Shown in pieces: positions 1 to 64,000 of a stretch of 64,000 bases of DNA (position 1 is its first letter; every line of letters starts with the position of its first letter). Both the position numbers and the translations under genes were made by a program. The notes beneath the pieces were generated by a model that searched no databases, had not been told where the DNA came from, and was given only the letters and a program-made list of their open reading frames with translations. The stretch is from Echinicola rosea (lineage in GTDB: Bacteria; Bacteroidota; Bacteroidia; Cytophagales; Cyclobacteriaceae). The stretch spans positions 3,934,501-3,998,500 of the forward strand of contig NZ_CP040106.1 in NCBI RefSeq assembly GCF_005281475.1, read 5' to 3'.

Positions 1-65
1 TGTCCATAAAATGTATGCACCAGTTTTTCTACATCTTCCCGATTGCTAATATCCTGCTTTGTCAT
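1..65 (-). CDS. N-terminal fragment of a probable group III truncated hemoglobin (runs off the left edge)
   Basis: The reverse strand has an ATG at 65-63 and stays open to the window edge for 21 codons. The peptide starts MTKQDISNREDVEKLV and continues with HTFYG. This resembles the start of group III truncated hemoglobins of Bacteroidota, which usually open with a D-I-x-x-R-E-D-I-x-x-L-V pattern followed by FY and a charged stretch. Such proteins bind heme and are linked to O2 or NO chemistry. Only the first helix is visible, so heme ligands cannot be checked and the assignment rests on 21 residues. The gene is divergent from the OsmC-like gene at 233. Confidence 0.5.
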   Translation of the reverse strand, partial: MTKQDISNREDVEKLVHTFYG

Positions 66-69
66 ACCA

Positions 70-99
70 CAAAGTTACAGCATAGCAGGTAAGCTGTAA
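70..99 (-). promoter_or_regulatory. Dyad and possible -7 box upstream of the truncated hemoglobin gene
   Basis: TTACAGC (75-81) and GCTGTAA (93-99) form a perfect 7-bp inverted repeat with an 11-bp spacer. On the minus strand TAACTTTG (77-70) matches the Bacteroidota -7 pattern TAnnTTTG, but it lies only 5 bases from the ATG, which would make the transcript nearly leaderless, and no good -33 box is seen. The dyad may be an operator; no regulator is identified. Confidence 0.3.
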
Positions 100-232
100 A
101 ATACCAGGCCATAAATTGATTGCTTTGATTTAATTTGGCTGCGGGTGATTATTCGTGCTTAGTTTTAAGTATCTTGGTAAGAAGATTGCTTCGATAATAA
201 ATATAGTTTTTAACCAAAAAATCACTAATAAC

Positions 233-649
233 ATGAAATTTTCAAGAAATGCATCAGCCAACTGGAAAGGCAGTGGAAAAGAAGGTAAAGGTACGGTCAG
301 CACCGAAACGAATGTTTTGGACAAGACCCCATACTCCTTCACGTCACGCTTTGAAGATGAGAAAGGTACTAACCCTGAAGAACTGTTGGGTGCTGCCCAT
401 GCAGGATGTTTTTCGATGAAGCTAAGTTTTGTGCTCAACGAAATGGGCTTTACTGCAGAAAACATTGACACTTCGGCCAAAGTCACTATGGAAGACGGAA
501 AGATCACCAATGTCCATTTGGATCTTAGCGCAAAAGTTCCAGACATCAGCTCGGATGATTTCCAGAAAGCTGCTAAAGACGCCAAGGAAAATTGCCCTGT
601 TTCCGCTCTTTTCAATACGGAAATTACCATGGATGCCAAATTGGGATAA
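233..649 (+). CDS. OsmC/Ohr-family peroxiredoxin-like protein
   Basis: A 138-residue protein of the OsmC family, thiol-dependent peroxidases that reduce organic hydroperoxides in the cytoplasm. The two catalytic cysteines are visible: Cys59 in the GAAHAGCFSM segment and Cys121 in AKENCPVS. The LLGAAHAGCF stretch and the length fit the OsmC subgroup. The frame is open from an ATG at 155, but I place the start at 233, where the family consensus MKFSRNASANWKG begins; the upstream 26 codons read as leader sequence. It converges on the aldo/keto reductase, and the two share the terminator at 722-766. Substrate preference (OsmC or Ohr) cannot be told from sequence alone. Confidence 0.9.
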   Translation: MKFSRNASANWKGSGKEGKGTVSTETNVLDKTPYSFTSRFEDEKGTNPEELLGAAHAGCFSMKLSFVLNEMGFTAENIDTSAKVTMEDGKITNVHLDLSAKVPDISSDDFQKAAKDAKENCPVSALFNTEITMDAKLG

Positions 650-721
650 ATCCGGAATTCAATTCAAATATGGATACCGCAAAATGAACGCTCAATAACC
701 TTTCCACAATCTGGGAAATAA

Positions 722-766
722 AAAAATCTCACGGATTACATTTTATGTGATTTCCGTGAGATTTTT
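722..766. terminator. Bidirectional intrinsic terminator
   Basis: A perfect 14-bp inverted repeat (722-735 with 753-766; core ATCTCACGGA) flanks a 17-base loop. A-runs on the left and T-runs on the right make it usable in both directions. It sits between the stops of the convergent OsmC-like and aldo/keto reductase genes. Confidence 0.88.
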
Positions 767-808
767 GGTTTTATTCCCTACTGAGGGATATGCTCGTTAT
801 ATGGAAAA

Positions 809-1768
809 TCAGGAATATTCCTCCCAAAAATCCGAATATTCATAAGGACTGTTGTGTGCTGTCCATAACTTGCCATCTGTAAATCGATAGGGACCTTCAA
901 GTTGATTGAGCTTATCCATCTCCTCTTGACTTAAGGTCAACACGCTTGACTTAAAGTTTTCCTCAATCCTTGAAGGGGTTACCGACTTGGGGATCACTGA
1001 GATACCCCTTTGCATATTCCAAGTCAAAACTACTTGAGCAGGCGTTGCATTAAGTTTACTGGCAATGGATTTGACAGCTTCATGCTCCAATAAAATCGGG
1101 AGATCTACGCCTCCTTGTCCCTTTGTTCTGTAGGCAGCACCAAGGGGTGCATAAGCTGTTAGTAGGATTTCCTCACGCTGGCAGTAATCCACCAATCCTT
1201 GCTGCGGCAAAAAGGGATGCATTTCGATCTGGTTAACTTCAGGTTTCACCTTGGCGTTGACAAGGATTTCCTTGAGCTTTTTGATTTTAAAATTGGAAAC
1301 ACCAATATGTTTTACTTTTCCTGTATCCAAGAGCCCTTCCATCGCGTTCCATGTTTCCGATAGGGGAATATTATCGAGGCTTTCGAAATCTCCCTTAGCG
1401 TCAGGGAAATCCACCCCATGCTTCAGAGCCAGTGGCCAATGTACCAAATACAAATCCAGGTAATCTAACTGGAGGTCTTTAAGCGTATTTTCCAGAGCAA
1501 GTTGGACATGTTCCTTCTTATGTGAATCATTCCAAAGCTTCGAAGTCACCCAAATATCCTCTCTTTCTATTGTGCCGTCCGCGAAAGCTTTGGCAAAGGC
1601 ATCTCCTATTTCCTTCTCGTTTTTGTAAATGTATGCACAGTCAAAATGACGATATCCTACATCAATGGCTTTTAACACTGCCTCATATACTTCTCCTGGT
1701 TTGGATTGCCAAGTGCCCAAGCCTAATATGGGCATTTTATCGCCGTTACTAAAAGTTAGTGAATTCAT
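809..1768 (-). CDS. Aldo/keto reductase
   Basis: A 319-residue NADPH-dependent oxidoreductase of the AKR superfamily, reducing aldehydes or ketones to alcohols in the cytoplasm. The catalytic tetrad is readable: Asp43 and Tyr48 in the HFDCAYIY segment, Lys77 in VTSKLWN and His110 in LYLVHWP. The AKR signature around GVSNFKIKKL and the C-terminal IPKSVTPSRIEEN cofactor motif are also present. Its length is normal for the family. The substrate is unknown; it is closest in style to the aldehyde or aldose reductase-like AKRs of Bacteroidota. It is separated by 170 bp from thiH upstream and ends near a shared terminator, so it is probably its own transcription unit. Confidence 0.9.
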   Translation of the reverse strand: MNSLTFSNGDKMPILGLGTWQSKPGEVYEAVLKAIDVGYRHFDCAYIYKNEKEIGDAFAKAFADGTIEREDIWVTSKLWNDSHKKEHVQLALENTLKDLQLDYLDLYLVHWPLALKHGVDFPDAKGDFESLDNIPLSETWNAMEGLLDTGKVKHIGVSNFKIKKLKEILVNAKVKPEVNQIEMHPFLPQQGLVDYCQREEILLTAYAPLGAAYRTKGQGGVDLPILLEHEAVKSIASKLNATPAQVVLTWNMQRGISVIPKSVTPSRIEENFKSSVLTLSQEEMDKLNQLEGPYRFTDGKLWTAHNSPYEYSDFWEEYS

Positions 1769-1938
1769 ATCGCTAGTTGATTTTGATAATAATTGATGAA
1801 AGTAAAACTTTTGATAAGGTAATTAACTATACCTTTTTTTAAGGGTAATTTGAAAACAAAAGTTCGGAAGATCATTTTATATCAAATCCCCTTTTGACAT
1901 ATTACTAATGCAAAACATCTGCCAAGATTGCCTAAATT

Positions 1939-3063
1939 TCACCTAAAAGTATTTTGTAAAGCAGGATCCCAGTCCTTCCAAACCGGTTGGTAACCTTGGC
2001 TTTTCAATAGACCTGCAATTTTCTCAGGACTACGCTCATCCGAGATCTCAAATTGCTCCAAGGATTCCTTGCCAGCAGCATAACCTCCAGGGTTTGTTTT
2101 GGATCCTGCACTCATGGAAGTGATGCCCAGTTTGATCACATGGTTTCTGAAATGTTCTGTTTCGCGGGTGGATAAGGAAAGCTCTACATCTGGGTCCAGC
2201 AATCTATATGCGCAGATCAGTTGCACGAGTTCTTTGTCGTTCATGGCCACCTTGGGCTCCTGTCCACCTGAAAAGGGCCGCAGCCGTGGAAAAGAAATCG
2301 CATATTTCGTTTGCCAATATTTCTTTTCCAAATAGCGTAAATGCATTGCGGTGTAAAAACTATCTACCCGCCAGTCCTCCAGCCCGATCAAAGCACCAAT
2401 TCCCACCTTATGGATACCGGCTTTGCCAAGCCTGTCCGGTGTTTCAAGTCGATAGTCAAAGTTCGACTTTTTACCTTTGGGATGATGGATCTTGTAAGTC
2501 TCACGGTAATAGGTTTCCTGATAGACCAAAACACTGTGAAGGCCACTTCTTATCAATCGCTCGTATTCATCTTGATCAAGAGGCTGCACTTCCATGCTGA
2601 CATTGGCAAAATGAGGTTTGATCAGCTGGATGGCATGTTCGAGGTAATCCACACCTACCGTTCTGTTAGCTTCACCCGTCACGATGAGAATATGCTCAAA
2701 GCCCATTCCTTTAAGGACTTCGACTTCCTTCATGATTTCCTTGTCAGAAAGCGTCTTTCTTGGGATCTTATTGTCCAAGCTAAACCCACAATACGTACAG
2801 ATGTTCTGACATTCATTGGAAAGGTAAAGGGGGGCAAAAAGCTGCATATTATTACCAAACCGCTGCAGTGTCAATTGGCGGCTTTTCTGCGCCATGCCTT
2901 CCAGATAGGGCGCTGCAGCAGGGGAAACCAGCGCCAAAAAGTCTTCGAGGTCTCTCTCCTTTTTAGCCAGGGCCTGCTCTACCCTGGCCGGTGTAACATG
3001 CGCCAACGCTTGATGGACTTTTTCTGGTGGATATTGGGATAATAGGTCTCTAAAATCATTCAT
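1939..3063 (-). CDS. thiH: 2-iminoacetate synthase ThiH
   Basis: A 374-residue radical SAM enzyme that cleaves tyrosine to dehydroglycine (2-iminoacetate) and p-cresol, feeding thiazole ring formation by ThiG. The radical SAM cysteines are Cys85, Cys89 and Cys92 (CQNICTYC, CxxxCxxC). The segment around [16 protein letters not shown] and the C-terminal part containing [11 protein letters not shown] are typical of ThiH/ThiG partners. The start overlaps the end of thiG by 8 bases, so the two are translationally coupled. It is the last gene of the thi operon. Use of ThiH rather than the glycine oxidase ThiO implies dehydroglycine made from tyrosine. Confidence 0.95.
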
Positions 3064-3823
3064 ATGACAAGAATTCAGTTAATGGACTACTTGCATTTGC
3101 TTGCTCACTGACGGTACCTTGGCCACATTCAAATGCCATTCTACCTGCCTCGACGGCCATTTTAAAAGCCTTTCCCATCTCCACGGGATTTTGGGCTACC
3201 GCAATGGCCGTATTTACCAATACCGCATCGGCCCCTATCTCCATGGCCTGGGCAGCATGCGATGGTACGCCCAACCCTGCATCTACCACCACCGGCACAT
3301 TGCTCTGCTCGATGATGATCTTCAGAAAGTCTAGGGTCCTGAGCCCATTATTGCTGCCGATGGGCGATCCAAGTGGCATTACTGCGGATGCTCCAGCGTC
3401 TTCCAGTCGTTTGCACAGGACAGGATCAGCGTGGATATAGGGCAATACCACAAAACCTTCCTTCACCAATGCCTCGGTAGCACTAAGGGTTTCTATTGGA
3501 TCAGGCATCAAGTACCGGGGATCGGGGTGAATCTCCAACTTCACCCAATTGGTCCCTAATGCCTCTCGGGCCAGTTGCGCAGCAAATACGGCTTCTTTAG
3601 CGGTCCGCACACCTGAAGTATTCGGAAGTAAATTGATGCGCGAATGGGACAAGTGCGCCAACATATCATCGTCTTTATCTTTGACATCTACCCTTCTTAG
3701 TGCCACCGTTACCAGTTCGGACCCAGATGCCTCCAAGGCGTCCTGCATGGATTGGTAGGTTGGGAATTTACCGGTTCCTGTGAAGAGCCGAGAAGTAAAT
3801 GTTTTATTGGCGATAGTCAACAT
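3056..3823 (-). CDS. thiG: Thiazole synthase ThiG
   Basis: A 255-residue TIM-barrel enzyme that builds thiazole phosphate carboxylate from 1-deoxy-D-xylulose 5-phosphate, dehydroglycine and the ThiS thiocarboxylate. The Schiff-base lysine is Lys95 in WVKLEI. The phosphate-binding segments [25 protein letters not shown] (here residues about 174-198) and LVNTAIA are conserved. It overlaps thiH downstream by 8 bases and thiE upstream by 20 bases. Length and motifs are normal. Confidence 0.95.
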
Positions 3824-4451
3824 AATCGAATGTATTTTGGATTTCTTTAATGAGTTCTTGTGGATGGTTACTTTGATGAAGCAGTCCGCTGACGGCTACA
3901 CCACTTAAACCGCTTGCTTTTAGTGACGGGAAATCTTCCGTAACGATTCCCCCAATGCCAATGATTGGAAGGGCTGGATATACGTTTTTTACCTTTGGTA
4001 TAATGCTTTGATAACCAGTTATTCCCAGTGTTGGACTTAAATCTTTTTTGGTGCTGGTAAAACGAAACGGCCCCAGCCCGATATAGTCGGCATCATTGGC
4101 AACGGCAAGGATATCTTCCAGGGTATTAGCAGTCGCACCAATTACCAACCGGCTACCATACCGCTCCCTGATGTCTTGAACAGCTTTATCTTTTTTGCCT
4201 ACATGGACACCAAATGCACCGGATTTATGGGCAATCTCTGGATGGTCATTGATGATCAGGGAACATCCAAATTCATCGCAAATTTCCTTGGCACCAAATG
4301 CCGTTCGGAGAATGACCGCCTTCGGAAATGCCTTCATTCTCAGTTGTACCCATTTTCCTCCTGCTTCGCAATAGGAATGAATAGCATCCAAATAGTCTTT
4401 GGGATGGTCAAGATTTGGCGTGATATAATGTAGCGAACTTATTTTGCTCAT
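3804..4451 (-). CDS. thiE: Thiamine phosphate synthase ThiE
   Basis: A 215-residue TIM-barrel enzyme that couples HMP pyrophosphate to thiazole phosphate to give thiamin monophosphate. The diagnostic pieces are LQLRMK-like WVQLRMK near residue 35, the [10 protein letters not shown] segment, FGVHVGKKD, and the C-terminal IIGIGGI and [10 protein letters not shown] phosphate-binding loops. Unlike the neighbouring TenI-like protein, it keeps the IND and GvH-G pattern expected of an active ThiE. It overlaps thiG by 20 bases and starts one base after the stop of the TenI-like gene. Confidence 0.92.
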
Positions 4452-4452
4452 T

Positions 4453-5042
4453 TCAGGGGTTATTTTTATAGTTCAAGAACCTTTTTAATCGCTCCGCAGT
4501 ATTTTTTCCGCTCCATATTCCTCCGATAATCGCTGCCCCGTCAAAACCTGCGGCGTGAAGAAAGGGCAATCTTCCAGGTGTCACTCCACCTAAGGCAAAT
4601 AATTGAAAAGGCAGATTATGCTTGTGGGCAGTTGTCCATGCACGCAGCTTATGAGGGGGAAAGCCTTGGTGATAGCCGGGTTTGGAAATACTATCAAAAA
4701 CAGGGCTGATAAAAGCATAGCTTAAGGTTCTATTGGCCATGTCCTCCAAAGCCTCCAGTCGATGAAATGACTTACTGGTCATGCCCTCCCGCTGGAGCAC
4801 AGGATAGTCGCCCTTGAAGTGAATTCCACCCAATGCATACCTATCTGCCAGCGAGTGATGCTCATGAAGGGAAATTTTCGGATAATAGCCAGCAGGTATT
4901 CGTGCCAATAAATCCTCCATCTGCCCTTCTGACCATCCCGGCTTTCGTATGTGCAAGCGGTAAAGACCATGATCCAAAAGCTGGACCATGGTTTTGATTT
5001 CCTCTTTTTCTTTTTCCGGAGAACTGATTGCGATCAGCTTCA

Positions 5043-5043
<1 letters not shown>
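4453..5043 (-). CDS. TenI-like thiamine phosphate synthase paralogue
   Basis: A 196-residue second member of the ThiE/TenI fold in the same operon. It has the barrel and the FALGGVTPGRLPFLHAAG phosphate loop region, but the substrate-binding part reads ISLHEHHSLADRYALGGIHFKG rather than the IND...GVHLGQ pattern of ThiE. In Bacillus the TenI paralogue is a thiazole tautomerase that acts on the ThiG product; that role is the best inference here, while residual ThiE activity is possible. Its start overlaps the thiC stop region by one base (4 bp from the thiC end), which supports coupling. Confidence 0.8.
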
Positions 5044-7300
<2,257 letters not shown>

Positions 7301-7507
7301 TCATCCGCCTTGTGTGGCTTTGATGATGAGAATTTGATCGTTTTCGGAGAGTTGGTAATGGTCCCAGTCGGATTTGGGAATTACTTGGTCGTTGACGGCC
7401 AAGGCCATACCACGGTTTGCATCGATTTGTTGTTGTTGGAGCATTCCTGACAAAGACAAATCCTTGGTCGTAAGCTCAATACGCTCACCATTAAGGAGAA
7501 AATTCAT
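7301..7507 (-). CDS. thiS: Sulfur carrier protein ThiS
   Basis: A 68-residue ubiquitin-fold protein that carries sulfur as a C-terminal thiocarboxylate to ThiG. It ends in the obligatory Gly-Gly (KATQGG), and the central part has the GMALAVNDQVIPKSDW segment typical of ThiS. The open frame extends upstream to 7597, but that region overlaps the riboswitch and terminator; the ATG at 7507 gives the expected length and the normal MNFLLNGE start. Adenylation of the C-terminus needs ThiF, which is not encoded in this window. Confidence 0.93.
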   Translation of the reverse strand: MNFLLNGERIELTTKDLSLSGMLQQQQIDANRGMALAVNDQVIPKSDWDHYQLSENDQILIIKATQGG

Positions 7508-7533
7508 AAGAATTTCAATTTTTGTAAATGAAT

Positions 7534-7554
7534 AAAAAAACTTCAGGAATGAAG
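7534..7554 (-). terminator. Short terminator hairpin between TPP riboswitch and thiS
   Basis: Read on the minus strand, CTTCA and TGAAG pair over a 4-base loop and are followed directly by seven T. The hairpin lies between the riboswitch aptamer and the thiS start, so it can act as the expression platform for transcription attenuation. The stem is only 5 bp, so the strength is uncertain. Confidence 0.5.
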
Positions 7555-7580
7555 ATAATCGCTCGGAAGGAAGCTTCACT

Positions 7581-7660
7581 TTTCCCTTCGCCCGCATTAC
7601 CGGGATCAGGTTCAGAGGGTATGTCTCAGCCCCGATGGATCATCGGAACACCCCTAAAGT
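7581..7660 (-). ncRNA. TPP riboswitch (THI element)
   Basis: On the minus strand the sequence contains the conserved TPP aptamer blocks in order: GGGGTGTTC, then GGCTGAGA, then ACCCTCTGAACCTGATC, then GGTAATGC, and the closing GCGAAGGGAA. These are the pyrimidine- and pyrophosphate-sensing helices of the class. It sits 73 bases upstream of thiS, so TPP would be expected to turn the thi operon down. A promoter lies directly upstream at 7675-7703. Confidence 0.96.
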
Positions 7661-7674
7661 TTTGTACGTGGATA

Positions 7675-7703
7675 CAAAGTTAGAATGATAAGTGAATATC
7701 AAA
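7675..7703 (-). promoter_or_regulatory. Promoter of the thi operon
   Basis: On the minus strand TTTG (7703-7700), a 17-base spacer and TAACTTTG (7682-7675) match the Bacteroidota primary sigma pattern TTTG-N17..22-TAnnTTTG. The predicted transcript would begin around 7665, just before the riboswitch aptamer. Confidence 0.65.
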
Positions 7704-7844
7704 AACTATTGGTGAAATTTATTGACCTTATGCTGCCCGAACGACTGAAAAGCTAGCCAAGAGCGGAAAATAAAGAATAGCGCCTAAATTTTCACTACTT
7801 ATATTATCAACCTTAATCTAACCCAATAAGGTATCACTCGAAGT

Positions 7845-8927
7845 TTAAGGAAACCGATATATGATTGCATTAACATTCATTCCTGCTCCTACAGAGGCAA
7901 ACAGCACATGGTCACCAGCATGGATTTGGTGTTTTTCGATCTCCCCACGCAATAGCATATCCAATAGAATGGGTACGGTTGCCACGGAATTATTGCCCAG
8001 CTCACCAATGGTAATTGGCATGATTTTCCTTGGATCTTCTTGCATATCATACAGTTTGAAGACTCGGTGGATTATGGCGTCATCCATTTTAGCATTTGCC
8101 TGATGGATAAGGACTTTTTTGATGTCCCTGATGTCCAAACCTGCCCTATCAATGGTTGCCTTGACCAAAGCCGGGACCGTATTCAATGCATATTCGTACA
8201 ATTTACGTCCGTTCATTTTCATAAATAACGTATCATCCTTGAAGTCGGGGTTATAAGACCGGTCCATCCGTAGCAGCATAGCTTCGTTCAGCGTATCGGT
8301 ACGGGATTTATGGGTGATTATGCCGACGGGAACGTTACTTTCTTGGGATTGAAGGATAATCGCCCCTGCCCCATCAGAATAGATCATGCTGTCAATATCG
8401 TGTGGATCAGAAATCCGACTGAGCGTTTCTGCACCAACCACAAGGATGCTTTTGGCATCACCGGATTTTATATAATAATCTCCTTGGATAAGCCCCTGCA
8501 CCAGGCCGGGGCAGCCAAAGGGAAGGTCATAAGCGATGCAATCGGGATTTTCGATTTGCAGCTTATGTTTTACACGGGAAGCCAGACTGGGAACCATATC
8601 GGATTTTGGGTTGTCCTTTAGCACATCACCAAAATTGTGGGCCACAATGATGTAGTCCAAATTCTCCTTATCCAATTTGGCCGATTTCAATGCTTCTTCC
8701 GAGGCAAAAAATGCCATATCAGAAGTGACATATTCATCCTCAATGTATCTCCTCTCTGCTATTTCTGTAATTTCTTGAAATTTATGAATGATCTTCTCGT
8801 TGGATTTGGTGAGCCTTTCTCCAGCTTTACTATAAAATTGGGCATTGAGAAAGTCCTCATTTTTAACCGCTTTTGAGGGAACATACTTGCCAGTTCCCGT
8901 GATGATGGAGTAATAGGTATTGGGCAT
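7845..8927 (-). CDS. 3-oxoacyl-ACP synthase III (KAS III/FabH)-like protein
   Basis: A 360-residue thiolase-fold condensing enzyme. The KAS III triad is present: Cys139 in PFGCPGLVQG, His275 in VLIHQANAK and an Asn at about 312 in GELGNNSVAT. It would condense an acyl-CoA starter with malonyl-ACP, or a related reaction. At 360 residues and with divergent flanks it is longer than housekeeping FabH (about 320-335), so it may be a paralogue acting in a specialised lipid or secondary pathway rather than the primary FabH. It stands alone, with no other fatty acid genes nearby. Confidence 0.85.
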   Translation of the reverse strand: MPNTYYSIITGTGKYVPSKAVKNEDFLNAQFYSKAGERLTKSNEKIIHKFQEITEIAERRYIEDEYVTSDMAFFASEEALKSAKLDKENLDYIIVAHNFGDVLKDNPKSDMVPSLASRVKHKLQIENPDCIAYDLPFGCPGLVQGLIQGDYYIKSGDAKSILVVGAETLSRISDPHDIDSMIYSDGAGAIILQSQESNVPVGIITHKSRTDTLNEAMLLRMDRSYNPDFKDDTLFMKMNGRKLYEYALNTVPALVKATIDRAGLDIRDIKKVLIHQANAKMDDAIIHRVFKLYDMQEDPRKIMPITIGELGNNSVATVPILLDMLLRGEIEKHQIHAGDHVLFASVGAGMNVNAIIYRFP

Positions 8928-9027
8928 ATGATAACTGTTTTTAGGTACTGTGATTGGCCAAACTATTCTGGATAAAGGAAGGATTTCTCTATTGTATAGA
9001 TTTGTGGCTCATATAATTTCTTGAATC

Positions 9028-10272
9028 CTATTTCTCGCTTTTAATGATGTTCTCCAACACACGTTCCTCTCCATCAATATTGTCCGGAATAGGCAGATGA
9101 AGGAGGTTGCAAAGCAAGGGATAAACATGAATGTTTTCAAATGACTTGATTCGATGGCCTGATTTAATGGCTGGTCCATTGGCATAAAAAATCGCATGCA
9201 TGTCTTCCCATTGGGGATCAAAGCCGTGTTCGCCGAAAATTTTGGTGTCGTACATGGCACTTCGGTTTTGGTATTTGATAAATCCGGATGTCGCGACAAA
9301 ATAGTAGCCAGGATCCGGAATAAGGAGTAAATCCCCTACTCTATCTGGATAATTGATTTTCTTACCATAGTACCGCTTGGAAATGGGATCCACCACCTTA
9401 AAATTACTTTGCAATTTTCGAAGTGCCTTTCTTATGTTTTTCTTATCACTGGGATTTTTGAGATGGAGATGTGCCAACGCCCCATCATTATAATACTCCA
9501 GTTCAAAGGGCGCCAGAAGTTTTTCCAAATCTATCAATCGTTCTTGGGTCACATTGGCCATGCCATGGTCGGATACGATAACTATGTTGACATTAAGGTT
9601 TGAGGTTTTGATTTCCTCAAATAGTACGCCCAGTTCGGCATCCAGCTTAAGCAATGCGTCTCGAAGCTTTTGGTCATTGTCGGGGCCATATTTGTGCCCC
9701 GCATCATCCATATCTGAAAAGTAAAGCGTAATCAGCTTAGGCCGACTAGCTGACGGTAGGGTGAGCCATTCCAGTACTTTGTCTATCCGCTCGGAATTGG
9801 GGACCGTACCGTCATAATCATAATAATAACTTGGTCTGATTCCTTGGATAGCTGCCTCAGACCCTACGAAAAAGTAACTGGCCGCCTTTATATTATGTTG
9901 CTCTGCCAGCACCCAGATCGGCGTGCCTCCATACCAAGTCCCGTCTTGAACCACTGATCGGTCACTGATCCGATATACTTTTTTCTTTTCAGGATTATAA
10001 AAGGTATTATCTACTAGCCCATGATTACCAGGCCTCATCCCTGTAGCAATAGTATAATGATTAGGAAAAGTCTTGGATGGAAAGGAAGGGATCATCGATT
10101 CAGCAGCTGTTCCACCCGCAATGAATTTTTCAATATTGGGAGGATGAAATCGCGCTGTATAATCATACCGGTATCCATCCAATGAAATTAACAAGACGTA
10201 TTGTTCTTTCCCCTGGGCCATTGCCTGTAGCATTGAGGTGATAGAAAACAGGGCTATCCATAACAATTTCAT
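9028..10272 (-). CDS. Secreted ectonucleotide pyrophosphatase/phosphodiesterase-like protein
   Basis: A 414-residue alkaline phosphatase superfamily protein with a signal peptide (cleavage probably after AMAQ, residue 20). The NPP-type active site is clear: Asp32 in LISLDGYR, nucleophile Thr68 in FPSKTFPNHYT, and metal ligands in YFSDMDDAGHKYGP and VIVSDHGM, with the late EHGFDP histidine. The family hydrolyses nucleotide or lipid phosphodiesters outside the cytoplasm. Threonine as nucleophile and the TFPNHY context favour phosphodiesterase over phosphomonoesterase activity. The substrate cannot be inferred. It has its own likely promoter upstream. Confidence 0.9.
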   Translation of the reverse strand: MKLLWIALFSITSMLQAMAQGKEQYVLLISLDGYRYDYTARFHPPNIEKFIAGGTAAESMIPSFPSKTFPNHYTIATGMRPGNHGLVDNTFYNPEKKKVYRISDRSVVQDGTWYGGTPIWVLAEQHNIKAASYFFVGSEAAIQGIRPSYYYDYDGTVPNSERIDKVLEWLTLPSASRPKLITLYFSDMDDAGHKYGPDNDQKLRDALLKLDAELGVLFEEIKTSNLNVNIVIVSDHGMANVTQERLIDLEKLLAPFELEYYNDGALAHLHLKNPSDKKNIRKALRKLQSNFKVVDPISKRYYGKKINYPDRVGDLLLIPDPGYYFVATSGFIKYQNRSAMYDTKIFGEHGFDPQWEDMHAIFYANGPAIKSGHRIKSFENIHVYPLLCNLLHLPIPDNIDGEERVLENIIKSEK

Positions 10273-10297
10273 TTAGCTTCCTTATTTAAATGTTTAC

Positions 10298-10330
10298 CAA
10301 AAATAGCGAATCCGTAAGATAAAAGATCAA
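10298..10330 (-). promoter_or_regulatory. Likely promoter of the phosphodiesterase gene
   Basis: On the minus strand TATTTTTG (10305-10298) fits the -7 pattern TAnnTTTG, with TTG (10330-10328) 22 bases upstream as a possible -33 box. It lies 26 bases before the ATG at 10272. Confidence 0.4.
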
Positions 10331-10520
10331 CTCAGTGTTAAATTATCCTCTACGATAATTTGGCTATGAGTAGGGATTATCTACAAGGCTTGGATAGGTA
10401 CAGTCCATTGTTATAATACCCTCCTATTAGGGACGCAGCCCCAAGAAATATGGCTTGATCCCAACTTTTTCCCTCGATCCAGTATTACGGCTTGCCTTTC
10501 TCAAACAGGATCAAAATAAA

Positions 10521-10550
10521 AAAGGTTGCCAATTTGTATTGGCAACCTTT
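10521..10550 (-). terminator. Intrinsic terminator after the gyrA-TPR unit
   Basis: A perfect 12-bp inverted repeat (AAAGGTTGCCAA at 10521-10532 with its complement at 10539-10550) around a 6-base loop, flanked by A/T-rich ends. It lies 22 bases beyond the stop of the TPR gene. Confidence 0.85.
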
Positions 10551-10571
10551 ATATAAGCGAAATTCTGTTTA

Positions 10572-11789
10572 TTAATTTCCTCCTTCTAACCAGTCAGGAC
10601 CAAGAAGCTCTTGCAGTTTTTTGTCATATTCTGCAGCTTTCTCTTCATTTTTCAGACGGGTATGGATAGAGTGTAGTATTCTCAAAATTTCAGTATTATC
10701 AGGCTTAAGCTCTACAGCTTTTTCGAAAAGAGGAATAGCTTTTTCATATAGACTGTCGGCTTCAGCCAGCATATCTTCGGATTTTGCTTCCCACTCATCA
10801 TCAGGAAGGTTGTTTACTTCATTGATGATCTCCCTTGCCTGATCGATATACACAGCACCGGCATAATAGTTACCTTCAAAGAAATCAGGATCAATTTCCA
10901 CTGTTTTCAAGTATTCTTCCAATGCCCCGTCGAGGTCACCGGATTGCTCTTTTAGGTAACCGTATCTCAAACGGATCGGTGCGTTGTTTGGATCTTGGTC
11001 AAGTGACTGCTTGATAGAAGCCATGGCCTCATCCATTTTCTCCAGTTGAAGCAAAAGCTGGATTTCAAATTCGGAAAGTCCCTTGTCATTTGGATACTCT
11101 TCACGTGCTTGTTTTACCAATCGGTAAGCTTCTTCCTGATCATCCTCTTGCTGATTGGCAATTTGGATAAGGAAGTAATATGCATTTAACTTATTGTATT
11201 CAGGAACATCAAGCAGCATCGTCAAATACTTCTTGGCCGCATCATAGTCTTCTGCCATGTTGGCAGTATATCCAGCATTGAACACGATAGAAGTATCCTT
11301 CGGATCAATGTCTGCAGCAATAGCAAAGAACTTGGATGCCAATGCATGATCATCTACTTCGTATCTGCTAATGGCTTTGTTTACTGAAGAAGTCTTCAGT
11401 TTAAAGATTCCTTCTCCCTGAAGGTTTTCTGGAAGCCCTGGGACCACTTCCTTATAAATCTCTTTGCCTATTTTGCTGGTAGAATCATTACCGTCCATAT
11501 CAAGAGATTTTCTGAAAGCATCAAGTGCATTTCTACCTTTGCCTACTGTAGCCTCAGTATTAGAGGAATCGGCTACAAATTGGATAGTAAGGATTTTACC
11601 CTTAATTAAGAACGTTTCAGGATCGGCTCCCGTTTCGGGATCTTGCGTTGCCGTTTCGATGTCCGTGAGTGCTTCAGAAATATTCCCTTTTCTCAGGTTT
11701 TTTTCAGCTGATCTGACAACTTTTTTCTGGCCAAAGGCTACTGTAGAAGCCACACCGACCAAAGCCAATGATAAAATTAATTTCTTCAT
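10572..11789 (-). CDS. Exported TPR-repeat protein linked to gyrA
   Basis: A 405-residue protein with a signal peptide (about residues 1-20, ending ...STVAFGQ) followed by tetratricopeptide repeats. Repeat-like units are visible with the A-x(3)-F/Y and P spacing, for example the IDPKDTSIVFNAGYTA region, the LDQDPNNAPIRLRYGYL region and the VELKPDNTEILRILHSI region. TPR domains bind partner proteins; this one would act in the periplasm. It starts 10 bases after the gyrA stop, so it is probably cotranscribed with gyrA, although no functional link is apparent. Confidence 0.85.
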   Translation of the reverse strand: MKKLILSLALVGVASTVAFGQKKVVRSAEKNLRKGNISEALTDIETATQDPETGADPETFLIKGKILTIQFVADSSNTEATVGKGRNALDAFRKSLDMDGNDSTSKIGKEIYKEVVPGLPENLQGEGIFKLKTSSVNKAISRYEVDDHALASKFFAIAADIDPKDTSIVFNAGYTANMAEDYDAAKKYLTMLLDVPEYNKLNAYYFLIQIANQQEDDQEEAYRLVKQAREEYPNDKGLSEFEIQLLLQLEKMDEAMASIKQSLDQDPNNAPIRLRYGYLKEQSGDLDGALEEYLKTVEIDPDFFEGNYYAGAVYIDQAREIINEVNNLPDDEWEAKSEDMLAEADSLYEKAIPLFEKAVELKPDNTEILRILHSIHTRLKNEEKAAEYDKKLQELLGPDWLEGGN

Positions 11790-11799
11790 TTTTGTCTAA

Positions 11800-14328
11800 T
11801 TATTCCTCTTTTGGTTTTTCGCTATCGTTTGATTCGTTTTGATTTTCGTCAGTCGTATCCTCAATTTCCTCGATGACCTCCTCTACTTGCTCTACTTTTG
11901 CAACAGAAGAAATCTCATCGTTTTCATTGAGCTTGATAAGGCGGACACCTTGCGTCGCTCGGCCCATGATCCGCAAACCAGCTACCGGGGTTCGGATGAT
12001 TATTCCTGATTTGTTGATGATCATTAAGTCGTCAGAATCAATTACTGACTTAATGGACACTAGGCTACCGGTCTTTTCGGTGACGTTCATTGCCTTCACT
12101 CCTTTTCCTCCCCTGTTGGTAATGCGGTATTCTTCCACTGCACTACGCTTTCCATAACCTTTCTCCGAAACGACCAATAAAGTGGCTTCCTCTCTGTTCA
12201 CACAAACCATGCCAACCACTTCGTCGTTCTCATCACTTAAGGTGATGGCTTTCACCCCAGTAGCCGTCCTTCCCATTGGCCTTACCACAGATTCATGGAA
12301 GTGGATGGCCCTACCGGATTTCGCTGCGATGATAATGTGTGAATCACCATGGGTGAGTTCCACATTTAGCAACTGGTCGTCTTCACGGATATTAAGGGCT
12401 ATGATCCCGTTGCTACGCGGTCGGGAATATTGCTCCAAGGTAGTTTTCTTGATCACACCATTTTTGGTAGCCATTACCAAGAAATTGTTCTGGATGTAAT
12501 CTTCATCGCTAAGATCTGCCACTTGTATGATCGAACGGATCTTATCGTCGCTTTCGATATTGATCAAATTCTGGATTGGGCGACCTTTGGATGTCTTGCT
12601 TCCCTCTGGAATTGCATAGGTTTTTAGCCAGAACAATTTCCCCTTATCGGTAAAGATCAGAAGGTAATTGTGCGTCGATGCCGAAAATAGGTATTCGGTA
12701 TAATCATCATCCTTGGTCCTTACTCCCCTCGAACCAACTCCTCCTCTACCTTGCGTACGATATTCCTTTAGGGCTGTTCTCTTGACATAGCCTTGATGGG
12801 ATACTGTAATGATGACCTCTTCATTAGGAATCATGTCCTCATAACTGAAATCCTCTGCGTTATGCTCGATTGTTGTTCTTCGCTCATCGTTATAACGCTC
12901 CTTGATTTCTGCCAGCTCAGTTTTGATGATTTCCATCCTTCTTTCCTTTTTCTCAAGGATGTCTTTCAGGTCTTCTATGAGAATCATCAATTCCTCGTAT
13001 TCCTTCTGGATCTTTTCGCGCTCCATGCCCGTCAATCGCTGGAGACGCATATCTAGGATGGCCCGGGCTTGAATCTCGGTCAGTTCGAATTTCTCCATTA
13101 AGCCTGTACGTGCTGTTTCCGGATCTCTGGAATTTCTGATGAGGCTAATGACTTCATCCAAATTGTCCAGGGCGATCAGGTACCCTTGAAGGATATGGGC
13201 ACGTTTTTCGGCTTCCTTCAATTCATATTCAGTCCTTCTGGTCACCACCTCATGACGGTGATTTACATAGTGGACTATTAGCTCTTTTAGATTTAGCGTA
13301 TAAGGCCGACCTTTTACCAGCGCCACATTATTGATGCTGAAGGACGTCTGCAATTGTGTTTGCTTGTACAGATTATTAAGGACTACATTAGCAATAGCAT
13401 CACGCTTAAGTTCGTAAACGATGCGCATTCCGCGGCGATCAGATTCATCCCTAATAGCTGAAATCCCCTCTAATTTTTTCTCTTGGATCAATTGAGCGGT
13501 TTTCTCAATCATGTTGGCTTTATTGACCAAGTAAGGAATTTCATTGATGATGATCATTTCCTTTCCTGTATCTTTGGTCTCCACCGTGGCTTTGCCACGC
13601 ATGACCACTCTTCCCCTGCCCGTCTCATAGGCAGACTTTACACCATTATAGCCATAAATGATACCTCCTGTTGGGAAATCAGGGGCGATGACATGTTTCA
13701 TCAATTCCTCAACCGTGATATCATTGTTTTCGATATAGGCTATCGTTCCGTCAATGACTTCTCCAAGCTGATGAGGAGCCATATTGGTAGCCATCCCTAC
13801 AGCGATACCCGAGGCACCATTCAGCAATAGGGCGGGTATTTTGGCCGGTAATACGACAGGTTCCTTTAAGGAGTCATCAAAGTTTAACTGGAAGTCAACA
13901 GTTTCCTTATTGATATCCGTCAATAATTCCTCGGCGATTCTTTTTAACCTCGCCTCAGTATAACGCATGGCGGCGGCGTTGTCACCATCAATGGAACCAA
14001 AGTTCCCTTGTGGATCTACCAACGGATACCTTAAGGACCAATCCTGTGCCATCCTTACCATGGTCTCGTACACGGCACTATCACCATGGGGGTGATATTT
14101 ACCGAGTACTTCCCCTACGATCCTTGCTGATTTTTTATAGGGTTTATTATGAAGTACTCCCAGTTCCTGCATTCCAAAAAGAATTCTGCGGTGTACTGGC
14201 TTCATGCCATCTCTTACATCTGGAAGTGCTCTGGAAACAATCACCGACATCGAATAATCGATGTAGGCACCTCGCATTTCTTCTTCGATGTTAATCGGTA
14301 TTATGTTCTCGTTTTCTCCTTCGGCCAT
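11800..14328 (-). CDS. gyrA: DNA gyrase subunit A
   Basis: An 842-residue type IIA topoisomerase subunit that breaks and rejoins DNA for ATP-driven negative supercoiling with GyrB. The catalytic tyrosine is Tyr123 in [10 protein letters not shown]. The quinolone-resistance region reads [17 protein letters not shown] with Ser84 and Glu88, so no common resistance change is seen. The C-terminal pinwheel blades are present, and the GyrA box appears as TNRGGKG in place of the QRRGGKG of E. coli. The acidic C-terminal tail (rich in E, D and N) is also normal for GyrA. The downstream TPR gene follows after 10 bases. Confidence 0.97.
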
Positions 14329-14422
14329 ATGTTGAATTTCTCAATATAAGGTTGCAAGATAATAAAAAGAATAACGTTTTAAAATACTATTTTTCCTTTC
14401 AAATGGGTTTTATTACCGCTTT

Positions 14423-15466
14423 TTAATACCATTGGCCTACCTTCCGATTTTGCATGTGCCAGATAGAACTTCCGCGATATTCCACTCCGTTGTGTAAGTG
14501 TTTCATTTTCACCCCACATCCGGGTATTTTGCACCGCTTGGTACCAGGTAATCGCAGGGCTACACCTAGATTGATGGTAAAAAGTTTTTGCTCCAACATC
14601 TGGGCTTCTTCCATTCCCTCTAGTTGGTAATTAAACTTTCTGAATGATGCGTTGGGCTTTAGGAATATTTTGGTGTATTCTGAAAATTCCCGCTCTATCC
14701 TCAACCCAATGGCATAATACGGCTCTGTTGCAGTTAACGTATTGTCATAGCTTTCCTGGATATTGATGGAGCCATATTCCGCCTCTAATGTAAACCTCCA
14801 AGGGTAGTTTTGCTCCATCCGCAATTTACGCTCCGCCTGCATATAGTGATTGTTACCGCTATATTTTCTGTATTTCCAGTTCAGCAAGGCCCTTCTCCTT
14901 TTGGCATCGTACAGCACAAGCCCCAAAGTACCGTACATTTTATCAAAGACGTATTTGTCATTTGTAAAGGTGAATTGATAGGAATCGCTTTCCATCGCGG
15001 CCATACTCCCCATCTCTCTTCCATATCCACCACCTATTGTAAACAGCCCAAAAAGATCAATACGAACCCCGGCATCGAAAGGTATAGCACTACTATTGGA
15101 CTCAAAAACCGTGGTTTCCCCTGCCGCAATGGCTTGTGAATTGCTGTTATCATTTAGGATGCTAATCGGATAATTTTCAGGCATGGCGCTGCTAAAATCC
15201 ATATTGTTTAAGTGCATGCCATATCCTCCACTGAGCTCCAAGGAAATCTTACTGATGATTCCCCGTGTAATGTTTCCTACTCCGCTGTCACTTCTACGGG
15301 TTTTCTCTGGCCTGGCTTTGGTATCGATTCCAAATATATCTTCTTCTTGAGCCTGTACTATTCCACTTGAAATAAACATGATTAATACCACTATAAATGA
15401 AGGCTTTATACTATTTAAGAGTACAGGGTACTTAATAGAAAAAGATAACGCTCTATTTGTCGTCAT
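14423..15466 (-). CDS. Exported protein of unknown function, probably an outer membrane beta-barrel
   Basis: A 347-residue protein with a hydrophobic N-terminal export signal ending near SGIVQAQ (about residue 40). An internal ATG at about residue 30 is an alternative start with a shorter signal. The mature part is rich in alternating hydrophobic and aromatic strands (for example RFTLEAEYGSINIQESYD and KIFLKPNASFRKFNYQLEG), which suggests a beta-barrel of the outer membrane. The end contains a Cys-containing KRCKIPGCGVKMKH segment resembling the C-terminal part of unnamed outer membrane proteins of Bacteroidota. I do not recognise a named family. Confidence 0.65.
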   Translation of the reverse strand: MTTNRALSFSIKYPVLLNSIKPSFIVVLIMFISSGIVQAQEEDIFGIDTKARPEKTRRSDSGVGNITRGIISKISLELSGGYGMHLNNMDFSSAMPENYPISILNDNSNSQAIAAGETTVFESNSSAIPFDAGVRIDLFGLFTIGGGYGREMGSMAAMESDSYQFTFTNDKYVFDKMYGTLGLVLYDAKRRRALLNWKYRKYSGNNHYMQAERKLRMEQNYPWRFTLEAEYGSINIQESYDNTLTATEPYYAIGLRIEREFSEYTKIFLKPNASFRKFNYQLEGMEEAQMLEQKLFTINLGVALRLPGTKRCKIPGCGVKMKHLHNGVEYRGSSIWHMQNRKVGQWY

Positions 15467-15583
15467 GGGTAGTTGTTGATTTACGTAGTTTCTTCAATCG
15501 TTGGTTGCTAAATTTAAGTAATTCAACTTATATTTTCACGGGATTCAGCTTTATTCTTATTTCCAGTGAAAAACTAAACCAAA

Positions 15584-15611
15584 AAAGCCCTCCAATAAAT
15601 TAGAGGGCTTT
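15584..15611 (-). terminator. Intrinsic terminator
   Basis: AAAGCCCTC (15584-15592) pairs with GAGGGCTTT (15603-15611) over a 10-base loop. It lies 26 bases beyond the stop of the small exported protein gene at 15637. Confidence 0.8.
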
Positions 15612-15636
15612 ATAAAGGATTTTCGTCGGCTATTCA

Positions 15637-16146
15637 TTAAGCGCCATCGCCTTCCTCTTCTTCAGAGGCTCTTGCACTTGCTTTTTCGGCGATTAATTCA
15701 TCTACTTTTGACTTTACAGCTGGATCAGTTTTCATGGCTGCATTTACTTTATTATAAGTAGCCGCACCCAGAACCTCATCATCTTTGATCAGGGTGATCA
15801 TTCTTTCTTTGATCACGTCAGAAAGGGAGTTTTTGGTATCTAGTATTTTCTGGTATTCGGCTTTCTCCTCATCCGTAATGCTGATCTCAGCAAGTTTGGC
15901 ATCATCTCCCCACGCTTCCTTGATCTCATTGTACCTTGCCACATCAAATACATCATTATCTTTGATCATGCTCTCCAGATCCGCTTGCTTTACTTCCATG
16001 AAATGGTTCACGGAATCCTTCATGCTAGCAAATTTTTCAATCTCTTCATCAGTAACTGGTTCAGCTTCACTGTCTTCTTGCTGAGCTTGAACAGCTACAC
16101 TCATTAAACACATCATTAACAATGCCCATCCAAATAAACGCTTCAT
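15637..16146 (-). CDS. Small exported protein, DUF4168-like
   Basis: A 169-residue protein with a signal peptide (residues 1-21, ending AVQAQ) and an acidic helical mature part. Two similar helical units of about 60 residues are visible: EIEKFASMKDSVNHFM...VFDVARYNEIKEAW and AEYQKILDTKNSLSDVI...VLGAATYNKVNAAM, each with a Y-N-x-I/V core and a following D/P turn. This resembles the DUF4168 pattern, whose members are secreted and of unknown role. The C-terminus is a run of acidic residues. It is a single gene with its own terminator. Confidence 0.7.
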   Translation of the reverse strand: MKRLFGWALLMMCLMSVAVQAQQEDSEAEPVTDEEIEKFASMKDSVNHFMEVKQADLESMIKDNDVFDVARYNEIKEAWGDDAKLAEISITDEEKAEYQKILDTKNSLSDVIKERMITLIKDDEVLGAATYNKVNAAMKTDPAVKSKVDELIAEKASARASEEEEGDGA

Positions 16147-16303
16147 CTTTCTTAATCTTTTTAGTGAATATTCTTAAAGTAAACTAAATTCCAATAAAAG
16201 GCATTACAGTTAATTAAGCAAGGAAATTTCCTTAAAAATCCTTAATTTTTTGTCCAAAAAACATTTTTATTGGAAAGAATTAGGTATTAATCACCGGATT
16301 ACG

Positions 16304-16954
16304 TTACAGTTCTTTTAACGCTGAAATGGTTGCTTTAGGATCCTCTGCATCAAACACAAAACTGCCTGCCACCAAAATATCCGCGCCGGCATCGATCAAC
16401 TTATAGGCGTTTTCCATGTTTACACCACCATCAATTTCAATTTTTGCTTGGGAGCCTGATGCAGTAATGATGGCCTTCAGGTTACGTACTTTCTCATAAG
16501 TGTGTTCGATGAACTGTTGTCCCCCAAATCCAGGGTTTACGGACATGATAATCACTGTATCGAGTTCACGGATAATGTCCCTTAACAGTTCCACATTGGT
16601 ATGAGGATTGATGGCCACACCAGCTTTACAGTCCTGTTCACGAATCGCTTGGACTGTCCTGTGCAAGTGTTGGCATGCTTCAAAATGTACCGTTATGGTC
16701 TCTGCACCAGCCTCTTTAAATGCGCTCAAATACTGATCAGGGTTTACGATCATCAGGTGCACATCTAGCGGCTTTTCCGCGTGCTCCTGAATGGCCCGCA
16801 CAACTGGAAAACCAAAAGAAATATTGGGGACAAAAACGCCATCCATGATATCGACATGAATGAGATCCGCTTCGGAATCATTGATCATTTCGATTGCTGA
16901 TTGAAGATTGGCAAAATCAGCAGCCAATACTGACGGGGCAATTAGGGTATCCAT
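16304..16954 (-). CDS. rpe: Ribulose-phosphate 3-epimerase
   Basis: A 216-residue TIM-barrel enzyme interconverting ribulose 5-phosphate and xylulose 5-phosphate in the pentose phosphate pathway. Metal and catalytic residues are in LIAPSVLAADFANL, HVDIMDGVFVPNISFG and DVHLMI, with the conserved MSVNPGFGGQQFI and the IDGGVN and GADILVAGSFVF segments near the C-terminus. The frame is open from an ATG at 17002, but the conserved N-terminus begins at the ATG at 16954, and I prefer that. Confidence 0.96.
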   Translation of the reverse strand: MDTLIAPSVLAADFANLQSAIEMINDSEADLIHVDIMDGVFVPNISFGFPVVRAIQEHAEKPLDVHLMIVNPDQYLSAFKEAGAETITVHFEACQHLHRTVQAIREQDCKAGVAINPHTNVELLRDIIRELDTVIIMSVNPGFGGQQFIEHTYEKVRNLKAIITASGSQAKIEIDGGVNMENAYKLIDAGADILVAGSFVFDAEDPKATISALKEL

Positions 16955-17058
16955 AGTAACAATTGGGTTTAGCTTACACAAAATGAAGCATAAAGAAAAC
17001 AAAAAAAATGCAAATTCTGGAATAGATGGACGACCTTTTCAAAATTTACTCCTTACCG

Positions 17059-18711
17059 TTATTTTATAATGATTTTATGCCGCTCGATATTAAGTCCTTC
17101 CATCAACTGTACGACATAAAACCCGCTGTTTACCTTGGCGATTTCCACTTCATAGGGAACGTCATTGGAGGATCTTTCCAGTTGGTCTTGATTGATTACC
17201 TGCCCATTTTGGTTGAATAGTGTAAATTCACACGCTTCTTTACTTCCAAATTGGATGAAAAGCTCCTTACCATCTGTTGGATTGGGATAGATTTTGGTGT
17301 TGGCCACTTCTGGTCTGGCCACTACATCCAGGATTTCCCCGTAATATGCCAATTCAAAATCAGGAATGCCATAGCCCAGCTGATTGTCCGGATTCTTAAA
17401 TTGACTGCTGCTTTGTATAATATAATGGATTAGTTCGTCCTTGGTCCACTCGGGCTTTCCTTGCCACAATCCAGCGGCGAGCGCTGAAATTTGGGGAGCG
17501 GAAAAGGACGTTCCGCTTGCGGTGGTCGTAGCATTCGCACCTTGCCATAGCCTTACACTCCTGCCCAAGGCTACTACATCAGGCTTAATCCGACCATCGG
17601 CTGTTGGCCCTACAGAACTGAAGCTCGCCTTGGTAAGCCCTTGATTTACAGCGCCAACAGATAAGATACCATCCGCATCCGCCGGTGCCGAAATGGTCGT
17701 CTCTGAGTTGCTGCCTTCATTACCGGCACTGTTGACTACCAAAATCCCTCTGTCAGCAGCCATAGTCGCCCCTTGCGTGATAATGGCCGTCTCGCCGTCA
17801 AGGTCTGACTTTTTATAATCCATTGATGATTCATTGAAGGTCATGTAGCCAAGTGAGCTGCTTATGATATCCACTCCCAGACTGTCTGCAAATTCCGCAG
17901 CTCGTACCCAGTTATATTCTTCAATGCGGTATTCAGAGGCCACATCTTCAGTGATGCACAAGACATATTCTGCATCATAAGCGCCTGCCACAAGGGTACT
18001 GGCATCATTGGATGCTATCAAGGATAGCGCGGCCGTACCATGGGTTTCAGATCTGAAAACATTGCCTGACCAAGGCATGACAAAATCCCTCGTGGCAATA
18101 ATTTGATTGTTGTCAAAGAGATGTTTCATCCCTTCTATCTCATCGGTATTTAAAAAACCACCATCAAAGACCGCTATGGTCACTCCCTTACCTGTAAGTC
18201 CTTCTGCATGCATCTTGGGGATACCGATCAGGTTATTCTGAAAGGCATAATCTTCTTCGTCTTTGGTTTTGGACAATAAACGAATGCGAACAGGATGATT
18301 TAGGATGTTGGACCTCTGTTCTCTATTATCTGTATAGAAGCCCTTGGCAATCAACTCTATGCCCTCCTCCTCTACAAATGGCAGTTTCTTTACCGCAGCT
18401 ATCTGCTCATCCGTGGCTACAACAATGGAGGCATTCATCCATTTACTGTTGTACTGTACATTGATTACAATATCCTTGACCGCGTCAATATATTGCTCGG
18501 ATACAGGCAGGTCTGTGCTGTCCAAAACCACTGCATTGCGCTCACGCCTATCTATTGCCTTTTGGCTGAGAAACGCCGTAGGTTCGTCCAAATGGAAATT
18601 TTCTTGCGGCTTATACTTGTAATGAATTGCATACCTATCCTGCCCTTTTACCGCTGCTGCAGAAAGGATGATTAAGCTGACAGCAGTGATAAATCTCCTA
18701 ATATTGTCCAT
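17059..18711 (-). CDS. Secreted subtilisin-like serine protease with T9SS sorting domain
   Basis: A 550-residue S8-family peptidase with a signal peptide (residues 1-23). The catalytic triad is Asp183 (IAVFDGGF), His224 (SETHGTAA) and Ser402 (ASGTSFSAP), with the oxyanion Asn331 in NSAGNEGS. An N-terminal propeptide of about 130 residues precedes the domain. The last 75 residues (from KIYPNPTDGKE to the GFYVVQL and HKIIIK end) form a type A type IX secretion C-terminal domain, so the enzyme is probably exported across the outer membrane by the T9SS. Its start codon lies within the end of the upstream lipoprotein gene (14-base overlap), which suggests cotranslation. Confidence 0.92.
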   Translation of the reverse strand: MDNIRRFITAVSLIILSAAAVKGQDRYAIHYKYKPQENFHLDEPTAFLSQKAIDRRERNAVVLDSTDLPVSEQYIDAVKDIVINVQYNSKWMNASIVVATDEQIAAVKKLPFVEEEGIELIAKGFYTDNREQRSNILNHPVRIRLLSKTKDEEDYAFQNNLIGIPKMHAEGLTGKGVTIAVFDGGFLNTDEIEGMKHLFDNNQIIATRDFVMPWSGNVFRSETHGTAALSLIASNDASTLVAGAYDAEYVLCITEDVASEYRIEEYNWVRAAEFADSLGVDIISSSLGYMTFNESSMDYKKSDLDGETAIITQGATMAADRGILVVNSAGNEGSNSETTISAPADADGILSVGAVNQGLTKASFSSVGPTADGRIKPDVVALGRSVRLWQGANATTTASGTSFSAPQISALAAGLWQGKPEWTKDELIHYIIQSSSQFKNPDNQLGYGIPDFELAYYGEILDVVARPEVANTKIYPNPTDGKELFIQFGSKEACEFTLFNQNGQVINQDQLERSSNDVPYEVEIAKVNSGFYVVQLMEGLNIERHKIIIK

Positions 18712-19375
18712 TATAGATCAGTTTCAAATGTGATAAACGACCATTTTCAATTATTTGTTCGCCAAGACAATCATTTCTAGAGCAATAGGTCAAATTTTCA
18801 ATATACTGCTCTACCATACCTACTCCCTTCGCATAGACTTCATAGCGATTGTCCCTGATGGTTATCTGGTCATCTTCTTGTTCCTGCAGCACTTTTACAG
18901 CGTTTTCATAGGTATTGCCATTGACCTCATATCTTCCAAGTTCCTCAGAAGAATACAAATCTTCTGCAACTGAATTATACACGTTGGCATCCCAGGTTTT
19001 TTGGCTTGATGGCGGAAATACCAACGGTATAGTAGCCAAGTTTTCGCTGGATCTCAAAAGGGCATTCTTATTTATTTGCAAGGTATATACCGAGTGGTCC
19101 TGCCAAGTGGATTGATCGGTGGATTTTTCCCTTACGACACGAAAAATAAGTCCTCCTTCTGCGTCAATATAGCTGTCAGTAATCCTATCCCGATAATAAA
19201 AAGTAGTTGATTCGCTGTCACCAGCCCCAAAATACAAGGTTTGGTCCACGGCATAAACCCAAAAACGGGAAACTTCTAGAGGCATGTAATCATGCCCCAA
19301 GTCCGCTGGCTCAGCAGCATCAGTCTGACATCCGATGATCAATACAAATATGAGATAATGTAGAAATTTCCTCAT
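18698..19375 (-). CDS. Lipoprotein of unknown function
   Basis: A 225-residue protein with a lipoprotein signal peptide: MRKFLHYLIFVLIIGC places the lipidated cysteine at residue 16. The mature part has beta-strand-rich segments with aromatic residues (FWVYAVDQTLYFGAG, RYEVYAKGVGMVEQYI) and a CSRNDC pair near the end. The GMVEQYIENL region resembles the mid-part of secreted proteins commonly placed next to T9SS substrates. The gene overlaps the subtilase start by 14 bases, so the two are probably one operon. No function is known. Confidence 0.7.
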   Translation of the reverse strand: MRKFLHYLIFVLIIGCQTDAAEPADLGHDYMPLEVSRFWVYAVDQTLYFGAGDSESTTFYYRDRITDSYIDAEGGLIFRVVREKSTDQSTWQDHSVYTLQINKNALLRSSENLATIPLVFPPSSQKTWDANVYNSVAEDLYSSEELGRYEVNGNTYENAVKVLQEQEDDQITIRDNRYEVYAKGVGMVEQYIENLTYCSRNDCLGEQIIENGRLSHLKLIYNGQY

Positions 19376-19425
19376 TCAGTTCTTTTTTGCCACGATGCAA
19401 AAATACAATTTCCCTTGATACCTTC

Positions 19426-19566
19426 ATGGTTACCGACCCGAAAAAAGATTTTACACTGAATCACTTCGATAAAAAACTGGTCATTTCCCTTGTGCAGGAT
19501 TGCCTGTCAGGTGGCTCAGACTGGTCTGACGTGAAACAACAAAAAGTTGGTTTGCTGCTAAAATGA
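19426..19566 (+). CDS. Possible 46-residue protein of unknown function
   Basis: An ATG frame of 46 codons starting MVTDPKKDFTLNHFDKKLV and ending in VGLLLK. The composition is protein-like, with helix-friendly residues and no long low-complexity tract, but no family is recognised. Its stop overlaps the ATG of the next small frame (ATGA). It may be a real small gene or a chance frame in a 490-base intergenic stretch that also contains a palindrome. Treat as tentative. Confidence 0.25.
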   Translation: MVTDPKKDFTLNHFDKKLVISLVQDCLSGGSDWSDVKQQKVGLLLK

Positions 19567-19727
19567 AGAGGGATGTCTGGGCAAGGGCTGGCTTTTATTT
19601 TAGCCAAATTCCCCTGATGATGCTGCGCATTCAAGGTGGTGCTGCTGCAGAGCATTCAGAAGGAATGTGTCAATGCTGTCTCACAATTGAACAAATCGTC
19701 ATCAAGAGCGAAGTGAAGCCTGGCTGA
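19563..19727 (+). CDS. Possible 54-residue protein of unknown function
   Basis: A second ATG frame, overlapping the previous one by 4 bases (ATGA), starting MKRDVWARAGFYFSQIPLMM and containing a CQCC cysteine cluster. It ends inside the palindrome at 19724-19743. Reading frames over dispersed repeats often look like this, so it may be part of a repeat element rather than a gene. Confidence 0.2.
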   Translation: MKRDVWARAGFYFSQIPLMMLRIQGGAAAEHSEGMCQCCLTIEQIVIKSEVKPG

Positions 19728-19743
19728 CGGGCATAGCCGTCAG
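19724..19743. repeat. Intergenic palindrome
   Basis: CTGACGG (19724-19730) and CCGTCAG (19737-19743) form a perfect 7-bp stem with loop GCATAG. No T-run follows, so it is not a standard terminator. It resembles the short REP-like hairpins found dispersed in Bacteroidota genomes. Confidence 0.5.
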
Positions 19744-19822
19744 GCTAACGCATCATATACTTTTTTATAGCGGAACTGGCATGTCAGTATGGCCAAGGTT
19801 TAGAAATCGTGGCTTTTCTACT

Positions 19823-19830
19823 TATCTTTG
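19823..19830 (+). promoter_or_regulatory. Possible -7 box upstream of the TrpF-like gene
   Basis: TATCTTTG matches the Bacteroidota -7 pattern TAnnTTTG and lies 38 bases before the ATG at 19869. No convincing -33 box is seen. Confidence 0.35.
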
Positions 19831-19868
19831 GCTCGATAAAAAAAGAGAATAGAAAATAACAGATAAGA

Positions 19869-20495
19869 ATGGCCCTCAAGACATTTGTAAAGATCAGTAC
19901 TGTAAATAACTTAAGCGATGCGCGATACTGTGCAGGAATGTATGTAAACCTCATGGGATTCAACCTGGAGCAAGAGAATAAGGATTATATGGCTCCAGAA
20001 AAATATCAAGAATTGACAGAATGGCTATCGGGATTAGATTATGTGGGTGAATTTGAGGCCAGTCATCCCGATAGTATTTTGGAAACCGCCAAAAATTATA
20101 AGGGACTAAGTTACCTTCAGGTAAATGAGGAGGCATTTTTGCAAATGTTAATCAATACATCTTATAAGCTTATCTTAAAGCAAGAAATAAAATCCCTTGG
20201 TGATCTGGAAGACCTTGCGGCCAAGGCCCAAACGTATCAAGAAAATGGCGTTTTACTATTGCTTGAATCGGGGAATTTAGAATTCAATGATGATGCCAGT
20301 AACTTGGTAAAGGAAATTGCGGAAAAGTGCGAAGTGTTACTTGGTTTTGGACTAGAGGCAGATACGGTAGAAAATCTGGTTAAGGACACAGGTGTAAAAG
20401 GAATTGCTATCAAAGGAGGCGACGAGATCAAGCCTGGCCTTAAGGACTTTGATGAATTAGCCGATATTCTGGAAGCATTGGAAGAGGAAGATTGA
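19869..20495 (+). CDS. Degenerate phosphoribosylanthranilate isomerase (TrpF)-like protein
   Basis: A 208-residue protein with the outline of the TrpF TIM barrel. The N-terminus (VKISTVNNLSDARYCAG...LMGFNLE) parallels the VKICG-T...DA...G...GF pattern, and the end (LLGFGLEADTVENLV, GIAIKGGDEIKPGLKDFDEL) parallels the GGL-x-x-x-N-V and DVSSGVE-x-PG-x-KD segments. The catalytic cysteine of TrpF is replaced (KISTV for KICG-T), and the catalytic aspartate position reads alanine in IAIKGGDE. It is therefore probably not a working TrpF isomerase. It may bind a phosphorylated ligand or have another role. It is a single plus-strand gene converging on the eCIS operon. Confidence 0.75.
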   Translation: MALKTFVKISTVNNLSDARYCAGMYVNLMGFNLEQENKDYMAPEKYQELTEWLSGLDYVGEFEASHPDSILETAKNYKGLSYLQVNEEAFLQMLINTSYKLILKQEIKSLGDLEDLAAKAQTYQENGVLLLLESGNLEFNDDASNLVKEIAEKCEVLLGFGLEADTVENLVKDTGVKGIAIKGGDEIKPGLKDFDELADILEALEEED

Positions 20496-20510
20496 CCTTT
20501 TGTCAATCTT
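20488..20510 (+). terminator. Probable terminator after the TrpF-like gene
   Basis: AAGATTGAC (20488-20496) pairs with GTCAATCTT (20502-20510) over a 5-base loop, and the TGA stop of the gene is inside the stem. The T-tract is weak (TTTC), so efficiency is uncertain. Confidence 0.5.
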
Positions 20511-20574
20511 TCAGCCCATCCCGCCATTCGGCAAGATAGGCTACTGCGGTTTCCAATGTACAAATCGGGCCAAA

Positions 20575-20664
20575 GTGCTAGCGGCACGATAGATTTTCTA
20601 ACCTGCGGATGAATCCACAGGAGCCTAAACGCCACTCAACCTCCCGAAAGAGTGCCATCGGCAC
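20575..20664. repeat. Three-hairpin intergenic repeat element (REP/BIME-like)
   Basis: Three imperfect or perfect palindromes occur in a row: GTGCTAGCGGCAC (20575-20587), CCTGCGGATGAATCCACAGG (20602-20621) and GTGCCATCGGCAC (20652-20664). The first and third are related in sequence (both GTGC...GGCAC). The layout resembles dispersed intergenic repeats of Bacteroidota. The rest of the 300-base gap between 20496 and 20800 shows no gene. Confidence 0.55.
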
Positions 20665-20799
20665 GGATGATAGCTAGGCCTACCCGAAAATTGTTTTCTT
20701 TCAAAACACTTAACGCGTTTGCCCTGCCCACTGATATTGGCTCCAACCAAAGCCGATTGTATTTTATATTGATCAACAATCCAATGAACTGAGCAAATA

Positions 20800-22107
20800 T
20801 TAGTTTACCATTTTTCCTTCTTTTACCAACTCCTTTTTGATTCCGGTAAGCAGGTCTTCCTGACCAAGTTCCTTTTTATCCTTGCTAAGTGCCTTCAAAC
20901 TGGCATATTGGATTACATTGACAATATTAGCTCCGGTAAGTTCATATTTTTTTGCAAAGACGGAGAGATCGAGATCTTTGGCGATCTTTGCCTTTGGTGG
21001 GATATTCTTTTCCCAGAGGATAAGTCTCTCAGCCGCCACAGGCAATGGAAACTCAATGATACTTTGGAATCTCCTGGTGAAGGCCATGTCAATATTACTT
21101 TTAAAATTAGAAGCTAAAATCACCAAGCCAGGATGATTTTCGATACGCTGTAATAAATAAGAGACTTCTTGATTGGCGTACTTGTCATGCGCATCACGGA
21201 CATTGGTGCGCTTTCCGAAAATAGCATCTGCTTCATCAAAGAACAGGATCCAATCTTTGTTTGCAGCTTTGTCGAATAAAGAAGATAGATTCTTCTCTGT
21301 CTCCCCAATGTACTTGGACGTGACTAAGGAAAGGTCTATCCTGTAAACATCCTTCTGGGTATATTTCCCCAATAAGCTTGCGGTGAGCGTTTTGCCAGTT
21401 CCAGGGGGGCCAAAGAACATCACGCGATATCCTGGCTTCAATCTCTTGTGCATTCCCCATTCGTGCAATAATGCATGTTCATGCTGAAGCCATTCTTCAA
21501 TTTCCTGAATATGGTTTAATGTTTTTGAATTCAAGACAAGATCTTCCCATTCCAATTCGGTATTGATCAGCTGTGCTGGAAAACTGGAACTTAATTTTGG
21601 TTTGCTGATACGTTCCGTGGTAAAAAGTTCGGCATATTCTCCGTCCATAATCAGGGCACCAGACCAGCGTGGTTCGCTTCTACTGCCTTCTTCCAGTGAG
21701 ATGATCCCTTTTTGGAAGAGGAAGGATGTAGTGAACAGCGGTAAGTATTTCTTTCGGGTATTGGCATCATTGCCAGCCAAAATGTACAGGGCAGTTTCCC
21801 CTGTTGGGATGATTCCACGATGGTTTTTGGCTTTTATCCCACCAAATTCCGGAAACTCCCCTCCTTTTGGAAAATACGCTTGAATGATACGATTAAAGAA
21901 ACCCGGGTCTATATGCGGAACCAGTGCCAAGGTCAGTAATAATAGCTCTTGGTTTTTGACTTGGTGGTCAAAAATAAATTTTCCCAATGCCTCCTCCTTG
22001 TTGAGGTGTAAGTCCATCTGAGGCTTTGGGAGCTGCTTTACCTTGCCTGTTTCAAAATCCATCCGTGCACAAATGGCAATCTTCAAAAAATGTAATAGTT
22101 CGTTCAT
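20800..22107 (-). CDS. eCIS-associated AAA+ ATPase (Afp15/Pvc15-like)
   Basis: A 435-residue protein whose C-terminal half is an AAA+ ATPase: Walker A GPPGTGKT at 233-240, Walker B ILFFDEAD near 285, and the arginine-finger region FTRRFQSIIEFPLP near 350. The N-terminal 225 residues are family-specific. Afp15/Pvc15 homologues are found in almost every eCIS locus and are needed for particle assembly or cargo loading; that role is inferred here from position and domain. It is the last gene of the operon, 132 bp after the muramidase-like gene. Confidence 0.88.
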   Translation of the reverse strand: MNELLHFLKIAICARMDFETGKVKQLPKPQMDLHLNKEEALGKFIFDHQVKNQELLLLTLALVPHIDPGFFNRIIQAYFPKGGEFPEFGGIKAKNHRGIIPTGETALYILAGNDANTRKKYLPLFTTSFLFQKGIISLEEGSRSEPRWSGALIMDGEYAELFTTERISKPKLSSSFPAQLINTELEWEDLVLNSKTLNHIQEIEEWLQHEHALLHEWGMHKRLKPGYRVMFFGPPGTGKTLTASLLGKYTQKDVYRIDLSLVTSKYIGETEKNLSSLFDKAANKDWILFFDEADAIFGKRTNVRDAHDKYANQEVSYLLQRIENHPGLVILASNFKSNIDMAFTRRFQSIIEFPLPVAAERLILWEKNIPPKAKIAKDLDLSVFAKKYELTGANIVNVIQYASLKALSKDKKELGQEDLLTGIKKELVKEGKMVN

Positions 22108-22239
22108 GGGTGAGGATATAAAGTTGAAATGTCGTAATGTTTTGGGTTTACAGGTAGAATGGTTTGGCTGGCCACCACCTAGTGCCTACCCAGGCTGTAA
22201 TGGATAGACCAATGCCTATTCCGTGCTTAACTTCGTCCT

Positions 22240-23061
22240 TCATTTGTACCTTTCATAAGCACGTTGGAGTTTGACATCATAGTGGTTTTGGGCGTAGGCG
22301 GGGCCATTGTAACCCCTAGCAAATTTGGCCCAATCTTTTCGTTTCAGGTGCCTGATAAGGTTCTTGGCCTCAAGAAATTCCCCAAAGGCTTTTAGATGCT
22401 CCCGCTCATGTTTTTGCATTTTTTGCACAAAATCCTTCACCGAAGGATAGCCAAGGTTTATGGCATGGTAGCCCATGATCTGAAAGGCTCCCCAAGAAGC
22501 AGATGAATAAGCCGCATCTTCAAATTCGGGCTTTGTGTCTATATTAATGGCCTTTTGTAATCGATCATATTCTGCTCCTCCCCCTTTGTAGTGATTGCGT
22601 GTCCATTCTGGATAGAGCACATTACTGGTTTGCTGATTGAAGTAAGTATTGGGATCGATCCCTCTTTGTTTCAGCTGTCGCCAAAACACATGGCCTTCAA
22701 AAAGGATCTTAGCCCTTCCATCAGCCAAAAAACCTTTGCCACTGCTTTCTACTTCATTTACAGCTTTGACAGTGGCCAGTTCGAGGTCATATTCATTACC
22801 AAAAGCTATTAAGTCCTGCTCTGCGAGGAGTTTATTGTTTTGTTGGAGCACCTCTGGGTTTTGTTCGAGTAGTTTACTCCAGGTTTTCAATCCGACGATA
22901 CCATCGACCACCAAATCATTTTTCTGCTGATATTCCCAGATCGCATGATGGGTATCCAATCCAAAATAATTGGAAACATAAACTTGATACCCCATATCGG
23001 ATAGTATTTCTTCCAAAAAGCGTACTTCAGGTCCGCGAGAACGGTATTTGATGGTTTTCAT
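22240..23061 (-). CDS. Peptidoglycan-binding N-acetylmuramidase-like protein
   Basis: A 273-residue protein without a signal peptide. Residues 1-65 form a PG_binding_1 domain (SRGPEVRFLEEIL, then VVDGIVGLKTWSKLLEQ), and the rest is an N-acetylmuramidase (DUF3380)-type lysozyme domain. Its N-terminal core reads VNEVESSGKGFL, with Glu103 and Glu105 as catalytic candidates, and it continues through SASWGAFQIMG and FARGYNGPAYAQNHY. It would cut peptidoglycan glycan strands. Encoded between the TPR and AAA+ genes, it may help particles leave the producing cell by lysis, or act as cargo on target walls; both are inferences. Confidence 0.85.
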   Translation of the reverse strand: MKTIKYRSRGPEVRFLEEILSDMGYQVYVSNYFGLDTHHAIWEYQQKNDLVVDGIVGLKTWSKLLEQNPEVLQQNNKLLAEQDLIAFGNEYDLELATVKAVNEVESSGKGFLADGRAKILFEGHVFWRQLKQRGIDPNTYFNQQTSNVLYPEWTRNHYKGGGAEYDRLQKAINIDTKPEFEDAAYSSASWGAFQIMGYHAINLGYPSVKDFVQKMQKHEREHLKAFGEFLEAKNLIRHLKRKDWAKFARGYNGPAYAQNHYDVKLQRAYERYK

Positions 23062-23066
23062 AGTTT

Positions 23067-23936
23067 TCAGGATGTTTGGTTTTCAATGAGATTCTTGTAA
23101 TGCCTTGCTTTAGGAAATTCAGGCTTGATTTTCAAGGCTTTTTCAAAAAGTGATAGCGCTTCATCATATTGGTGCAAACTGCTAAGAATGACACCCTTTT
23201 CCGTTAGGATATTGGGATTTTCCCCATCATATTTTAGCAAAATATCCAATTGTTCCAGGCCTTTTTGGGTGGCTCCTTTGGCAAGGTAGTTTAAGGCGAG
23301 ATAGTACCTGAAGTCCGGGTGATCAGGGGAGATGGCCAATGCCCTCATTAAAGCCTTTTCGGCTAGCCCATGATTCCTAAGTTGAAATTCACATCTACCG
23401 ATCTGAAACCAGATTTCGGCATGTTTCCCTTCGCCAGAATGGGCATATAACAGCTCCAGAGCAGGTTCCAGGTCTTTTTGAAGGATCATGACCTTTGCCA
23501 TTTCCAGAAAATGCGCTGGCTTTGGAGCCAGCTGGACGACTTCATTCCAATAAGCCCTGGCATCCCCCAAGCGATTTTGATGAGTGGCTAGATGCGCTAA
23601 GCTGACCCAAGCCCCAAGTGCCTTTGGAAACTTTTTGACAGTGTTTTGGTATTGTTTTCGGGCGTCCTCGAGTTTGCCCTGCATGGCCAGCGAATTTCCT
23701 GCGTTTACCATATAACTGGCTTTTTCTTCTAAGTCAATTGCTTTTTGGAAAAATGACAAGGCTTTGTCAAAATCCTTCTGCTGATGATAGTACAATCCCA
23801 TGTTGTTCAGTAGGGATGTGTTTTCTGGATGAAGCTTGTAGGCTTCTTCATAACAGGAAACCGCCTGGTCAAATCTTCCATTTAGGAAATGCTTGGCTCC
23901 CTGATTGTTAAGTTCGATAGCTCTTTTGGTTTCCAT
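23067..23936 (-). CDS. TPR-repeat protein of the eCIS locus
   Basis: A 289-residue cytoplasmic protein built of about eight tetratricopeptide repeats, starting directly at residue 1 (RAIELNNQGAKHFLNGRFDQAVSCYEEA) and continuing with regular 34-residue spacing to FEKALKIKPEFPKARHY. There is no signal peptide. TPR proteins mediate protein contacts; here it lies 10 bases after the 1209-residue DUF4157 protein gene and 5 bases before the muramidase gene, so it may serve as a chaperone or assembly factor for cargo or particle parts. Homologues with this context are not individually recognised. Confidence 0.8.
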   Translation of the reverse strand: METKRAIELNNQGAKHFLNGRFDQAVSCYEEAYKLHPENTSLLNNMGLYYHQQKDFDKALSFFQKAIDLEEKASYMVNAGNSLAMQGKLEDARKQYQNTVKKFPKALGAWVSLAHLATHQNRLGDARAYWNEVVQLAPKPAHFLEMAKVMILQKDLEPALELLYAHSGEGKHAEIWFQIGRCEFQLRNHGLAEKALMRALAISPDHPDFRYYLALNYLAKGATQKGLEQLDILLKYDGENPNILTEKGVILSSLHQYDEALSLFEKALKIKPEFPKARHYKNLIENQTS

Positions 23937-23945
23937 AGTAGTAAT

Positions 23946-26900
23946 TTAAGAAAATATATCGTTTTTAACATCCCTGGCAAGCCCTTTCGCCATATCAATA
24001 ACATCCAAATCAGGATAGATTACTTCAATGTCATCGAATGACATGTCGAAAGCTTCGCCCTCTCTGTAGTGAACCGGAAAGACTACACCAAACTGAATGT
24101 CGGGGCCCCATTCGTACGAAGCAAGATTGTGACGCCAAGTTTCGGAAACCGAAAACCATCCGATTCCCAAACTGGCCCGGGCAAAGGCATTCAGGTCGAA
24201 GGTGAATTTTGGATTGACCGTAACCCGCCCTTCTGCGTCTAAGGCCAAGCCAGTTTGAGGGCTCCAGTTGACATCTACTTCCGCAGCTGCTTCCCCTTCC
24301 AGCCCCAAAGATCCCGCAAGCTCAATTCCGCCTGTCAAGCTGGCAATACCGACACTCACGCCCAAGCTCAAGTCGCCACGTAAAGTCAAACCTGCATCTG
24401 CAGGAATGGCAAATTCCCCATGACCTGCTACCGTAGTTTCCTCTTCCCGCTCAGGGTTATAGGTGATTTCCGCAGACATATTGCGCAATTCTCCTGGGCC
24501 GAATCCGGCGGTAAAATCCAATCCGCCACCAATTTGCGCCACTAACCCAATACTCCGTGGTCCCAACGGAATGGCAAACAGGGGGATTTCTATGGTAGGT
24601 ACCGTAAATAGATTACGGTTAACCTCTCTTCTACTAAACACCTCATACCTGTCCGAAGCCAATCGAGCGGTTACCTCGATCTCTCCTTCCGGTGTAAACG
24701 TGACCCCAGCTGTAGCTTCTAACCAAGGCGTCAATTGCAAGGTCAAACTTCCACCACCATATACCCGCATGGTATCGTCAGGCTCACCAATAGGCTCTCC
24801 ATTCTCCCCGATAGCACGATTGGTCGCCCCTACCTCTATGGTGCCACTCAACATTCCCCGCTCGTAGGAAGCTCGGCCTTCGATGGTCAAGGCACCATTT
24901 TCATAGGTGACCGATAATTCCGATGATATGCCCGGAATATCCGGTTGGGCTGTTCCCGAAACAAATACATCATATTCTTCAGCACCAGATTCCTTGGACA
25001 CACGTGCGGCTACATTACCTCCAGAGATACCCGGGATGTCACTACTCAGGTCAAAGTTACCACCAATAGAAAAACCCTCATCACCATATTCGATGGACAT
25101 GGCTCCACGCTCTATGCCCGGAATGTCAAGCTCAGCTTCACCTGTGGCACTGAACGTGTTTTCGCTGTAAGTGGCATTGATGGTAGCGCTTTTGACTCCG
25201 CGAACCTTGCCTTCGGGAATGCCGATTTCACCGCCAATCGTCCAGATATTATCCTTGTATTCTACCGTTATCTCAGCAGGATCAAATAACTCCGAGTCAA
25301 AATTAAATGCTCCTTCCAGCTCAAAACCACCTTCCGTAGAAGCGGCTGCACCGATGTGTCCTTCCCCTACTTGGTCGATGCCGAAGTTTACTTGGCCTGA
25401 AATGCCAAGACCTTGAGTGCCAAAAGAAACTTCTAAAGTTGTTTCAGAGATGCTAAAAGGTGAAGGCATGGAAAACTCCTCTGAGGTAAAAAGCTTCCTC
25501 AACCTGATTCCATCTCCATCAATAACAATGTCTATATCTGCATCAGCAATAAAAGGAACGGTGGGTAATACCTTACCGATACCGTAAAATCCGTTTTCAG
25601 TGATATCAAGTTGATCGACCCTGATTGGACTCATCCCTGGTAACCTGAGACTCTGGAACACCCCTCCAGTTCCTTTCATTGCCTCATCAAGTGTCTTTTG
25701 TTTATCCACATAGAAAATGTAGGTTCCTTCGATCTTGTCCATGTACCAAGTCATACCGCTGTAGGAAGCACTTATAGTGTTTTTTCTCATATCAGCAGCT
25801 TTATAGGCATCTATGGCGAGAGTTTTGTTTTCAAAATCCGGAGGAGACTTTAAATCAACTCTGGGTAGCCATTGGCTTTTGGGAAATTCACTTTCTTCTG
25901 GTATGGACAGTTTTTTCCCACCTGAAGGAGAGATAAACAGGGCAGGATCAGATTCATTCCCCATCTGCTCTATTTCCTCGGCAGACATTCCTTCCAGTTT
26001 ATCTAAGTGCTGCCCACCTTCAATATCACTGTATTTCCAATGTTGATCGGGGTTACCTGATTTGGTTTCAAGATTAAAATCATTACTCTCAAAGGAAATA
26101 TTATATCCTTGATTTCTAAAAAGGTTGACATATTGGTTAGCCCTAGCAGGACGTGAAGGTAAATTAGGCCTATACTGCTTACTTGGATCTTGGTAATATG
26201 GAGACTTTAATACATCATATACTGCCTTTATTTTTTTATTCATTTCCCAAGCAATACTCGAACCTGAACTGCCATTAGCAGACCCTTCCAATAATTCATA
26301 GTTATCTTTCGTGTCCGCTCCACCTAATTGATGTTCTACGATATGATCTACTTGAAATGAAGCAGGTGAAAGATCTTTGTCCCATATCGGGATCAAACTT
26401 AACTCGAGCAACTCTGCCCTATTACCAAAAACAATGTACTCGGGATCATTTTTTCCTTTAAAAAAATATTTCCGGTCTTCTTCTGATTCCTCTTTTGAAA
26501 AACCTCCCAAATTAGTGGCTTCACTCACCTTTGCATTTAAAAGTGGAGTCACAGCAGTATTTAATGACGATTTCCAATTTTCTATTTGGTTGGTGTCTCT
26601 CCCAGTTGGAAGTTGAAAAGGAGGATTAAATCGATTGGCATATCGTGTACCTTTAAAATCACTAATACTGATCTTACCAATTTTTAAATTCTTCGCTGAT
26701 CCCGATTCTAAGGTAGATAGGCTTCCATCAGCATCCTGAAAGGAAAAGTTATTTTGACTTTCATTAACAGGTTGTATCCCTTCTGGTGGACTCAACGCTT
26801 CCTCCTCCCCTTCCTTCTGTACCATCTTTCCCTGCACGGCATTGCTGCTGCCCTGCTGGATTGTGTGGGTCAGCTCATGGGCCAGGAGATGCTGGCCTGA

Positions 26901-27575
26901 CGGACTGCTGGGATTATACTTTCCTTCGTTGAAATAGATGTCATTACCATGGGTAAAGGCCTGTGCCCCCAGGTCACTGCTCATCTGTACTGCACTGCTG
27001 TCGGTATGGATATTGACTCCGCTAAAATCGGCTCCAAAGCCACTTTCCATGCTGGATTGGGTGCTTGGATCCATTGGACTGCCTCCGCTGCCGGATTTGA
27101 TTTGGCCCTCAAGTTGGGGACTTAAAGCCTTGCTGTGCTCGGACTGGGCTTGTACATTTCCCTCATTGGGATCATCATCATCACTGGCACCGAGGCTTTT
27201 CTGAAATTCCTCGTCATCCTGCGTTTGGAGCTCCTCTTCCTCCTCCTTTTCCTGTACCTGCTCTTCTTCCGTTTGTGACTGTACCACGGGTGTGACGGAC
27301 TCGGCGAGCGGTTTTTCCTGTGCTTCAGCTTCGGTGGTTTCTGCCGTTACGAGTTCTTCCTCTTGCTGTGTTTGTACGGTGGTTTCTGGTGATGGTGAGG
27401 TTGTGGTATCGGTTTCATGAATACCACTGACTACTTGGTCTGCCATTTGATCAGCTTCCATTTCGAATTTATCCCCAGGTTGACCCATGTTCAACTTGGC
27501 CTGAAAGAAGTTCTCGGGCTGCTTTTGGGCAGGATTGCCTTGGGATTGATTCGTTTTGGAACTGAAGTGTTTCAT
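23946..27575 (-). CDS. Giant DUF4157 protein with HNH-like motif and beta-rich C-terminal half, candidate eCIS cargo
   Basis: A 1209-residue protein. Residues 1-165 are low-complexity (E, Q, T rich). Residues about 170-245 form a DUF4157 domain with the zinc-type motif HELTH (233-237) after IHTDSSAVQMSS and AFTHGNDIYFNEG. Residues about 408-450 hold an HNH-like signature (VDHIVEHQLGGADTKDNYELL then N433), which resembles the DH...H...N arrangement of HNH nucleases. From about 680 to the end the chain is beta-rich, with repeated I-P-G-I units (for example DIPGIERGA, DIPGISGGN, DIPGISSEL). There is no signal peptide. DUF4157 proteins are frequent in eCIS loci and some are loaded cargo. Function is inferred, and neither the nuclease nor the protease activity is proven. 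Confidence 0.75.
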   Translation of the reverse strand: MKHFSSKTNQSQGNPAQKQPENFFQAKLNMGQPGDKFEMEADQMADQVVSGIHETDTTTSPSPETTVQTQQEEELVTAETTEAEAQEKPLAESVTPVVQSQTEEEQVQEKEEEEELQTQDDEEFQKSLGASDDDDPNEGNVQAQSEHSKALSPQLEGQIKSGSGGSPMDPSTQSSMESGFGADFSGVNIHTDSSAVQMSSDLGAQAFTHGNDIYFNEGKYNPSSPSGQHLLAHELTHTIQQGSSNAVQGKMVQKEGEEEALSPPEGIQPVNESQNNFSFQDADGSLSTLESGSAKNLKIGKISISDFKGTRYANRFNPPFQLPTGRDTNQIENWKSSLNTAVTPLLNAKVSEATNLGGFSKEESEEDRKYFFKGKNDPEYIVFGNRAELLELSLIPIWDKDLSPASFQVDHIVEHQLGGADTKDNYELLEGSANGSSGSSIAWEMNKKIKAVYDVLKSPYYQDPSKQYRPNLPSRPARANQYVNLFRNQGYNISFESNDFNLETKSGNPDQHWKYSDIEGGQHLDKLEGMSAEEIEQMGNESDPALFISPSGGKKLSIPEESEFPKSQWLPRVDLKSPPDFENKTLAIDAYKAADMRKNTISASYSGMTWYMDKIEGTYIFYVDKQKTLDEAMKGTGGVFQSLRLPGMSPIRVDQLDITENGFYGIGKVLPTVPFIADADIDIVIDGDGIRLRKLFTSEEFSMPSPFSISETTLEVSFGTQGLGISGQVNFGIDQVGEGHIGAAASTEGGFELEGAFNFDSELFDPAEITVEYKDNIWTIGGEIGIPEGKVRGVKSATINATYSENTFSATGEAELDIPGIERGAMSIEYGDEGFSIGGNFDLSSDIPGISGGNVAARVSKESGAEEYDVFVSGTAQPDIPGISSELSVTYENGALTIEGRASYERGMLSGTIEVGATNRAIGENGEPIGEPDDTMRVYGGGSLTLQLTPWLEATAGVTFTPEGEIEVTARLASDRYEVFSRREVNRNLFTVPTIEIPLFAIPLGPRSIGLVAQIGGGLDFTAGFGPGELRNMSAEITYNPEREEETTVAGHGEFAIPADAGLTLRGDLSLGVSVGIASLTGGIELAGSLGLEGEAAAEVDVNWSPQTGLALDAEGRVTVNPKFTFDLNAFARASLGIGWFSVSETWRHNLASYEWGPDIQFGVVFPVHYREGEAFDMSFDDIEVIYPDLDVIDMAKGLARDVKNDIFS

Positions 27576-27606
27576 CTAGGTACGTCTTGGGTGTTTTCGG
27601 AGAGAA

Positions 27607-28176
27607 TTATTCACATGAGGAATGGTTTACGGGTATTATATTGGTGCAGAAAGGATTGCTCTTTTTTGAATCTTGGTCTGTAGTAAAGGGCACTAGATTG
27701 CCATAAATTCTTAGGTAACCTATCGCTTCTTTTTGATTTTCAATGGCCGGAAATGACAAGGTAAACTGGTACTTGGACTTCGGCGCAAAATGAAGTGTGC
27801 TCTGGTTGACCACTTCATTTAGATCAAATTGGTTTTCATTATAGGTTACCTTTTTGACGACAAAATCAAAGTCTCTTTCTGGATCCAGCGGCCGGTTAAG
27901 GTTAAGCAAAAGCACTGGCACTTTATCCTCCAGTGGGATCACCTTTTGTCCTTTATCGATCCATTCCATTTTCAAATAATATAAGGGGTTGACTATGTCC
28001 AAAGGAGCATCACTGATACAGTTCATGGTAATTTCCAGTAGTTCCGATTCCGGACTCCAAAAGAGCTCTTCAACCGTCACGGTAAACGAACTGTTATTGT
28101 CTGATCGTATGGATTCGACTTGGCCAAGGATTTCTTGAAGAGGGATGTCAATGGTATTTTTCACAATGGTGTTCAT
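27607..28176 (-). CDS. Conserved-looking protein between the two DUF4157 genes, unknown function
   Basis: A 188-residue cytoplasmic protein. The frame is open upstream to 28236, but the start at 28176 (MNTIVKNTIDIPLQ) avoids a hydrophobic leader over the neighbouring gene boundary. The sequence is beta-rich (FTVTVEELFWSPESELLEITMN, YLKMEWIDKGQ, IGYLRIYGNLVPF). It lies 31 bases before the 1209-residue DUF4157 gene and 72 bases after the 626-residue one. It could be a cargo adaptor, chaperone or immunity protein, or a structural part; the sequence alone does not decide. Confidence 0.6.
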   Translation of the reverse strand: MNTIVKNTIDIPLQEILGQVESIRSDNNSSFTVTVEELFWSPESELLEITMNCISDAPLDIVNPLYYLKMEWIDKGQKVIPLEDKVPVLLLNLNRPLDPERDFDFVVKKVTYNENQFDLNEVVNQSTLHFAPKSKYQFTLSFPAIENQKEAIGYLRIYGNLVPFTTDQDSKKSNPFCTNIIPVNHSSCE

Positions 28177-28248
28177 GGTATAATGATGATAACTAATCCA
28201 AACTATGACATAGAAATATACACTTAATGCATACATTGAAGTAGCACT

Positions 28249-30129
28249 TTAAGTACACAATGGTGGACAGGATGGCCATCCGTTGGCCTTTGCGTGATGA
28301 CAGATTCTTCTGATCATGGGATTGAGAATTTCCCTTTCGGCACCATAGGTCGGCCCGGTCCCTCTTGGCGCACCATGATCTCCACCTACTAGCACCAAAA
28401 TCTGGTTCAGCCAGTTGGTTTGTGCATTGCTGAGTGCAGCTAGATACGTGGGACTTACCCTGATCATAAGCTCTGCGATGCCGGCATTGGGGGCAAAGTG
28501 CTTGGGAATGGTGATGCCTTCAATGGCCGTTTCTAAAGGGGTGAGCACCGATGGATCGATCAGTGCATCCCTGAACTTTTCGGCATGTACCCTTTCATGT
28601 GCCAGTACAGCAGATGCCATGAACCAGTTTCCCCCTACCAAGGTCAAGCTGTTCATGTCATTGATTTGATTGCAGTAATTGGCTGCTGTAGTATTACCTC
28701 CTGGTCCGGTCACCTCGGTCACACCAGGAAGCAGGCGTGTCTGCAAGCTGTAATTGCCCGTAACACCTACTATCACTGGTTGCCATACGGCTCCATTGTC
28801 AATTACTTCGAGGTTTACCTGGACATTTTCAGGAAACGTCAGCCCCCATACTCCTGCCCCAAGCGCTCGGGATGGGGCTGCTCCAGGCTGTGCAATGACA
28901 TTATCGAGATTGATCGACGAATTGGCAACTACCGGCAAGAGTGCTGGATCTACCTCCTGACCGCGGTCCCTCTTGTCCAAGAAGTCTATGGTGTTCGTGC
29001 CTACGATACCATCCACTTTGATCCCCACATCTTCTTGAAAAGCTTTGACGGCACGCTGCGTTTCATCACCAAAAGACCCATCCACCCCAAAACGAGGTAG
29101 TGGATAATTGAGTCCCACTAGGGCATTTTGGATCATGGTCACGTGGGTACCGTTGCTTCCAGACTGTACGGTTCTGAAATTGTCAAAGGTAGATTCCAAA
29201 ATGGCATTTCTTGAAAACCTGCTAGTAGCGGGAAAGTCATGTCCATCTCCCAATCTGGCCTGAACCTTTTTCTGGACCATTCCTTTCTGTTGAATGGTAT
29301 GGGTAAGCTCATGCGCCAATAGCTGCTTTCCTTTAGCGGAACCAGGCTGGAATTTTCCTTTATTGAAGTATATGTCATGGCCATGGGTAAATGCCTGCGC
29401 ACCTATTTGGCTGCTCATCTCTGCTGCTTTTTCATCCGTATGGATGTTGACATTGCTAAAATCTGCCGCAAAACCGGCTTCCATTGCTTGTTTCGTATCT
29501 TTGTCTAATGGATTTCCCCCTCCTTTACTTTTGTTTAATGGGCCTTCTATTCCTTGTAGCGCACTGTCTGCTTTGGATTGGAGCTCTTTGTCTTCGGTTT
29601 TATGTTGGACAGGATCTTCCTTTTCCGCCGCCTCAGCTTTTAGCGGCTCTTCACTGTCTTCTGTAGCGGCCATGGTGGCCTCTTCTTTTTCGCATTCGGC
29701 ACATTTGGCTTGTACCGGCTCATCATCTTCTTTACTTTGCAGAGGTTGTTCCTCCTCGGTTTTGGTTTGAACTGCTTCTTCCTCTTCTGCTTTTGACTGG
29801 ACGGGCTCTTCCATTTCCTCTTCGGATTTGGTTTGTAATGGCTCCTCCTCCATTTCTTGTCGTTGAACCTTACTAATGCTTTCAGCAAGTGGTTGCTGTT
29901 GTACTTCTTCTTCCTCTCCTGTTTGGGCTTGGATGGACGCTGATGGTTCGGAATTGGCGACTACCTGGTCGGCCACAGCATCCGCTTCCTTTTCATATTG
30001 ATCGTCAGGTTGGCCCATATCCAGCTTGGCCTGTACACCAAAGAAATCCTTGGATTGGTCATCTGCTTTCCTGAAAAGCTGATTTCTGGGTTGCTGGCCT
30101 GGTTTATTTTTTTTCCTTAGCTCTCTCAT
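28249..30129 (-). CDS. DUF4157 protein with peptidoglycan-binding domain and a second HExxH motif, candidate eCIS cargo
   Basis: A 626-residue protein without a signal peptide. Residues about 90-145 are a tandem low-complexity tract with units like EEPLQTKSEEE and PVQSKAEEE. Residues about 215-285 are the DUF4157 domain (IHTDEKAAEMSSQIGAQAFTHG, then HELTH at 273-277). Residues about 320-386 form a PG_binding_1 domain (GSNGTHVTMIQNALVGLNYP ... VDGIVGTNTIDFLDK). Near 511-515 a second HExxH (HERVH, in VLAHERVHAEK) is followed by GAERE near 597-600, which fits a zinc metallopeptidase with a distal Glu. The combination suggests a cell-wall-targeting zinc-dependent toxin or structural spike part; this is inference. 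Confidence 0.75.
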   Translation of the reverse strand: MRELRKKNKPGQQPRNQLFRKADDQSKDFFGVQAKLDMGQPDDQYEKEADAVADQVVANSEPSASIQAQTGEEEEVQQQPLAESISKVQRQEMEEEPLQTKSEEEMEEPVQSKAEEEEAVQTKTEEEQPLQSKEDDEPVQAKCAECEKEEATMAATEDSEEPLKAEAAEKEDPVQHKTEDKELQSKADSALQGIEGPLNKSKGGGNPLDKDTKQAMEAGFAADFSNVNIHTDEKAAEMSSQIGAQAFTHGHDIYFNKGKFQPGSAKGKQLLAHELTHTIQQKGMVQKKVQARLGDGHDFPATSRFSRNAILESTFDNFRTVQSGSNGTHVTMIQNALVGLNYPLPRFGVDGSFGDETQRAVKAFQEDVGIKVDGIVGTNTIDFLDKRDRGQEVDPALLPVVANSSINLDNVIAQPGAAPSRALGAGVWGLTFPENVQVNLEVIDNGAVWQPVIVGVTGNYSLQTRLLPGVTEVTGPGGNTTAANYCNQINDMNSLTLVGGNWFMASAVLAHERVHAEKFRDALIDPSVLTPLETAIEGITIPKHFAPNAGIAELMIRVSPTYLAALSNAQTNWLNQILVLVGGDHGAPRGTGPTYGAEREILNPMIRRICHHAKANGWPSCPPLCT

Positions 30130-30284
30130 GGCTGTTTCATCATTGGTTAATATGGGATAACTGTCCCTATTTCCACCTCAGTCCACAGCTTGCTGTTGAC
30201 AGTCCACTGCGCTGGTTTTGTTCCGTTTAGGTATCGAAATCAATCTTCCCGATACTACGTACCTCGTACTGCTATCATAGTACT

Positions 30285-31955
30285 TCACCTTCCCCACTCC
30301 ACAAACAACAATTGCTTCTTCCAGGGAAATTTCACCAAGCTGATGTTCCAAGGCAGTTGTTCAAGAAGAATATCCTGCGTCTTCCGTTCAATGACCAACT
30401 TGTGGTGATTACCCTGTGTGACCAACTTACCTTTTCTAGTAAGAAATTCTATCCTGAGGGTATCTCCCGAGGTGTTTTTCAGCGCCGTCCAATGACCCAC
30501 AGCTGCTTGCAACAATTCTTCTACAGCATTTTTCATGTGTTGGGGCAAGGAGACCTCGCGTTCCAAGGAGGTCTCCAATCCCACATTACAGCAATACTTC
30601 TCAAATACCATATCCTGTTCAAAGGCATTTTCCTGTTTTGTGGCTAAGTAATGTAAAAGGTGTACTGCAAGCGTTTTATTTAGGATGCGCTTTTCCTGAT
30701 CCATTAGACCGGTGGTTTGAAACAATTGACCGATATAGGGATGCAATAAAACCAAACCTGCCTGGCCTGCATAGATGCCGTCAGACAGTCTTGCTTCATC
30801 TGTTTGGGAAGTAGCCTCTTTTTCCTGTAGCTGCCCTTTGTCAATCTTTTCCATTTCTTGAATTTCACCTGTTTCTTTCCAAAGCTGCACCAATTGATCT
30901 TGGAAGTTCTTTTGATCAGTTGCGTGAGTTGATTTTTTATTTGAATTGATTAAAATTAATCTTAAACTGTTGTAATTTGATTTGAATTGTGTGAATACCG
31001 TTTCGTTACTCCAGCTTTTTTGATGGTGAATGCGGCCTGCCGTATGATAAATTTGATCGATGATACGGAAAATGGTCTCATGGCTTTGTGGATGTTCCAC
31101 TACGCCTATTTTCCAAAGGTTTTGAGCTTGCTCTATATGATTTATGTCAAAATATGTCTTAGACAACGTTCCAAAAACCATCCGCCAAAACGTCATTCTG
31201 AACTTACCTGATTTAAGGTGATTGACCAACGTTTTATAAAGTTGAATTGAGGTTAATTCAGCTTTGCTATGCATCAACTCATGATATATTTTTCCCAATT
31301 GATGATTAGAAAACTGGTGGATTAGTCGATTAAGTACATTGGGCTGATAGGACAGGTTTTTAAAGAAACTTCGCAGTGCAGGCTGCTTAAAGCTATCCTT
31401 TACCGTTTCATCCATTGAGTTCCACGGAGAGAAAAACAGCACCTTTTCACCCTCTCCCAACCACCATGGCCTGTGCCCGTGTTCCATTATATAGATAATG
31501 GATTGGATCATCCGTTGACTTGAAGTCAGGTCGGAAGGAGCTGCTGCAGGTACCCTCTCTTTTCCATTGACTGGTTTTAGCGATTGGGACGCATTGGAGA
31601 TTTTGTCCTCCTTATAAGAAATCGACCGGACTGTTCTGCTCCAATGCCGCATTTGCTGCTCTACTTGCTGTCGAAATTGGTTCAGAAGATGGTCCACCGC
31701 TAGCTTCTGGGTCGATGTCCCTATAGCGTCAAAGATCGGTTTAGTGCTATGAAGTTGGATCGTGAGCGATGGTAGCTGCACGTGATTCCCCTTAAATTGT
31801 TGCTCCAATTCGTTAAAGTATTCCTCTAGGAGTGGAAACAGCTCTTTATGGATAAACACCTCGATTTGGTTTTTGATACCAAGGGCTGTTTGTTGCTCAG
31901 CGATGTTCAGCTCGACCAATACTTTTTGGACGATATGGTTGGTCAGCGCGTTCAC
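30285..31955 (-). CDS. Contractile injection system tape measure protein
   Basis: A 556-residue protein matching the CIS tape measure family (Afp14-like). The N-terminal pattern (NHIVQKVLVELNIAEQQTALGIKNQIEVF then helix and LPSLTIQLHS) and the long C-terminal segment (HPYIGQLFQTTGLM ... LLQAAVGHWTAL ... DILLEQLPWNISLVKFPWKK) are characteristic, with the LPW...L.W ending. The protein sets the inner tube length during assembly, so its size may predict particle length. Its start overlaps the end of the upstream PKD gene by 4 bases. Confidence 0.9.
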   Translation of the reverse strand: MNALTNHIVQKVLVELNIAEQQTALGIKNQIEVFIHKELFPLLEEYFNELEQQFKGNHVQLPSLTIQLHSTKPIFDAIGTSTQKLAVDHLLNQFRQQVEQQMRHWSRTVRSISYKEDKISNASQSLKPVNGKERVPAAAPSDLTSSQRMIQSIIYIMEHGHRPWWLGEGEKVLFFSPWNSMDETVKDSFKQPALRSFFKNLSYQPNVLNRLIHQFSNHQLGKIYHELMHSKAELTSIQLYKTLVNHLKSGKFRMTFWRMVFGTLSKTYFDINHIEQAQNLWKIGVVEHPQSHETIFRIIDQIYHTAGRIHHQKSWSNETVFTQFKSNYNSLRLILINSNKKSTHATDQKNFQDQLVQLWKETGEIQEMEKIDKGQLQEKEATSQTDEARLSDGIYAGQAGLVLLHPYIGQLFQTTGLMDQEKRILNKTLAVHLLHYLATKQENAFEQDMVFEKYCCNVGLETSLEREVSLPQHMKNAVEELLQAAVGHWTALKNTSGDTLRIEFLTRKGKLVTQGNHHKLVIERKTQDILLEQLPWNISLVKFPWKKQLLFVEWGR

Positions 31956-34900
31956 TGATTAAGAATACTTGCCTGCTTCCGTATTGCTTCTAAAAGGAAC
32001 GAAACTCCTTCAAAGGACCGCAAGACCTCTTCATAAAAGCCACCCAAGGTCTTATTTGGATCCCAATTCACCTGACTTTCTACCAATGAATTGAAATCAT
32101 TGGAAATTTTATCGGTTAATGGCTGTAAATCCTTTACCGATTCCTCCAGCACATCAGGCGCTTGACATTTCAATATCAAATAGAATAGACGGACGTAATC
32201 TCTGTACAAATGCTTCATGGGAGCGTCTTTTGCTCCACCATCAGAATGCATTTCACGAAGGTAAGAGACCAAATTGCTAAACTGCTTATCAAAAATTTCT
32301 TGCAAATCACCATTGCCATTTCCCTTTTGATATTCATCCAGTTTTTGCTCGATTGAATTCATTGCCTCGAAGGCCTCCATCATGGTATCCTGGCCCCAAC
32401 GGCCCATTTCCTTAAACTGGGGTGAATTGATAAATTCCTGATGAATACCAATCATTTTGGCCACCTCTTCTTTCCCTAGTTCAGTACAATTCCCCTCCGT
32501 TTTTTCATCCAACGTTACCGTCATTTCATCCGATGAAGCTTCTTCACAAATATTTCCGAGATGGGCCTTCACACGGACCGATACTGATTTTACATCTGGA
32601 TTGAAGGATTGACTAAAGCTGGTTTCCTCCGTGACTTCCTGTTCCTTCCCATCTATGATCCATTGGTACTCTTTGGCAGCACTTGGAGGATTGGTAATGG
32701 TAAAGGTTACCGTATAACCTTCATTGGGACCATGGTCATCTACTTTGGTGTCAATCAACAAAGTCGGGCTTTGGAAAACCCTTACCACCAAATCCACCGA
32801 TTGGCCATTTACGGTAAAATCAGTAATTTCTTTTCCCAATTGGCTTTGCGGCACCAAATTGGGGGCAAATACATATTTTCCTTCCTGATTGGTGGTTACC
32901 CCTGTACCGGCTACTTTTCCATCTTCCGGTACCACGTCAAAAGGCGTTAGTGTGCTTTCCCGGCCACGACAGAATTCATTTGGTTCTAGTGCCAAATCAA
33001 CGGTATCTTCGATGATGATATGGCCAATCTCTAGCTCTTCAGTAACCGTACGGGGACATGCACCGTTTTCGGGCGTGATGGTCAGTGAAACCGTTACGGA
33101 TTTGACTTCTTCAGGCAAATCATAGGTATGACTAGGGGCTTCATCTGCAGATCCATTGTCATCACCAAAATCCCATTCATACGCTGCTCCATCAATAGTC
33201 TGTGACGGTTCGAATGTAACCTCCAAACCGCTTATCACAGGCTGCTCGGGTAGATTGATGGTAAATAGCGGTGCTTCGTGGACGATAAGTCGTGCTTCTG
33301 TAGGCTCTCCATTGACTGTAAAGCTGATGGGTTTTCCGATCATCTCCGTTTCGAATGCTTCTGGATCGATGCTGATAAACCGTCCCGAGATCACTACTCC
33401 CGGCACCTCTCCTTCTACTGCCACAGTACCATCCGTTGGAATTACATCGAATGAAACAGGATCCTGCTCCAAACCCAAACAGTACGTTTCGGTGCTAAGG
33501 TCAAGAAACACCACTGGTCTTGGCACGATAAAATTGATCGGGTTACAGTCTGAGCAGCAGCGGTAGGGAAGCATAAAATCAGCCACTACCGTTCTGTCTT
33601 TCAAGGTGCTTTTGTAGTCTTTTCTAGCCCCTTTCACCATTTTTGTCCGATCCATTAATGATTCCTCGGTAACTGCTCCGGTCTTGATCATTTCTGCTAG
33701 CAGGGCATCATATTTTACAAAATCCCCTGATCGAACTGCCCTTTCCTTCTCTACTTCCATTTCTGCTAACCACGCAACTTTCTTGCGGTCATCGAATTCA
33801 TTGGATACAGCAATTGCCAGATCTTTGGTCGATTCTGGGACTTTAGCGGCTTTTTCCGAAGGACTGGAATAATAAACCATCACGAAGGTACCGCCTTTGC
33901 TCACCCCTGCCCTATGGTCCAAACCGGGATGATGTTCCACAAATTTGTGGAGCTGCAATGATTCCAAAATATTCTTTTTTCTAACGTCTATTTCTTTCCG
34001 CAGTACTGCCAGTTTTTCGTCCGCACAGCATATGGATGCGAAAAATATTGCTTGGGATTGAAACTCTGTCTTGTACTCTTCTCTGATGGAAAGTCTCTTT
34101 ACACCTCGACGAAACTCCTTTAGCTCACTGCACAAGCGATCGATCGATTCTCCATAATCCTTTAGGTGAATGTCTTCCAATTCACTGAGCCTTTCGGGTA
34201 TTTTGGTGCCAATGGCGATCGTACTTGCGATAATGTCGATTGGTTTGTCTATTATCGTTTTCCTAACCTCATCGGCGAGTTCGATGTCTCCAATGTAATG
34301 TACCGCCTCTTTTTGGGCCTGTACCTTAAACTGGTCTGAAGTGAGCATTTGGTCTTCATTGGCTTTCAGTACTTTATCCACCACCATCCCAAATTTCCCT
34401 TCTTCTGCCACTACATTTTTTGAAATGCTATTCCAATAATCCTTCTTGCTGTCTGTCTTACGGGAATTCGTGCCACCAAAGTACTCGGGATAGTATTTGG
34501 CCGCTTCGCTATGGTCAATCGTACCATCTTTGATCATCTTTAGGATTTTCTCCATTTCTTTGGAGTTGGAAACCATGATTTCCTTGCGACCGGCAAAATC
34601 CTTTGTTCTTTTTGTTTCTTCGACTTTAGCCTTTTCATCCACAGGCTCATTGGATAGTATATTTCCCAATTTCATATCTGTAAAGTATTGGGATATTTTA
34701 CCTGCAATGCAGGCCAATTCTTGATTCCAAGCTTCCAAAAGAACCATAAGGTCTTCGAATTGACACTTGTAATCTTCCATGCGAATGTTTTCAATTACCT
34801 CATTGATGGAGACCATCTTTACATCAAAGTCTAAGTTATACTGCTGGACAAAATCATTTAGCACGATCAGTGCTTGGTCTGCAGTCTTTCCTTGATGTCC

Positions 34901-36265
34901 TTCGATCCTGTAAAAATCTACTTCTGTCAAATCATATTCCAATGGGGTCAGGCTTACCGCTTCTTGATTGTCAACTTTATGGTCATACTGGAGGATCTCC
35001 CCGGTGTGCCCGCGTTGTCGTTTGGCAAAATTCCAGTTGTCCATTAAACCCTTGCCCGGTTTATAGTAAAATGGAATGGTCCTTTCACCCAGCTTTCCCC
35101 GAAATTTGGAAGGGGTGATTTGTATGGTATTTCCAGTGGTTTGAAAAGCGTTCAACATGATGTTCAGGCGATCCAGAAGAGATTGGAGGTTGTTGGTAAT
35201 GCTCATGTCACCGGTGATGGGAGACTTATAAAAACGATGGCGATACCCTTCGGCCTGATTATTATTGCCCACAAAACCCAGCAACAAGTGCTTTGGAAAG
35301 GCGGTGATATCAGGAAGACATGTAGCATTGAGTTCATATAAAGTATCGACAAGCTCATGATAGGTGTCAATTACATCCCGAAGCCAGTCGTAGTGGTATT
35401 GGAACGGATTGATCAATTTGTTGCTGGGCTGTTCTTTAAAGAACTTGAGCCTGTCCACATTCAAGTTTGCCCCCAGTAGATCCGCAATGGCATTAAGTCC
35501 ATCGGCCAATTTCTCTATTTCAGTAGCTGTTATGGCATCATAGTAACTGTTTTCCAGTCTTTGGAGCACTTGGGTATTGGCAGTAGTGAGCAATGCACGT
35601 TTCAGCTTGATCTTACCGAGTTGACTGTAGATTTTTTTTGCATTTAGCTTTTGGTAAATATTGTCTTCAGACAGCAGTCGTTCGGCACCTTCTTCATCGG
35701 TAAGCAGTACACGTACCCGTGCCACTTGTTCGACTCCTTGATTGTCACAATCTATACCGCCACACATATCCGCTTCCTTGGAAAACGTCTCCAGGTATAG
35801 CACCACTATCCAATCATTCAGGCCCTCAAAATCTGCTATTGGTGTATCCGTCTCTAAACTTTTTGATGCTGGCACCAGCTCAAATAGGGAAATCTGACTG
35901 TCGTCGTCTTTGGCGAATTTGGTGTAGTTGCCATTAAGGTCCTCGAATTCACGATAAAAAGTATAGTCAACGGACCCCGTCACCATTTCCAAGCCAGGTT
36001 GCTCGGGATCACTGGATTCCTGTAGCAACTTGAACATATCTCCATCCGTCGTCACACCGATTCCTTGTGAGATCCTTACGGTTCCACCATAAGGCCGACT
36101 CACGTTAAATCCACATACGATGCCGACACCATTCAAAAATACACGCGTCAGCCTATCCTGATCCTCAAAAAAAGCGATGGATTCATTAAGCTGTGTATGG
36201 GTCAGTACCTGATCCACCTTGTAGGTGTGGTACTGTGTGGTTATGGTACTTAGTTTATTAGCCAT
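31952..36265 (-). CDS. Large PKD-domain eCIS protein, probable baseplate or fibre component
   Basis: A 1437-residue protein. The N-terminal part (KVDQVLTHTQLNESIAFFEDQDRLTRVFLNG and FKLLQESS) is a family-specific head followed by a long helical middle region. From about 915 two similar about 90-residue modules occur (VFLDLSTETYCLGLEQDPVSFDVIP near 915-940 and LALEPNEFCRGRESTLTPFDVVP near 1090-1110), separated by a PKD domain (EWDFGDDNG near 1025) and followed by a second PKD-like part (EYQWIIDG near 1200). The C-terminus is helical again. In related loci a large protein at this place between wedge proteins and tape measure is thought to help baseplate or fibre build-up; its exact job is not known. 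Confidence 0.7.
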   Translation of the reverse strand: MANKLSTITTQYHTYKVDQVLTHTQLNESIAFFEDQDRLTRVFLNGVGIVCGFNVSRPYGGTVRISQGIGVTTDGDMFKLLQESSDPEQPGLEMVTGSVDYTFYREFEDLNGNYTKFAKDDDSQISLFELVPASKSLETDTPIADFEGLNDWIVVLYLETFSKEADMCGGIDCDNQGVEQVARVRVLLTDEEGAERLLSEDNIYQKLNAKKIYSQLGKIKLKRALLTTANTQVLQRLENSYYDAITATEIEKLADGLNAIADLLGANLNVDRLKFFKEQPSNKLINPFQYHYDWLRDVIDTYHELVDTLYELNATCLPDITAFPKHLLLGFVGNNNQAEGYRHRFYKSPITGDMSITNNLQSLLDRLNIMLNAFQTTGNTIQITPSKFRGKLGERTIPFYYKPGKGLMDNWNFAKRQRGHTGEILQYDHKVDNQEAVSLTPLEYDLTEVDFYRIEGHQGKTADQALIVLNDFVQQYNLDFDVKMVSINEVIENIRMEDYKCQFEDLMVLLEAWNQELACIAGKISQYFTDMKLGNILSNEPVDEKAKVEETKRTKDFAGRKEIMVSNSKEMEKILKMIKDGTIDHSEAAKYYPEYFGGTNSRKTDSKKDYWNSISKNVVAEEGKFGMVVDKVLKANEDQMLTSDQFKVQAQKEAVHYIGDIELADEVRKTIIDKPIDIIASTIAIGTKIPERLSELEDIHLKDYGESIDRLCSELKEFRRGVKRLSIREEYKTEFQSQAIFFASICCADEKLAVLRKEIDVRKKNILESLQLHKFVEHHPGLDHRAGVSKGGTFVMVYYSSPSEKAAKVPESTKDLAIAVSNEFDDRKKVAWLAEMEVEKERAVRSGDFVKYDALLAEMIKTGAVTEESLMDRTKMVKGARKDYKSTLKDRTVVADFMLPYRCCSDCNPINFIVPRPVVFLDLSTETYCLGLEQDPVSFDVIPTDGTVAVEGEVPGVVISGRFISIDPEAFETEMIGKPISFTVNGEPTEARLIVHEAPLFTINLPEQPVISGLEVTFEPSQTIDGAAYEWDFGDDNGSADEAPSHTYDLPEEVKSVTVSLTITPENGACPRTVTEELEIGHIIIEDTVDLALEPNEFCRGRESTLTPFDVVPEDGKVAGTGVTTNQEGKYVFAPNLVPQSQLGKEITDFTVNGQSVDLVVRVFQSPTLLIDTKVDDHGPNEGYTVTFTITNPPSAAKEYQWIIDGKEQEVTEETSFSQSFNPDVKSVSVRVKAHLGNICEEASSDEMTVTLDEKTEGNCTELGKEEVAKMIGIHQEFINSPQFKEMGRWGQDTMMEAFEAMNSIEQKLDEYQKGNGNGDLQEIFDKQFSNLVSYLREMHSDGGAKDAPMKHLYRDYVRLFYLILKCQAPDVLEESVKDLQPLTDKISNDFNSLVESQVNWDPNKTLGGFYEEVLRSFEGVSFLLEAIRKQASILNQ

Positions 36266-36276
36266 GACGGTATTGA

Positions 36277-39096
36277 TTATAGAGTTCCCAAATTCGTTTT
36301 TCCTAGTATTAATTTTCCATCCAGATCTTCCTCCTCATCTGTACAATCGTACAATCGACCGGTTGGATAAATGCTATGAAGCCCTGTCAAGGAAGCGATC
36401 ATTTCATTTAAGGTTCCATTGTATTTGTTTATGGAAGCGATATTGTCTTTTCGTTTGTGAATGTCAGTCAATTCATGCAAAAATTCCTTGTAAGCCTTCT
36501 CAAACCTTACCAATTGATTCTCTTTGTAGAGGGTATCTTCTGGGTTTTCTACATCCTCTTGGTGAAGTTCAGGTTCTTCCCCTTCCCGATAGCCTATCCA
36601 GCAGATTTTTGCCACGATATGGGCGGGTAGTTCCTCACGAATGACATTCTCCAAATAATTCCTAAAGTCTTTATTGGCAAAGCGATAGGTAAATCCAGGA
36701 AGGATAATGCTCACCCTGAAGGAATAAGGATCGATCAGCTTGCAGTTGTCATAGTCATCCGAGCAAAAAGGGAGAAAATGGCCCTTCGTAAACGCTTTGC
36801 CATCGCTTTCCCATTGGTCAAAGTGTTCTGCATCATCTTCGCTTGGCCGCAGCAGGATGTGTTCTACTAAGAATATTCCTTCCTCTGTAAATTTGTGCTT
36901 CAAAAAATCAATCAATTTCAGGGCGGCTTTTACCGCTGTTTCTTTGTCTTTGTGAAAATGATATTGCTTTGCAATGATAAAATCAGGACTGGACTCAGAT
37001 TCAATCGCAGGATTGATGATATCAAAGCTGTATTTATCCGAAGTCTCGGCTTTGTGAAAATGGAATGCCTCTAACTGGATGGATGTATCGAAAAGTTGGT
37101 AAAGCTCATGCTCAGGATCCAAAAGGTGCTGTATTTTTTCATTGTCCGTTTCGATAACCTTTAGAATCGTAAAATACATTTCCTGACCAGCTTTAGTATA
37201 ACTTGGATAATCGGTAGTCGAGGACAGTAAAATGCTACCACCTTCACTTCTAATTCTCCAGCGATAAACCTCCTCATCATCTGTATTTTTATACTTGTAG
37301 ATTTCTATAAGCGAATCGGACAAATTCCTTCGGTCATAATTTTTTATCCCCACCAAGCGGGCAATACGCTTTTGTGCCCCGGAGACATTATCCGTATCCC
37401 AAAGTTTCGATTTGGGCTGTTCATAATAGTCGAATGCATCGCCCCTTTTTTTGCTTATTTCTTTATAATCCTTCAAAAACTCCAGCTTATTATCCAGTAC
37501 AATCTCATCGGTACTTTTTCCATAAAGCAGCTTCATCAGAAAGGCATAATTCCCAAAGTTCTCCGCAAAACGTGCCATCAGATGATCCATGAGCTCATTC
37601 CTCCTGGTGACGGGATCATCCAGCATCCCTATCAGGGATTTGGAGAGTCTCTCTTCGTCTTCCAAAATCGAACTATCTTTAAATAGCTCCTTGCCCGCTT
37701 TTATGTCCTTTACTGCTTGGGTAAAGTAGGTGATTTTTGGACTTTGATCCATGGAAAGTAGGTCACTGACTTTTTCAAGGTGCTTGAAATAAGACGCCAG
37801 GATTTGATCAAAAAACAACAAATACCCTTTCAACTGCTTGGCAAGAGCTCGTCTTGGCATGCCCAATTGTTGTGGAAGGCCTTTGTCACTGAGGCCATAT
37901 GTTTCCGGAAAACTATGTTGGATGCTGCTGTAAGCTCCCCATTCTCCATAGTTTCCTTTGGGAATTTCTGGAAACCTGTCCTGTCCGGCCAATACATCCT
38001 TATCATGTCTGGCTTTAAGGATATTTTGCTTATACGTTTTGGCCCTGGCTTTATTTATATTGACCGGCAAAAGGCCTTTGAAGAAGTTCAAGGTAGTTTT
38101 GGAACATAGCGTTGGTTTCTTGTTTTCCGGGATACAGATAACCCATGGCGTATCTCCATTCCCATCATGATCATCACAGTGACCGAGGGTGATTTCCTTC
38201 ACTACTTTCACCCCCTTGATACCCATGATGATATTGATGATATCTGTGAGCCTCACTTCCCTTCTGAGTTTAGAAGTTTCCAATTCCTTTGGATCTAGGA
38301 AACCATGCGATAAAACGGGCCCTTCAAAAATCTCTGCTGTGCCATACCCTTTACCGATCATTTCCTTTAGGGAATAAAACCGCGGTGATGGCGCCATATA
38401 ATCCTCTAGGGCCACGGTGATTTGTGCATGAATCAGCTCCTCATCGGCTTCTGGCCCCACTTCGATATTCGCACAGACGGAAATGGGTACGGATTCTACT
38501 GCCTCTACTGCAATCAGCTCTTCGCATAAATTGCGGTGGGCATGAAATGACTTAAAGATTTGTTGTTTTAGCGACTCAGGCAATTCTTTGTCAGCATTAT
38601 CAGTTTCTACTAAAAAACGATAGAGGCCTTTTAGGGTAAAGGATGTTTTTTGGTGGGTTTTGACATTCGGGTCAGCAATAGGGGCATAGGACAACTTCTC
38701 GTTTTTAAGATCGGCATAGAGCGTGATGTCCTCTTTTTTTAGCCAGGCATTTTTGACACCTTGGATATCTATCATCAGCTTACGATAGTCACTGGCAGAA
38801 GTCGGTGCAGACGGAAGTATATCCGCCACTTGGTAAAATTGCCCTTCCAGTCCCACATTTTGCCGTGTCATCAGGTCTTCAATGGGCAGGTTGATGCGAT
38901 TGCCGAGGTCTGTAATGGCATAGCTCAGTACCTCGAGCATGGTGATCCCAGGATCATGGACATTATAATCTGTCCACAGCTTACTGCCCAACTCCTGGAT
39001 ATAGCGTATGCCCTCTTGCCTTAAAAAGTCAAAATCAAGGTCGTCTTTGGACGTGATGTCCCTGGGGATCGTGATATGTTCTTTTAATGTTGACAT
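36277..39096 (-). CDS. Baseplate wedge protein, Afp12/Pvc12-like
   Basis: A 939-residue protein. The signature WTDYNVHDPGITMLEVLSYAITDLGNR near residues 41-67 is strongly characteristic of the Afp12-like baseplate wedge family of eCIS. The remainder has scattered beta-barrel-like segments and no enzyme motif. Its start overlaps the end of the baseplate J-like gene by 13 bases, which supports an obligate pair. With the gp6-like protein it would form the baseplate wedges around the spike. Confidence 0.9.
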   Translation of the reverse strand: MSTLKEHITIPRDITSKDDLDFDFLRQEGIRYIQELGSKLWTDYNVHDPGITMLEVLSYAITDLGNRINLPIEDLMTRQNVGLEGQFYQVADILPSAPTSASDYRKLMIDIQGVKNAWLKKEDITLYADLKNEKLSYAPIADPNVKTHQKTSFTLKGLYRFLVETDNADKELPESLKQQIFKSFHAHRNLCEELIAVEAVESVPISVCANIEVGPEADEELIHAQITVALEDYMAPSPRFYSLKEMIGKGYGTAEIFEGPVLSHGFLDPKELETSKLRREVRLTDIINIIMGIKGVKVVKEITLGHCDDHDGNGDTPWVICIPENKKPTLCSKTTLNFFKGLLPVNINKARAKTYKQNILKARHDKDVLAGQDRFPEIPKGNYGEWGAYSSIQHSFPETYGLSDKGLPQQLGMPRRALAKQLKGYLLFFDQILASYFKHLEKVSDLLSMDQSPKITYFTQAVKDIKAGKELFKDSSILEDEERLSKSLIGMLDDPVTRRNELMDHLMARFAENFGNYAFLMKLLYGKSTDEIVLDNKLEFLKDYKEISKKRGDAFDYYEQPKSKLWDTDNVSGAQKRIARLVGIKNYDRRNLSDSLIEIYKYKNTDDEEVYRWRIRSEGGSILLSSTTDYPSYTKAGQEMYFTILKVIETDNEKIQHLLDPEHELYQLFDTSIQLEAFHFHKAETSDKYSFDIINPAIESESSPDFIIAKQYHFHKDKETAVKAALKLIDFLKHKFTEEGIFLVEHILLRPSEDDAEHFDQWESDGKAFTKGHFLPFCSDDYDNCKLIDPYSFRVSIILPGFTYRFANKDFRNYLENVIREELPAHIVAKICWIGYREGEEPELHQEDVENPEDTLYKENQLVRFEKAYKEFLHELTDIHKRKDNIASINKYNGTLNEMIASLTGLHSIYPTGRLYDCTDEEEDLDGKLILGKTNLGTL

Positions 39097-42000
39097 TCCT
39101 CGTTGGGTTGATTGGGTTCACTGGAACAGGTATGCGTGATCGGTGTGATCGTATGGTTTTTTGCCGAAACCAAGATGGATTTGGGATTCAGCGGACGGAT
39201 ATAGTCTTTGGTCGATACTTCCTCGAACGTAGGTGAGCAGGGAGGACTGCTGGGGTTGCGCTTCTTTAGCTTTACTGCTTCTAAGTAGTCTACATAGGGA
39301 AGCTCTTCCAAGTAATGAATCACTTGACTGCGGTGTAGCGTGACACCAAACTGAACGGTCTCCGTCTGATCATATGCCCATGGAGAAAGAAATCGTTTAA
39401 GGTCTTCCTGCATTTGGGTTTGATAGAAGCTTACATCAAATCCCTCATGAAATTTCACTTTGGTTTCTACTTTCACTTCTTCATAATTTGGGTTGATTAC
39501 CTTAGCCTCTACATGAAAGCTGTTCAGGTCGTTGATAAAAGTAGCTACTTCATTTAAGGTGGCTTGGCTGACCCTGGGTTGATAAATATCAAAAACCGCT
39601 TTCTTGACGGTGTCTGGCACTAGGATAATCGTTACATTACCCGGAGATTGAAATGCCTGCTCACATGTATGGTTGAGGCATTTTACCTTATAGACGTTGG
39701 GAAAATGTTGTAGGATCAAATGTTCATAATCCCAAAGGGTAATGGCCCTGTTTTTATGCCTCAACCGTTCGCTGATCCTTCGGTAATAAGCTTCGTCACT
39801 TTCTTGGTCCTTGCCACTAAAAGAGGCATAAGGTTGTGTAATGGATTTAATACTGCTGAGGCGTTGCTGTAACTTGCTGATCGTTTCGGCATCCAACCCT
39901 TTGGCAAGATGGTCTCCTGTATTGCTATTGTCCTCAAATACCGCTTCTACAGCTTGGGCCTTGATGTCAATCAGCTGACAAACCACATCATAGGGCTTTC
40001 TCATGGACGCTCGCAGCCAATGAAGTCCAGCAGGTAGTTTGGTGTTTTCTGTGGTGGCATCTTTGGGTAGGGAAATACGCAAAATTCCTGATTTCAAAAA
40101 TCGCGGACTTTGGTTTAGCAGCACATGGTCGCTTTTCAACTCCTCCCAACGGTCATCTTTTAAATAATGCCAGCTTATCTGTTGGTTGCCCTTGAAAATA
40201 TCCTTGGTGGCTGGATTTTCACTCCCTTCCAAAAACTGCAATAACAAGGTGACCTGCTGAAGGGCTTTTGCATTTTCCAAGCCAATATAAAGTTCTCCGC
40301 CTCTGCAAAATGAGGGAACTATCATCAGGTCTTTCTTAGCCTTTGCTATTTCGGGTGAAAACACCTTCAAATGCCCAAATGGCTCTTCATGGATGAGGTG
40401 GATATTTTTCTCTGCACTTTCTGACCAAAAGTCAATGGATGCCTTTGCGGTATAATCCAGCCTGAGATTTTCTACTAGCGGCGTGTACGGCTCGTTTGGA
40501 AGCAGACTGACATCGTCAATTTGTTCTTTACCGTTGATCGTTGCCACGGTGAAATAATGTGGATATTTTTCATGCAGAAATGAATTTACTAAACTGATTT
40601 TTAGCTTTTTATCTTCACCTGTTTCCCATTGGGGGGTATCAAAATTAAAAGCAGATGAATAGCGTGTTCCATTTTTTTGGAACAAATTATTGGTTTCGGA
40701 AACATCGTCAGGGGATTTTCTGACTTTAAAATAACCGTCACCGGTGACCGTTTGGTCCATTGATACCATTATACTTGAATGAACTGCTTCCTTTGCTTCG
40801 ACGGACTTTTGGTCTAAATAATTCTTTAGTATGGTTTTACGATTTTGTGATGTCTTTGCCTCTTCCGCCTCCTTAAATTTCTTTGTAATGTCTTTTATTA
40901 TCGCTGGGGAATTATAAGCCATATAATGCTCGGCAAAATCATCCGGCGTATTCAGGTAATCCATACTAAAGTTGATGCTCGAGAGTGGCTTGGACATAGC
41001 TTCGGGATAATACAGGGTAAAGCTTGCTCCTTTAAGCGCCCGCGGTCCGAATGGGAAAAATGGTTTGGTCGGATTTAACGGACCCAGATCACTTTCAATT
41101 TTCACATTCTCCACTCCAAAAACATCCGTCTGGACAGTGACCTGATGCAATGCATTTTCATTGAGCAAACGATAAAGGTTATATCCTTCCCTTTTCTCTG
41201 TCCTAAAAATCACCCGCAGCAAGGGGGTTTGGATGGCATAATTCCCACCGTGAATTTCAGCATTATATGTACTGACAGGAGAAACAGATTCATCCAAGTT
41301 GATTTGAAGGATCAATTGGTTATTTCCGATAGGACCATCCATAAACTCCGGTTCATTTTCTAGCGTAAACACTTCCTCTCCTATCCAGCCCTTTTCACCG
41401 GTAAGTTCTAGTTTTAGGGCTTTTCGTAAAAGAACCAGGTCTATAGTTTCATCCAGGATATCATGTTCAAACAACAGGGTAAGCGTAATCCACCGATTAC
41501 CCTCGGCAAGGTGAAACAGCTGGCTACCGATTGTAAAACCCAATCTGGCGCTTGGTAATGGAGGCAGCTGTGTGGAGGCATTGCAGCTTTTGGTATATCC
41601 AAAGGGCCACCATTTATTGGCATCTTTCGGAAAGTCTTCTCCTTGCCCGTCATAGGAATTGGCAATGGGGGCCATCACCATCGTTCCTGTTGCATCCGAT
41701 GTGTCAAGGTGTTTGATGGCTGCTTTATCTACCGTGATATCGTTATAGACACTTTTCAGTGCAGCGACTTGAGTCTTATTGATGATGGATTCTTCCATCG
41801 TCAAGTAAGTCCTTTTGATTCCGGCACTGTCTTTACCTCCATCCAGCGCAGTGTCTTTTTCCAGTTTTCCTTCAGATAAGTTCTTGGCAAGCTCAAATAT
41901 CAAATAAACATGATCAGGCGTTAGTGGCTCTTTTTCAATCTGAAGGATTTCTTGATAGTAGAAATCAAGGTGTCTTTTGGTGAGTTGATTAAAGCGATTC

Positions 42001-42386
42001 TGGCTGTTTTGCAGCAATTTGATAAAACAAACAAATAGCGTTAGATGCGGCGTAAGGTCTTTTGTACTGGCTTTCTCGGCTAAAAATTGGTCAAAGGAAT
42101 CTTTTAGCATTTCCAGTTTATCCCTGTCATCCAAATTGTCCAGCCAAGAGGTGTCTTTCAGAAAGTGACCGAAGAATTTTTCCCAATCGCCAACGGGCGT
42201 ATCATCTGATTCCTTGGCATAAAAAAGAACGTGTTTAGAAAAATTCAGTGCAAAAGCATACCAATCCCCAAGTTCGAAGTTCTGTAGTTTCACACTGTCA
42301 GGAGACAGATGGTCCAAGGTCAAATCAGGTCTTCCCGTTCCGTCCCTGTTCAAAATATTAACAATATGATTGCAATCTGCGCTCAT
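39084..42386 (-). CDS. Baseplate J/gp6-like wedge protein (Afp11/Pvc11-like)
   Basis: An 1100-residue protein with a recognisable baseplate J-type C-terminal part: SDEAYYRRISERLRHKNRAITLWDYEHLIL near 890-925, the typical segment of wedge proteins, followed by ITPITHTC at the end. The larger N-terminal part is specific to eCIS and carries beta-rich domains. It is translationally linked to the Afp12-like gene downstream (13-base overlap). No signal peptide, membrane segment or enzyme motif is seen. Confidence 0.88.
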   Translation of the reverse strand: MSADCNHIVNILNRDGTGRPDLTLDHLSPDSVKLQNFELGDWYAFALNFSKHVLFYAKESDDTPVGDWEKFFGHFLKDTSWLDNLDDRDKLEMLKDSFDQFLAEKASTKDLTPHLTLFVCFIKLLQNSQNRFNQLTKRHLDFYYQEILQIEKEPLTPDHVYLIFELAKNLSEGKLEKDTALDGGKDSAGIKRTYLTMEESIINKTQVAALKSVYNDITVDKAAIKHLDTSDATGTMVMAPIANSYDGQGEDFPKDANKWWPFGYTKSCNASTQLPPLPSARLGFTIGSQLFHLAEGNRWITLTLLFEHDILDETIDLVLLRKALKLELTGEKGWIGEEVFTLENEPEFMDGPIGNNQLILQINLDESVSPVSTYNAEIHGGNYAIQTPLLRVIFRTEKREGYNLYRLLNENALHQVTVQTDVFGVENVKIESDLGPLNPTKPFFPFGPRALKGASFTLYYPEAMSKPLSSINFSMDYLNTPDDFAEHYMAYNSPAIIKDITKKFKEAEEAKTSQNRKTILKNYLDQKSVEAKEAVHSSIMVSMDQTVTGDGYFKVRKSPDDVSETNNLFQKNGTRYSSAFNFDTPQWETGEDKKLKISLVNSFLHEKYPHYFTVATINGKEQIDDVSLLPNEPYTPLVENLRLDYTAKASIDFWSESAEKNIHLIHEEPFGHLKVFSPEIAKAKKDLMIVPSFCRGGELYIGLENAKALQQVTLLLQFLEGSENPATKDIFKGNQQISWHYLKDDRWEELKSDHVLLNQSPRFLKSGILRISLPKDATTENTKLPAGLHWLRASMRKPYDVVCQLIDIKAQAVEAVFEDNSNTGDHLAKGLDAETISKLQQRLSSIKSITQPYASFSGKDQESDEAYYRRISERLRHKNRAITLWDYEHLILQHFPNVYKVKCLNHTCEQAFQSPGNVTIILVPDTVKKAVFDIYQPRVSQATLNEVATFINDLNSFHVEAKVINPNYEEVKVETKVKFHEGFDVSFYQTQMQEDLKRFLSPWAYDQTETVQFGVTLHRSQVIHYLEELPYVDYLEAVKLKKRNPSSPPCSPTFEEVSTKDYIRPLNPKSILVSAKNHTITPITHTCSSEPNQPNEECQH

Positions 42387-42403
42387 TTAATGGATAATTA
42401 ATG

Positions 42404-42428
42404 GTTATTGGTTCGTGCGTTATTGGTT
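42404..42428. repeat. Short direct repeat in the gp25-baseplate J gap
   Basis: GTTATTGGTT occurs twice exactly, at 42404-42413 and 42419-42428, inside the 103-base gap between the two genes. The gap shows no gene. Confidence 0.5.
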
Positions 42429-42489
42429 ACTGCCTGCTGACTACTTGATACCGATCATCGTACCAGATACCTTTTCTTTGTGCTCCTTA

Positions 42490-42906
42490 TTACCTGCTGA
42501 TATCAGTACCCTCTTCCATATAAAAGGGATATACCATATTTTTTCTGGCATTAGTGGCCCTGACCCTGTAATGGAGGTGAATGAGTAACTCTCCCTTTAA
42601 TTCGTCTCCTTGTGTAATGTCGATTTTCTCCGTTTCAATCCTTGGTTCATGGTAGAGTATGGCATTTTTGATCAGCTCGGTGACGTAAGTTTTCAAGGTC
42701 CTGTTCATCGAACTGAACAATAGTTCGTCAAGGTTACAGCCATAGGTAGGCTGCATGATTCGCTCACCAAGCTTGGTTCCAAAAAGGATTTCCAGACTTT
42801 GGTTGATGTCTTCCACTCCGGTACTTGTTTTTAAGCGACCGCTTTCCTTGTTGAATTCTGGGGGAAAGCTCCATCCGGTTCCTAAAAATTCGTTACTATC
42901 TGCCAT
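42490..42906 (-). CDS. gp25-like baseplate protein (Afp9/Pvc9-like)
   Basis: A 138-residue protein of the T4 gp25 family, a small wedge subunit that joins the baseplate. The family pattern of a polar N-terminus (FLGTGWSFPPEF), an ILFGTKLGERIMQPTYGC segment and a conserved E-P-R-I turn (YHEPRIETEKIDI) is visible. It lies 5 bases after the PAAR gene and 103 bases before the baseplate J-like gene. It matches the position and length expected in an eCIS. Confidence 0.92.
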   Translation of the reverse strand: MADSNEFLGTGWSFPPEFNKESGRLKTSTGVEDINQSLEILFGTKLGERIMQPTYGCNLDELLFSSMNRTLKTYVTELIKNAILYHEPRIETEKIDITQGDELKGELLIHLHYRVRATNARKNMVYPFYMEEGTDISR

Positions 42907-42911
42907 GACTT

Positions 42912-43202
42912 TTATCCGATTAATACTGTAGGTTCGCCAATTACAATACTGCCTCCATGGGCTGTGGTATCTCCGAGCCTCGCCGCCGGCATCCCTCCTA
43001 TCATTACCGAAGACGATCCCATCACGATACTGTCAGGAGGTCCAGTGCACGTGGCCATATCCCCCACACGTGCTGCCGGCATGCCACCGATCAAGACGGT
43101 AGGCTCACCAGGTGGCATGATAGGGCCTCCTACATGGGGAACGGTGCCTGTCACCATTGGACAGACATGCATATCATTTGCTCTTGCTGCTGGCATTCCC
43201 AT
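42912..43202 (-). CDS. PAAR-motif spike tip protein (Afp10/Pvc10-like)
   Basis: A 96-residue PAAR-type protein that sharpens the spike. The three tandem G-G-M-P-A-A-R copies (GMPAARAND at the start, then two GGMPAARxGD copies) give the metal-binding tip, and the Cys and His residues (HVCPMVTG, ATCTGPP) fit zinc coordination. It lies 5 bases before the gp25 gene and 92 bases after the VgrG-like gene. There is no C-terminal extension, so no attached toxin domain. Confidence 0.93.
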   Translation of the reverse strand: MGMPAARANDMHVCPMVTGTVPHVGGPIMPPGEPTVLIGGMPAARVGDMATCTGPPDSIVMGSSSVMIGGMPAARLGDTTAHGGSIVIGEPTVLIG

Positions 43203-43294
43203 TTTTTTATATTTAGTTGTTAGAAATAAGAGGTTTGGCTTATCACTTACTATCTATGAAAATCAAGCGTACTTATAACTTGATGCTTACCTCG

Positions 43295-45043
43295 TCAATT
43301 AATCTGCACCAATGACCCCTTGAGTACCGCTACGGCGCTGGTACTTACTTCCGCACCAGCACTGCCTTCGGCTTTGAACTGGGCATTGGCTTTTACGTTT
43401 ACATTGGTGCCTTCCAGGTTAAGGTCCCCTGTTGCTTTGATATTGAAATCCTTCGCTGCTTCCAAGGTAATTCCACTGCTGTCCAGCACTGCAGTATTGC
43501 CATTTTGATCTTCAATGGTAATACTGCCGGCATCGTCGTCTAGCAAAGCTTTATTTCCTCCCGGTGTTTCTATCAGCACGCTGGATTTTTCATCATCAAA
43601 AATAAGCTTCATGCCGGATCGGGTATGGATGCCTTTTTCGTGGTTGTCATCAGCCCCTGGAATGGGGCTGGGCTTGGCACTGCTATGGAGCATTCCCAAG
43701 ATCACGGCATCGTTTGGATCTTCATTGATAAATCCTACCACCACTTCATCCTCAAGCTCAGGCCTAAAGGTCACGCCTCTCTCATTACCGGCATCGAGAC
43801 ATGCCTGTCTGCACCAAATGCCCTCTTCTTCATTATTGATGATGGGAATTTTTACTTTGATACGATCTTCCCCATCCGGATCTTCTTCCAGCTTGGTCAC
43901 TATCCCTACTTGTAAGCCGCTGATCGCAGCTGTCAGGCCAGCTGCTGGCGGGGTATGGATAGTTGACTCAGATTCAGCAAACCAGGATGGATCGAATCCA
44001 AACTGAGCATCTATCGTCCAATTTCCCTCGGCTATCTGGTGGCTAATGCCCGAAATAAAGACCTTGCCATTAAAGCGATCCCCTACTCCTTCTAGGAGTA
44101 AATTGGTACCGGGTTTTACGTTTGGAATGCCCTGGAACTTGATCCTTCCCCTGGTCTTGGCCATTTGCTGGAACTTCCATTTGGCATCCGCCCAATCTTG
44201 TAGAGCAGTATCTTTTTTACTCCCTCCATGTCGCAGGATCATCTCACTGTCATCCCATAGAGCTGCTAGATCATCCGAGGAAATATTGCCATTCATGGCC
44301 AAGGCAGGATCCGTTCCCTCAATCTCCCATAACGCTTGCTCAGCCATATTCCATGCTTTTGCCACTGTTTTGGGAATCTGGGTTCGGGCATCCATCTCGG
44401 CATCAAACTCCAAAACAGTAGCTCCAAACGTTACAGTCTCGACAGGGGAAGCACTTACATCGGGCAGTTGAAATGTTAATTTCCCATCATCTACCAATCC
44501 AATCATCCCATTGGCTTGGGCCCGCATCATCATAAAATCCCAATCGGTCACATCATACTGGATCAATTCGGCGTGGGTGGTATTGGTGGAGGAAATATCA
44601 GTATCCAAGCCATGATCCGCTCCAAGTGCTTCCAGGACATCCGCGTCAGACATTTCATAGAAATATTTGCTTTTCCTTCTCAGGGTAGATTTGACCGCCT
44701 TATCCTTGGCCTCTACCATCAGTAAGCTCTGGTTGTTTCGGATTTTTAGGCTTTGCTTTACGATGATTCCCTTAAAAATGGTGACTTCATCAGAATGGTA
44801 GCCTGCAGCAATTTCAATTTCCTTTCCAGGCACAAAATGCTCTCCATTACTGACTGTAAAATCCCTTTCGGATGGATCACCGTCCAAAATAGCCAGTTTT
44901 GCCACTGGAATCCGGTTGATTTCCTTGGACACGAGGATATTCTTTACTTGGATCGTGCCTGGGATTTCCTCTCCATCTATCAGGACCTTGTACGTTACCC
45001 GATCCACGCTCTGGCTGGTCGATATAGTGCCACTGTTGTTCAT
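43295..45043 (-). CDS. VgrG/gpV-like spike protein (Afp8/Pvc8-like)
   Basis: A 582-residue spike of the VgrG/gp5+gp27 type. The N-terminal part is the gp27-like cap (VSKEINRIPVAKLAILDGDPSERDF), then a gp5 OB-like fold (GIVTKLEEDPDGEDRIKVKIPI and EDEVVVGFINEDPNDAVILGMLH) and a C-terminal beta-helix region (GITLEAAKDFNIKATGDLNLEGTNVNVKANAQF). No attached effector domain is seen. Its start overlaps the LysM gene end by 4 bases. The PAAR tip follows downstream. Confidence 0.92.
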   Translation of the reverse strand: MNNSGTISTSQSVDRVTYKVLIDGEEIPGTIQVKNILVSKEINRIPVAKLAILDGDPSERDFTVSNGEHFVPGKEIEIAAGYHSDEVTIFKGIIVKQSLKIRNNQSLLMVEAKDKAVKSTLRRKSKYFYEMSDADVLEALGADHGLDTDISSTNTTHAELIQYDVTDWDFMMMRAQANGMIGLVDDGKLTFQLPDVSASPVETVTFGATVLEFDAEMDARTQIPKTVAKAWNMAEQALWEIEGTDPALAMNGNISSDDLAALWDDSEMILRHGGSKKDTALQDWADAKWKFQQMAKTRGRIKFQGIPNVKPGTNLLLEGVGDRFNGKVFISGISHQIAEGNWTIDAQFGFDPSWFAESESTIHTPPAAGLTAAISGLQVGIVTKLEEDPDGEDRIKVKIPIINNEEEGIWCRQACLDAGNERGVTFRPELEDEVVVGFINEDPNDAVILGMLHSSAKPSPIPGADDNHEKGIHTRSGMKLIFDDEKSSVLIETPGGNKALLDDDAGSITIEDQNGNTAVLDSSGITLEAAKDFNIKATGDLNLEGTNVNVKANAQFKAEGSAGAEVSTSAVAVLKGSLVQIN

Positions 45044-45729
45044 TGCTTTTGCTTTTGAAGTGGTGGGAACCTAAGCTCTGTACCTGTTTTTAGTTTCCTG
45101 AAGTTGGTCAGTCCATTTGCTCTGGCCACTTCGAGATAATACTTGCTGTCCCCATAGATCCGGTAGGTCATAAGGGGAAGTGTATCCCCATCTTTGACCA
45201 CTCTGTAATGCGTCAGGTCCGGTGACTGATTATTCTCTTGGGCCGTACGAAGTTCTTCTTCGACAAACTCCCCGATCTTTGCTGTGGCCAGTGCCCTGAT
45301 TGGGGTACCATCCGGCCTGAAAAGCTTATACTCAATATCCATCTCCTTGAGATAGCCCTTGAATAACAGGCTTCCCCAAGTGATCATCAGGTAATTGGGT
45401 TTGTGCTTTTCTCCATTGTACTCATAGACGATCTTTTTGAAATGTGCTACGTCATCGATGACGCCGTTTTCGGTGGCTTCATATCCCGCGATCACCCCCG
45501 TGCGGTCAAAGAGAAAATCCAGTTCCAACGTCTGCGGCAAAATTTTATTGAAGCGGATGGGGGCTGCACTGGTTCCTGCTGCCTGATCCTCATTTTGCTC
45601 CACCCTATACTGAAATTTGTATTTTTCAGGATTGAGCAAGGTGGTGAATTCACCATTGTCCACCTCTTCTGAGAACTTAGCATCCTTGTAGGCGACGATT
45701 TTTAACTTTTCCAGTTTTCCTTCACTCAT
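45040..45729 (-). CDS. LysM-containing adaptor protein (Afp7/Pvc7-like)
   Basis: A 229-residue protein with a family-specific N-terminal part (LKIVAYKDAKFSEEVDNGEFTTLLNPEKYKFQY) and a C-terminal LysM domain (THYRVVKDGDTLPLMTYRIYGDSKYYLEVARANGL, residues about 172-205). In Afp/PVC this subunit (Afp7) bridges the tube and the spike/baseplate. The start at 45729 is 3 bases beyond the stop of the DUF5908 gene; the end overlaps the VgrG-like gene by 4 bases. Confidence 0.9.
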   Translation of the reverse strand: MSEGKLEKLKIVAYKDAKFSEEVDNGEFTTLLNPEKYKFQYRVEQNEDQAAGTSAAPIRFNKILPQTLELDFLFDRTGVIAGYEATENGVIDDVAHFKKIVYEYNGEKHKPNYLMITWGSLLFKGYLKEMDIEYKLFRPDGTPIRALATAKIGEFVEEELRTAQENNQSPDLTHYRVVKDGDTLPLMTYRIYGDSKYYLEVARANGLTNFRKLKTGTELRFPPLQKQKQ

Positions 45730-45732
45730 GGC

Positions 45733-45891
45733 TTACCTTTCCTTTTTGTTTTCCAAAATCTCCATAACCTGCTCTACACATTGGGATATGATTTCTTGCT
45801 GTCCCCCACTTCCGGACTTTTTACTCCCAACAGATGATTTCCCTTCATCCACAGTGATTTTGATATGCAATTCCTTGATTTCAATGGGCAT
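45733..45891 (-). CDS. DUF5908 family small eCIS protein
   Basis: A 52-residue protein missed by simple length filters. It begins MPIEIKELHIKITVDEGK, with the MPIEI-x-EL-x-I-K start that I associate with the DUF5908 family, and continues with a Ser/Gly-rich linker and a C-terminal helix (IISQCVEQVMEILENKKER). Such small proteins occur in eCIS loci of Bacteroidota. It fills the gap between the second tube gene (stop 45894) and the LysM gene (start 45729), with 2 and 3 bases between them. Its role in the particle is not established. Confidence 0.85.
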   Translation of the reverse strand: MPIEIKELHIKITVDEGKSSVGSKKSGSGGQQEIISQCVEQVMEILENKKER

Positions 45892-45893
45892 CA

Positions 45894-46355
45894 CTATTCT
45901 TCGTTTGTGATTTTGGTAAAATAATTGTAGGCCAATTCAAGTGATTCAATGGCCAACTTACTCTCTTCTGCATTAAAATCATCCACACTCCACTTTACAG
46001 GGTAAGCATGCACGATATTCCAAGAGATCAACGGCTCATGCTCCTCATTCAGGAGAGAAACCGTGACATCCAAGGGCTGGAAAATAAAATTCTCAATTGC
46101 ATCCCTGCACCATGAAATCAATTCGGAATCCACCAACAGGCCTCTCTTGAGGACAAGATTGGGGTACTTGGTTTTGACGGGGAATTTATGTTTAAACCTG
46201 TTTTCCCCGCCTTCTGCAAATTCCTCCGTATCTATATCCACACTCAGACCGGAAACGGACTGAAAGGCATGGTCCTTTTTCTTACTGACCTGGTCTCCCT
46301 TTTGTGAAAAGGAAACCTGAAAGTGAAAACTGGATGGTGGATAAAACGTGTCCAT
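45894..46355 (-). CDS. Inner tube protein, second paralogue (Afp5-like)
   Basis: A 153-residue tube protein of the T4 gp19/Hcp-like family. Typical pieces are SFHFQVSFSQ near the N-terminus, VSGLSVDIDTEEFAEGG, and ISWNIVHAYPVKWSVDDFNAEESKLAIESLELAY at the C-terminus. It resembles its upstream neighbour but differs at the ends, as expected for the tube-initiation or tip-proximal subunit. It lies 8 bases after the first tube gene and 2 bases before the DUF5908 gene. Confidence 0.93.
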   Translation of the reverse strand: MDTFYPPSSFHFQVSFSQKGDQVSKKKDHAFQSVSGLSVDIDTEEFAEGGENRFKHKFPVKTKYPNLVLKRGLLVDSELISWCRDAIENFIFQPLDVTVSLLNEEHEPLISWNIVHAYPVKWSVDDFNAEESKLAIESLELAYNYFTKITNEE

Positions 46356-46363
46356 TGCCTGTA

Positions 46364-46792
46364 TTATTCATTTTGAATCGTAAGTCCCTCATGGGCTATT
46401 TCCATGGATTCTATTGCCACTTCGTTTCCATCTCCCTTGAGGTCAGTAGATTGGATTTTGAGCGGCCAAGCATTCTTAACCTTCCAGGTCACCACGGGTT
46501 CATGCTCTTCGTTTAACAGGCTAATGGTGATATCCCGTCGCTCTACTTTGTTCAGGTTGATGGTTTGATACCATTCGTAATACTTGTTGTTTCCCTGGAA
46601 AGTGCCTCTTTTCATCGTGAGATTTGAAAACTTCTGCATTCCGGGCATTTTGATTTTGCTGTATTCCGGCATGGCTCCATCCCGGTACTCAATGATCTCG
46701 GTTTCCATATCCAATCCGGATATTTCAGTAAACCCTATTTTATCTTTTCCCCACTCCACAGAGAAATGAAACTTTGATAATGGATAGCTCAT
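46364..46792 (-). CDS. Inner tube protein, main paralogue (Afp1-like)
   Basis: A 142-residue tube protein of the gp19/Hcp fold. Its SKFHFSVEWGKDKIGFTEISGLDMETEIIEYRDG start and the final VTWKVKNAWPLKIQSTDLKGDGNEVAIESMEIAHEG are canonical. It is shorter than the second paralogue (142 versus 153 residues) and probably forms most of the tube. It follows the sheath gene after a 114-base gap and precedes the second tube gene by 8 bases. Confidence 0.94.
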   Translation of the reverse strand: MSYPLSKFHFSVEWGKDKIGFTEISGLDMETEIIEYRDGAMPEYSKIKMPGMQKFSNLTMKRGTFQGNNKYYEWYQTINLNKVERRDITISLLNEEHEPVVTWKVKNAWPLKIQSTDLKGDGNEVAIESMEIAHEGLTIQNE

Positions 46793-46837
46793 GATTGTTC
46801 TGTTTTAGTTACTTGGTTATTATGTTGTTTGCATTCG

Positions 46838-46857
46838 GTCAACAGCCCACTGTCAAC
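46838..46857. repeat. Direct repeat in the sheath-tube gap
   Basis: GTCAAC appears twice (46838-46843 and 46852-46857), separated by AGCCCACT. The 114-base gap has no gene. Its wording is similar to the repeated CAGTCCAC segments at 30179-30209. Confidence 0.35.
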
Positions 46858-46906
46858 CATCCGCGGTGCATGTGCTCATGACATCAGGCACCGATCATGT
46901 TACCTA

Positions 46907-48877
46907 CTAGGATTCCTGCATTTTGTGGGAAAATTTGAGAATGATAAACTCAGCTGGCCTTACTACGGCCATTCCAATTTCTACATTCATCCTTCCTTCC
47001 AATACATCCAAACTGGTCATCGTCTGACCCAATCCCACTCTTACATAAAATGCATGCTCTGGCTTGGCTCCTGCCAAAGCGCCTGCTCTCCACTGTAGCG
47101 TAAGGAAGTTTTCGATCATCGCCCTTACCCTGACCCAGGTATTGCCATCATTCGGTTCAAAGACAAATTGCTCGGTAGCCTTTTTGATGGACTCTTCTGC
47201 CATGATAAAGAAACGCCTCACCGATACGTATCTCCATTCATTATCGTTTCCGGCCAGGGTCCTGGCACCCCATACCATAATACCTTTACCGGTAAATGGC
47301 CTGATAATGTTGATGGATTTCCCGGCCACGACGTCCACATTGAGGTTTTCTTGTTCTTTATGGTCGATCAGTTCGGTCACACCGACCACATTGTTAACAG
47401 ACACATTGGCTGGGGCTTTCCACACTCCCCTGCTGGCATCCACGCTAGCATATACACCGGCTATGGTGGCACTTGGTGGCAAGGTCAAGTATTCATTCGC
47501 GATCCGTTGGAAAATACTTTTGAGCGCCGGTATGGCCTCTTTGGCAGAATTTTCGACGGTGGAGGTAAAACTCTCTCCGGATGTGGCAATGAGGTCGAGG
47601 GAGGACTTTATACTGCTCCATAATTTGGTTATCGCACCTACATGGGGCTGGATCCTTTCCACATTGGACGTTCCGGTACCGAAATAGGTGTTCGTCGATG
47701 TGCTACTGGTATAATCCAAACCGGTATCCGAAGCAGCCAAGGTCAACGCTGAACTCAATGAGCTACTGTCCCCATTGATTTTGGCAATTTCATTTTCGGT
47801 GCTGTCCAGTGCAGTACTTAATTTTGAAACCAAGAAATCAAATAGATATTCATCATTTCCAGCAGGAGCACTTTTGTCATTCAACGTAATGGCTGAGCCA
47901 GACCCAATATCAATCGTATCCCTGATCATGTCCATGCTCTCGGTATAATAATTGATAAGAGCTTCCAGATTTGCCTTATTCGAGGTGTTTTTGAGTGTAT
48001 TGGATAGCGCTTCGAATTTTGCCTGAAATGAAGAATGGGTTCCTTTCAGTGCATCGATGGCATCTTTGATGGTGGTTTGGTCATCCACCAGGTTGTCCAG
48101 TCGATTGGCCAGTGCTTTGGCATCCGCATCTGCGATTAAATCTGCTAGATTAACAGCAGGACCATTTTGGGTGATTTTACCTTTAATGTCCTTATAGTTC
48201 ACCACCCGAGGAAGATTGGCTTTTATCCAGGGAGAATAAGCAGCTCCATATTTAAGGTAATTCATGCCTATTCCATTTCTGAAATTCTCCACCGCTTCAT
48301 CGTGGTCCACCGTATCCTCTTTTAAGTCAAAAATGCAGAACCTATCTTGAAGTTCATTGCACTGGCTTAGCATCGCGGCATAGAGTGAATTTAGATTGCT
48401 TTGGCTCATCAATGGTGCATCCGGCATCACCAATAAGGTGGGCCTGTCCACTTTCTTGATCTTAGCCAAACCTGCGAGAAACCCTGGAGTAGCTCCGTCA
48501 GCGGTGCCGTTTTGGATGGTGTCTTGGTACGAACCAACCGATACCACGTAACAGTCACCTCCTCCATTGGCATAAAACATCCTAATACACTCATAGAGAT
48601 GGAATTTTTCTGTTAGCTCCAATTCGGTGACTTGATTCTGTGCATTGATTTCCAGCGTACTTATATCCACCTGGGGGGCTCCACCAAAGTGTTCGGTAAA
48701 TTCAAGAACTGAAGAAATCTTCACTGGTTCATTTGGAGGGAGGTTCTTCTCCCCATCTTTGGCTTTTTCCGTGTATCCTATAAAGGCCGGAATCGCTGTT
48801 TCTACTTGTGCTACAGAAGGTGGAAATTTGGTGATTTCCTCTATGTAAACACCTGGTGTTTTATATGATGTTGCCAT
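46907..48877 (-). CDS. Contractile sheath protein
   Basis: A 656-residue sheath subunit. The N-terminal start (SYKTPGVYIEEITKFPP) is the classical sheath motif and the C-terminus (RVRAMIENFLTLQWRAGALAGAKPEHAFYVRVGLG, then VVRPAEFIILKFSH) is the conserved core that forms the contractile lattice. Residues about 230-465 form a Ser/Thr/Asp-rich insertion with helical stretches, not part of the core, that would be exposed on the particle surface. It is the only sheath gene, where Afp/PVC have several. It lies 12 bases after the unknown 286-residue gene. Confidence 0.94.
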   Translation of the reverse strand: MATSYKTPGVYIEEITKFPPSVAQVETAIPAFIGYTEKAKDGEKNLPPNEPVKISSVLEFTEHFGGAPQVDISTLEINAQNQVTELELTEKFHLYECIRMFYANGGGDCYVVSVGSYQDTIQNGTADGATPGFLAGLAKIKKVDRPTLLVMPDAPLMSQSNLNSLYAAMLSQCNELQDRFCIFDLKEDTVDHDEAVENFRNGIGMNYLKYGAAYSPWIKANLPRVVNYKDIKGKITQNGPAVNLADLIADADAKALANRLDNLVDDQTTIKDAIDALKGTHSSFQAKFEALSNTLKNTSNKANLEALINYYTESMDMIRDTIDIGSGSAITLNDKSAPAGNDEYLFDFLVSKLSTALDSTENEIAKINGDSSSLSSALTLAASDTGLDYTSSTSTNTYFGTGTSNVERIQPHVGAITKLWSSIKSSLDLIATSGESFTSTVENSAKEAIPALKSIFQRIANEYLTLPPSATIAGVYASVDASRGVWKAPANVSVNNVVGVTELIDHKEQENLNVDVVAGKSINIIRPFTGKGIMVWGARTLAGNDNEWRYVSVRRFFIMAEESIKKATEQFVFEPNDGNTWVRVRAMIENFLTLQWRAGALAGAKPEHAFYVRVGLGQTMTSLDVLEGRMNVEIGMAVVRPAEFIILKFSHKMQES

Positions 48878-48889
48878 GATAAAAAAGGT

Positions 48890-49750
48890 TTAAATGAAAA
48901 TTTCTGAATATGGTTTGTTTGCTATAAATTTTATTTGCTTGGGACTGGGATTTGGAAACTTGTATTTATCCAAATTGCCAGGCGGTGAATTAAAATCTGA
49001 CGGCTTGTCCAAGGTGATAAACCCAAATCGAGTCAGGGGCCATTCCTTTATCGTTTCTGTTTCAAAACCATCCCGCTGATGAATATATTTCCAAGTGGTC
49101 TTTTGATTGTCAAAATGGATTTTGAAATGCGGCAGGTTATCCTTTATCCTACCGTCATTGATGATGAGGCTTTTATTGGTATGGTCACCTTGCATATAGA
49201 TATGAAGGATGCCGTCTGTGTTAATCGTATTCTCTTGATCCAGAAATTCCAACAGGTGACGCTTGTTTTCCCCATTAAAAAGATACCTGTTCGTAACAGT
49301 GGCCTCCTGGTTTGTGGTATGGATAGTATTGAAATGATGGCTTTCTGGAAGTAAGGGCTCTTTATTGGAGAAATAAAATAATGCACCAGTCCTTTCCAAG
49401 TTTGTATAATTGTCAAAAAGGGGATCAGTAAAAGAAAGCCTAAACACAAATTGCTGGTCTCCATCAAGAGGCACATAAGGTACCCGGTCATCATCAGAAG
49501 TTACCTTAACTGCTACCATTAGCTGGTTAGAAAATGGTTTCAAGATCATCAACTGGCCATTAAGCATCTCCATCGTTTTGGCAGTTGGTGTGATATTCAA
49601 AAAATCCTGCCAATGATAGGCCGCTAATTGCTCTTCCTTTTTATCATCGCCCATACTGCTGAACAGCTCTTCTCCGTCATTTAAGAAGTAGTTGTGGAGG
49701 ATGCTTAATGTGAAGATAGGTCTGTATGTGGAAGTAGCTTTCATGGTCAT
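48890..49750 (-). CDS. eCIS-associated protein of unknown function between the Pvc16-like and sheath genes
   Basis: A 286-residue cytoplasmic protein with a beta-rich composition (YRPIFTLSILHNYFLNDGEEL, QFVFRLSFTDPLFDN, TTWKYIHQRDGF). It has no signal peptide or enzyme motif, and I do not recognise a family. It overlaps the upstream DUF4255 gene by 4 bases and precedes the sheath gene by 12 bases, so it is almost certainly a structural or assembly component. Its location fits a cap or sheath-associated subunit, but this is inference. Confidence 0.65.
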   Translation of the reverse strand: MTMKATSTYRPIFTLSILHNYFLNDGEELFSSMGDDKKEEQLAAYHWQDFLNITPTAKTMEMLNGQLMILKPFSNQLMVAVKVTSDDDRVPYVPLDGDQQFVFRLSFTDPLFDNYTNLERTGALFYFSNKEPLLPESHHFNTIHTTNQEATVTNRYLFNGENKRHLLEFLDQENTINTDGILHIYMQGDHTNKSLIINDGRIKDNLPHFKIHFDNQKTTWKYIHQRDGFETETIKEWPLTRFGFITLDKPSDFNSPPGNLDKYKFPNPSPKQIKFIANKPYSEIFI

Positions 49751-50340
49751 TGCTGATTGTAGTTTCTGCTGATTTCGGTGATGACACCAGATTGTGAAAT
49801 TGGTAGGTCCCTTTCGATTTGAACCAGGTTCAATTTGTAAAAAACGGATGGAAGTTGTCTTCCTCCCAAGGTGCCCCAGATATAATTCAGCTCCTCAAAA
49901 GTCGGCGTAAAAAGCTCTATCGTAAACCGGAAGTGCTTAATGCCACTCATCTCATCCAGCTCACGATCAAATGAGGTATTGGACTGGGTAAAGACTTTTT
50001 TGTGCTGGAAAAACTCCAATATCCTCGATAAGTCGCTCAGTGATTTTTTATAAACAGCGCGATTGGCACAGAATATCAAAAATAAGTTGAGGTTTAGCTT
50101 GGGGTTTTTATAGTTGACGGTTTCCTCTTCTATCTGATGATTGGAAAAATTCTTCATGGTAATTTCTTCCCTTAGGTTTATTACCGATAAGATCAACTTA
50201 TTTTTCAGGGACTCGGCTACATCCTGCTGGGAATCGATCATGGCCACATTCTCCAAGATGACTTCGGAGTCGTCCATTTCCAGTTCATTGAAATACTGGT
50301 TTACTTCACCAGCTAGAATTTTTAGTACTTCAAAAATCAT
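49747..50340 (-). CDS. Tube/sheath terminator protein, DUF4255 (Afp16/Pvc16-like)
   Basis: A 197-residue protein of the DUF4255 family, represented by Afp16/Pvc16, which caps the growing tube and sheath at the end away from the baseplate. The N-terminal helix with MIFEVLKILAGEVNQYFNELE and the central NPKLNLNLFLIFCANRAVYKKSLSDLSRILEFFQ are family-like, as is the terminal WGTLGGRQLPSVFYKLNLVQIE. It is the first gene of the operon, directly after the AT-rich leader. Confidence 0.9.
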   Translation of the reverse strand: MIFEVLKILAGEVNQYFNELEMDDSEVILENVAMIDSQQDVAESLKNKLILSVINLREEITMKNFSNHQIEEETVNYKNPKLNLNLFLIFCANRAVYKKSLSDLSRILEFFQHKKVFTQSNTSFDRELDEMSGIKHFRFTIELFTPTFEELNYIWGTLGGRQLPSVFYKLNLVQIERDLPISQSGVITEISRNYNQQ

Positions 50341-50778
50341 ATCGTAAAAGAGTAAATTTCAAACAATCTCAAACTGCCCCACCGTGAAGTGAAGGCAGTC
50401 AGAAAAGTCAAACGTTGGATTATTCCGATTAACTGATTATTGAAAGGTTTGAATTAAAAATAAAACCGTCCAAAAGATGATCAGTTTCGTGCCGTTTCGC
50501 AATCAAATGTTCATATGAGGGGGAAATTCCTTTCTCACTCTAAGCGTGTGTATTTGATAATTGAAATTAGTAAACTTTACCCTAAAATCAAACTTAAAAA
50601 CTGTATAAATAGAATTTTATAAAATATAATATTGATTTATTACATTATAACAATCAATATTCTAACTGAAACAGATAAAATTCTAATTGCTAGTATAGTT
50701 TAGCCTAATTCAAACGAAATTTTCATGAGTAAGAAAAAAATCACATAATTGTAGGTAGAGATCCGTTCATAAATAAAA
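50341..50778 (-). promoter_or_regulatory. AT-rich leader region of the eCIS operon, with a possible -7 box
   Basis: This 440-base stretch has no gene and is conspicuously AT-rich between about 50550 and 50720. On the minus strand TAAGTTTG (50596-50589) fits the -7 pattern TAnnTTTG, 249 bases upstream of the first gene, but no good -33 box is found at the usual distance. A long, AT-rich leader suggests conditional control of the operon. Confidence 0.3.
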
Positions 50779-50805
50779 ATCCTACATTAATTGATAATGT
50801 AGGAT
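50779..50805 (-). terminator. Intrinsic terminator of the RNA helicase gene
   Basis: ATCCTACATTA (50779-50789) pairs with TAATGTAGGAT (50795-50805) over a 5-base loop. Read on the minus strand it is followed by a T-rich stretch (ATTTTTATTTATG). It lies just after the helicase stop and before the eCIS leader. Confidence 0.85.
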
Positions 50806-50836
50806 CATTTATTTTGTCCAATATGATGGTTAGCCG

Positions 50837-52195
50837 CTAGTCGGTTACATTATGTCTGGTTCTAAATTTGCCTGAGTTTTGGGATTGATCTCCACTTTTA
50901 GATGAAGGTTTTTCTGGCTTTGGCTTCTGTGTGCTTTTACCTGTATTGCTAGGTTTATTAGGGTTGTTTTTTGGTTTTCTATGTTTACCAGTTCCCTTTT
51001 TGAAATTTCTTTTTGATGATTGGTTGCTCTTTCTCGCTTTTGGATCTTTATATTCAGGTCCATTTTGCATCCCCTCTGGCAAGTCCATTCTTGGGATTTC
51101 AAGCCCGATCAAGTTTTGCGTTTTGTGGAGTTTGTAGAGATCTTTTTCATTTACAAACGTGATGGCCTCGCCTTTCTTATCTGCCCTGGCGGTTCTTCCT
51201 ACACGGTGTACATAATCTTCCGGATCACTTGGTGCATCATAATTGATAACCAGTTCGATTCCTTCCACGTCGATTCCCCGGGAGATAATATCAGTACCGA
51301 TGAGAATTTTCAAGGATTTGTTTTTGAAACTTGACATGATTTGCTCCCGTTCCTCTTGATTAAGGTCAGAATGAAATGCCTCTACGTTAAACTTCCTTTT
51401 TAAGGTTTTAAAGATACTTTTGACCTTGTCCTTTGTGGATGAGAAGATTATGACCGCTTCATAATTCTTTTGGGTAAGGATATGCTCCAAAAGATGTTCC
51501 TTTTGATTATCATGAACCATATAGACCATTTGGGTGACCCCTGCAGCAGTCTTGCTTATGGCAATGTTGATCTCATGCGGTTCATGGACGATTTTCTTGC
51601 TGAACTGCCGGATCTTTGGTGGCATGGTGGCTGAAAACAATACGGTCTGCCTGTTTTTGGGCAAGTAGTTGATGATCTTTAAAATATCATCCGAAAATCC
51701 CATGTCCAACATCCTATCCGCTTCATCCAATACCAGGTGCTCCAAGGTGTCCAACTTGATCTTCCCTCCTGCCAACAAGGCAATAAGTCTCCCCGGTGTG
51801 GCCACAACGATTTCCGTACCGTGTTCCAAGGCCTTTTTTTGCTGTTCCCAGACCAAGCCATCACCACCGCCATAAATGGCAATAGAACTGACACCCACAA
51901 AATAAGCAAGTCCTTGGATCTGCTGGTCAATTTGGATTGCCAACTCTCGTGTGGGAGCTACTATTAAGGTGTTGAACTGGTTATCGCCCTTTTCGGCAAT
52001 CTTGTGGAGAATGGGCAAAATAAACGCAGCGGTCTTTCCTGTTCCTGTTTGGGCACAAGCGATGAGGTCTTTGCCGTTGAGTATTTCTGGAATGGCTTCT
52101 TTTTGAATGGGGGTGGGATTATTGAACCCCATTGCATCCAGTCCTTCTTGTAAAGAATCGTTAAAATTAAACGCTTCAAAATTATCTGATATCAT
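50837..52195 (-). CDS. DEAD-box RNA helicase
   Basis: A 452-residue ATP-dependent RNA helicase of the RhlE-like type. The Q-motif (GFNNPTPIQKEA), motif I (ACAQTGTGKTA), DEAD box (VLDEADRMLD), SAT motif (VLFSATMPP) and the C-terminal helicase core with HRVGRTARA are all present. The last 65 residues are a basic, Lys/Ser/Asn-rich tail that probably binds RNA. The frame is open up to 52282, but the consensus start is the ATG at 52195 (MISDNFEAF). It is likely involved in RNA turnover or cold adaptation. Confidence 0.95.
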   Translation of the reverse strand: MISDNFEAFNFNDSLQEGLDAMGFNNPTPIQKEAIPEILNGKDLIACAQTGTGKTAAFILPILHKIAEKGDNQFNTLIVAPTRELAIQIDQQIQGLAYFVGVSSIAIYGGGDGLVWEQQKKALEHGTEIVVATPGRLIALLAGGKIKLDTLEHLVLDEADRMLDMGFSDDILKIINYLPKNRQTVLFSATMPPKIRQFSKKIVHEPHEINIAISKTAAGVTQMVYMVHDNQKEHLLEHILTQKNYEAVIIFSSTKDKVKSIFKTLKRKFNVEAFHSDLNQEEREQIMSSFKNKSLKILIGTDIISRGIDVEGIELVINYDAPSDPEDYVHRVGRTARADKKGEAITFVNEKDLYKLHKTQNLIGLEIPRMDLPEGMQNGPEYKDPKARKSNQSSKRNFKKGTGKHRKPKNNPNKPSNTGKSTQKPKPEKPSSKSGDQSQNSGKFRTRHNVTD

Positions 52196-52335
52196 AAATA
52201 TTCTTGGATTTTTACCGGCCCGTTTATTCTTTTTGCAGAAGGCAAACGCTTTTTTGTGGCGTTTCGGTGCACTGTCGGGCAACTATTAAATAAATTAGGC
52301 TATTCAGCCTGTACTGCTGTTTTGTACAGTCATAG

Positions 52336-52343
52336 CAAATATA
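52336..52343 (-). promoter_or_regulatory. Possible -7 box of the RNA helicase gene
   Basis: On the minus strand TATATTTG (52343-52336) fits TAnnTTTG. The predicted leader would be about 130 bases, typical of cold-regulated helicase genes; a -33 box is only found at a longer spacing (24 bases). Confidence 0.3.
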
Positions 52344-52474
52344 TCTATTTTTTGATCTTATAAACTACAAATTAGATTATCAATTACAATTCGTCTAAAA
52401 TTAAGAATAATATACTCCAAGTAATCTGGTCTTTGATTATGGACTTGAACAGCCAGGGATAACCTCTAAAGAAA

Positions 52475-54139
52475 TTATCCAAAAAGCTTTTCGAGAATCT
52501 TATAGGTTATCAAATATGTGGGCCTAACCCCTTCTATCCCCAAACTCCCAGAGGCCAAGGTACTGCCTGTCATAAGCGGATTATCAGAAGCATAATAGGC
52601 ATAGAGCACTTTTACATTTTTTCGAATACTTCTTCGGATCTTGCTGGCAGCCTGAAGGGCCTTTTGGTAGTGCGCTCCTTCCATCTCTAGCCCTATCGCT
52701 TTCCAGGAGGACTCCAAAAAGTAATTCAACACATCCTTATTTTGGAGTGAGGTACCCAAAACGGTAATCATAGGGCCTTCATAGACTCCTAACCCATAAC
52801 CATCAAAATCAGCTGGGCGAAGTTGGTTTTTAAACGGATAATTATCGGCAGTTCCCTCAAAAACATGACTATTGGGGATCATGAGGTCTCCCTTGTTTCC
52901 TTCCAAGATACCCGCTTTTCCCATGATAGAAGCTGACACCACATCCAAGGGAATCGACTGCCTACCTGTCTCAAAAGGCTTTAGCAACTCATCAAAACAC
53001 TCGTAAGCCTGTTCGCCAAAGGCGTAATCCATTACCACAATAACCGGTTTTTTGGAATCCTCTTTTGGTAAGGATACCCCGGGGATCAAAGTAGATGAGG
53101 TCATTTTGGCCGTATCGATGATTTGTGCCCCGATATTTGTACCGGACAGATCTGGCACATCGATATGGCCATGCTTGCGCGCATAAGTAATGATTTGCTC
53201 TGCTTTGTTATGCTTTTTTCCAAGGCTGATGTCCTGCACTATCTTCTCCAATGCTTCAAAATCCTTCAAGCCTAATGCTTGATGTCCGTAAATGGTGTTC
53301 AGTACACTATGCAAATTGGCACTGATAATATGAATGGGACGATGCAGCAAATTATTTTCGTCCAAAATCGACTTGATATTATGTGCCCACATCTCTCCAT
53401 AGACATGGTGCCCGATTCGCTCTCGCAAGGTAGCCGAAAAGCTTATTTCCCGGTCAATTTGATGCATGGATTCGTCCATCGATAATTTGCCCAAATGATA
53501 GACAATCGAAAAGAGGCTATTGGAATTACTGCTGGCCTCAAACTTGCGAATGGCACGCTGAGCTTCATCAAAAGTCCTTCCCGTAAGATGACTTAAGTAA
53601 GAGCAAGCCGCTTCTTTGTCAAAAGGCTCTCCTTGCTCTTCCTTTTCTACGATTCTTTCGAGCCTTTTCCAGTTTAGATGGATTCGTCCCTTGCTGTCGG
53701 TACTGTTAAAGCGGATTTTTTCTGCCTCAACATATAAAAAGGTCAGGTGGGTAAGGATATCATAGACATCACTTTTCCCCCTTGTCATCTCCACAAACAT
53801 CTGTTCCTTGTCCACCCGATAGCAGTTTCTCCTTCTTTTTGATGGGATCAATATTTCAAAATCAGCATGTTCATAGCCTTCACGGCTGATCAGACGGACA
53901 TATCGGCACTCTTCAATTCCCCGGGGCAGGCGCTCCATCACATATAGCAACCCGTCCAATTCTACTTTTTCGCTTTCCGTAATCAAACCGTATATTTCCG
54001 GACGCAGGACCAGTAAGGAGCTGATCAGGGATTCACCGGAAACCCCCATGGGTTTATAATTTCCCCGCATAAAAAGATGGCGCATCGTGATGTACAATCG
54101 TTCGATAGCTGCCCTGGATTCTTGCGCTCTTGTTCTCAT
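52475..54139 (-). CDS. DUF6909-like protein with a nucleoside phosphorylase-like C-terminal part
   Basis: A 554-residue cytoplasmic protein. The N-terminal part is mostly helical and specific (RAAIERLYITMRHLFMRGNY, CYRVDKEQMFVEMTRGKSDVYDILTHLTFL). The C-terminal part carries PNP/MTAN-like traces: DLMIPNSHVFEGT near 415-430, the EMEG motif at 485-488 (IGLEMEGAHYQKA) and a SD pair at 518-519 (YYASDNP), matching the M-E-G and S-D signature of nucleoside phosphorylases and nucleosidases. It may cleave or bind a nucleoside. I place it near the DUF6909 family from memory; no function is known. Confidence 0.6.
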   Translation of the reverse strand: MRTRAQESRAAIERLYITMRHLFMRGNYKPMGVSGESLISSLLVLRPEIYGLITESEKVELDGLLYVMERLPRGIEECRYVRLISREGYEHADFEILIPSKRRRNCYRVDKEQMFVEMTRGKSDVYDILTHLTFLYVEAEKIRFNSTDSKGRIHLNWKRLERIVEKEEQGEPFDKEAACSYLSHLTGRTFDEAQRAIRKFEASSNSNSLFSIVYHLGKLSMDESMHQIDREISFSATLRERIGHHVYGEMWAHNIKSILDENNLLHRPIHIISANLHSVLNTIYGHQALGLKDFEALEKIVQDISLGKKHNKAEQIITYARKHGHIDVPDLSGTNIGAQIIDTAKMTSSTLIPGVSLPKEDSKKPVIVVMDYAFGEQAYECFDELLKPFETGRQSIPLDVVSASIMGKAGILEGNKGDLMIPNSHVFEGTADNYPFKNQLRPADFDGYGLGVYEGPMITVLGTSLQNKDVLNYFLESSWKAIGLEMEGAHYQKALQAASKIRRSIRKNVKVLYAYYASDNPLMTGSTLASGSLGIEGVRPTYLITYKILEKLFG

Positions 54140-54854
54140 ATCTTAGATTTTGGCATCTTTAAAAAGGTTCACTCGATATTCTAAATTACATTATATAATG
54201 AAGTGATCATGATTGTGACGCTATAATTTTAGGATAATGTAGTAAATAATCCAGATTTGATCACAGCATCATTAACAATCCGTCATTGGAACCTCATCTA
54301 TATTGGAGGGTGGGTAGGAAAAGGATCTGGCAGCTTGCTGGAGACTCTTCCTACAAATCCTATCCAACTACCTGCATGGCTTTAAAAAGGCTTTTAGAGA
54401 TCAAGCCATATTTCTGGGAGGACGAATGTTGACATGGTCTTTTGAAAGAAAGTTTCATACCGTTAAAACGATGGGCTTCCTCCATCCGCACGAATGGGGT
54501 TTAGCGGGAATTCATGCGGAACAGGGAGGGAAATGCGGCTAAAACGGAAAACGTGGGATGGGCAATTTACCACGGGCTTCACCCATGGCTATGAATGTGT
54601 CGCCCCTCTGGGACTAGTTTTCGAGTGTAATCTTTCAAAGCAGGACCAACATGCACTTTTCAAACATAATACCTTTGTGGCATTTTTTACCGGTTGTTTT
54701 GCCATTAAGATTTTTGATCGTAAAAAGAAGGTTGGATTACTTTCTTACCAATCTCTTGAGTCACGTATTAGTATTATTCTTAATGGCAAGGTCGAACATG
54801 GTAAAGTATAAACAACCATCCATCACAATTTGGAATAAAAGTAATTCTATTATC
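54140..54854. other. Intergenic region without a recognised gene, contains a repeat-like segment
   Basis: This 715-base gap between the DUF6909-like gene and the Rrf2 gene shows no convincing gene; a plus-strand frame at 54494-54811 overlaps the repeat-like segment and has no domain. At 54570-54588 a nearly perfect palindrome CCACGGG/CCCATGG is followed by a CG-rich segment around 54600-54612. This wording resembles dispersed intergenic repeats I associate with Bacteroidota genomes. Confidence 0.5.
54570..54612. repeat. Hairpin-bearing repeat-like segment
   Basis: CCACGGG (54570-54576) pairs with CCCATGG (54582-54588; one mismatch or G-T pair), followed by GTCGCCCCTCTGGGAC around 54599-54614, which can itself form a short hairpin. 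The layout resembles other dispersed intergenic palindromes of this phylum. Confidence 0.4.
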
Positions 54855-54868
54855 GGACAATTTTGTCC
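54855..54868 (+). promoter_or_regulatory. Inverted repeat over the Rrf2 promoter, candidate operator
   Basis: GGACAA (54855-54860) and TTGTCC (54863-54868) form a perfect 6-bp inverted repeat with a 2-base spacer. It covers the -33 box TTTG (54862-54865). This is the expected place for autorepression by the Rrf2 regulator downstream. Confidence 0.5.
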
Positions 54869-54892
54869 TTTATTAATTTCATTGTACATTTG
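54862..54892 (+). promoter_or_regulatory. Promoter of the Rrf2 regulator gene
   Basis: TTTG (54862-54865), a 19-base spacer and TACATTTG (54885-54892) match the Bacteroidota promoter TTTG-N17..22-TAnnTTTG. The predicted start near 54900 precedes the ATG at 54911, which supports that start over the upstream one at 54863. Confidence 0.7.
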
Positions 54893-54910
54893 AGGAAAAG
54901 AAATACCTGT

Positions 54911-55345
54911 ATGTTTTCCAAAGCTTGTGAATATGCGATCCGGGCAGTGTTGTACTTGGCCCAAATTTCTTCCAACGGGAAACGTTCCTCTCTTACTGAT
55001 ATTGCAGAAGAAATTGGTTCTCCCAATGCTTTTACGGCCAAGATTCTCCAACAACTTACCAAAAAAGGTCATATTAATTCCGTCAAAGGACCCAATGGAG
55101 GATTCTACATTTCCGATGAACGGTTGCAGACCCTGCGTCTTGCGGATATCGTTCGTCTAATCGATGGAGATAGACTCTTCACCGGTTGTGCACTGGGACT
55201 ACCGGAATGCAACAGTCTAAAGCCTTGCCCCTTGCACCACCAATTCCTTAAGATTAGAAATGACGTACAGGATCTTCTTGAAAACAGTCGGCTTGAAGAA
55301 ATTTCTTTTCAACTCAATCAGGGACTTACCTTCCTTAAACGATAA
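54911..55345 (+). CDS. Rrf2-family regulator, NsrR-like
   Basis: A 144-residue winged-helix regulator of the Rrf2 family. The helix-turn-helix region (SLTDIAEEIGSPNAFTAKILQQL then the VKGPNGGFYIS wing) is typical. Cys93, Cys100 and Cys106 (CALGLPECNSLKPC) are in the place of the Fe-S-binding cysteines of NsrR/IscR. The next gene is a flavohemoglobin gene, so an NO-sensing repressor is the best reading. The open frame extends back to an ATG at 54863, but the promoter and consensus support 54911. Its promoter carries an inverted repeat. Confidence 0.85.
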   Translation: MFSKACEYAIRAVLYLAQISSNGKRSSLTDIAEEIGSPNAFTAKILQQLTKKGHINSVKGPNGGFYISDERLQTLRLADIVRLIDGDRLFTGCALGLPECNSLKPCPLHHQFLKIRNDVQDLLENSRLEEISFQLNQGLTFLKR

Positions 55346-55401
55346 AAAATTTTAAACAAATAGAGGATAAAAAGGTCTTTAAATCAATTAAAATATATAC
55401 T

Positions 55402-56073
55402 ATGATAAGCCAAAACACAATTGACATTGTAAAATCCACAGCCCAGGAACTTAGGGCACACGGGGAAGAGATCACCAACATATTTTATGGAGAACTTTTC
55501 AAAAACCACCCCGAGTTGAAAAACATGTTCAACATGACTCACCAAGCCACTGGCCACCAACCAAAGGTATTGGCCATGACCATCCTCAAGTACGCAGAGC
55601 ACATTGACCAATTAGAGGTGCTTTCGGGCACGGTAGAAACTATCGTCCAAAAGCACAGTTCACTTCATGTAACGCCTGAAATGTACCCCATCGTTGGCGA
55701 ACACCTATTACATGCAATCAAAGTCGTCTTGGGCGATGCAGCGACGGAAGAGATTTTAGGCGCTTGGGCAGATGCTTATCAAGTATTGGCAAAAATCTTC
55801 ATAGGAAAAGAAGAGGATGTTTATCAAAATAATGAACAACAGCCAGGAGGATACCGTGGTTTTGCTAAGTACGAAGTGGTGGATAAAATTAAGGAAAGCG
55901 AAACCATCACCTCCATTTATTTTAGCCCAATCAACAACAGAGCTGTCCCACACCATTTGCCAGGTCAATATGTCGCCATTTCATTGGAAATCCCCGGTGA
56001 GGATCACCTACACACTAGAAATTACAGTTTGTCAGACATTTCCAATCATTGGTGTCCGGTAAAAAATAAATGA
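55402..56073 (+). pseudogene. hmp: Flavohemoglobin gene, 5' part (interrupted by an insertion sequence)
   Basis: The true coding part ends at 56046; reading on into the insertion sequence adds nine codons and a stop at 56071-56073. The 215 genuine residues contain the globin domain with Tyr29, Gln53, His85 (KHSSLHV) and Tyr95, the same numbers as in E. coli Hmp, and the start of the ferredoxin-reductase part with the flavin motif RNYSLSD. The enzyme oxidises NO to nitrate in the cytoplasm. This fragment could make a globin without a working NADH-binding part. It lies 56 bases after the Rrf2 gene. Confidence 0.92.
56038..56046. repeat. Left 9-bp target site duplication of the insertion sequence
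   Basis: ATTTCCAAT precedes the left inverted repeat and is repeated exactly at 57457-57465 after the right one. Removing one copy and the element restores the hmp frame. Confidence 0.95.
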
Positions 56074-57456
56074 AAGAGGGCCAGTCCATTGCTGAACCAG
56101 CCCATTGTGGCTACTTTTGAGTTACGACACAAAAAAGTTAAGCCATGGGCAAAAGTAGTAATTTTAGCGGACAGCCGATATTCAATCAGTTAATAAAGTT
56201 CATTGACAAGGGGGAGGTAAGGGAGATAGCCCGCAGGCATAATGCGGAGCGTTATGTGAAGAAGTTCACGACTTATAACCACTTGATAGTAATGCTGTTT
56301 GTAGCATTTGAGGGCTATCATTCCATTCGTGAGACACTTGTCGGTTTGTTGGCCAATGCCCATAGATTGGCCCATTTGGGTCTGAACTATGTGGTAAGGC
56401 GGAGTACGTTATCAGAAGCCAACAAACGACGTGTGAGCGATGTGTTCGCCGATATATACATGAGTGTGTACCAAAGGCATGGTGACAGTTTAACGGACAG
56501 CCGGTTGAAGGATGCTGATATGAAGAGGCTCTATATTATGGATTCTACCACCATTAGTCTGTTCAAGGATATTCTCAAGGGAGTAGGCAGGAACCCGAAA
56601 ACGGGCAAAAAGAAAGGAGGTATTAAGGCCCACACCATCATCAGGGCGAGTGACCATGTTCCTTATCTTGTCCGTTACAGTGCGGCTGTCCGACATGACC
56701 ATACCTTCCTGAATGAGGTTTTCAACCTGCCCGGGGGCTCTATCATCACTTTTGATAAGGGATATGTGGATTATGGAAAATATGAGGTCCTGACCGAAAG
56801 CGGGATATGGTATGTGACCAGGTTAAAAGACAATGCTGTCTATCAGGCCCGAAAGGAGTTTAATATTCCTGATCGGGCAGATTCCGGAGTACTCAAGGAT
56901 GAAGAAATCATCTTACGATATGGCAAGAACAAGCAACAGGAGCACCGTTCCAGGAGAATAGCCTATTGGGACAGCAAAAGTGAACGCCCGTTTGAGTTCA
57001 TTACCAATAATTTTGAGATGGCAGCAGAGAAGATAGCACTCATCTATAAAAGACGCTGGCAGATAGAGCTATTATTCAAACAGCTTAAGCAGAACTTCCC
57101 TTTAAAGTACTTCTTGGGCGACAATGAAAATGCCATAGAAATACAGATATGGTCGGCCATGTTGGCCAATCTCCTTTTGACCTTGATCAAAAGCCAGGTC
57201 AAAAGGAAATGGGCTTTCTCCAACTTGGTATCCCTGGTCAGACAGCAATTAATGAATTATATCAGCTTGTATAGGTTCCTGGAGGATCCGGAAGGAAGCT
57301 GGAGAGCCATCATACAAGAAGATATTTTGAAAAATCAAAACACACTGTTCCCTGAGATGAGGGGGGCTTGCCCCTGACGAAAAATAAATAACCACTTTGT
57401 AATCAAGAGGTTGAAAATTGAATTTAACTAATATCCGGGTTTACCGGACAACAATG
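56047..57456 (+). mobile_element. IS4-family insertion sequence (1410 bp)
   Basis: The element is flanked by 9-bp direct repeats (ATTTCCAAT). Its terminal inverted repeats are CATTGGTGTCCGGTAAA (56047-56063) and, read from the right end, CATTGTTGTCCGGTAAA (57456-57440), with one mismatch in 17. It carries one transposase gene and is complete, so it may be recently active. Target duplication length and DDE type fit IS4-family elements. The insertion lies in hmp. Confidence 0.95.
56145..57377 (+). CDS. IS4-family transposase (DUF4372 N-terminal type)
   Basis: A 410-residue DDE transposase. The N-terminal region (FSGQPIFNQLIKFIDKGEV) is DUF4372-like, and the catalytic residues are Asp133 (YIMDSTTISLF), Asp204 (ITFDKGYVDY) and Glu308 in the YKRRWQIELLFKQLK segment, the IS4-type Y-x2-R-x3-E-x6-K signature. 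No frameshift is seen, so the enzyme should be functional. It would cut and rejoin the element at its ends. Confidence 0.93.
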   Translation: MGKSSNFSGQPIFNQLIKFIDKGEVREIARRHNAERYVKKFTTYNHLIVMLFVAFEGYHSIRETLVGLLANAHRLAHLGLNYVVRRSTLSEANKRRVSDVFADIYMSVYQRHGDSLTDSRLKDADMKRLYIMDSTTISLFKDILKGVGRNPKTGKKKGGIKAHTIIRASDHVPYLVRYSAAVRHDHTFLNEVFNLPGGSIITFDKGYVDYGKYEVLTESGIWYVTRLKDNAVYQARKEFNIPDRADSGVLKDEEIILRYGKNKQQEHRSRRIAYWDSKSERPFEFITNNFEMAAEKIALIYKRRWQIELLFKQLKQNFPLKYFLGDNENAIEIQIWSAMLANLLLTLIKSQVKRKWAFSNLVSLVRQQLMNYISLYRFLEDPEGSWRAIIQEDILKNQNTLFPEMRGACP

Positions 57457-57465
57457 ATTTCCAAT
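57457..57465. repeat. Right 9-bp target site duplication of the insertion sequence
   Basis: ATTTCCAAT follows the right inverted repeat and matches the copy at 56038-56046 exactly. Confidence 0.95.
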
Positions 57466-58032
57466 AAAGAATATCTAAGGATAAGCGTAAAGCGGGAGTC
57501 CGGCAATCCTGCTGGCAAGGTATCCAATTACCTGCACGACGAGGTCAAAGTGGGGGAAATTGTAAATATCGGCATGCCGTCGGGAGAATTCGTCCTTCGT
57601 CAATCTGACCGTCCCGTCCTGTTGATTGCTGGCGGGGTGGGCATCACCCCGCTTCTTCCTATGTATAAATGCCTAGCGTGGTCCGAGAGGAACACGGTAT
57701 TGATACAATGCAGTCCAAATTCTGCCACTGTTCCATTCAAAGAAGAAATAGAAGCCATAAAAAGTCCCAACGTCCACCATTTAACTGGCTACAGTGAACC
57801 GTTGCCAGGGGATGATATTAGTGATCCTGACCTATTTACAGGATTTTTGACCAGATCCATTCTGGAAAACTTTCGTCCTGATGGGGATTTGGAGGTTTAC
57901 TTCTGTGGACCAAAGAAATTTATGCAATTGGTGACTCAATTGCTTGATGAAATGAATATCCAAGAAAAACGTAGGTACTTTGAATTCTTTGGCCCAGCAG
58001 AAACGCTCCGCAATTTGGAAAGGATTTCGTAA
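57466..58032 (+). pseudogene. hmp: Flavohemoglobin gene, 3' part (interrupted by an insertion sequence)
   Basis: The 188-residue remainder of Hmp, starting KEYLRISVKRE directly where the 5' part left off (DISN). It has the NAD-binding motif LLIAGGVGITPLLPMYK and the terminal FCGPKKFMQLV and YFEFFGP segments. Joined, the two parts give 403 residues in one frame, a normal Hmp length. The frame can also be read from 57418 inside the insertion element, but that start has no ribosome-binding logic and would not give a functional enzyme. Confidence 0.93.
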
Positions 58033-58048
58033 TATAATTAGCCTCAAA

Positions 58049-58078
58049 GGAGACCTGTCTTCTATAAGACTGGTCTCC
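58049..58078 (+). terminator. Terminator of the flavohemoglobin gene
   Basis: GGAGACC (58049-58055) and GGTCTCC (58072-58078) pair, continued inward by GTCTT and AAGAC after a T-T mismatch, with a 4-base loop. A T-rich tail follows to about 58096. It lies 16 bases after the stop. Confidence 0.88.
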
Positions 58079-58263
58079 ATTTTCCTTTCTTTTTAAATGG
58101 TCTTGAGACTCCCTCAATCTACCCTCAATGACACTCCCTTTATTGCCGAGGACAAGTGACTGGCCAATTAAGCTGCCAGATGGCAATCTCACGGGGATAA
58201 ATGAAACATTGTAGCAAAACATGGACCTTGAATAGTTTTAAAATGGCGACTTTCATTTCCCTG

Positions 58264-58560
58264 GTTTATAGCTTATTGACCACTGCTGTTTGTGTGACCA
58301 CTGCTGCAACACCAGTAGAAATATCCTCAAATTCCGTGACCTCAAAAACACCAAAATTGTTCACCACTATATCGATCCTAGCGAGAGATATGACCCAAGA
58401 CACCACTTCTTATTAATTAGAAAAATCAGCACCCATCACTGTCACATTTCCTTCTGGGAACCAGGATTAGAGCTTATATTCTATCCATGGCTACTTTTTC
58501 AAGTTAACGGTCGATTAAGGGCACTTCAACCCTTGTGTTAGCCACAATACAGCCTTTCAT
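58264..58560 (-). pseudogene. Decayed short-chain dehydrogenase (SDR) fragment
   Basis: On the minus strand a single frame with several stops gives the SDR core RIDIVVNNFGVFEVTEFEDIS (positions about 58384-58320), preceded in the same frame by FPEGNVTVMGADFSN and two stops. The D-I-V-V-N-N-F-G motif is the NNAG-type SDR signature after the beta-4 strand. Further upstream remnants (VANTRVEV near 58545) fit the beta-2 to alpha-3 region weakly. The catalytic Tyr-Lys part is missing. The plus-strand frame over it (58201-58416) is a shadow. Confidence 0.6.
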
Positions 58561-59191
58561 CTGTTCCTTTAAGGATGCCATTCCTCTATCTTTACCATTT
58601 TTTTCGATTCGCTGTTCCGAATTGCCCGATAAAAGCAGCTAAAATTTCCCAAATGTTAACAGAATCCAAGGTTTCAAAACTTATAGTAACAAACTATTAA
58701 TGAGATACATTATAGCCCACTTTTTAGACTTTGGGGTATTAAATGTGAAAACACATCAAAAGATAAACAAACCACTAAGGAATCATGGAAACTTTAATCA
58801 ACAAAAATTATGCATTAGGACTGCCTTATCGCCTGTCCCGATCACAATCGGGGGAAATTTAAATAAGCCCAAATCAGAAGGTTTTATCACTGGGTCGACT
58901 GCCTTGTTTTGGCGCACCGCCCTATATATCAGGCGACATCAAAAACCACTATAAAACCTATGACTAACAGCTATTTAACACTTAAGTGAATCACCTAATT
59001 CACTCAGGAGGTAAAAAGGTGGGTTATCAAAAATCGAATGAGACCTCTTTCATCAAACACTACTTAAAAGTCGAAATTCCATGGCATTGGACAGGGCTTT
59101 GAAAAGGGAATGTTCGATTTCTGTAAGACAAGTAAAATAGATTAAAAAAGTAAAGGGTAATTAAAACTCCCTGTTTAACACATCTGTGATT
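58561..59191. other. Intergenic region before the SusC gene, no gene recognised
   Basis: About 630 bases without a supported gene. A short plus-strand frame at 58700-58954 has no domain. The region is AT-rich near the SusC start and shows no clear TAnnTTTG promoter; no sigma/anti-sigma regulator pair is encoded next to the SusC gene. Confidence 0.4.
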
Positions 59192-62100
59192 ATGAAAAAA
59201 TTCTCCAAAATCAAAAAAACTAAAAACCCGGGAATCATCCCGGTACTTATTGGAATGATGTTTATCCCATTATTTGGGACTTCAGTCATGGCTTCCACGC
59301 CAGCCAGTTCGATTGCTTACGATATCGAAGAACAAGAGGTAAGCGGTAAAATTATTTCAAAAAGTGATGGTAGTCCTTTACCGGGTGTAACCGTCCTAGA
59401 GAAAGGAACCACAAATGGTACGGTTTCAGAGATCGATGGTACTTATGAGATAGAGGTAGAAGGCCCAAACTCAGTACTCATTTTCTCTTTTGTGGGGTTT
59501 GACCCTATAGAAATCCCTGTAGGAAATCAATCCATCATAGATGTCTCCATGTCTGAAACAGCCACAGACATGTCTGAGGTAGTCGTGACAGCCTTGGGGA
59601 TCAAACGGGATCAGCGATCTCTTGGATATGATGTTTCCAATGTGGAAGGCGAAGAATTAACGCAAGTTTCTCAAGAAAACGTCTTGAGTTCCCTTTCTGG
59701 AAGGATGCCGGGAGTAACCATCAATCAAACCAGTGGACCCGGATCATCGATGAGCATGGTCATCCGAGGAGCCACCTCCCTGACCACGGATAACCAACCG
59801 CTTTTTGTGGTAGATGGTGTGCCGATGTCCAATTCTATGAATAATGTAAGCGAAAATGGAAATGGAAACCAGGTAGATTATGGTAATGCCATTTCAGATA
59901 TCAACCCCGATGATATCGAAAACATTTCTGTACTGAAAGGGCCAAGTGCAGCGGCTTTATATGGAACGAGAGCGGGTAACGGTGTGGTGATTATCACTAC
60001 CAAATCAGGAAAATCTGGTGAAAAAATGGGTATATCATTTTCAACAAGTAATGTGTTTGAGCGCCCCACACGGCTTTTGGACTTTCACTACAAATATGCA
60101 AATGGCAACCGAGAGGGCGTATTCAACGATGGTTCGGCCTATTGGGGTGGTCCGGCACTGGATGTAGGCAATACCGCCATACAATGGAACAGCCCTTTGG
60201 ATGAAAATGGTGATCCCACTCCTTTGGAATTAAACGCTTACCCTAATGCCATGAAAGATTTCATGCAGACGGGAGTGACTTCTACCAATAATATCGCTGT
60301 GGACGGAGGAAATGACAAAACAACATACAGGGTATCTTATTCCAATATGCTTCACAAAGGAATGATTCCCAATTCAGACCTTTTCAGAAACAGTTACTCA
60401 ACTTCTTTAAGCTATAAGATTACCGAGCAATTGACGTTTACGTCCAATTTTAACTATACCAACAGTAAATCCAATGATCGTCCAAGCACGGGAGATAGAA
60501 GAGCCAATCCCTTAGAAGCGGTTTATTCCTCTTCCTATGTGGATTATAGTTTGATGAGTGATATCTGGGTACCCGGGCAAGAAGGGGTTCAGCAGATGAG
60601 GACACCATCAGGAGATAATCCATACTTTATTGCCTACGGTATTCAGAATGGCTTTGATCGAGATAGGATTTATGGTAACGTGGCCTTGGACTTCCAGTTT
60701 ACAGAAAATTTCAATATCAGGGCCAGGTATTCCTTGGATAGGTCCAACCAGCATACGGAAACCAAGATTCCTTACAGCTACAGCAGGATGGCCAAGGGAG
60801 GATATTATACCTCTAATAATTTAACGCAGGAGTCCAATACGGATATCCTAGTCTCTTGGAATGACGATTTTGGTAAAATGGACATAGACGCATCGGTCGG
60901 TGGAAATATAATGCATCGATTTGGCCGCAGTACCAATGTGGGAGTTGGCGGGGACAGAAACAACGGATTGGTAATTCCTGGCATTTATAATGTTCAGAAC
61001 ATTCCTGCCGATAACCGCTCCATGAGCCAAGGGTTTAGCGAAAAAGCCATTTATTCCATTTATGGTTTGGCTTCTTTTGGTTATGATGACCAATTATACC
61101 TCGACCTAACAGCAAGAAATGACTGGTCTTCTACTTTGCCCCGGGACAACAGGTCCTACTTTTATCCATCGGCATCCTTAAGCTGGCTGGCCAATTATAC
61201 CCTTGGGATGACAGATAAAATTGACATGTTCAAGTTAAGGTTTGGCTGGGCGCAGGTCGGAAATGACACAGGTCCTTACGAACTCCTTCCCAACCTTTCC
61301 ACAGGACTTTACAACTCCATCAACACAGCGAGTATGCCTTCGGGTTTATTAAATCCAGATTTGAAACCAGAACAGGCTACCTCATACGAAGGGGGGATCG
61401 ACGTGCACATGTTCAATAACAAGATTCGGTTTTCGGGTACACTCTATCAAATAGACAATCGAAACCAGATTTTCTCTGTAAACCTTCCATCCTCTTCTGG
61501 ATATTCGGGGCGATTGATCAATGCAGGCCTGATCCGGAGTAGAGGGTTGGAGCTTGCCCTAGGTAGTACTATCATAAATAAGCCAGGTTTTACCTGGGAT
61601 GTCGATATCAATTGGAGTAGAAATAGGACTTCCGTGGTAGAGCTTACCGAAGGCTTGGACAGAATTACACTCTGGTCTGAAAATGGTGGTGGAGCGATCA
61701 CCTTTGTCGGAGAAGAAATAGGAAACATGTACAGCTCAAGCTATGCAGAGGTAAAAGACCCAAATTCTCCCTACTATAGATGGCCTGTTCTTTCCAATTC
61801 CGGAGAATGGCAGGAGCTTTCCGGTACGGAGAATTTGAAAAAAGTAGGCAATTTCAATCCTGACTTTCAGATGGGCATGCAAACCACCTTGAATATCAAG
61901 AACTTTGTGATCGGCGCCAGTTTGGACTGGAGACAAGGGGGAGAATTTATGTCATTTACCTATAGATATGGTGAGTCTGACTGGAAATCCCAAAGACAGT
62001 TGGATAACCTGACCCCTGGCAGTCTTTATCCAGACGAGGAGTTAATCGCTATGATGAAGGAAAACCCCGAGGAATACATCATACCTACTTCGGGAAATTA

Positions 62101-62587
62101 TCCTAGAGTGGGTGGACATACCGCTGAAACAGGCGGATATTATGTAGATGAAAATGGCAGTGATGGTGCTTTCATCCCTGGTGTTATCCAAACTGCAGGT
62201 CAGGATACTCCTGATGATTATAGTGATGATGAGTACGAGGAGCACCTGGGTGGAGAAGGAACCAATATCTACCCCATCACCAACACCTATCCCTGGGATT
62301 ATAATGAACAAGTCACTTTTGATGCTTCATTTATCAAATTGAGAGAGTTGAGTATTGGTTATAGAATTCCAAACTTAGGGAAATTCAGAAATGCTACTTT
62401 CTCCATTTATACCAGAAACCTCATGCTGTGGACAAAATCTGATATTGGAATCGATCCAGAGAGAGCTTTTTGGGCAAGCGGAGGAACACAAGGCAATACT
62501 TCTTCTCAATTTCGCCAGGGAATCGAGCGTCAGAATGTGATGCCTTGGAGTTTCCCCATTGGGTTCAAATTGAATTTTAATCTATAA
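59192..62587 (+). CDS. SusC/RagA-family TonB-linked outer membrane transporter
   Basis: A 1131-residue protein with a signal peptide (about residues 1-36, ending VMAS), then a CarboxypepD_reg-like domain (VSGKIISKSDGSPLPGVTVLEKGTTNGT, residues about 50-77), the plug domain with VVVTALGIKRDQRSLGYDV and the LFVVDGVPMSN segment, and a 22-strand-type TonB barrel ending in an aromatic-terminated FPIGFKLNFNL. It imports a ligand, often an oligosaccharide or other polymer fragment, with its SusD partner. The frame also opens at a GTG at 59186, but ATG at 59192 is the natural start. The SusD-like gene follows after 17 bases. Confidence 0.95.
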   Translation: MKKFSKIKKTKNPGIIPVLIGMMFIPLFGTSVMASTPASSIAYDIEEQEVSGKIISKSDGSPLPGVTVLEKGTTNGTVSEIDGTYEIEVEGPNSVLIFSFVGFDPIEIPVGNQSIIDVSMSETATDMSEVVVTALGIKRDQRSLGYDVSNVEGEELTQVSQENVLSSLSGRMPGVTINQTSGPGSSMSMVIRGATSLTTDNQPLFVVDGVPMSNSMNNVSENGNGNQVDYGNAISDINPDDIENISVLKGPSAAALYGTRAGNGVVIITTKSGKSGEKMGISFSTSNVFERPTRLLDFHYKYANGNREGVFNDGSAYWGGPALDVGNTAIQWNSPLDENGDPTPLELNAYPNAMKDFMQTGVTSTNNIAVDGGNDKTTYRVSYSNMLHKGMIPNSDLFRNSYSTSLSYKITEQLTFTSNFNYTNSKSNDRPSTGDRRANPLEAVYSSSYVDYSLMSDIWVPGQEGVQQMRTPSGDNPYFIAYGIQNGFDRDRIYGNVALDFQFTENFNIRARYSLDRSNQHTETKIPYSYSRMAKGGYYTSNNLTQESNTDILVSWNDDFGKMDIDASVGGNIMHRFGRSTNVGVGGDRNNGLVIPGIYNVQNIPADNRSMSQGFSEKAIYSIYGLASFGYDDQLYLDLTARNDWSSTLPRDNRSYFYPSASLSWLANYTLGMTDKIDMFKLRFGWAQVGNDTGPYELLPNLSTGLYNSINTASMPSGLLNPDLKPEQATSYEGGIDVHMFNNKIRFSGTLYQIDNRNQIFSVNLPSSSGYSGRLINAGLIRSRGLELALGSTIINKPGFTWDVDINWSRNRTSVVELTEGLDRITLWSENGGGAITFVGEEIGNMYSSSYAEVKDPNSPYYRWPVLSNSGEWQELSGTENLKKVGNFNPDFQMGMQTTLNIKNFVIGASLDWRQGGEFMSFTYRYGESDWKSQRQLDNLTPGSLYPDEELIAMMKENPEEYIIPTSGNYPRVGGHTAETGGYYVDENGSDGAFIPGVIQTAGQDTPDDYSDDEYEEHLGGEGTNIYPITNTYPWDYNEQVTFDASFIKLRELSIGYRIPNLGKFRNATFSIYTRNLMLWTKSDIGIDPERAFWASGGTQGNTSSQFRQGIERQNVMPWSFPIGFKLNFNL

Positions 62588-62604
62588 TCTCGAATCAACG
62601 AATC

Positions 62605-64000
62605 ATGAAAAATAAATCTAACATATATATCGGACTACTGATGTCCCTGATTTGCTGCATAGGATTCACAAGCTGTGATAATAACCTTGACAAAATGAAT
62701 GTCAATCCCTACGGAATCGCTCCTGGGGAGGTTAATCCAAATTTATTAATGCCCACTATATTGGCTTCAGCCGCACAGAGTTATGCGGACTTGGGTGTAA
62801 ATGACCTGGCAGGTGCGGTACAGCATACACAGAAAAATGGCTGGTATGGCGGGCATAATAATTACGGCTGGGAAAGTAAAGACTGGACGGGATGGTATGA
62901 TATCCTTCGAAACAATGATTTGCTCTACAACAGGGCCGTTGAACTGGAAAACAACTATTTCCAAGCCGTTTCATTGACCATGAAATCATTTGTTTTTGGA
63001 AACATCACTGACCTCTGGGGAGATGCACCCTATACCAATGCCTTGAGAGGGAATGAACTGGATCCCAATTTCCAATATCCACAATTTGATAGCCAAGAGG
63101 TCATTTATGATGGCATCATTGCTGACCTTCAAACAGCCGTGACGCTGTTTAACGATGCCAATACTACAGCAGTGGTACCTGAGAATGATCTTTACTTTGG
63201 AGGAGATATTGCCGGCTGGAAACGTTTTGCCAATTCACTTTTGCTCCGCTATTACATGAGGATATCTACCAAGAAGCCTGATGTGGCCCAGACAGGAATT
63301 GAAGCAATCTATGCGTCCGGAGAGTATATTCAATCTGTTTCACAAGATGCCGCCTTGGATTATACAGGAGGCGCCAGTGATATCTGGATCACCCGACATA
63401 TTGCAATGGATCCTGATGATTTTCAGCGGTACCAGGCATGTCAAACCTTTATTGACCAACTGATGAGGACCAATGATCCTAGATTACCTGTCTGGTTTGC
63501 CCCAGTTAGAGTACAATGGGAAGCTGACGAATCCTTGGAAGTAGCTGCAGAAGATTTTATCAGAAATGATGGGGAACCCCTAGGCGTAATTACCTATCCA
63601 TTTGATGATTTTGTCAATGATTATGCAGACGAAAACTTTACGAGGAGATACAATCCTAACCTGGTGAGTTACAATGACGCTGAATATGTAGGATTACCAC
63701 CTTCTTTAATGGTCCCAGAATCTTATAATGGCAACCCATCCCCTGGGCAGGGAACCCAAAACCAGCATGTTTCCCAGTTGGCCGATATTTACCAATCTGC
63801 CGGAACGCCCGGTGATATTTTGAAAGCCAGATTGGTTTCTTCTGCAGAAGTGAGTTTTATTTTGGCCGAAGCTGCTTTAAAAGGATGGAATGTGGGGGAT
63901 GCAGAAACCCATTATTATGAAGGGATCCAAAAGTCCTTGACAGTTTGGGAGCAAGAAGCTAACTATGATTCATTTATCGCCGAAGAGGGAGTTATTTTTA
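62605..64000 (+). CDS. SusD/RagB-family lipoprotein (runs off the right edge)
   Basis: The frame opens with an ATG at 62605 and is open to the window edge for about 465 codons. The first 24 residues end in the lipobox GFTSC (Cys24). The following part has the alpha-helical TPR-like SusD fold pieces: the LLMPTILASAAQSYADLG segment, the NNDLLYNRAVEL segment, and the FVFGNITDLWGDAPYTNAL and ISTKKPDVAQ parts. It binds the ligand at the cell surface and hands it to the SusC-like transporter. The substrate is not evident. The C-terminus lies outside the window. Confidence 0.93.
   Translation, partial: MKNKSNIYIGLLMSLICCIGFTSCDNNLDKMNVNPYGIAPGEVNPNLLMPTILASAAQSYADLGVNDLAGAVQHTQKNGWYGGHNNYGWESKDWTGWYDILRNNDLLYNRAVELENNYFQAVSLTMKSFVFGNITDLWGDAPYTNALRGNELDPNFQYPQFDSQEVIYDGIIADLQTAVTLFNDANTTAVVPENDLYFGGDIAGWKRFANSLLLRYYMRISTKKPDVAQTGIEAIYASGEYIQSVSQDAALDYTGGASDIWITRHIAMDPDDFQRYQACQTFIDQLMRTNDPRLPVWFAPVRVQWEADESLEVAAEDFIRNDGEPLGVITYPFDDFVNDYADENFTRRYNPNLVSYNDAEYVGLPPSLMVPESYNGNPSPGQGTQNQHVSQLADIYQSAGTPGDILKARLVSSAEVSFILAEAALKGWNVGDAETHYYEGIQKSLTVWEQEANYDSFIAEEGVIF

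What the first reader, a model, noticed from the sequence alone, without database searches (positions are those of the whole stretch)
20800..50340. Complete extracellular contractile injection system locus in one orientation
Twenty consecutive minus-strand genes, many overlapping by 4-20 bases, encode tube (two), sheath (one), LysM adaptor, VgrG-like spike, PAAR, gp25, two wedge proteins, tape measure, Pvc16-type cap and AAA+ ATPase. This is the eCIS family (Afp, PVC, MAC, AlgoCIS). There is no phage capsid or terminase and no TssJLM. The order and the presence of DUF5908, DUF4157 proteins, a PKD protein and a muramidase resemble Bacteroidota loci such as AlgoCIS, but the set of cargo candidates and unknown genes may be distinct.
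Basis: partly seen in the sequence, partly recalled or inferred. Interest (0 to 1): 0.9.

Follow-up and report, generated by a model that had tools for sequence, protein, structure and literature searches.

The report
Bacterial injection machine with swappable cargo
This is a complete gene set for a phage-tail-like protein syringe of an already described type (AlgoCIS) in a marine Echinicola bacterium; the new part is that one of its two predicted cargo proteins appears to exchange its central, probably DNA- or RNA-cutting part between species while both ends stay nearly unchanged.

Summary
Confirmed. The 20 minus-strand genes at 20800-50340 encode a complete extracellular contractile injection system (eCIS), orthologous to AlgoCIS. 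For all 8 machine proteins compared with the PDB, the best match is an AlgoCIS chain. The genus is Echinicola; 11 of 11 held genomes have the locus. As a machine it is a new member of a known kind.

The new part is the 1209-aa cargo, orthologue of AlgoCIS Cgo2. Its N-terminus (with eCIS_core) and ~430-aa C-terminal beta domain are conserved, but an internal ~1.56-kb segment is replaced in frame. Against E. strongylocentroti, DNA identity is 91-96%, then 11-58%, then 75-100%. In 27 Cyclobacteriaceae proteins the centre forms nine discrete types (within-type at least 63%, between-type at most 30% identity); four occur in more than one genus. Among 95 proteins found by the C-domain alone, 94 keep an HNH-nuclease-like motif in the centre. 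A TPR gene follows directly in 29 of 29 loci examined. No neighbouring gene varies with the type, so no immunity candidate was seen. Loading, nuclease activity and target are untested here.

The parts
49747..50340 (-). Alg16A-type cap, 197 aa
   Evidence: Pvc16_N 1e-35; PDB 7adz cap protein 6.7e-95
48890..49750 (-). Alg16B-type cap adaptor, 286 aa
   Evidence: no Pfam; only PDB hit 7adz cap adaptor 1.4e-87
46907..48877 (-). Alg2 sheath, 656 aa
   Evidence: Pfam sheath; best PDB hit 7adz 9.9e-148
46364..46792 (-). Alg1 tube, 142 aa
   Evidence: Phage_T4_gp19 2.4e-48
45894..46355 (-). Alg5 tube, probably tube initiator, 153 aa
   Evidence: Phage_T4_gp19 2.5e-47; initiator role by analogy
45733..45894 (-). 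Alg6 plug, DUF5908, 53 aa
   Evidence: DUF5908 3.6e-20; PDB 7aef inner protein Algo6 1.9e-13
45040..45729 (-). Alg7, CIS_tube domain with LysM-like end, 229 aa
   Evidence: CIS_tube 3.4e-55; Phage_tail_X below cut-off
43295..45043 (-). Alg8 VgrG-like spike, 582 aa
   Evidence: Phage_base_V 3.8e-19; PDB 7aef 1017 bits
42912..43202 (-). PAAR tip, 96 aa
   Evidence: PAAR_motif 8.6e-28
42490..42906 (-). Alg9 gp25-like, 138 aa
   Evidence: GPW_gp25 2.1e-24
39084..42386 (-). Alg11 wedge with cage extension, 1100 aa
   Evidence: Baseplate_J 1.3e-10; PDB 7aeb 1364 bits
36277..39096 (-). Alg12 wedge, 939 aa
   Evidence: PDB 7aeb 1449 bits
31952..36265 (-). Alg19 tail fibre with PKD domain, 1437 aa
   Evidence: PDB 9wt0 1462 bits
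30285..31955 (-). Tape measure, 556 aa
   Evidence: CIS_TMP 5.7e-99
28249..30129 (-). Cgo1-like cargo, 626 aa: eCIS_core, PG_binding_1, second HExxH
   Evidence: Pfam; HExxH at 273 and 511
27607..28236 (-). Unknown protein, 209 aa, found in the 4 of 11 Echinicola with this Cgo1 type
   Evidence: no Pfam hit above cut-off; distribution
26811..27575 (-). Cgo2-like cargo, conserved N-terminus: leader and eCIS_core, residues 1-255
   Evidence: eCIS_core 167-243, 2.8e-31; conservation
25236..26795 (-). Cgo2 exchanged internal segment, nt 781-2340 of the gene
   Evidence: DNA identity profile; nine types in 27 proteins
26262..26348 (-). HNH-like motif of Cgo2, residues D410 to G438
23946..25235 (-). 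Cgo2 conserved C-terminal amphipathic beta domain
   Evidence: 73-100% identity in most Cyclobacteriaceae hits; models
23067..23936 (-). TPR protein, likely cargo chaperone, 289 aa
   Evidence: TPR_2 3.2e-39; next to Cgo2 in 29 of 29 loci
22240..23061 (-). N-acetylmuramidase, 273 aa
   Evidence: Muramidase 9.9e-71
20800..22107 (-). AAA+ ATPase, 435 aa
   Evidence: AAA 3.4e-26

Best explanation
The locus builds an AlgoCIS-type eCIS. As reported for AlgoCIS, particles assemble in the cytoplasm, reach the medium, bind a cell surface through the Alg19 fibres, and on contraction push the tube through the outer membrane and lose the cargo held in the tube; here this is inferred by orthology. Two cargo proteins are encoded. 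Cgo1 has a variable C-terminal domain. Cgo2 has a conserved N-terminus with eCIS_core, a central HNH-like domain that is exchanged as an in-frame cassette between lineages, and a conserved amphipathic beta C-terminal domain. The TPR protein is most likely a loading chaperone for the constant ends, so that different central cassettes can be carried by the same machine. The turnover of cassettes suggests conflict with changing, probably bacterial, competitors. Shown here: gene content, orthology, mosaic structure, motif, predicted fold. Inferred: loading, nuclease activity, chaperone role, target.
For: 8 of 8 machine proteins compared have an AlgoCIS chain as best PDB match. 11 of 11 Echinicola genomes carry the locus in the same order apart from some small genes near the cargo. 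A. machipongonensis has a 1228-aa protein with 89% identity in the C-domain, one HExxH and the motif; Cgo1 and Cgo2 fill the AlgoCIS tube (PMC8894135 section 15). Mosaic DNA profile; discrete types. Motif in 94 of 95 proteins found by C-domain alone, in 18 of 1900 shuffled middles. Strand-strand-helix around the motif at block pLDDT 83-95; Pfam HNH E 0.0035. TPR neighbour in 29 of 29 loci, none in the two Echinicola whose Cgo2 lacks this centre and C-domain.
Against: Pfam HNH is below its cut-off (17.9 against 21.4 bits). A profile search of the PDB gave no nuclease relative worth naming, and fold searches were filled by the beta domain, so the centre's fold was barely tested. The AlgoCIS paper reports growth inhibition for Cgo1; the text read reports none for Cgo2, and no tested strain, E. 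pacifica included, was killed by AlgoCIS. No immunity gene was seen, unusual for an antibacterial toxin. On the tree of flanking genes only one change above the minimum is needed, and that tree places E. strongylocentroti differently.
Confidence: 0.7

Rival explanations
1. The central part of Cgo2 is not a toxin but a fast-evolving packaging or structural segment that varies for reasons unrelated to a target.
For: No activity is known for Cgo2; Cgo2 deletion empties many AlgoCIS tubes, so it may also serve as filling.
Against: A nuclease-like motif is kept in 94 of 95 proteins although the rest of the centre falls to 18-30% identity; types do not follow the machine tree and are shared across genera.
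Confidence: 0.2
2. The types are ancient alleles that diverged in place by fast evolution, without exchange between lineages.
For: All centres but one are linked by sequence (160 of 161 in one cluster at E < 1e-10), so they share an ancestor.
Against: Sharp identity steps inside one gene with flanks at 75-100%; no intermediates between 30% and 63%; the window's centre is 67% identical to Cyclobacterium plantarum and 54% to Algibacter but 25% to E. strongylocentroti.
Confidence: 0.07
3. The apparatus stays attached to a membrane in the producer, like T6SSiv or the thylakoid-anchored CIS, instead of being released.
For: Alg11, Alg12 and Alg8 also match the Anabaena system 7b5h, more weakly.
Against: AlgoCIS chains score far higher (Alg12 1449 against 386 bits), and AlgoCIS was found in the supernatant and never anchored. 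No DotU/TssL match.
Confidence: 0.05

Closest known systems
AlgoCIS of Algoriphagus machipongonensis (PMC8894135, PMC13314943)
   Same: Best PDB match for 8 of 8 machine proteins compared; cap adaptor, plug, cage wedge, Ig-type fibre, two DUF4157 cargo proteins.
   Different: 20 genes here against 18 ORFs reported. Cgo2 centre is of another type (about 30% or less).
DUF4157 polymorphic eCIS toxins / EATs (PMC8213781, PMC11297309; passages seen)
   Same: N-terminal leader region and eCIS_core fused to a variable, probably toxic part.
   Different: They are described with the toxin domain at the C-terminus; here the variable part is central, followed by a conserved domain of about 430 aa.
HNH nuclease bacteriocins such as nuclease colicins (recalled, not compared here)
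   Same: HNH-like motif and divergent exchangeable toxin types.
   Different: No neighbouring type-matched immunity gene seen; delivery by a contractile tube; exchanged part is internal.

Membership tests
AlgoCIS-type eCIS | Sheath, tube, spike, PAAR, gp25, two wedges, cap and ATPase in one locus | tested here: met
AlgoCIS-type eCIS | Short Alg16A cap plus Alg16B cap adaptor | tested here: met
   PDB 7adz chains, 6.7e-95 and 1.4e-87
AlgoCIS-type eCIS | Alg6 plug | tested here: met
   7aef inner protein Algo6 1.9e-13
AlgoCIS-type eCIS | Alg11 with cage and Alg19 Ig-type fibre | tested here: met
   7aeb 1364 bits; 9wt0 1462 bits
AlgoCIS-type eCIS | Two DUF4157 cargo proteins in the tube lumen | tested here: inconclusive
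   two genes present; location in the tube not testable here
AlgoCIS-type eCIS | Free particles released to the medium | not testable with these tools
   reported for AlgoCIS
HNH nuclease superfamily (centre of Cgo2) | D-H ... N ... N/H motif | tested here: met
   94 of 95 C-domain-only proteins; 18 of 1900 shuffled middles. Motif form recalled
HNH nuclease superfamily (centre of Cgo2) | Strand-strand-helix fold around the motif, matched to a solved HNH structure | tested here: inconclusive
   secondary structure fits; no structural match tested for the centre alone
HNH nuclease superfamily (centre of Cgo2) | Pfam HNH above cut-off | tested here: not met
   17.9 bits, cut-off 21.4
HNH nuclease superfamily (centre of Cgo2) | Nuclease activity | not testable with these tools
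   no assay
Classical polymorphic toxin system | Discrete toxin types on a conserved carrier | tested here: met
   nine types in 27 proteins
Classical polymorphic toxin system | Variable toxin domain at the C-terminus | tested here: not met
   variable part central, median 1 residue after the C-domain
Classical polymorphic toxin system | Adjacent immunity gene that varies with the toxin type | tested here: not met
   TPR is 88% identical to two species with other types and 79% to the species with the same type; the 209-aa gene behaves alike. Immunity genes elsewhere were not searched
Type VI secretion system (TssJLM type) | DotU/TssL | tested here: not met
   no PF09850 match in the genome
Tailed prophage | Capsid and packaging genes | tested here: not met
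   no PF05065 match in the genome, ordinary flanking genes; other capsid families and terminase not searched

The most novel reading that the evidence does not exclude
Cgo2 is a universal carrier with a plug-in warhead in its middle. The AlgoCIS tube was seen to end in the periplasm of E. pacifica; the conserved amphipathic beta C-terminal domain would then insert into a membrane and carry whichever central nuclease cassette is present into the cytoplasm, while the TPR chaperone, instead of an immunity protein, keeps it harmless in the producer.
Probability: 0.2. Interest if true: 0.75.

Novelty: new variant of a known kind. Interest (0 to 1): 0.5.

Why it matters
What AlgoCIS-type particles do to their targets is not known. 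A cargo whose nuclease-like centre is swapped while both ends stay constant shows where its active part probably lies, points to use against changing competitors, and offers nine natural variants to test. It also shows that searching for eCIS toxin domains only at the C-terminus would miss such cargo. E. pacifica, on which AlgoCIS firing was imaged, carries a locus of the same kind, so attacker and target both hold such machines.

Tried and rejected

Rows dropped: of 32 of 295 family genomes matching the C-domain, 27 proteins were used; left out were G240 (cut by a contig end), G175 (two pieces), G012 (fragments), G102 and G208 (weak, no locus). One search used the 29 loci L142-L170; L171 was not used. 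One search scored 7990 candidates and one search scored 7993, listing 120 of 327 hits. Alignment A2 used 87 of the 160 other proteins. The 66 proteins were chosen by likeness to the centre, so their motif count is not independent; the 95 are.
Full report
The observation. The window lies in a complete 6,064,527-bp chromosome. Twenty minus-strand genes run from 50340 down to 20800. The 939- and 286-aa proteins without Pfam hits are a wedge and a cap adaptor by PDB sequence match; the 209-aa protein stays unknown. Five neighbouring pairs overlap, by 1-13 bases.

Which organism. Same-genus genome G004 has the locus on a contig of 832,219 bases at the place of the Echinicola pacifica DSM 19836 record. 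The window is therefore Echinicola; no call names its species.

What the machine is. I compared 8 of the 20 proteins with the PDB as single sequences: Alg16A, Alg16B, Alg2, Alg6, Alg8, Alg11, Alg12 and Alg19. In each case the best match is an AlgoCIS chain (entry identities). Alg12, Alg8 and Alg19 match over nearly their whole length with 1449, 1017 and 1462 bits. All 11 held Echinicola genomes have the locus after the same DEAD-box gene, in the same order except for small genes near the cargo. In the family, 34 of 295 genomes drawn have an Alg12 relative at E <= 1e-100, the 11 Echinicola included. One capsid family and DotU give no match in the genome. The machine is a new member of a known kind. 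What is reported for AlgoCIS (cytoplasmic assembly, particles in the supernatant, two cargo proteins filling the tube, fibre-dependent binding to E. pacifica and passage of the tube through its outer membrane) is carried over as inference. Read: PMC8894135 abstract, sections 6, 15, 16 and passages; PMC13314943 abstract, section 8 and passages.

The cargo. Two proteins carry eCIS_core, the only two in the genome. The 626-aa one has two HExxH motifs, as described for Cgo1. The 1209-aa one has one, and corresponds to an A. machipongonensis protein of 1228 aa that shares 89% identity in the C-terminal region, which I take to be Cgo2. Across Echinicola, residues 1-255 and about 780-1209 of this protein are conserved in 9 of 11 genomes, but the middle is not. 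On DNA, the window against E. strongylocentroti shows 91-96% identity over nt 1-780, 11-58% over 781-2340 and 75-100% afterwards, although the Alg1 tubes are identical and Alg12 is 92% identical. This is an in-frame replacement of about 1.56 kb inside one gene. G001 and G008 have a different middle and C-terminus altogether.

The centres fall into discrete types. Among 27 Cyclobacteriaceae proteins there are nine types: 58 within-type pairs are at least 63% identical in the centre, 293 between-type pairs at most 30%. The 60 same-genus pairs of different type are 80-99% identical in the C-domain. Four types occur in more than one genus (all). On a tree of nine machine proteins the five types of nine Echinicola need 6 changes where 4 is the minimum; on a tree of two flanking genes, less resolved and placing E. 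strongylocentroti outside the other three close species, 5. Further afield, the window's centre is 67% identical to that of Cyclobacterium plantarum and 54% to Algibacter pacificus, but 25% to E. strongylocentroti. The A. machipongonensis centre is 67-71% identical to proteins named Seonamhaeicola, Mariniphaga and Tenacibaculum. Clustering the 161 proteins at 40% identity gives 19 groups.

What the centre does. In the 66 sequences aligned for their likeness to the window's centre, D410, H411, E414, Q416, N425, N434 and G438 are invariant. Among the 95 further proteins found by the C-domain alone, 94 have the core motif and a stricter form of it, against 18 of 1900 shuffled middles for the core motif; the exception, P0069, has no eCIS_core. 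The model shows strand (ending at D-H), loop, strand, helix at block pLDDT 83-95, the arrangement of HNH nucleases (recalled). Pfam HNH matches the same stretch at E 0.0035, below cut-off. I put an HNH-like nuclease at about 0.75. Against it stand the lack of any solved relative, fold searches filled by the beta domain, and the AlgoCIS paper's report of growth inhibition for Cgo1 only in the text I read.

C-terminal domain and partner gene. It is predicted as 27 strands (mean pLDDT 85.9, pTM 0.62). Its best structural matches are membrane beta-barrels, at about 20 A rmsd. A TPR gene follows the cargo gene in 29 of 29 loci examined and was not found in the two Echinicola whose Cgo2 lacks this centre and C-domain. 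It follows the species and not the type, which fits a chaperone for the constant parts better than an immunity protein.

Cgo1. Its C-terminus is exchanged in the usual way. Four species share the window's form with HERVH; in the window it has a peptidoglycan-binding domain. Three have HEVGHTAGLKH, a metzincin-like motif (name recalled). G002 has a peptidoglycan-binding plus an L,D-transpeptidase domain. G004 and G001/G008 have other forms. Peptidoglycan-related parts, the muramidase gene and AlgoCIS binding to a bacterium make bacterial targets more likely than eukaryotic ones; this is inference.

Verdict. The finding is real and correctly read as an AlgoCIS-like eCIS, ordinary for its genus as a machine. 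The cargo with an exchangeable centre between constant ends was not found described in the searches; one paper places the toxin part of DUF4157 proteins at the C-terminus (PMC8213781, passage).

Noticed in passing
L002 / G004 (Echinicola pacifica): E. pacifica, the bacterium on which AlgoCIS binding and firing were imaged, carries its own AlgoCIS-type locus (Alg12 57-58% identical to the window's) with another Cgo2 type.
   Followed up: partly
46907-48877: The middle of the sheath (about residues 241-420) also looks exchanged: 10-18% identical to G010 and 11-13% to G004, but 76-80% to the more distant G002.
   Followed up: partly
55402-58032: A DDE transposase gene (56145-57377) lies between a globin-domain ORF and an FAD/NAD-reductase ORF, as if inserted in a flavohaemoglobin gene.
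   Followed up: no
L122:6556-9900, L136:6561-10586 (G001, G008): Cgo2-position cargo without HNH motif; G001's middle is rich in hydrophobic stretches and G008's has a weak holin-like match below cut-off; no TPR gene.
   Followed up: no
G117, G235, G151 (genus g41): Alg12 relatives each with one stop codon inside the match, perhaps decayed loci.
   Followed up: no
[quoted passage not shown]
   Followed up: no
39084-42386: Alg11 residues 501-600 are a local hotspot of change within the otherwise conserved wedge (14-21% to G003, G006, G002, G004 and G001).
   Followed up: no
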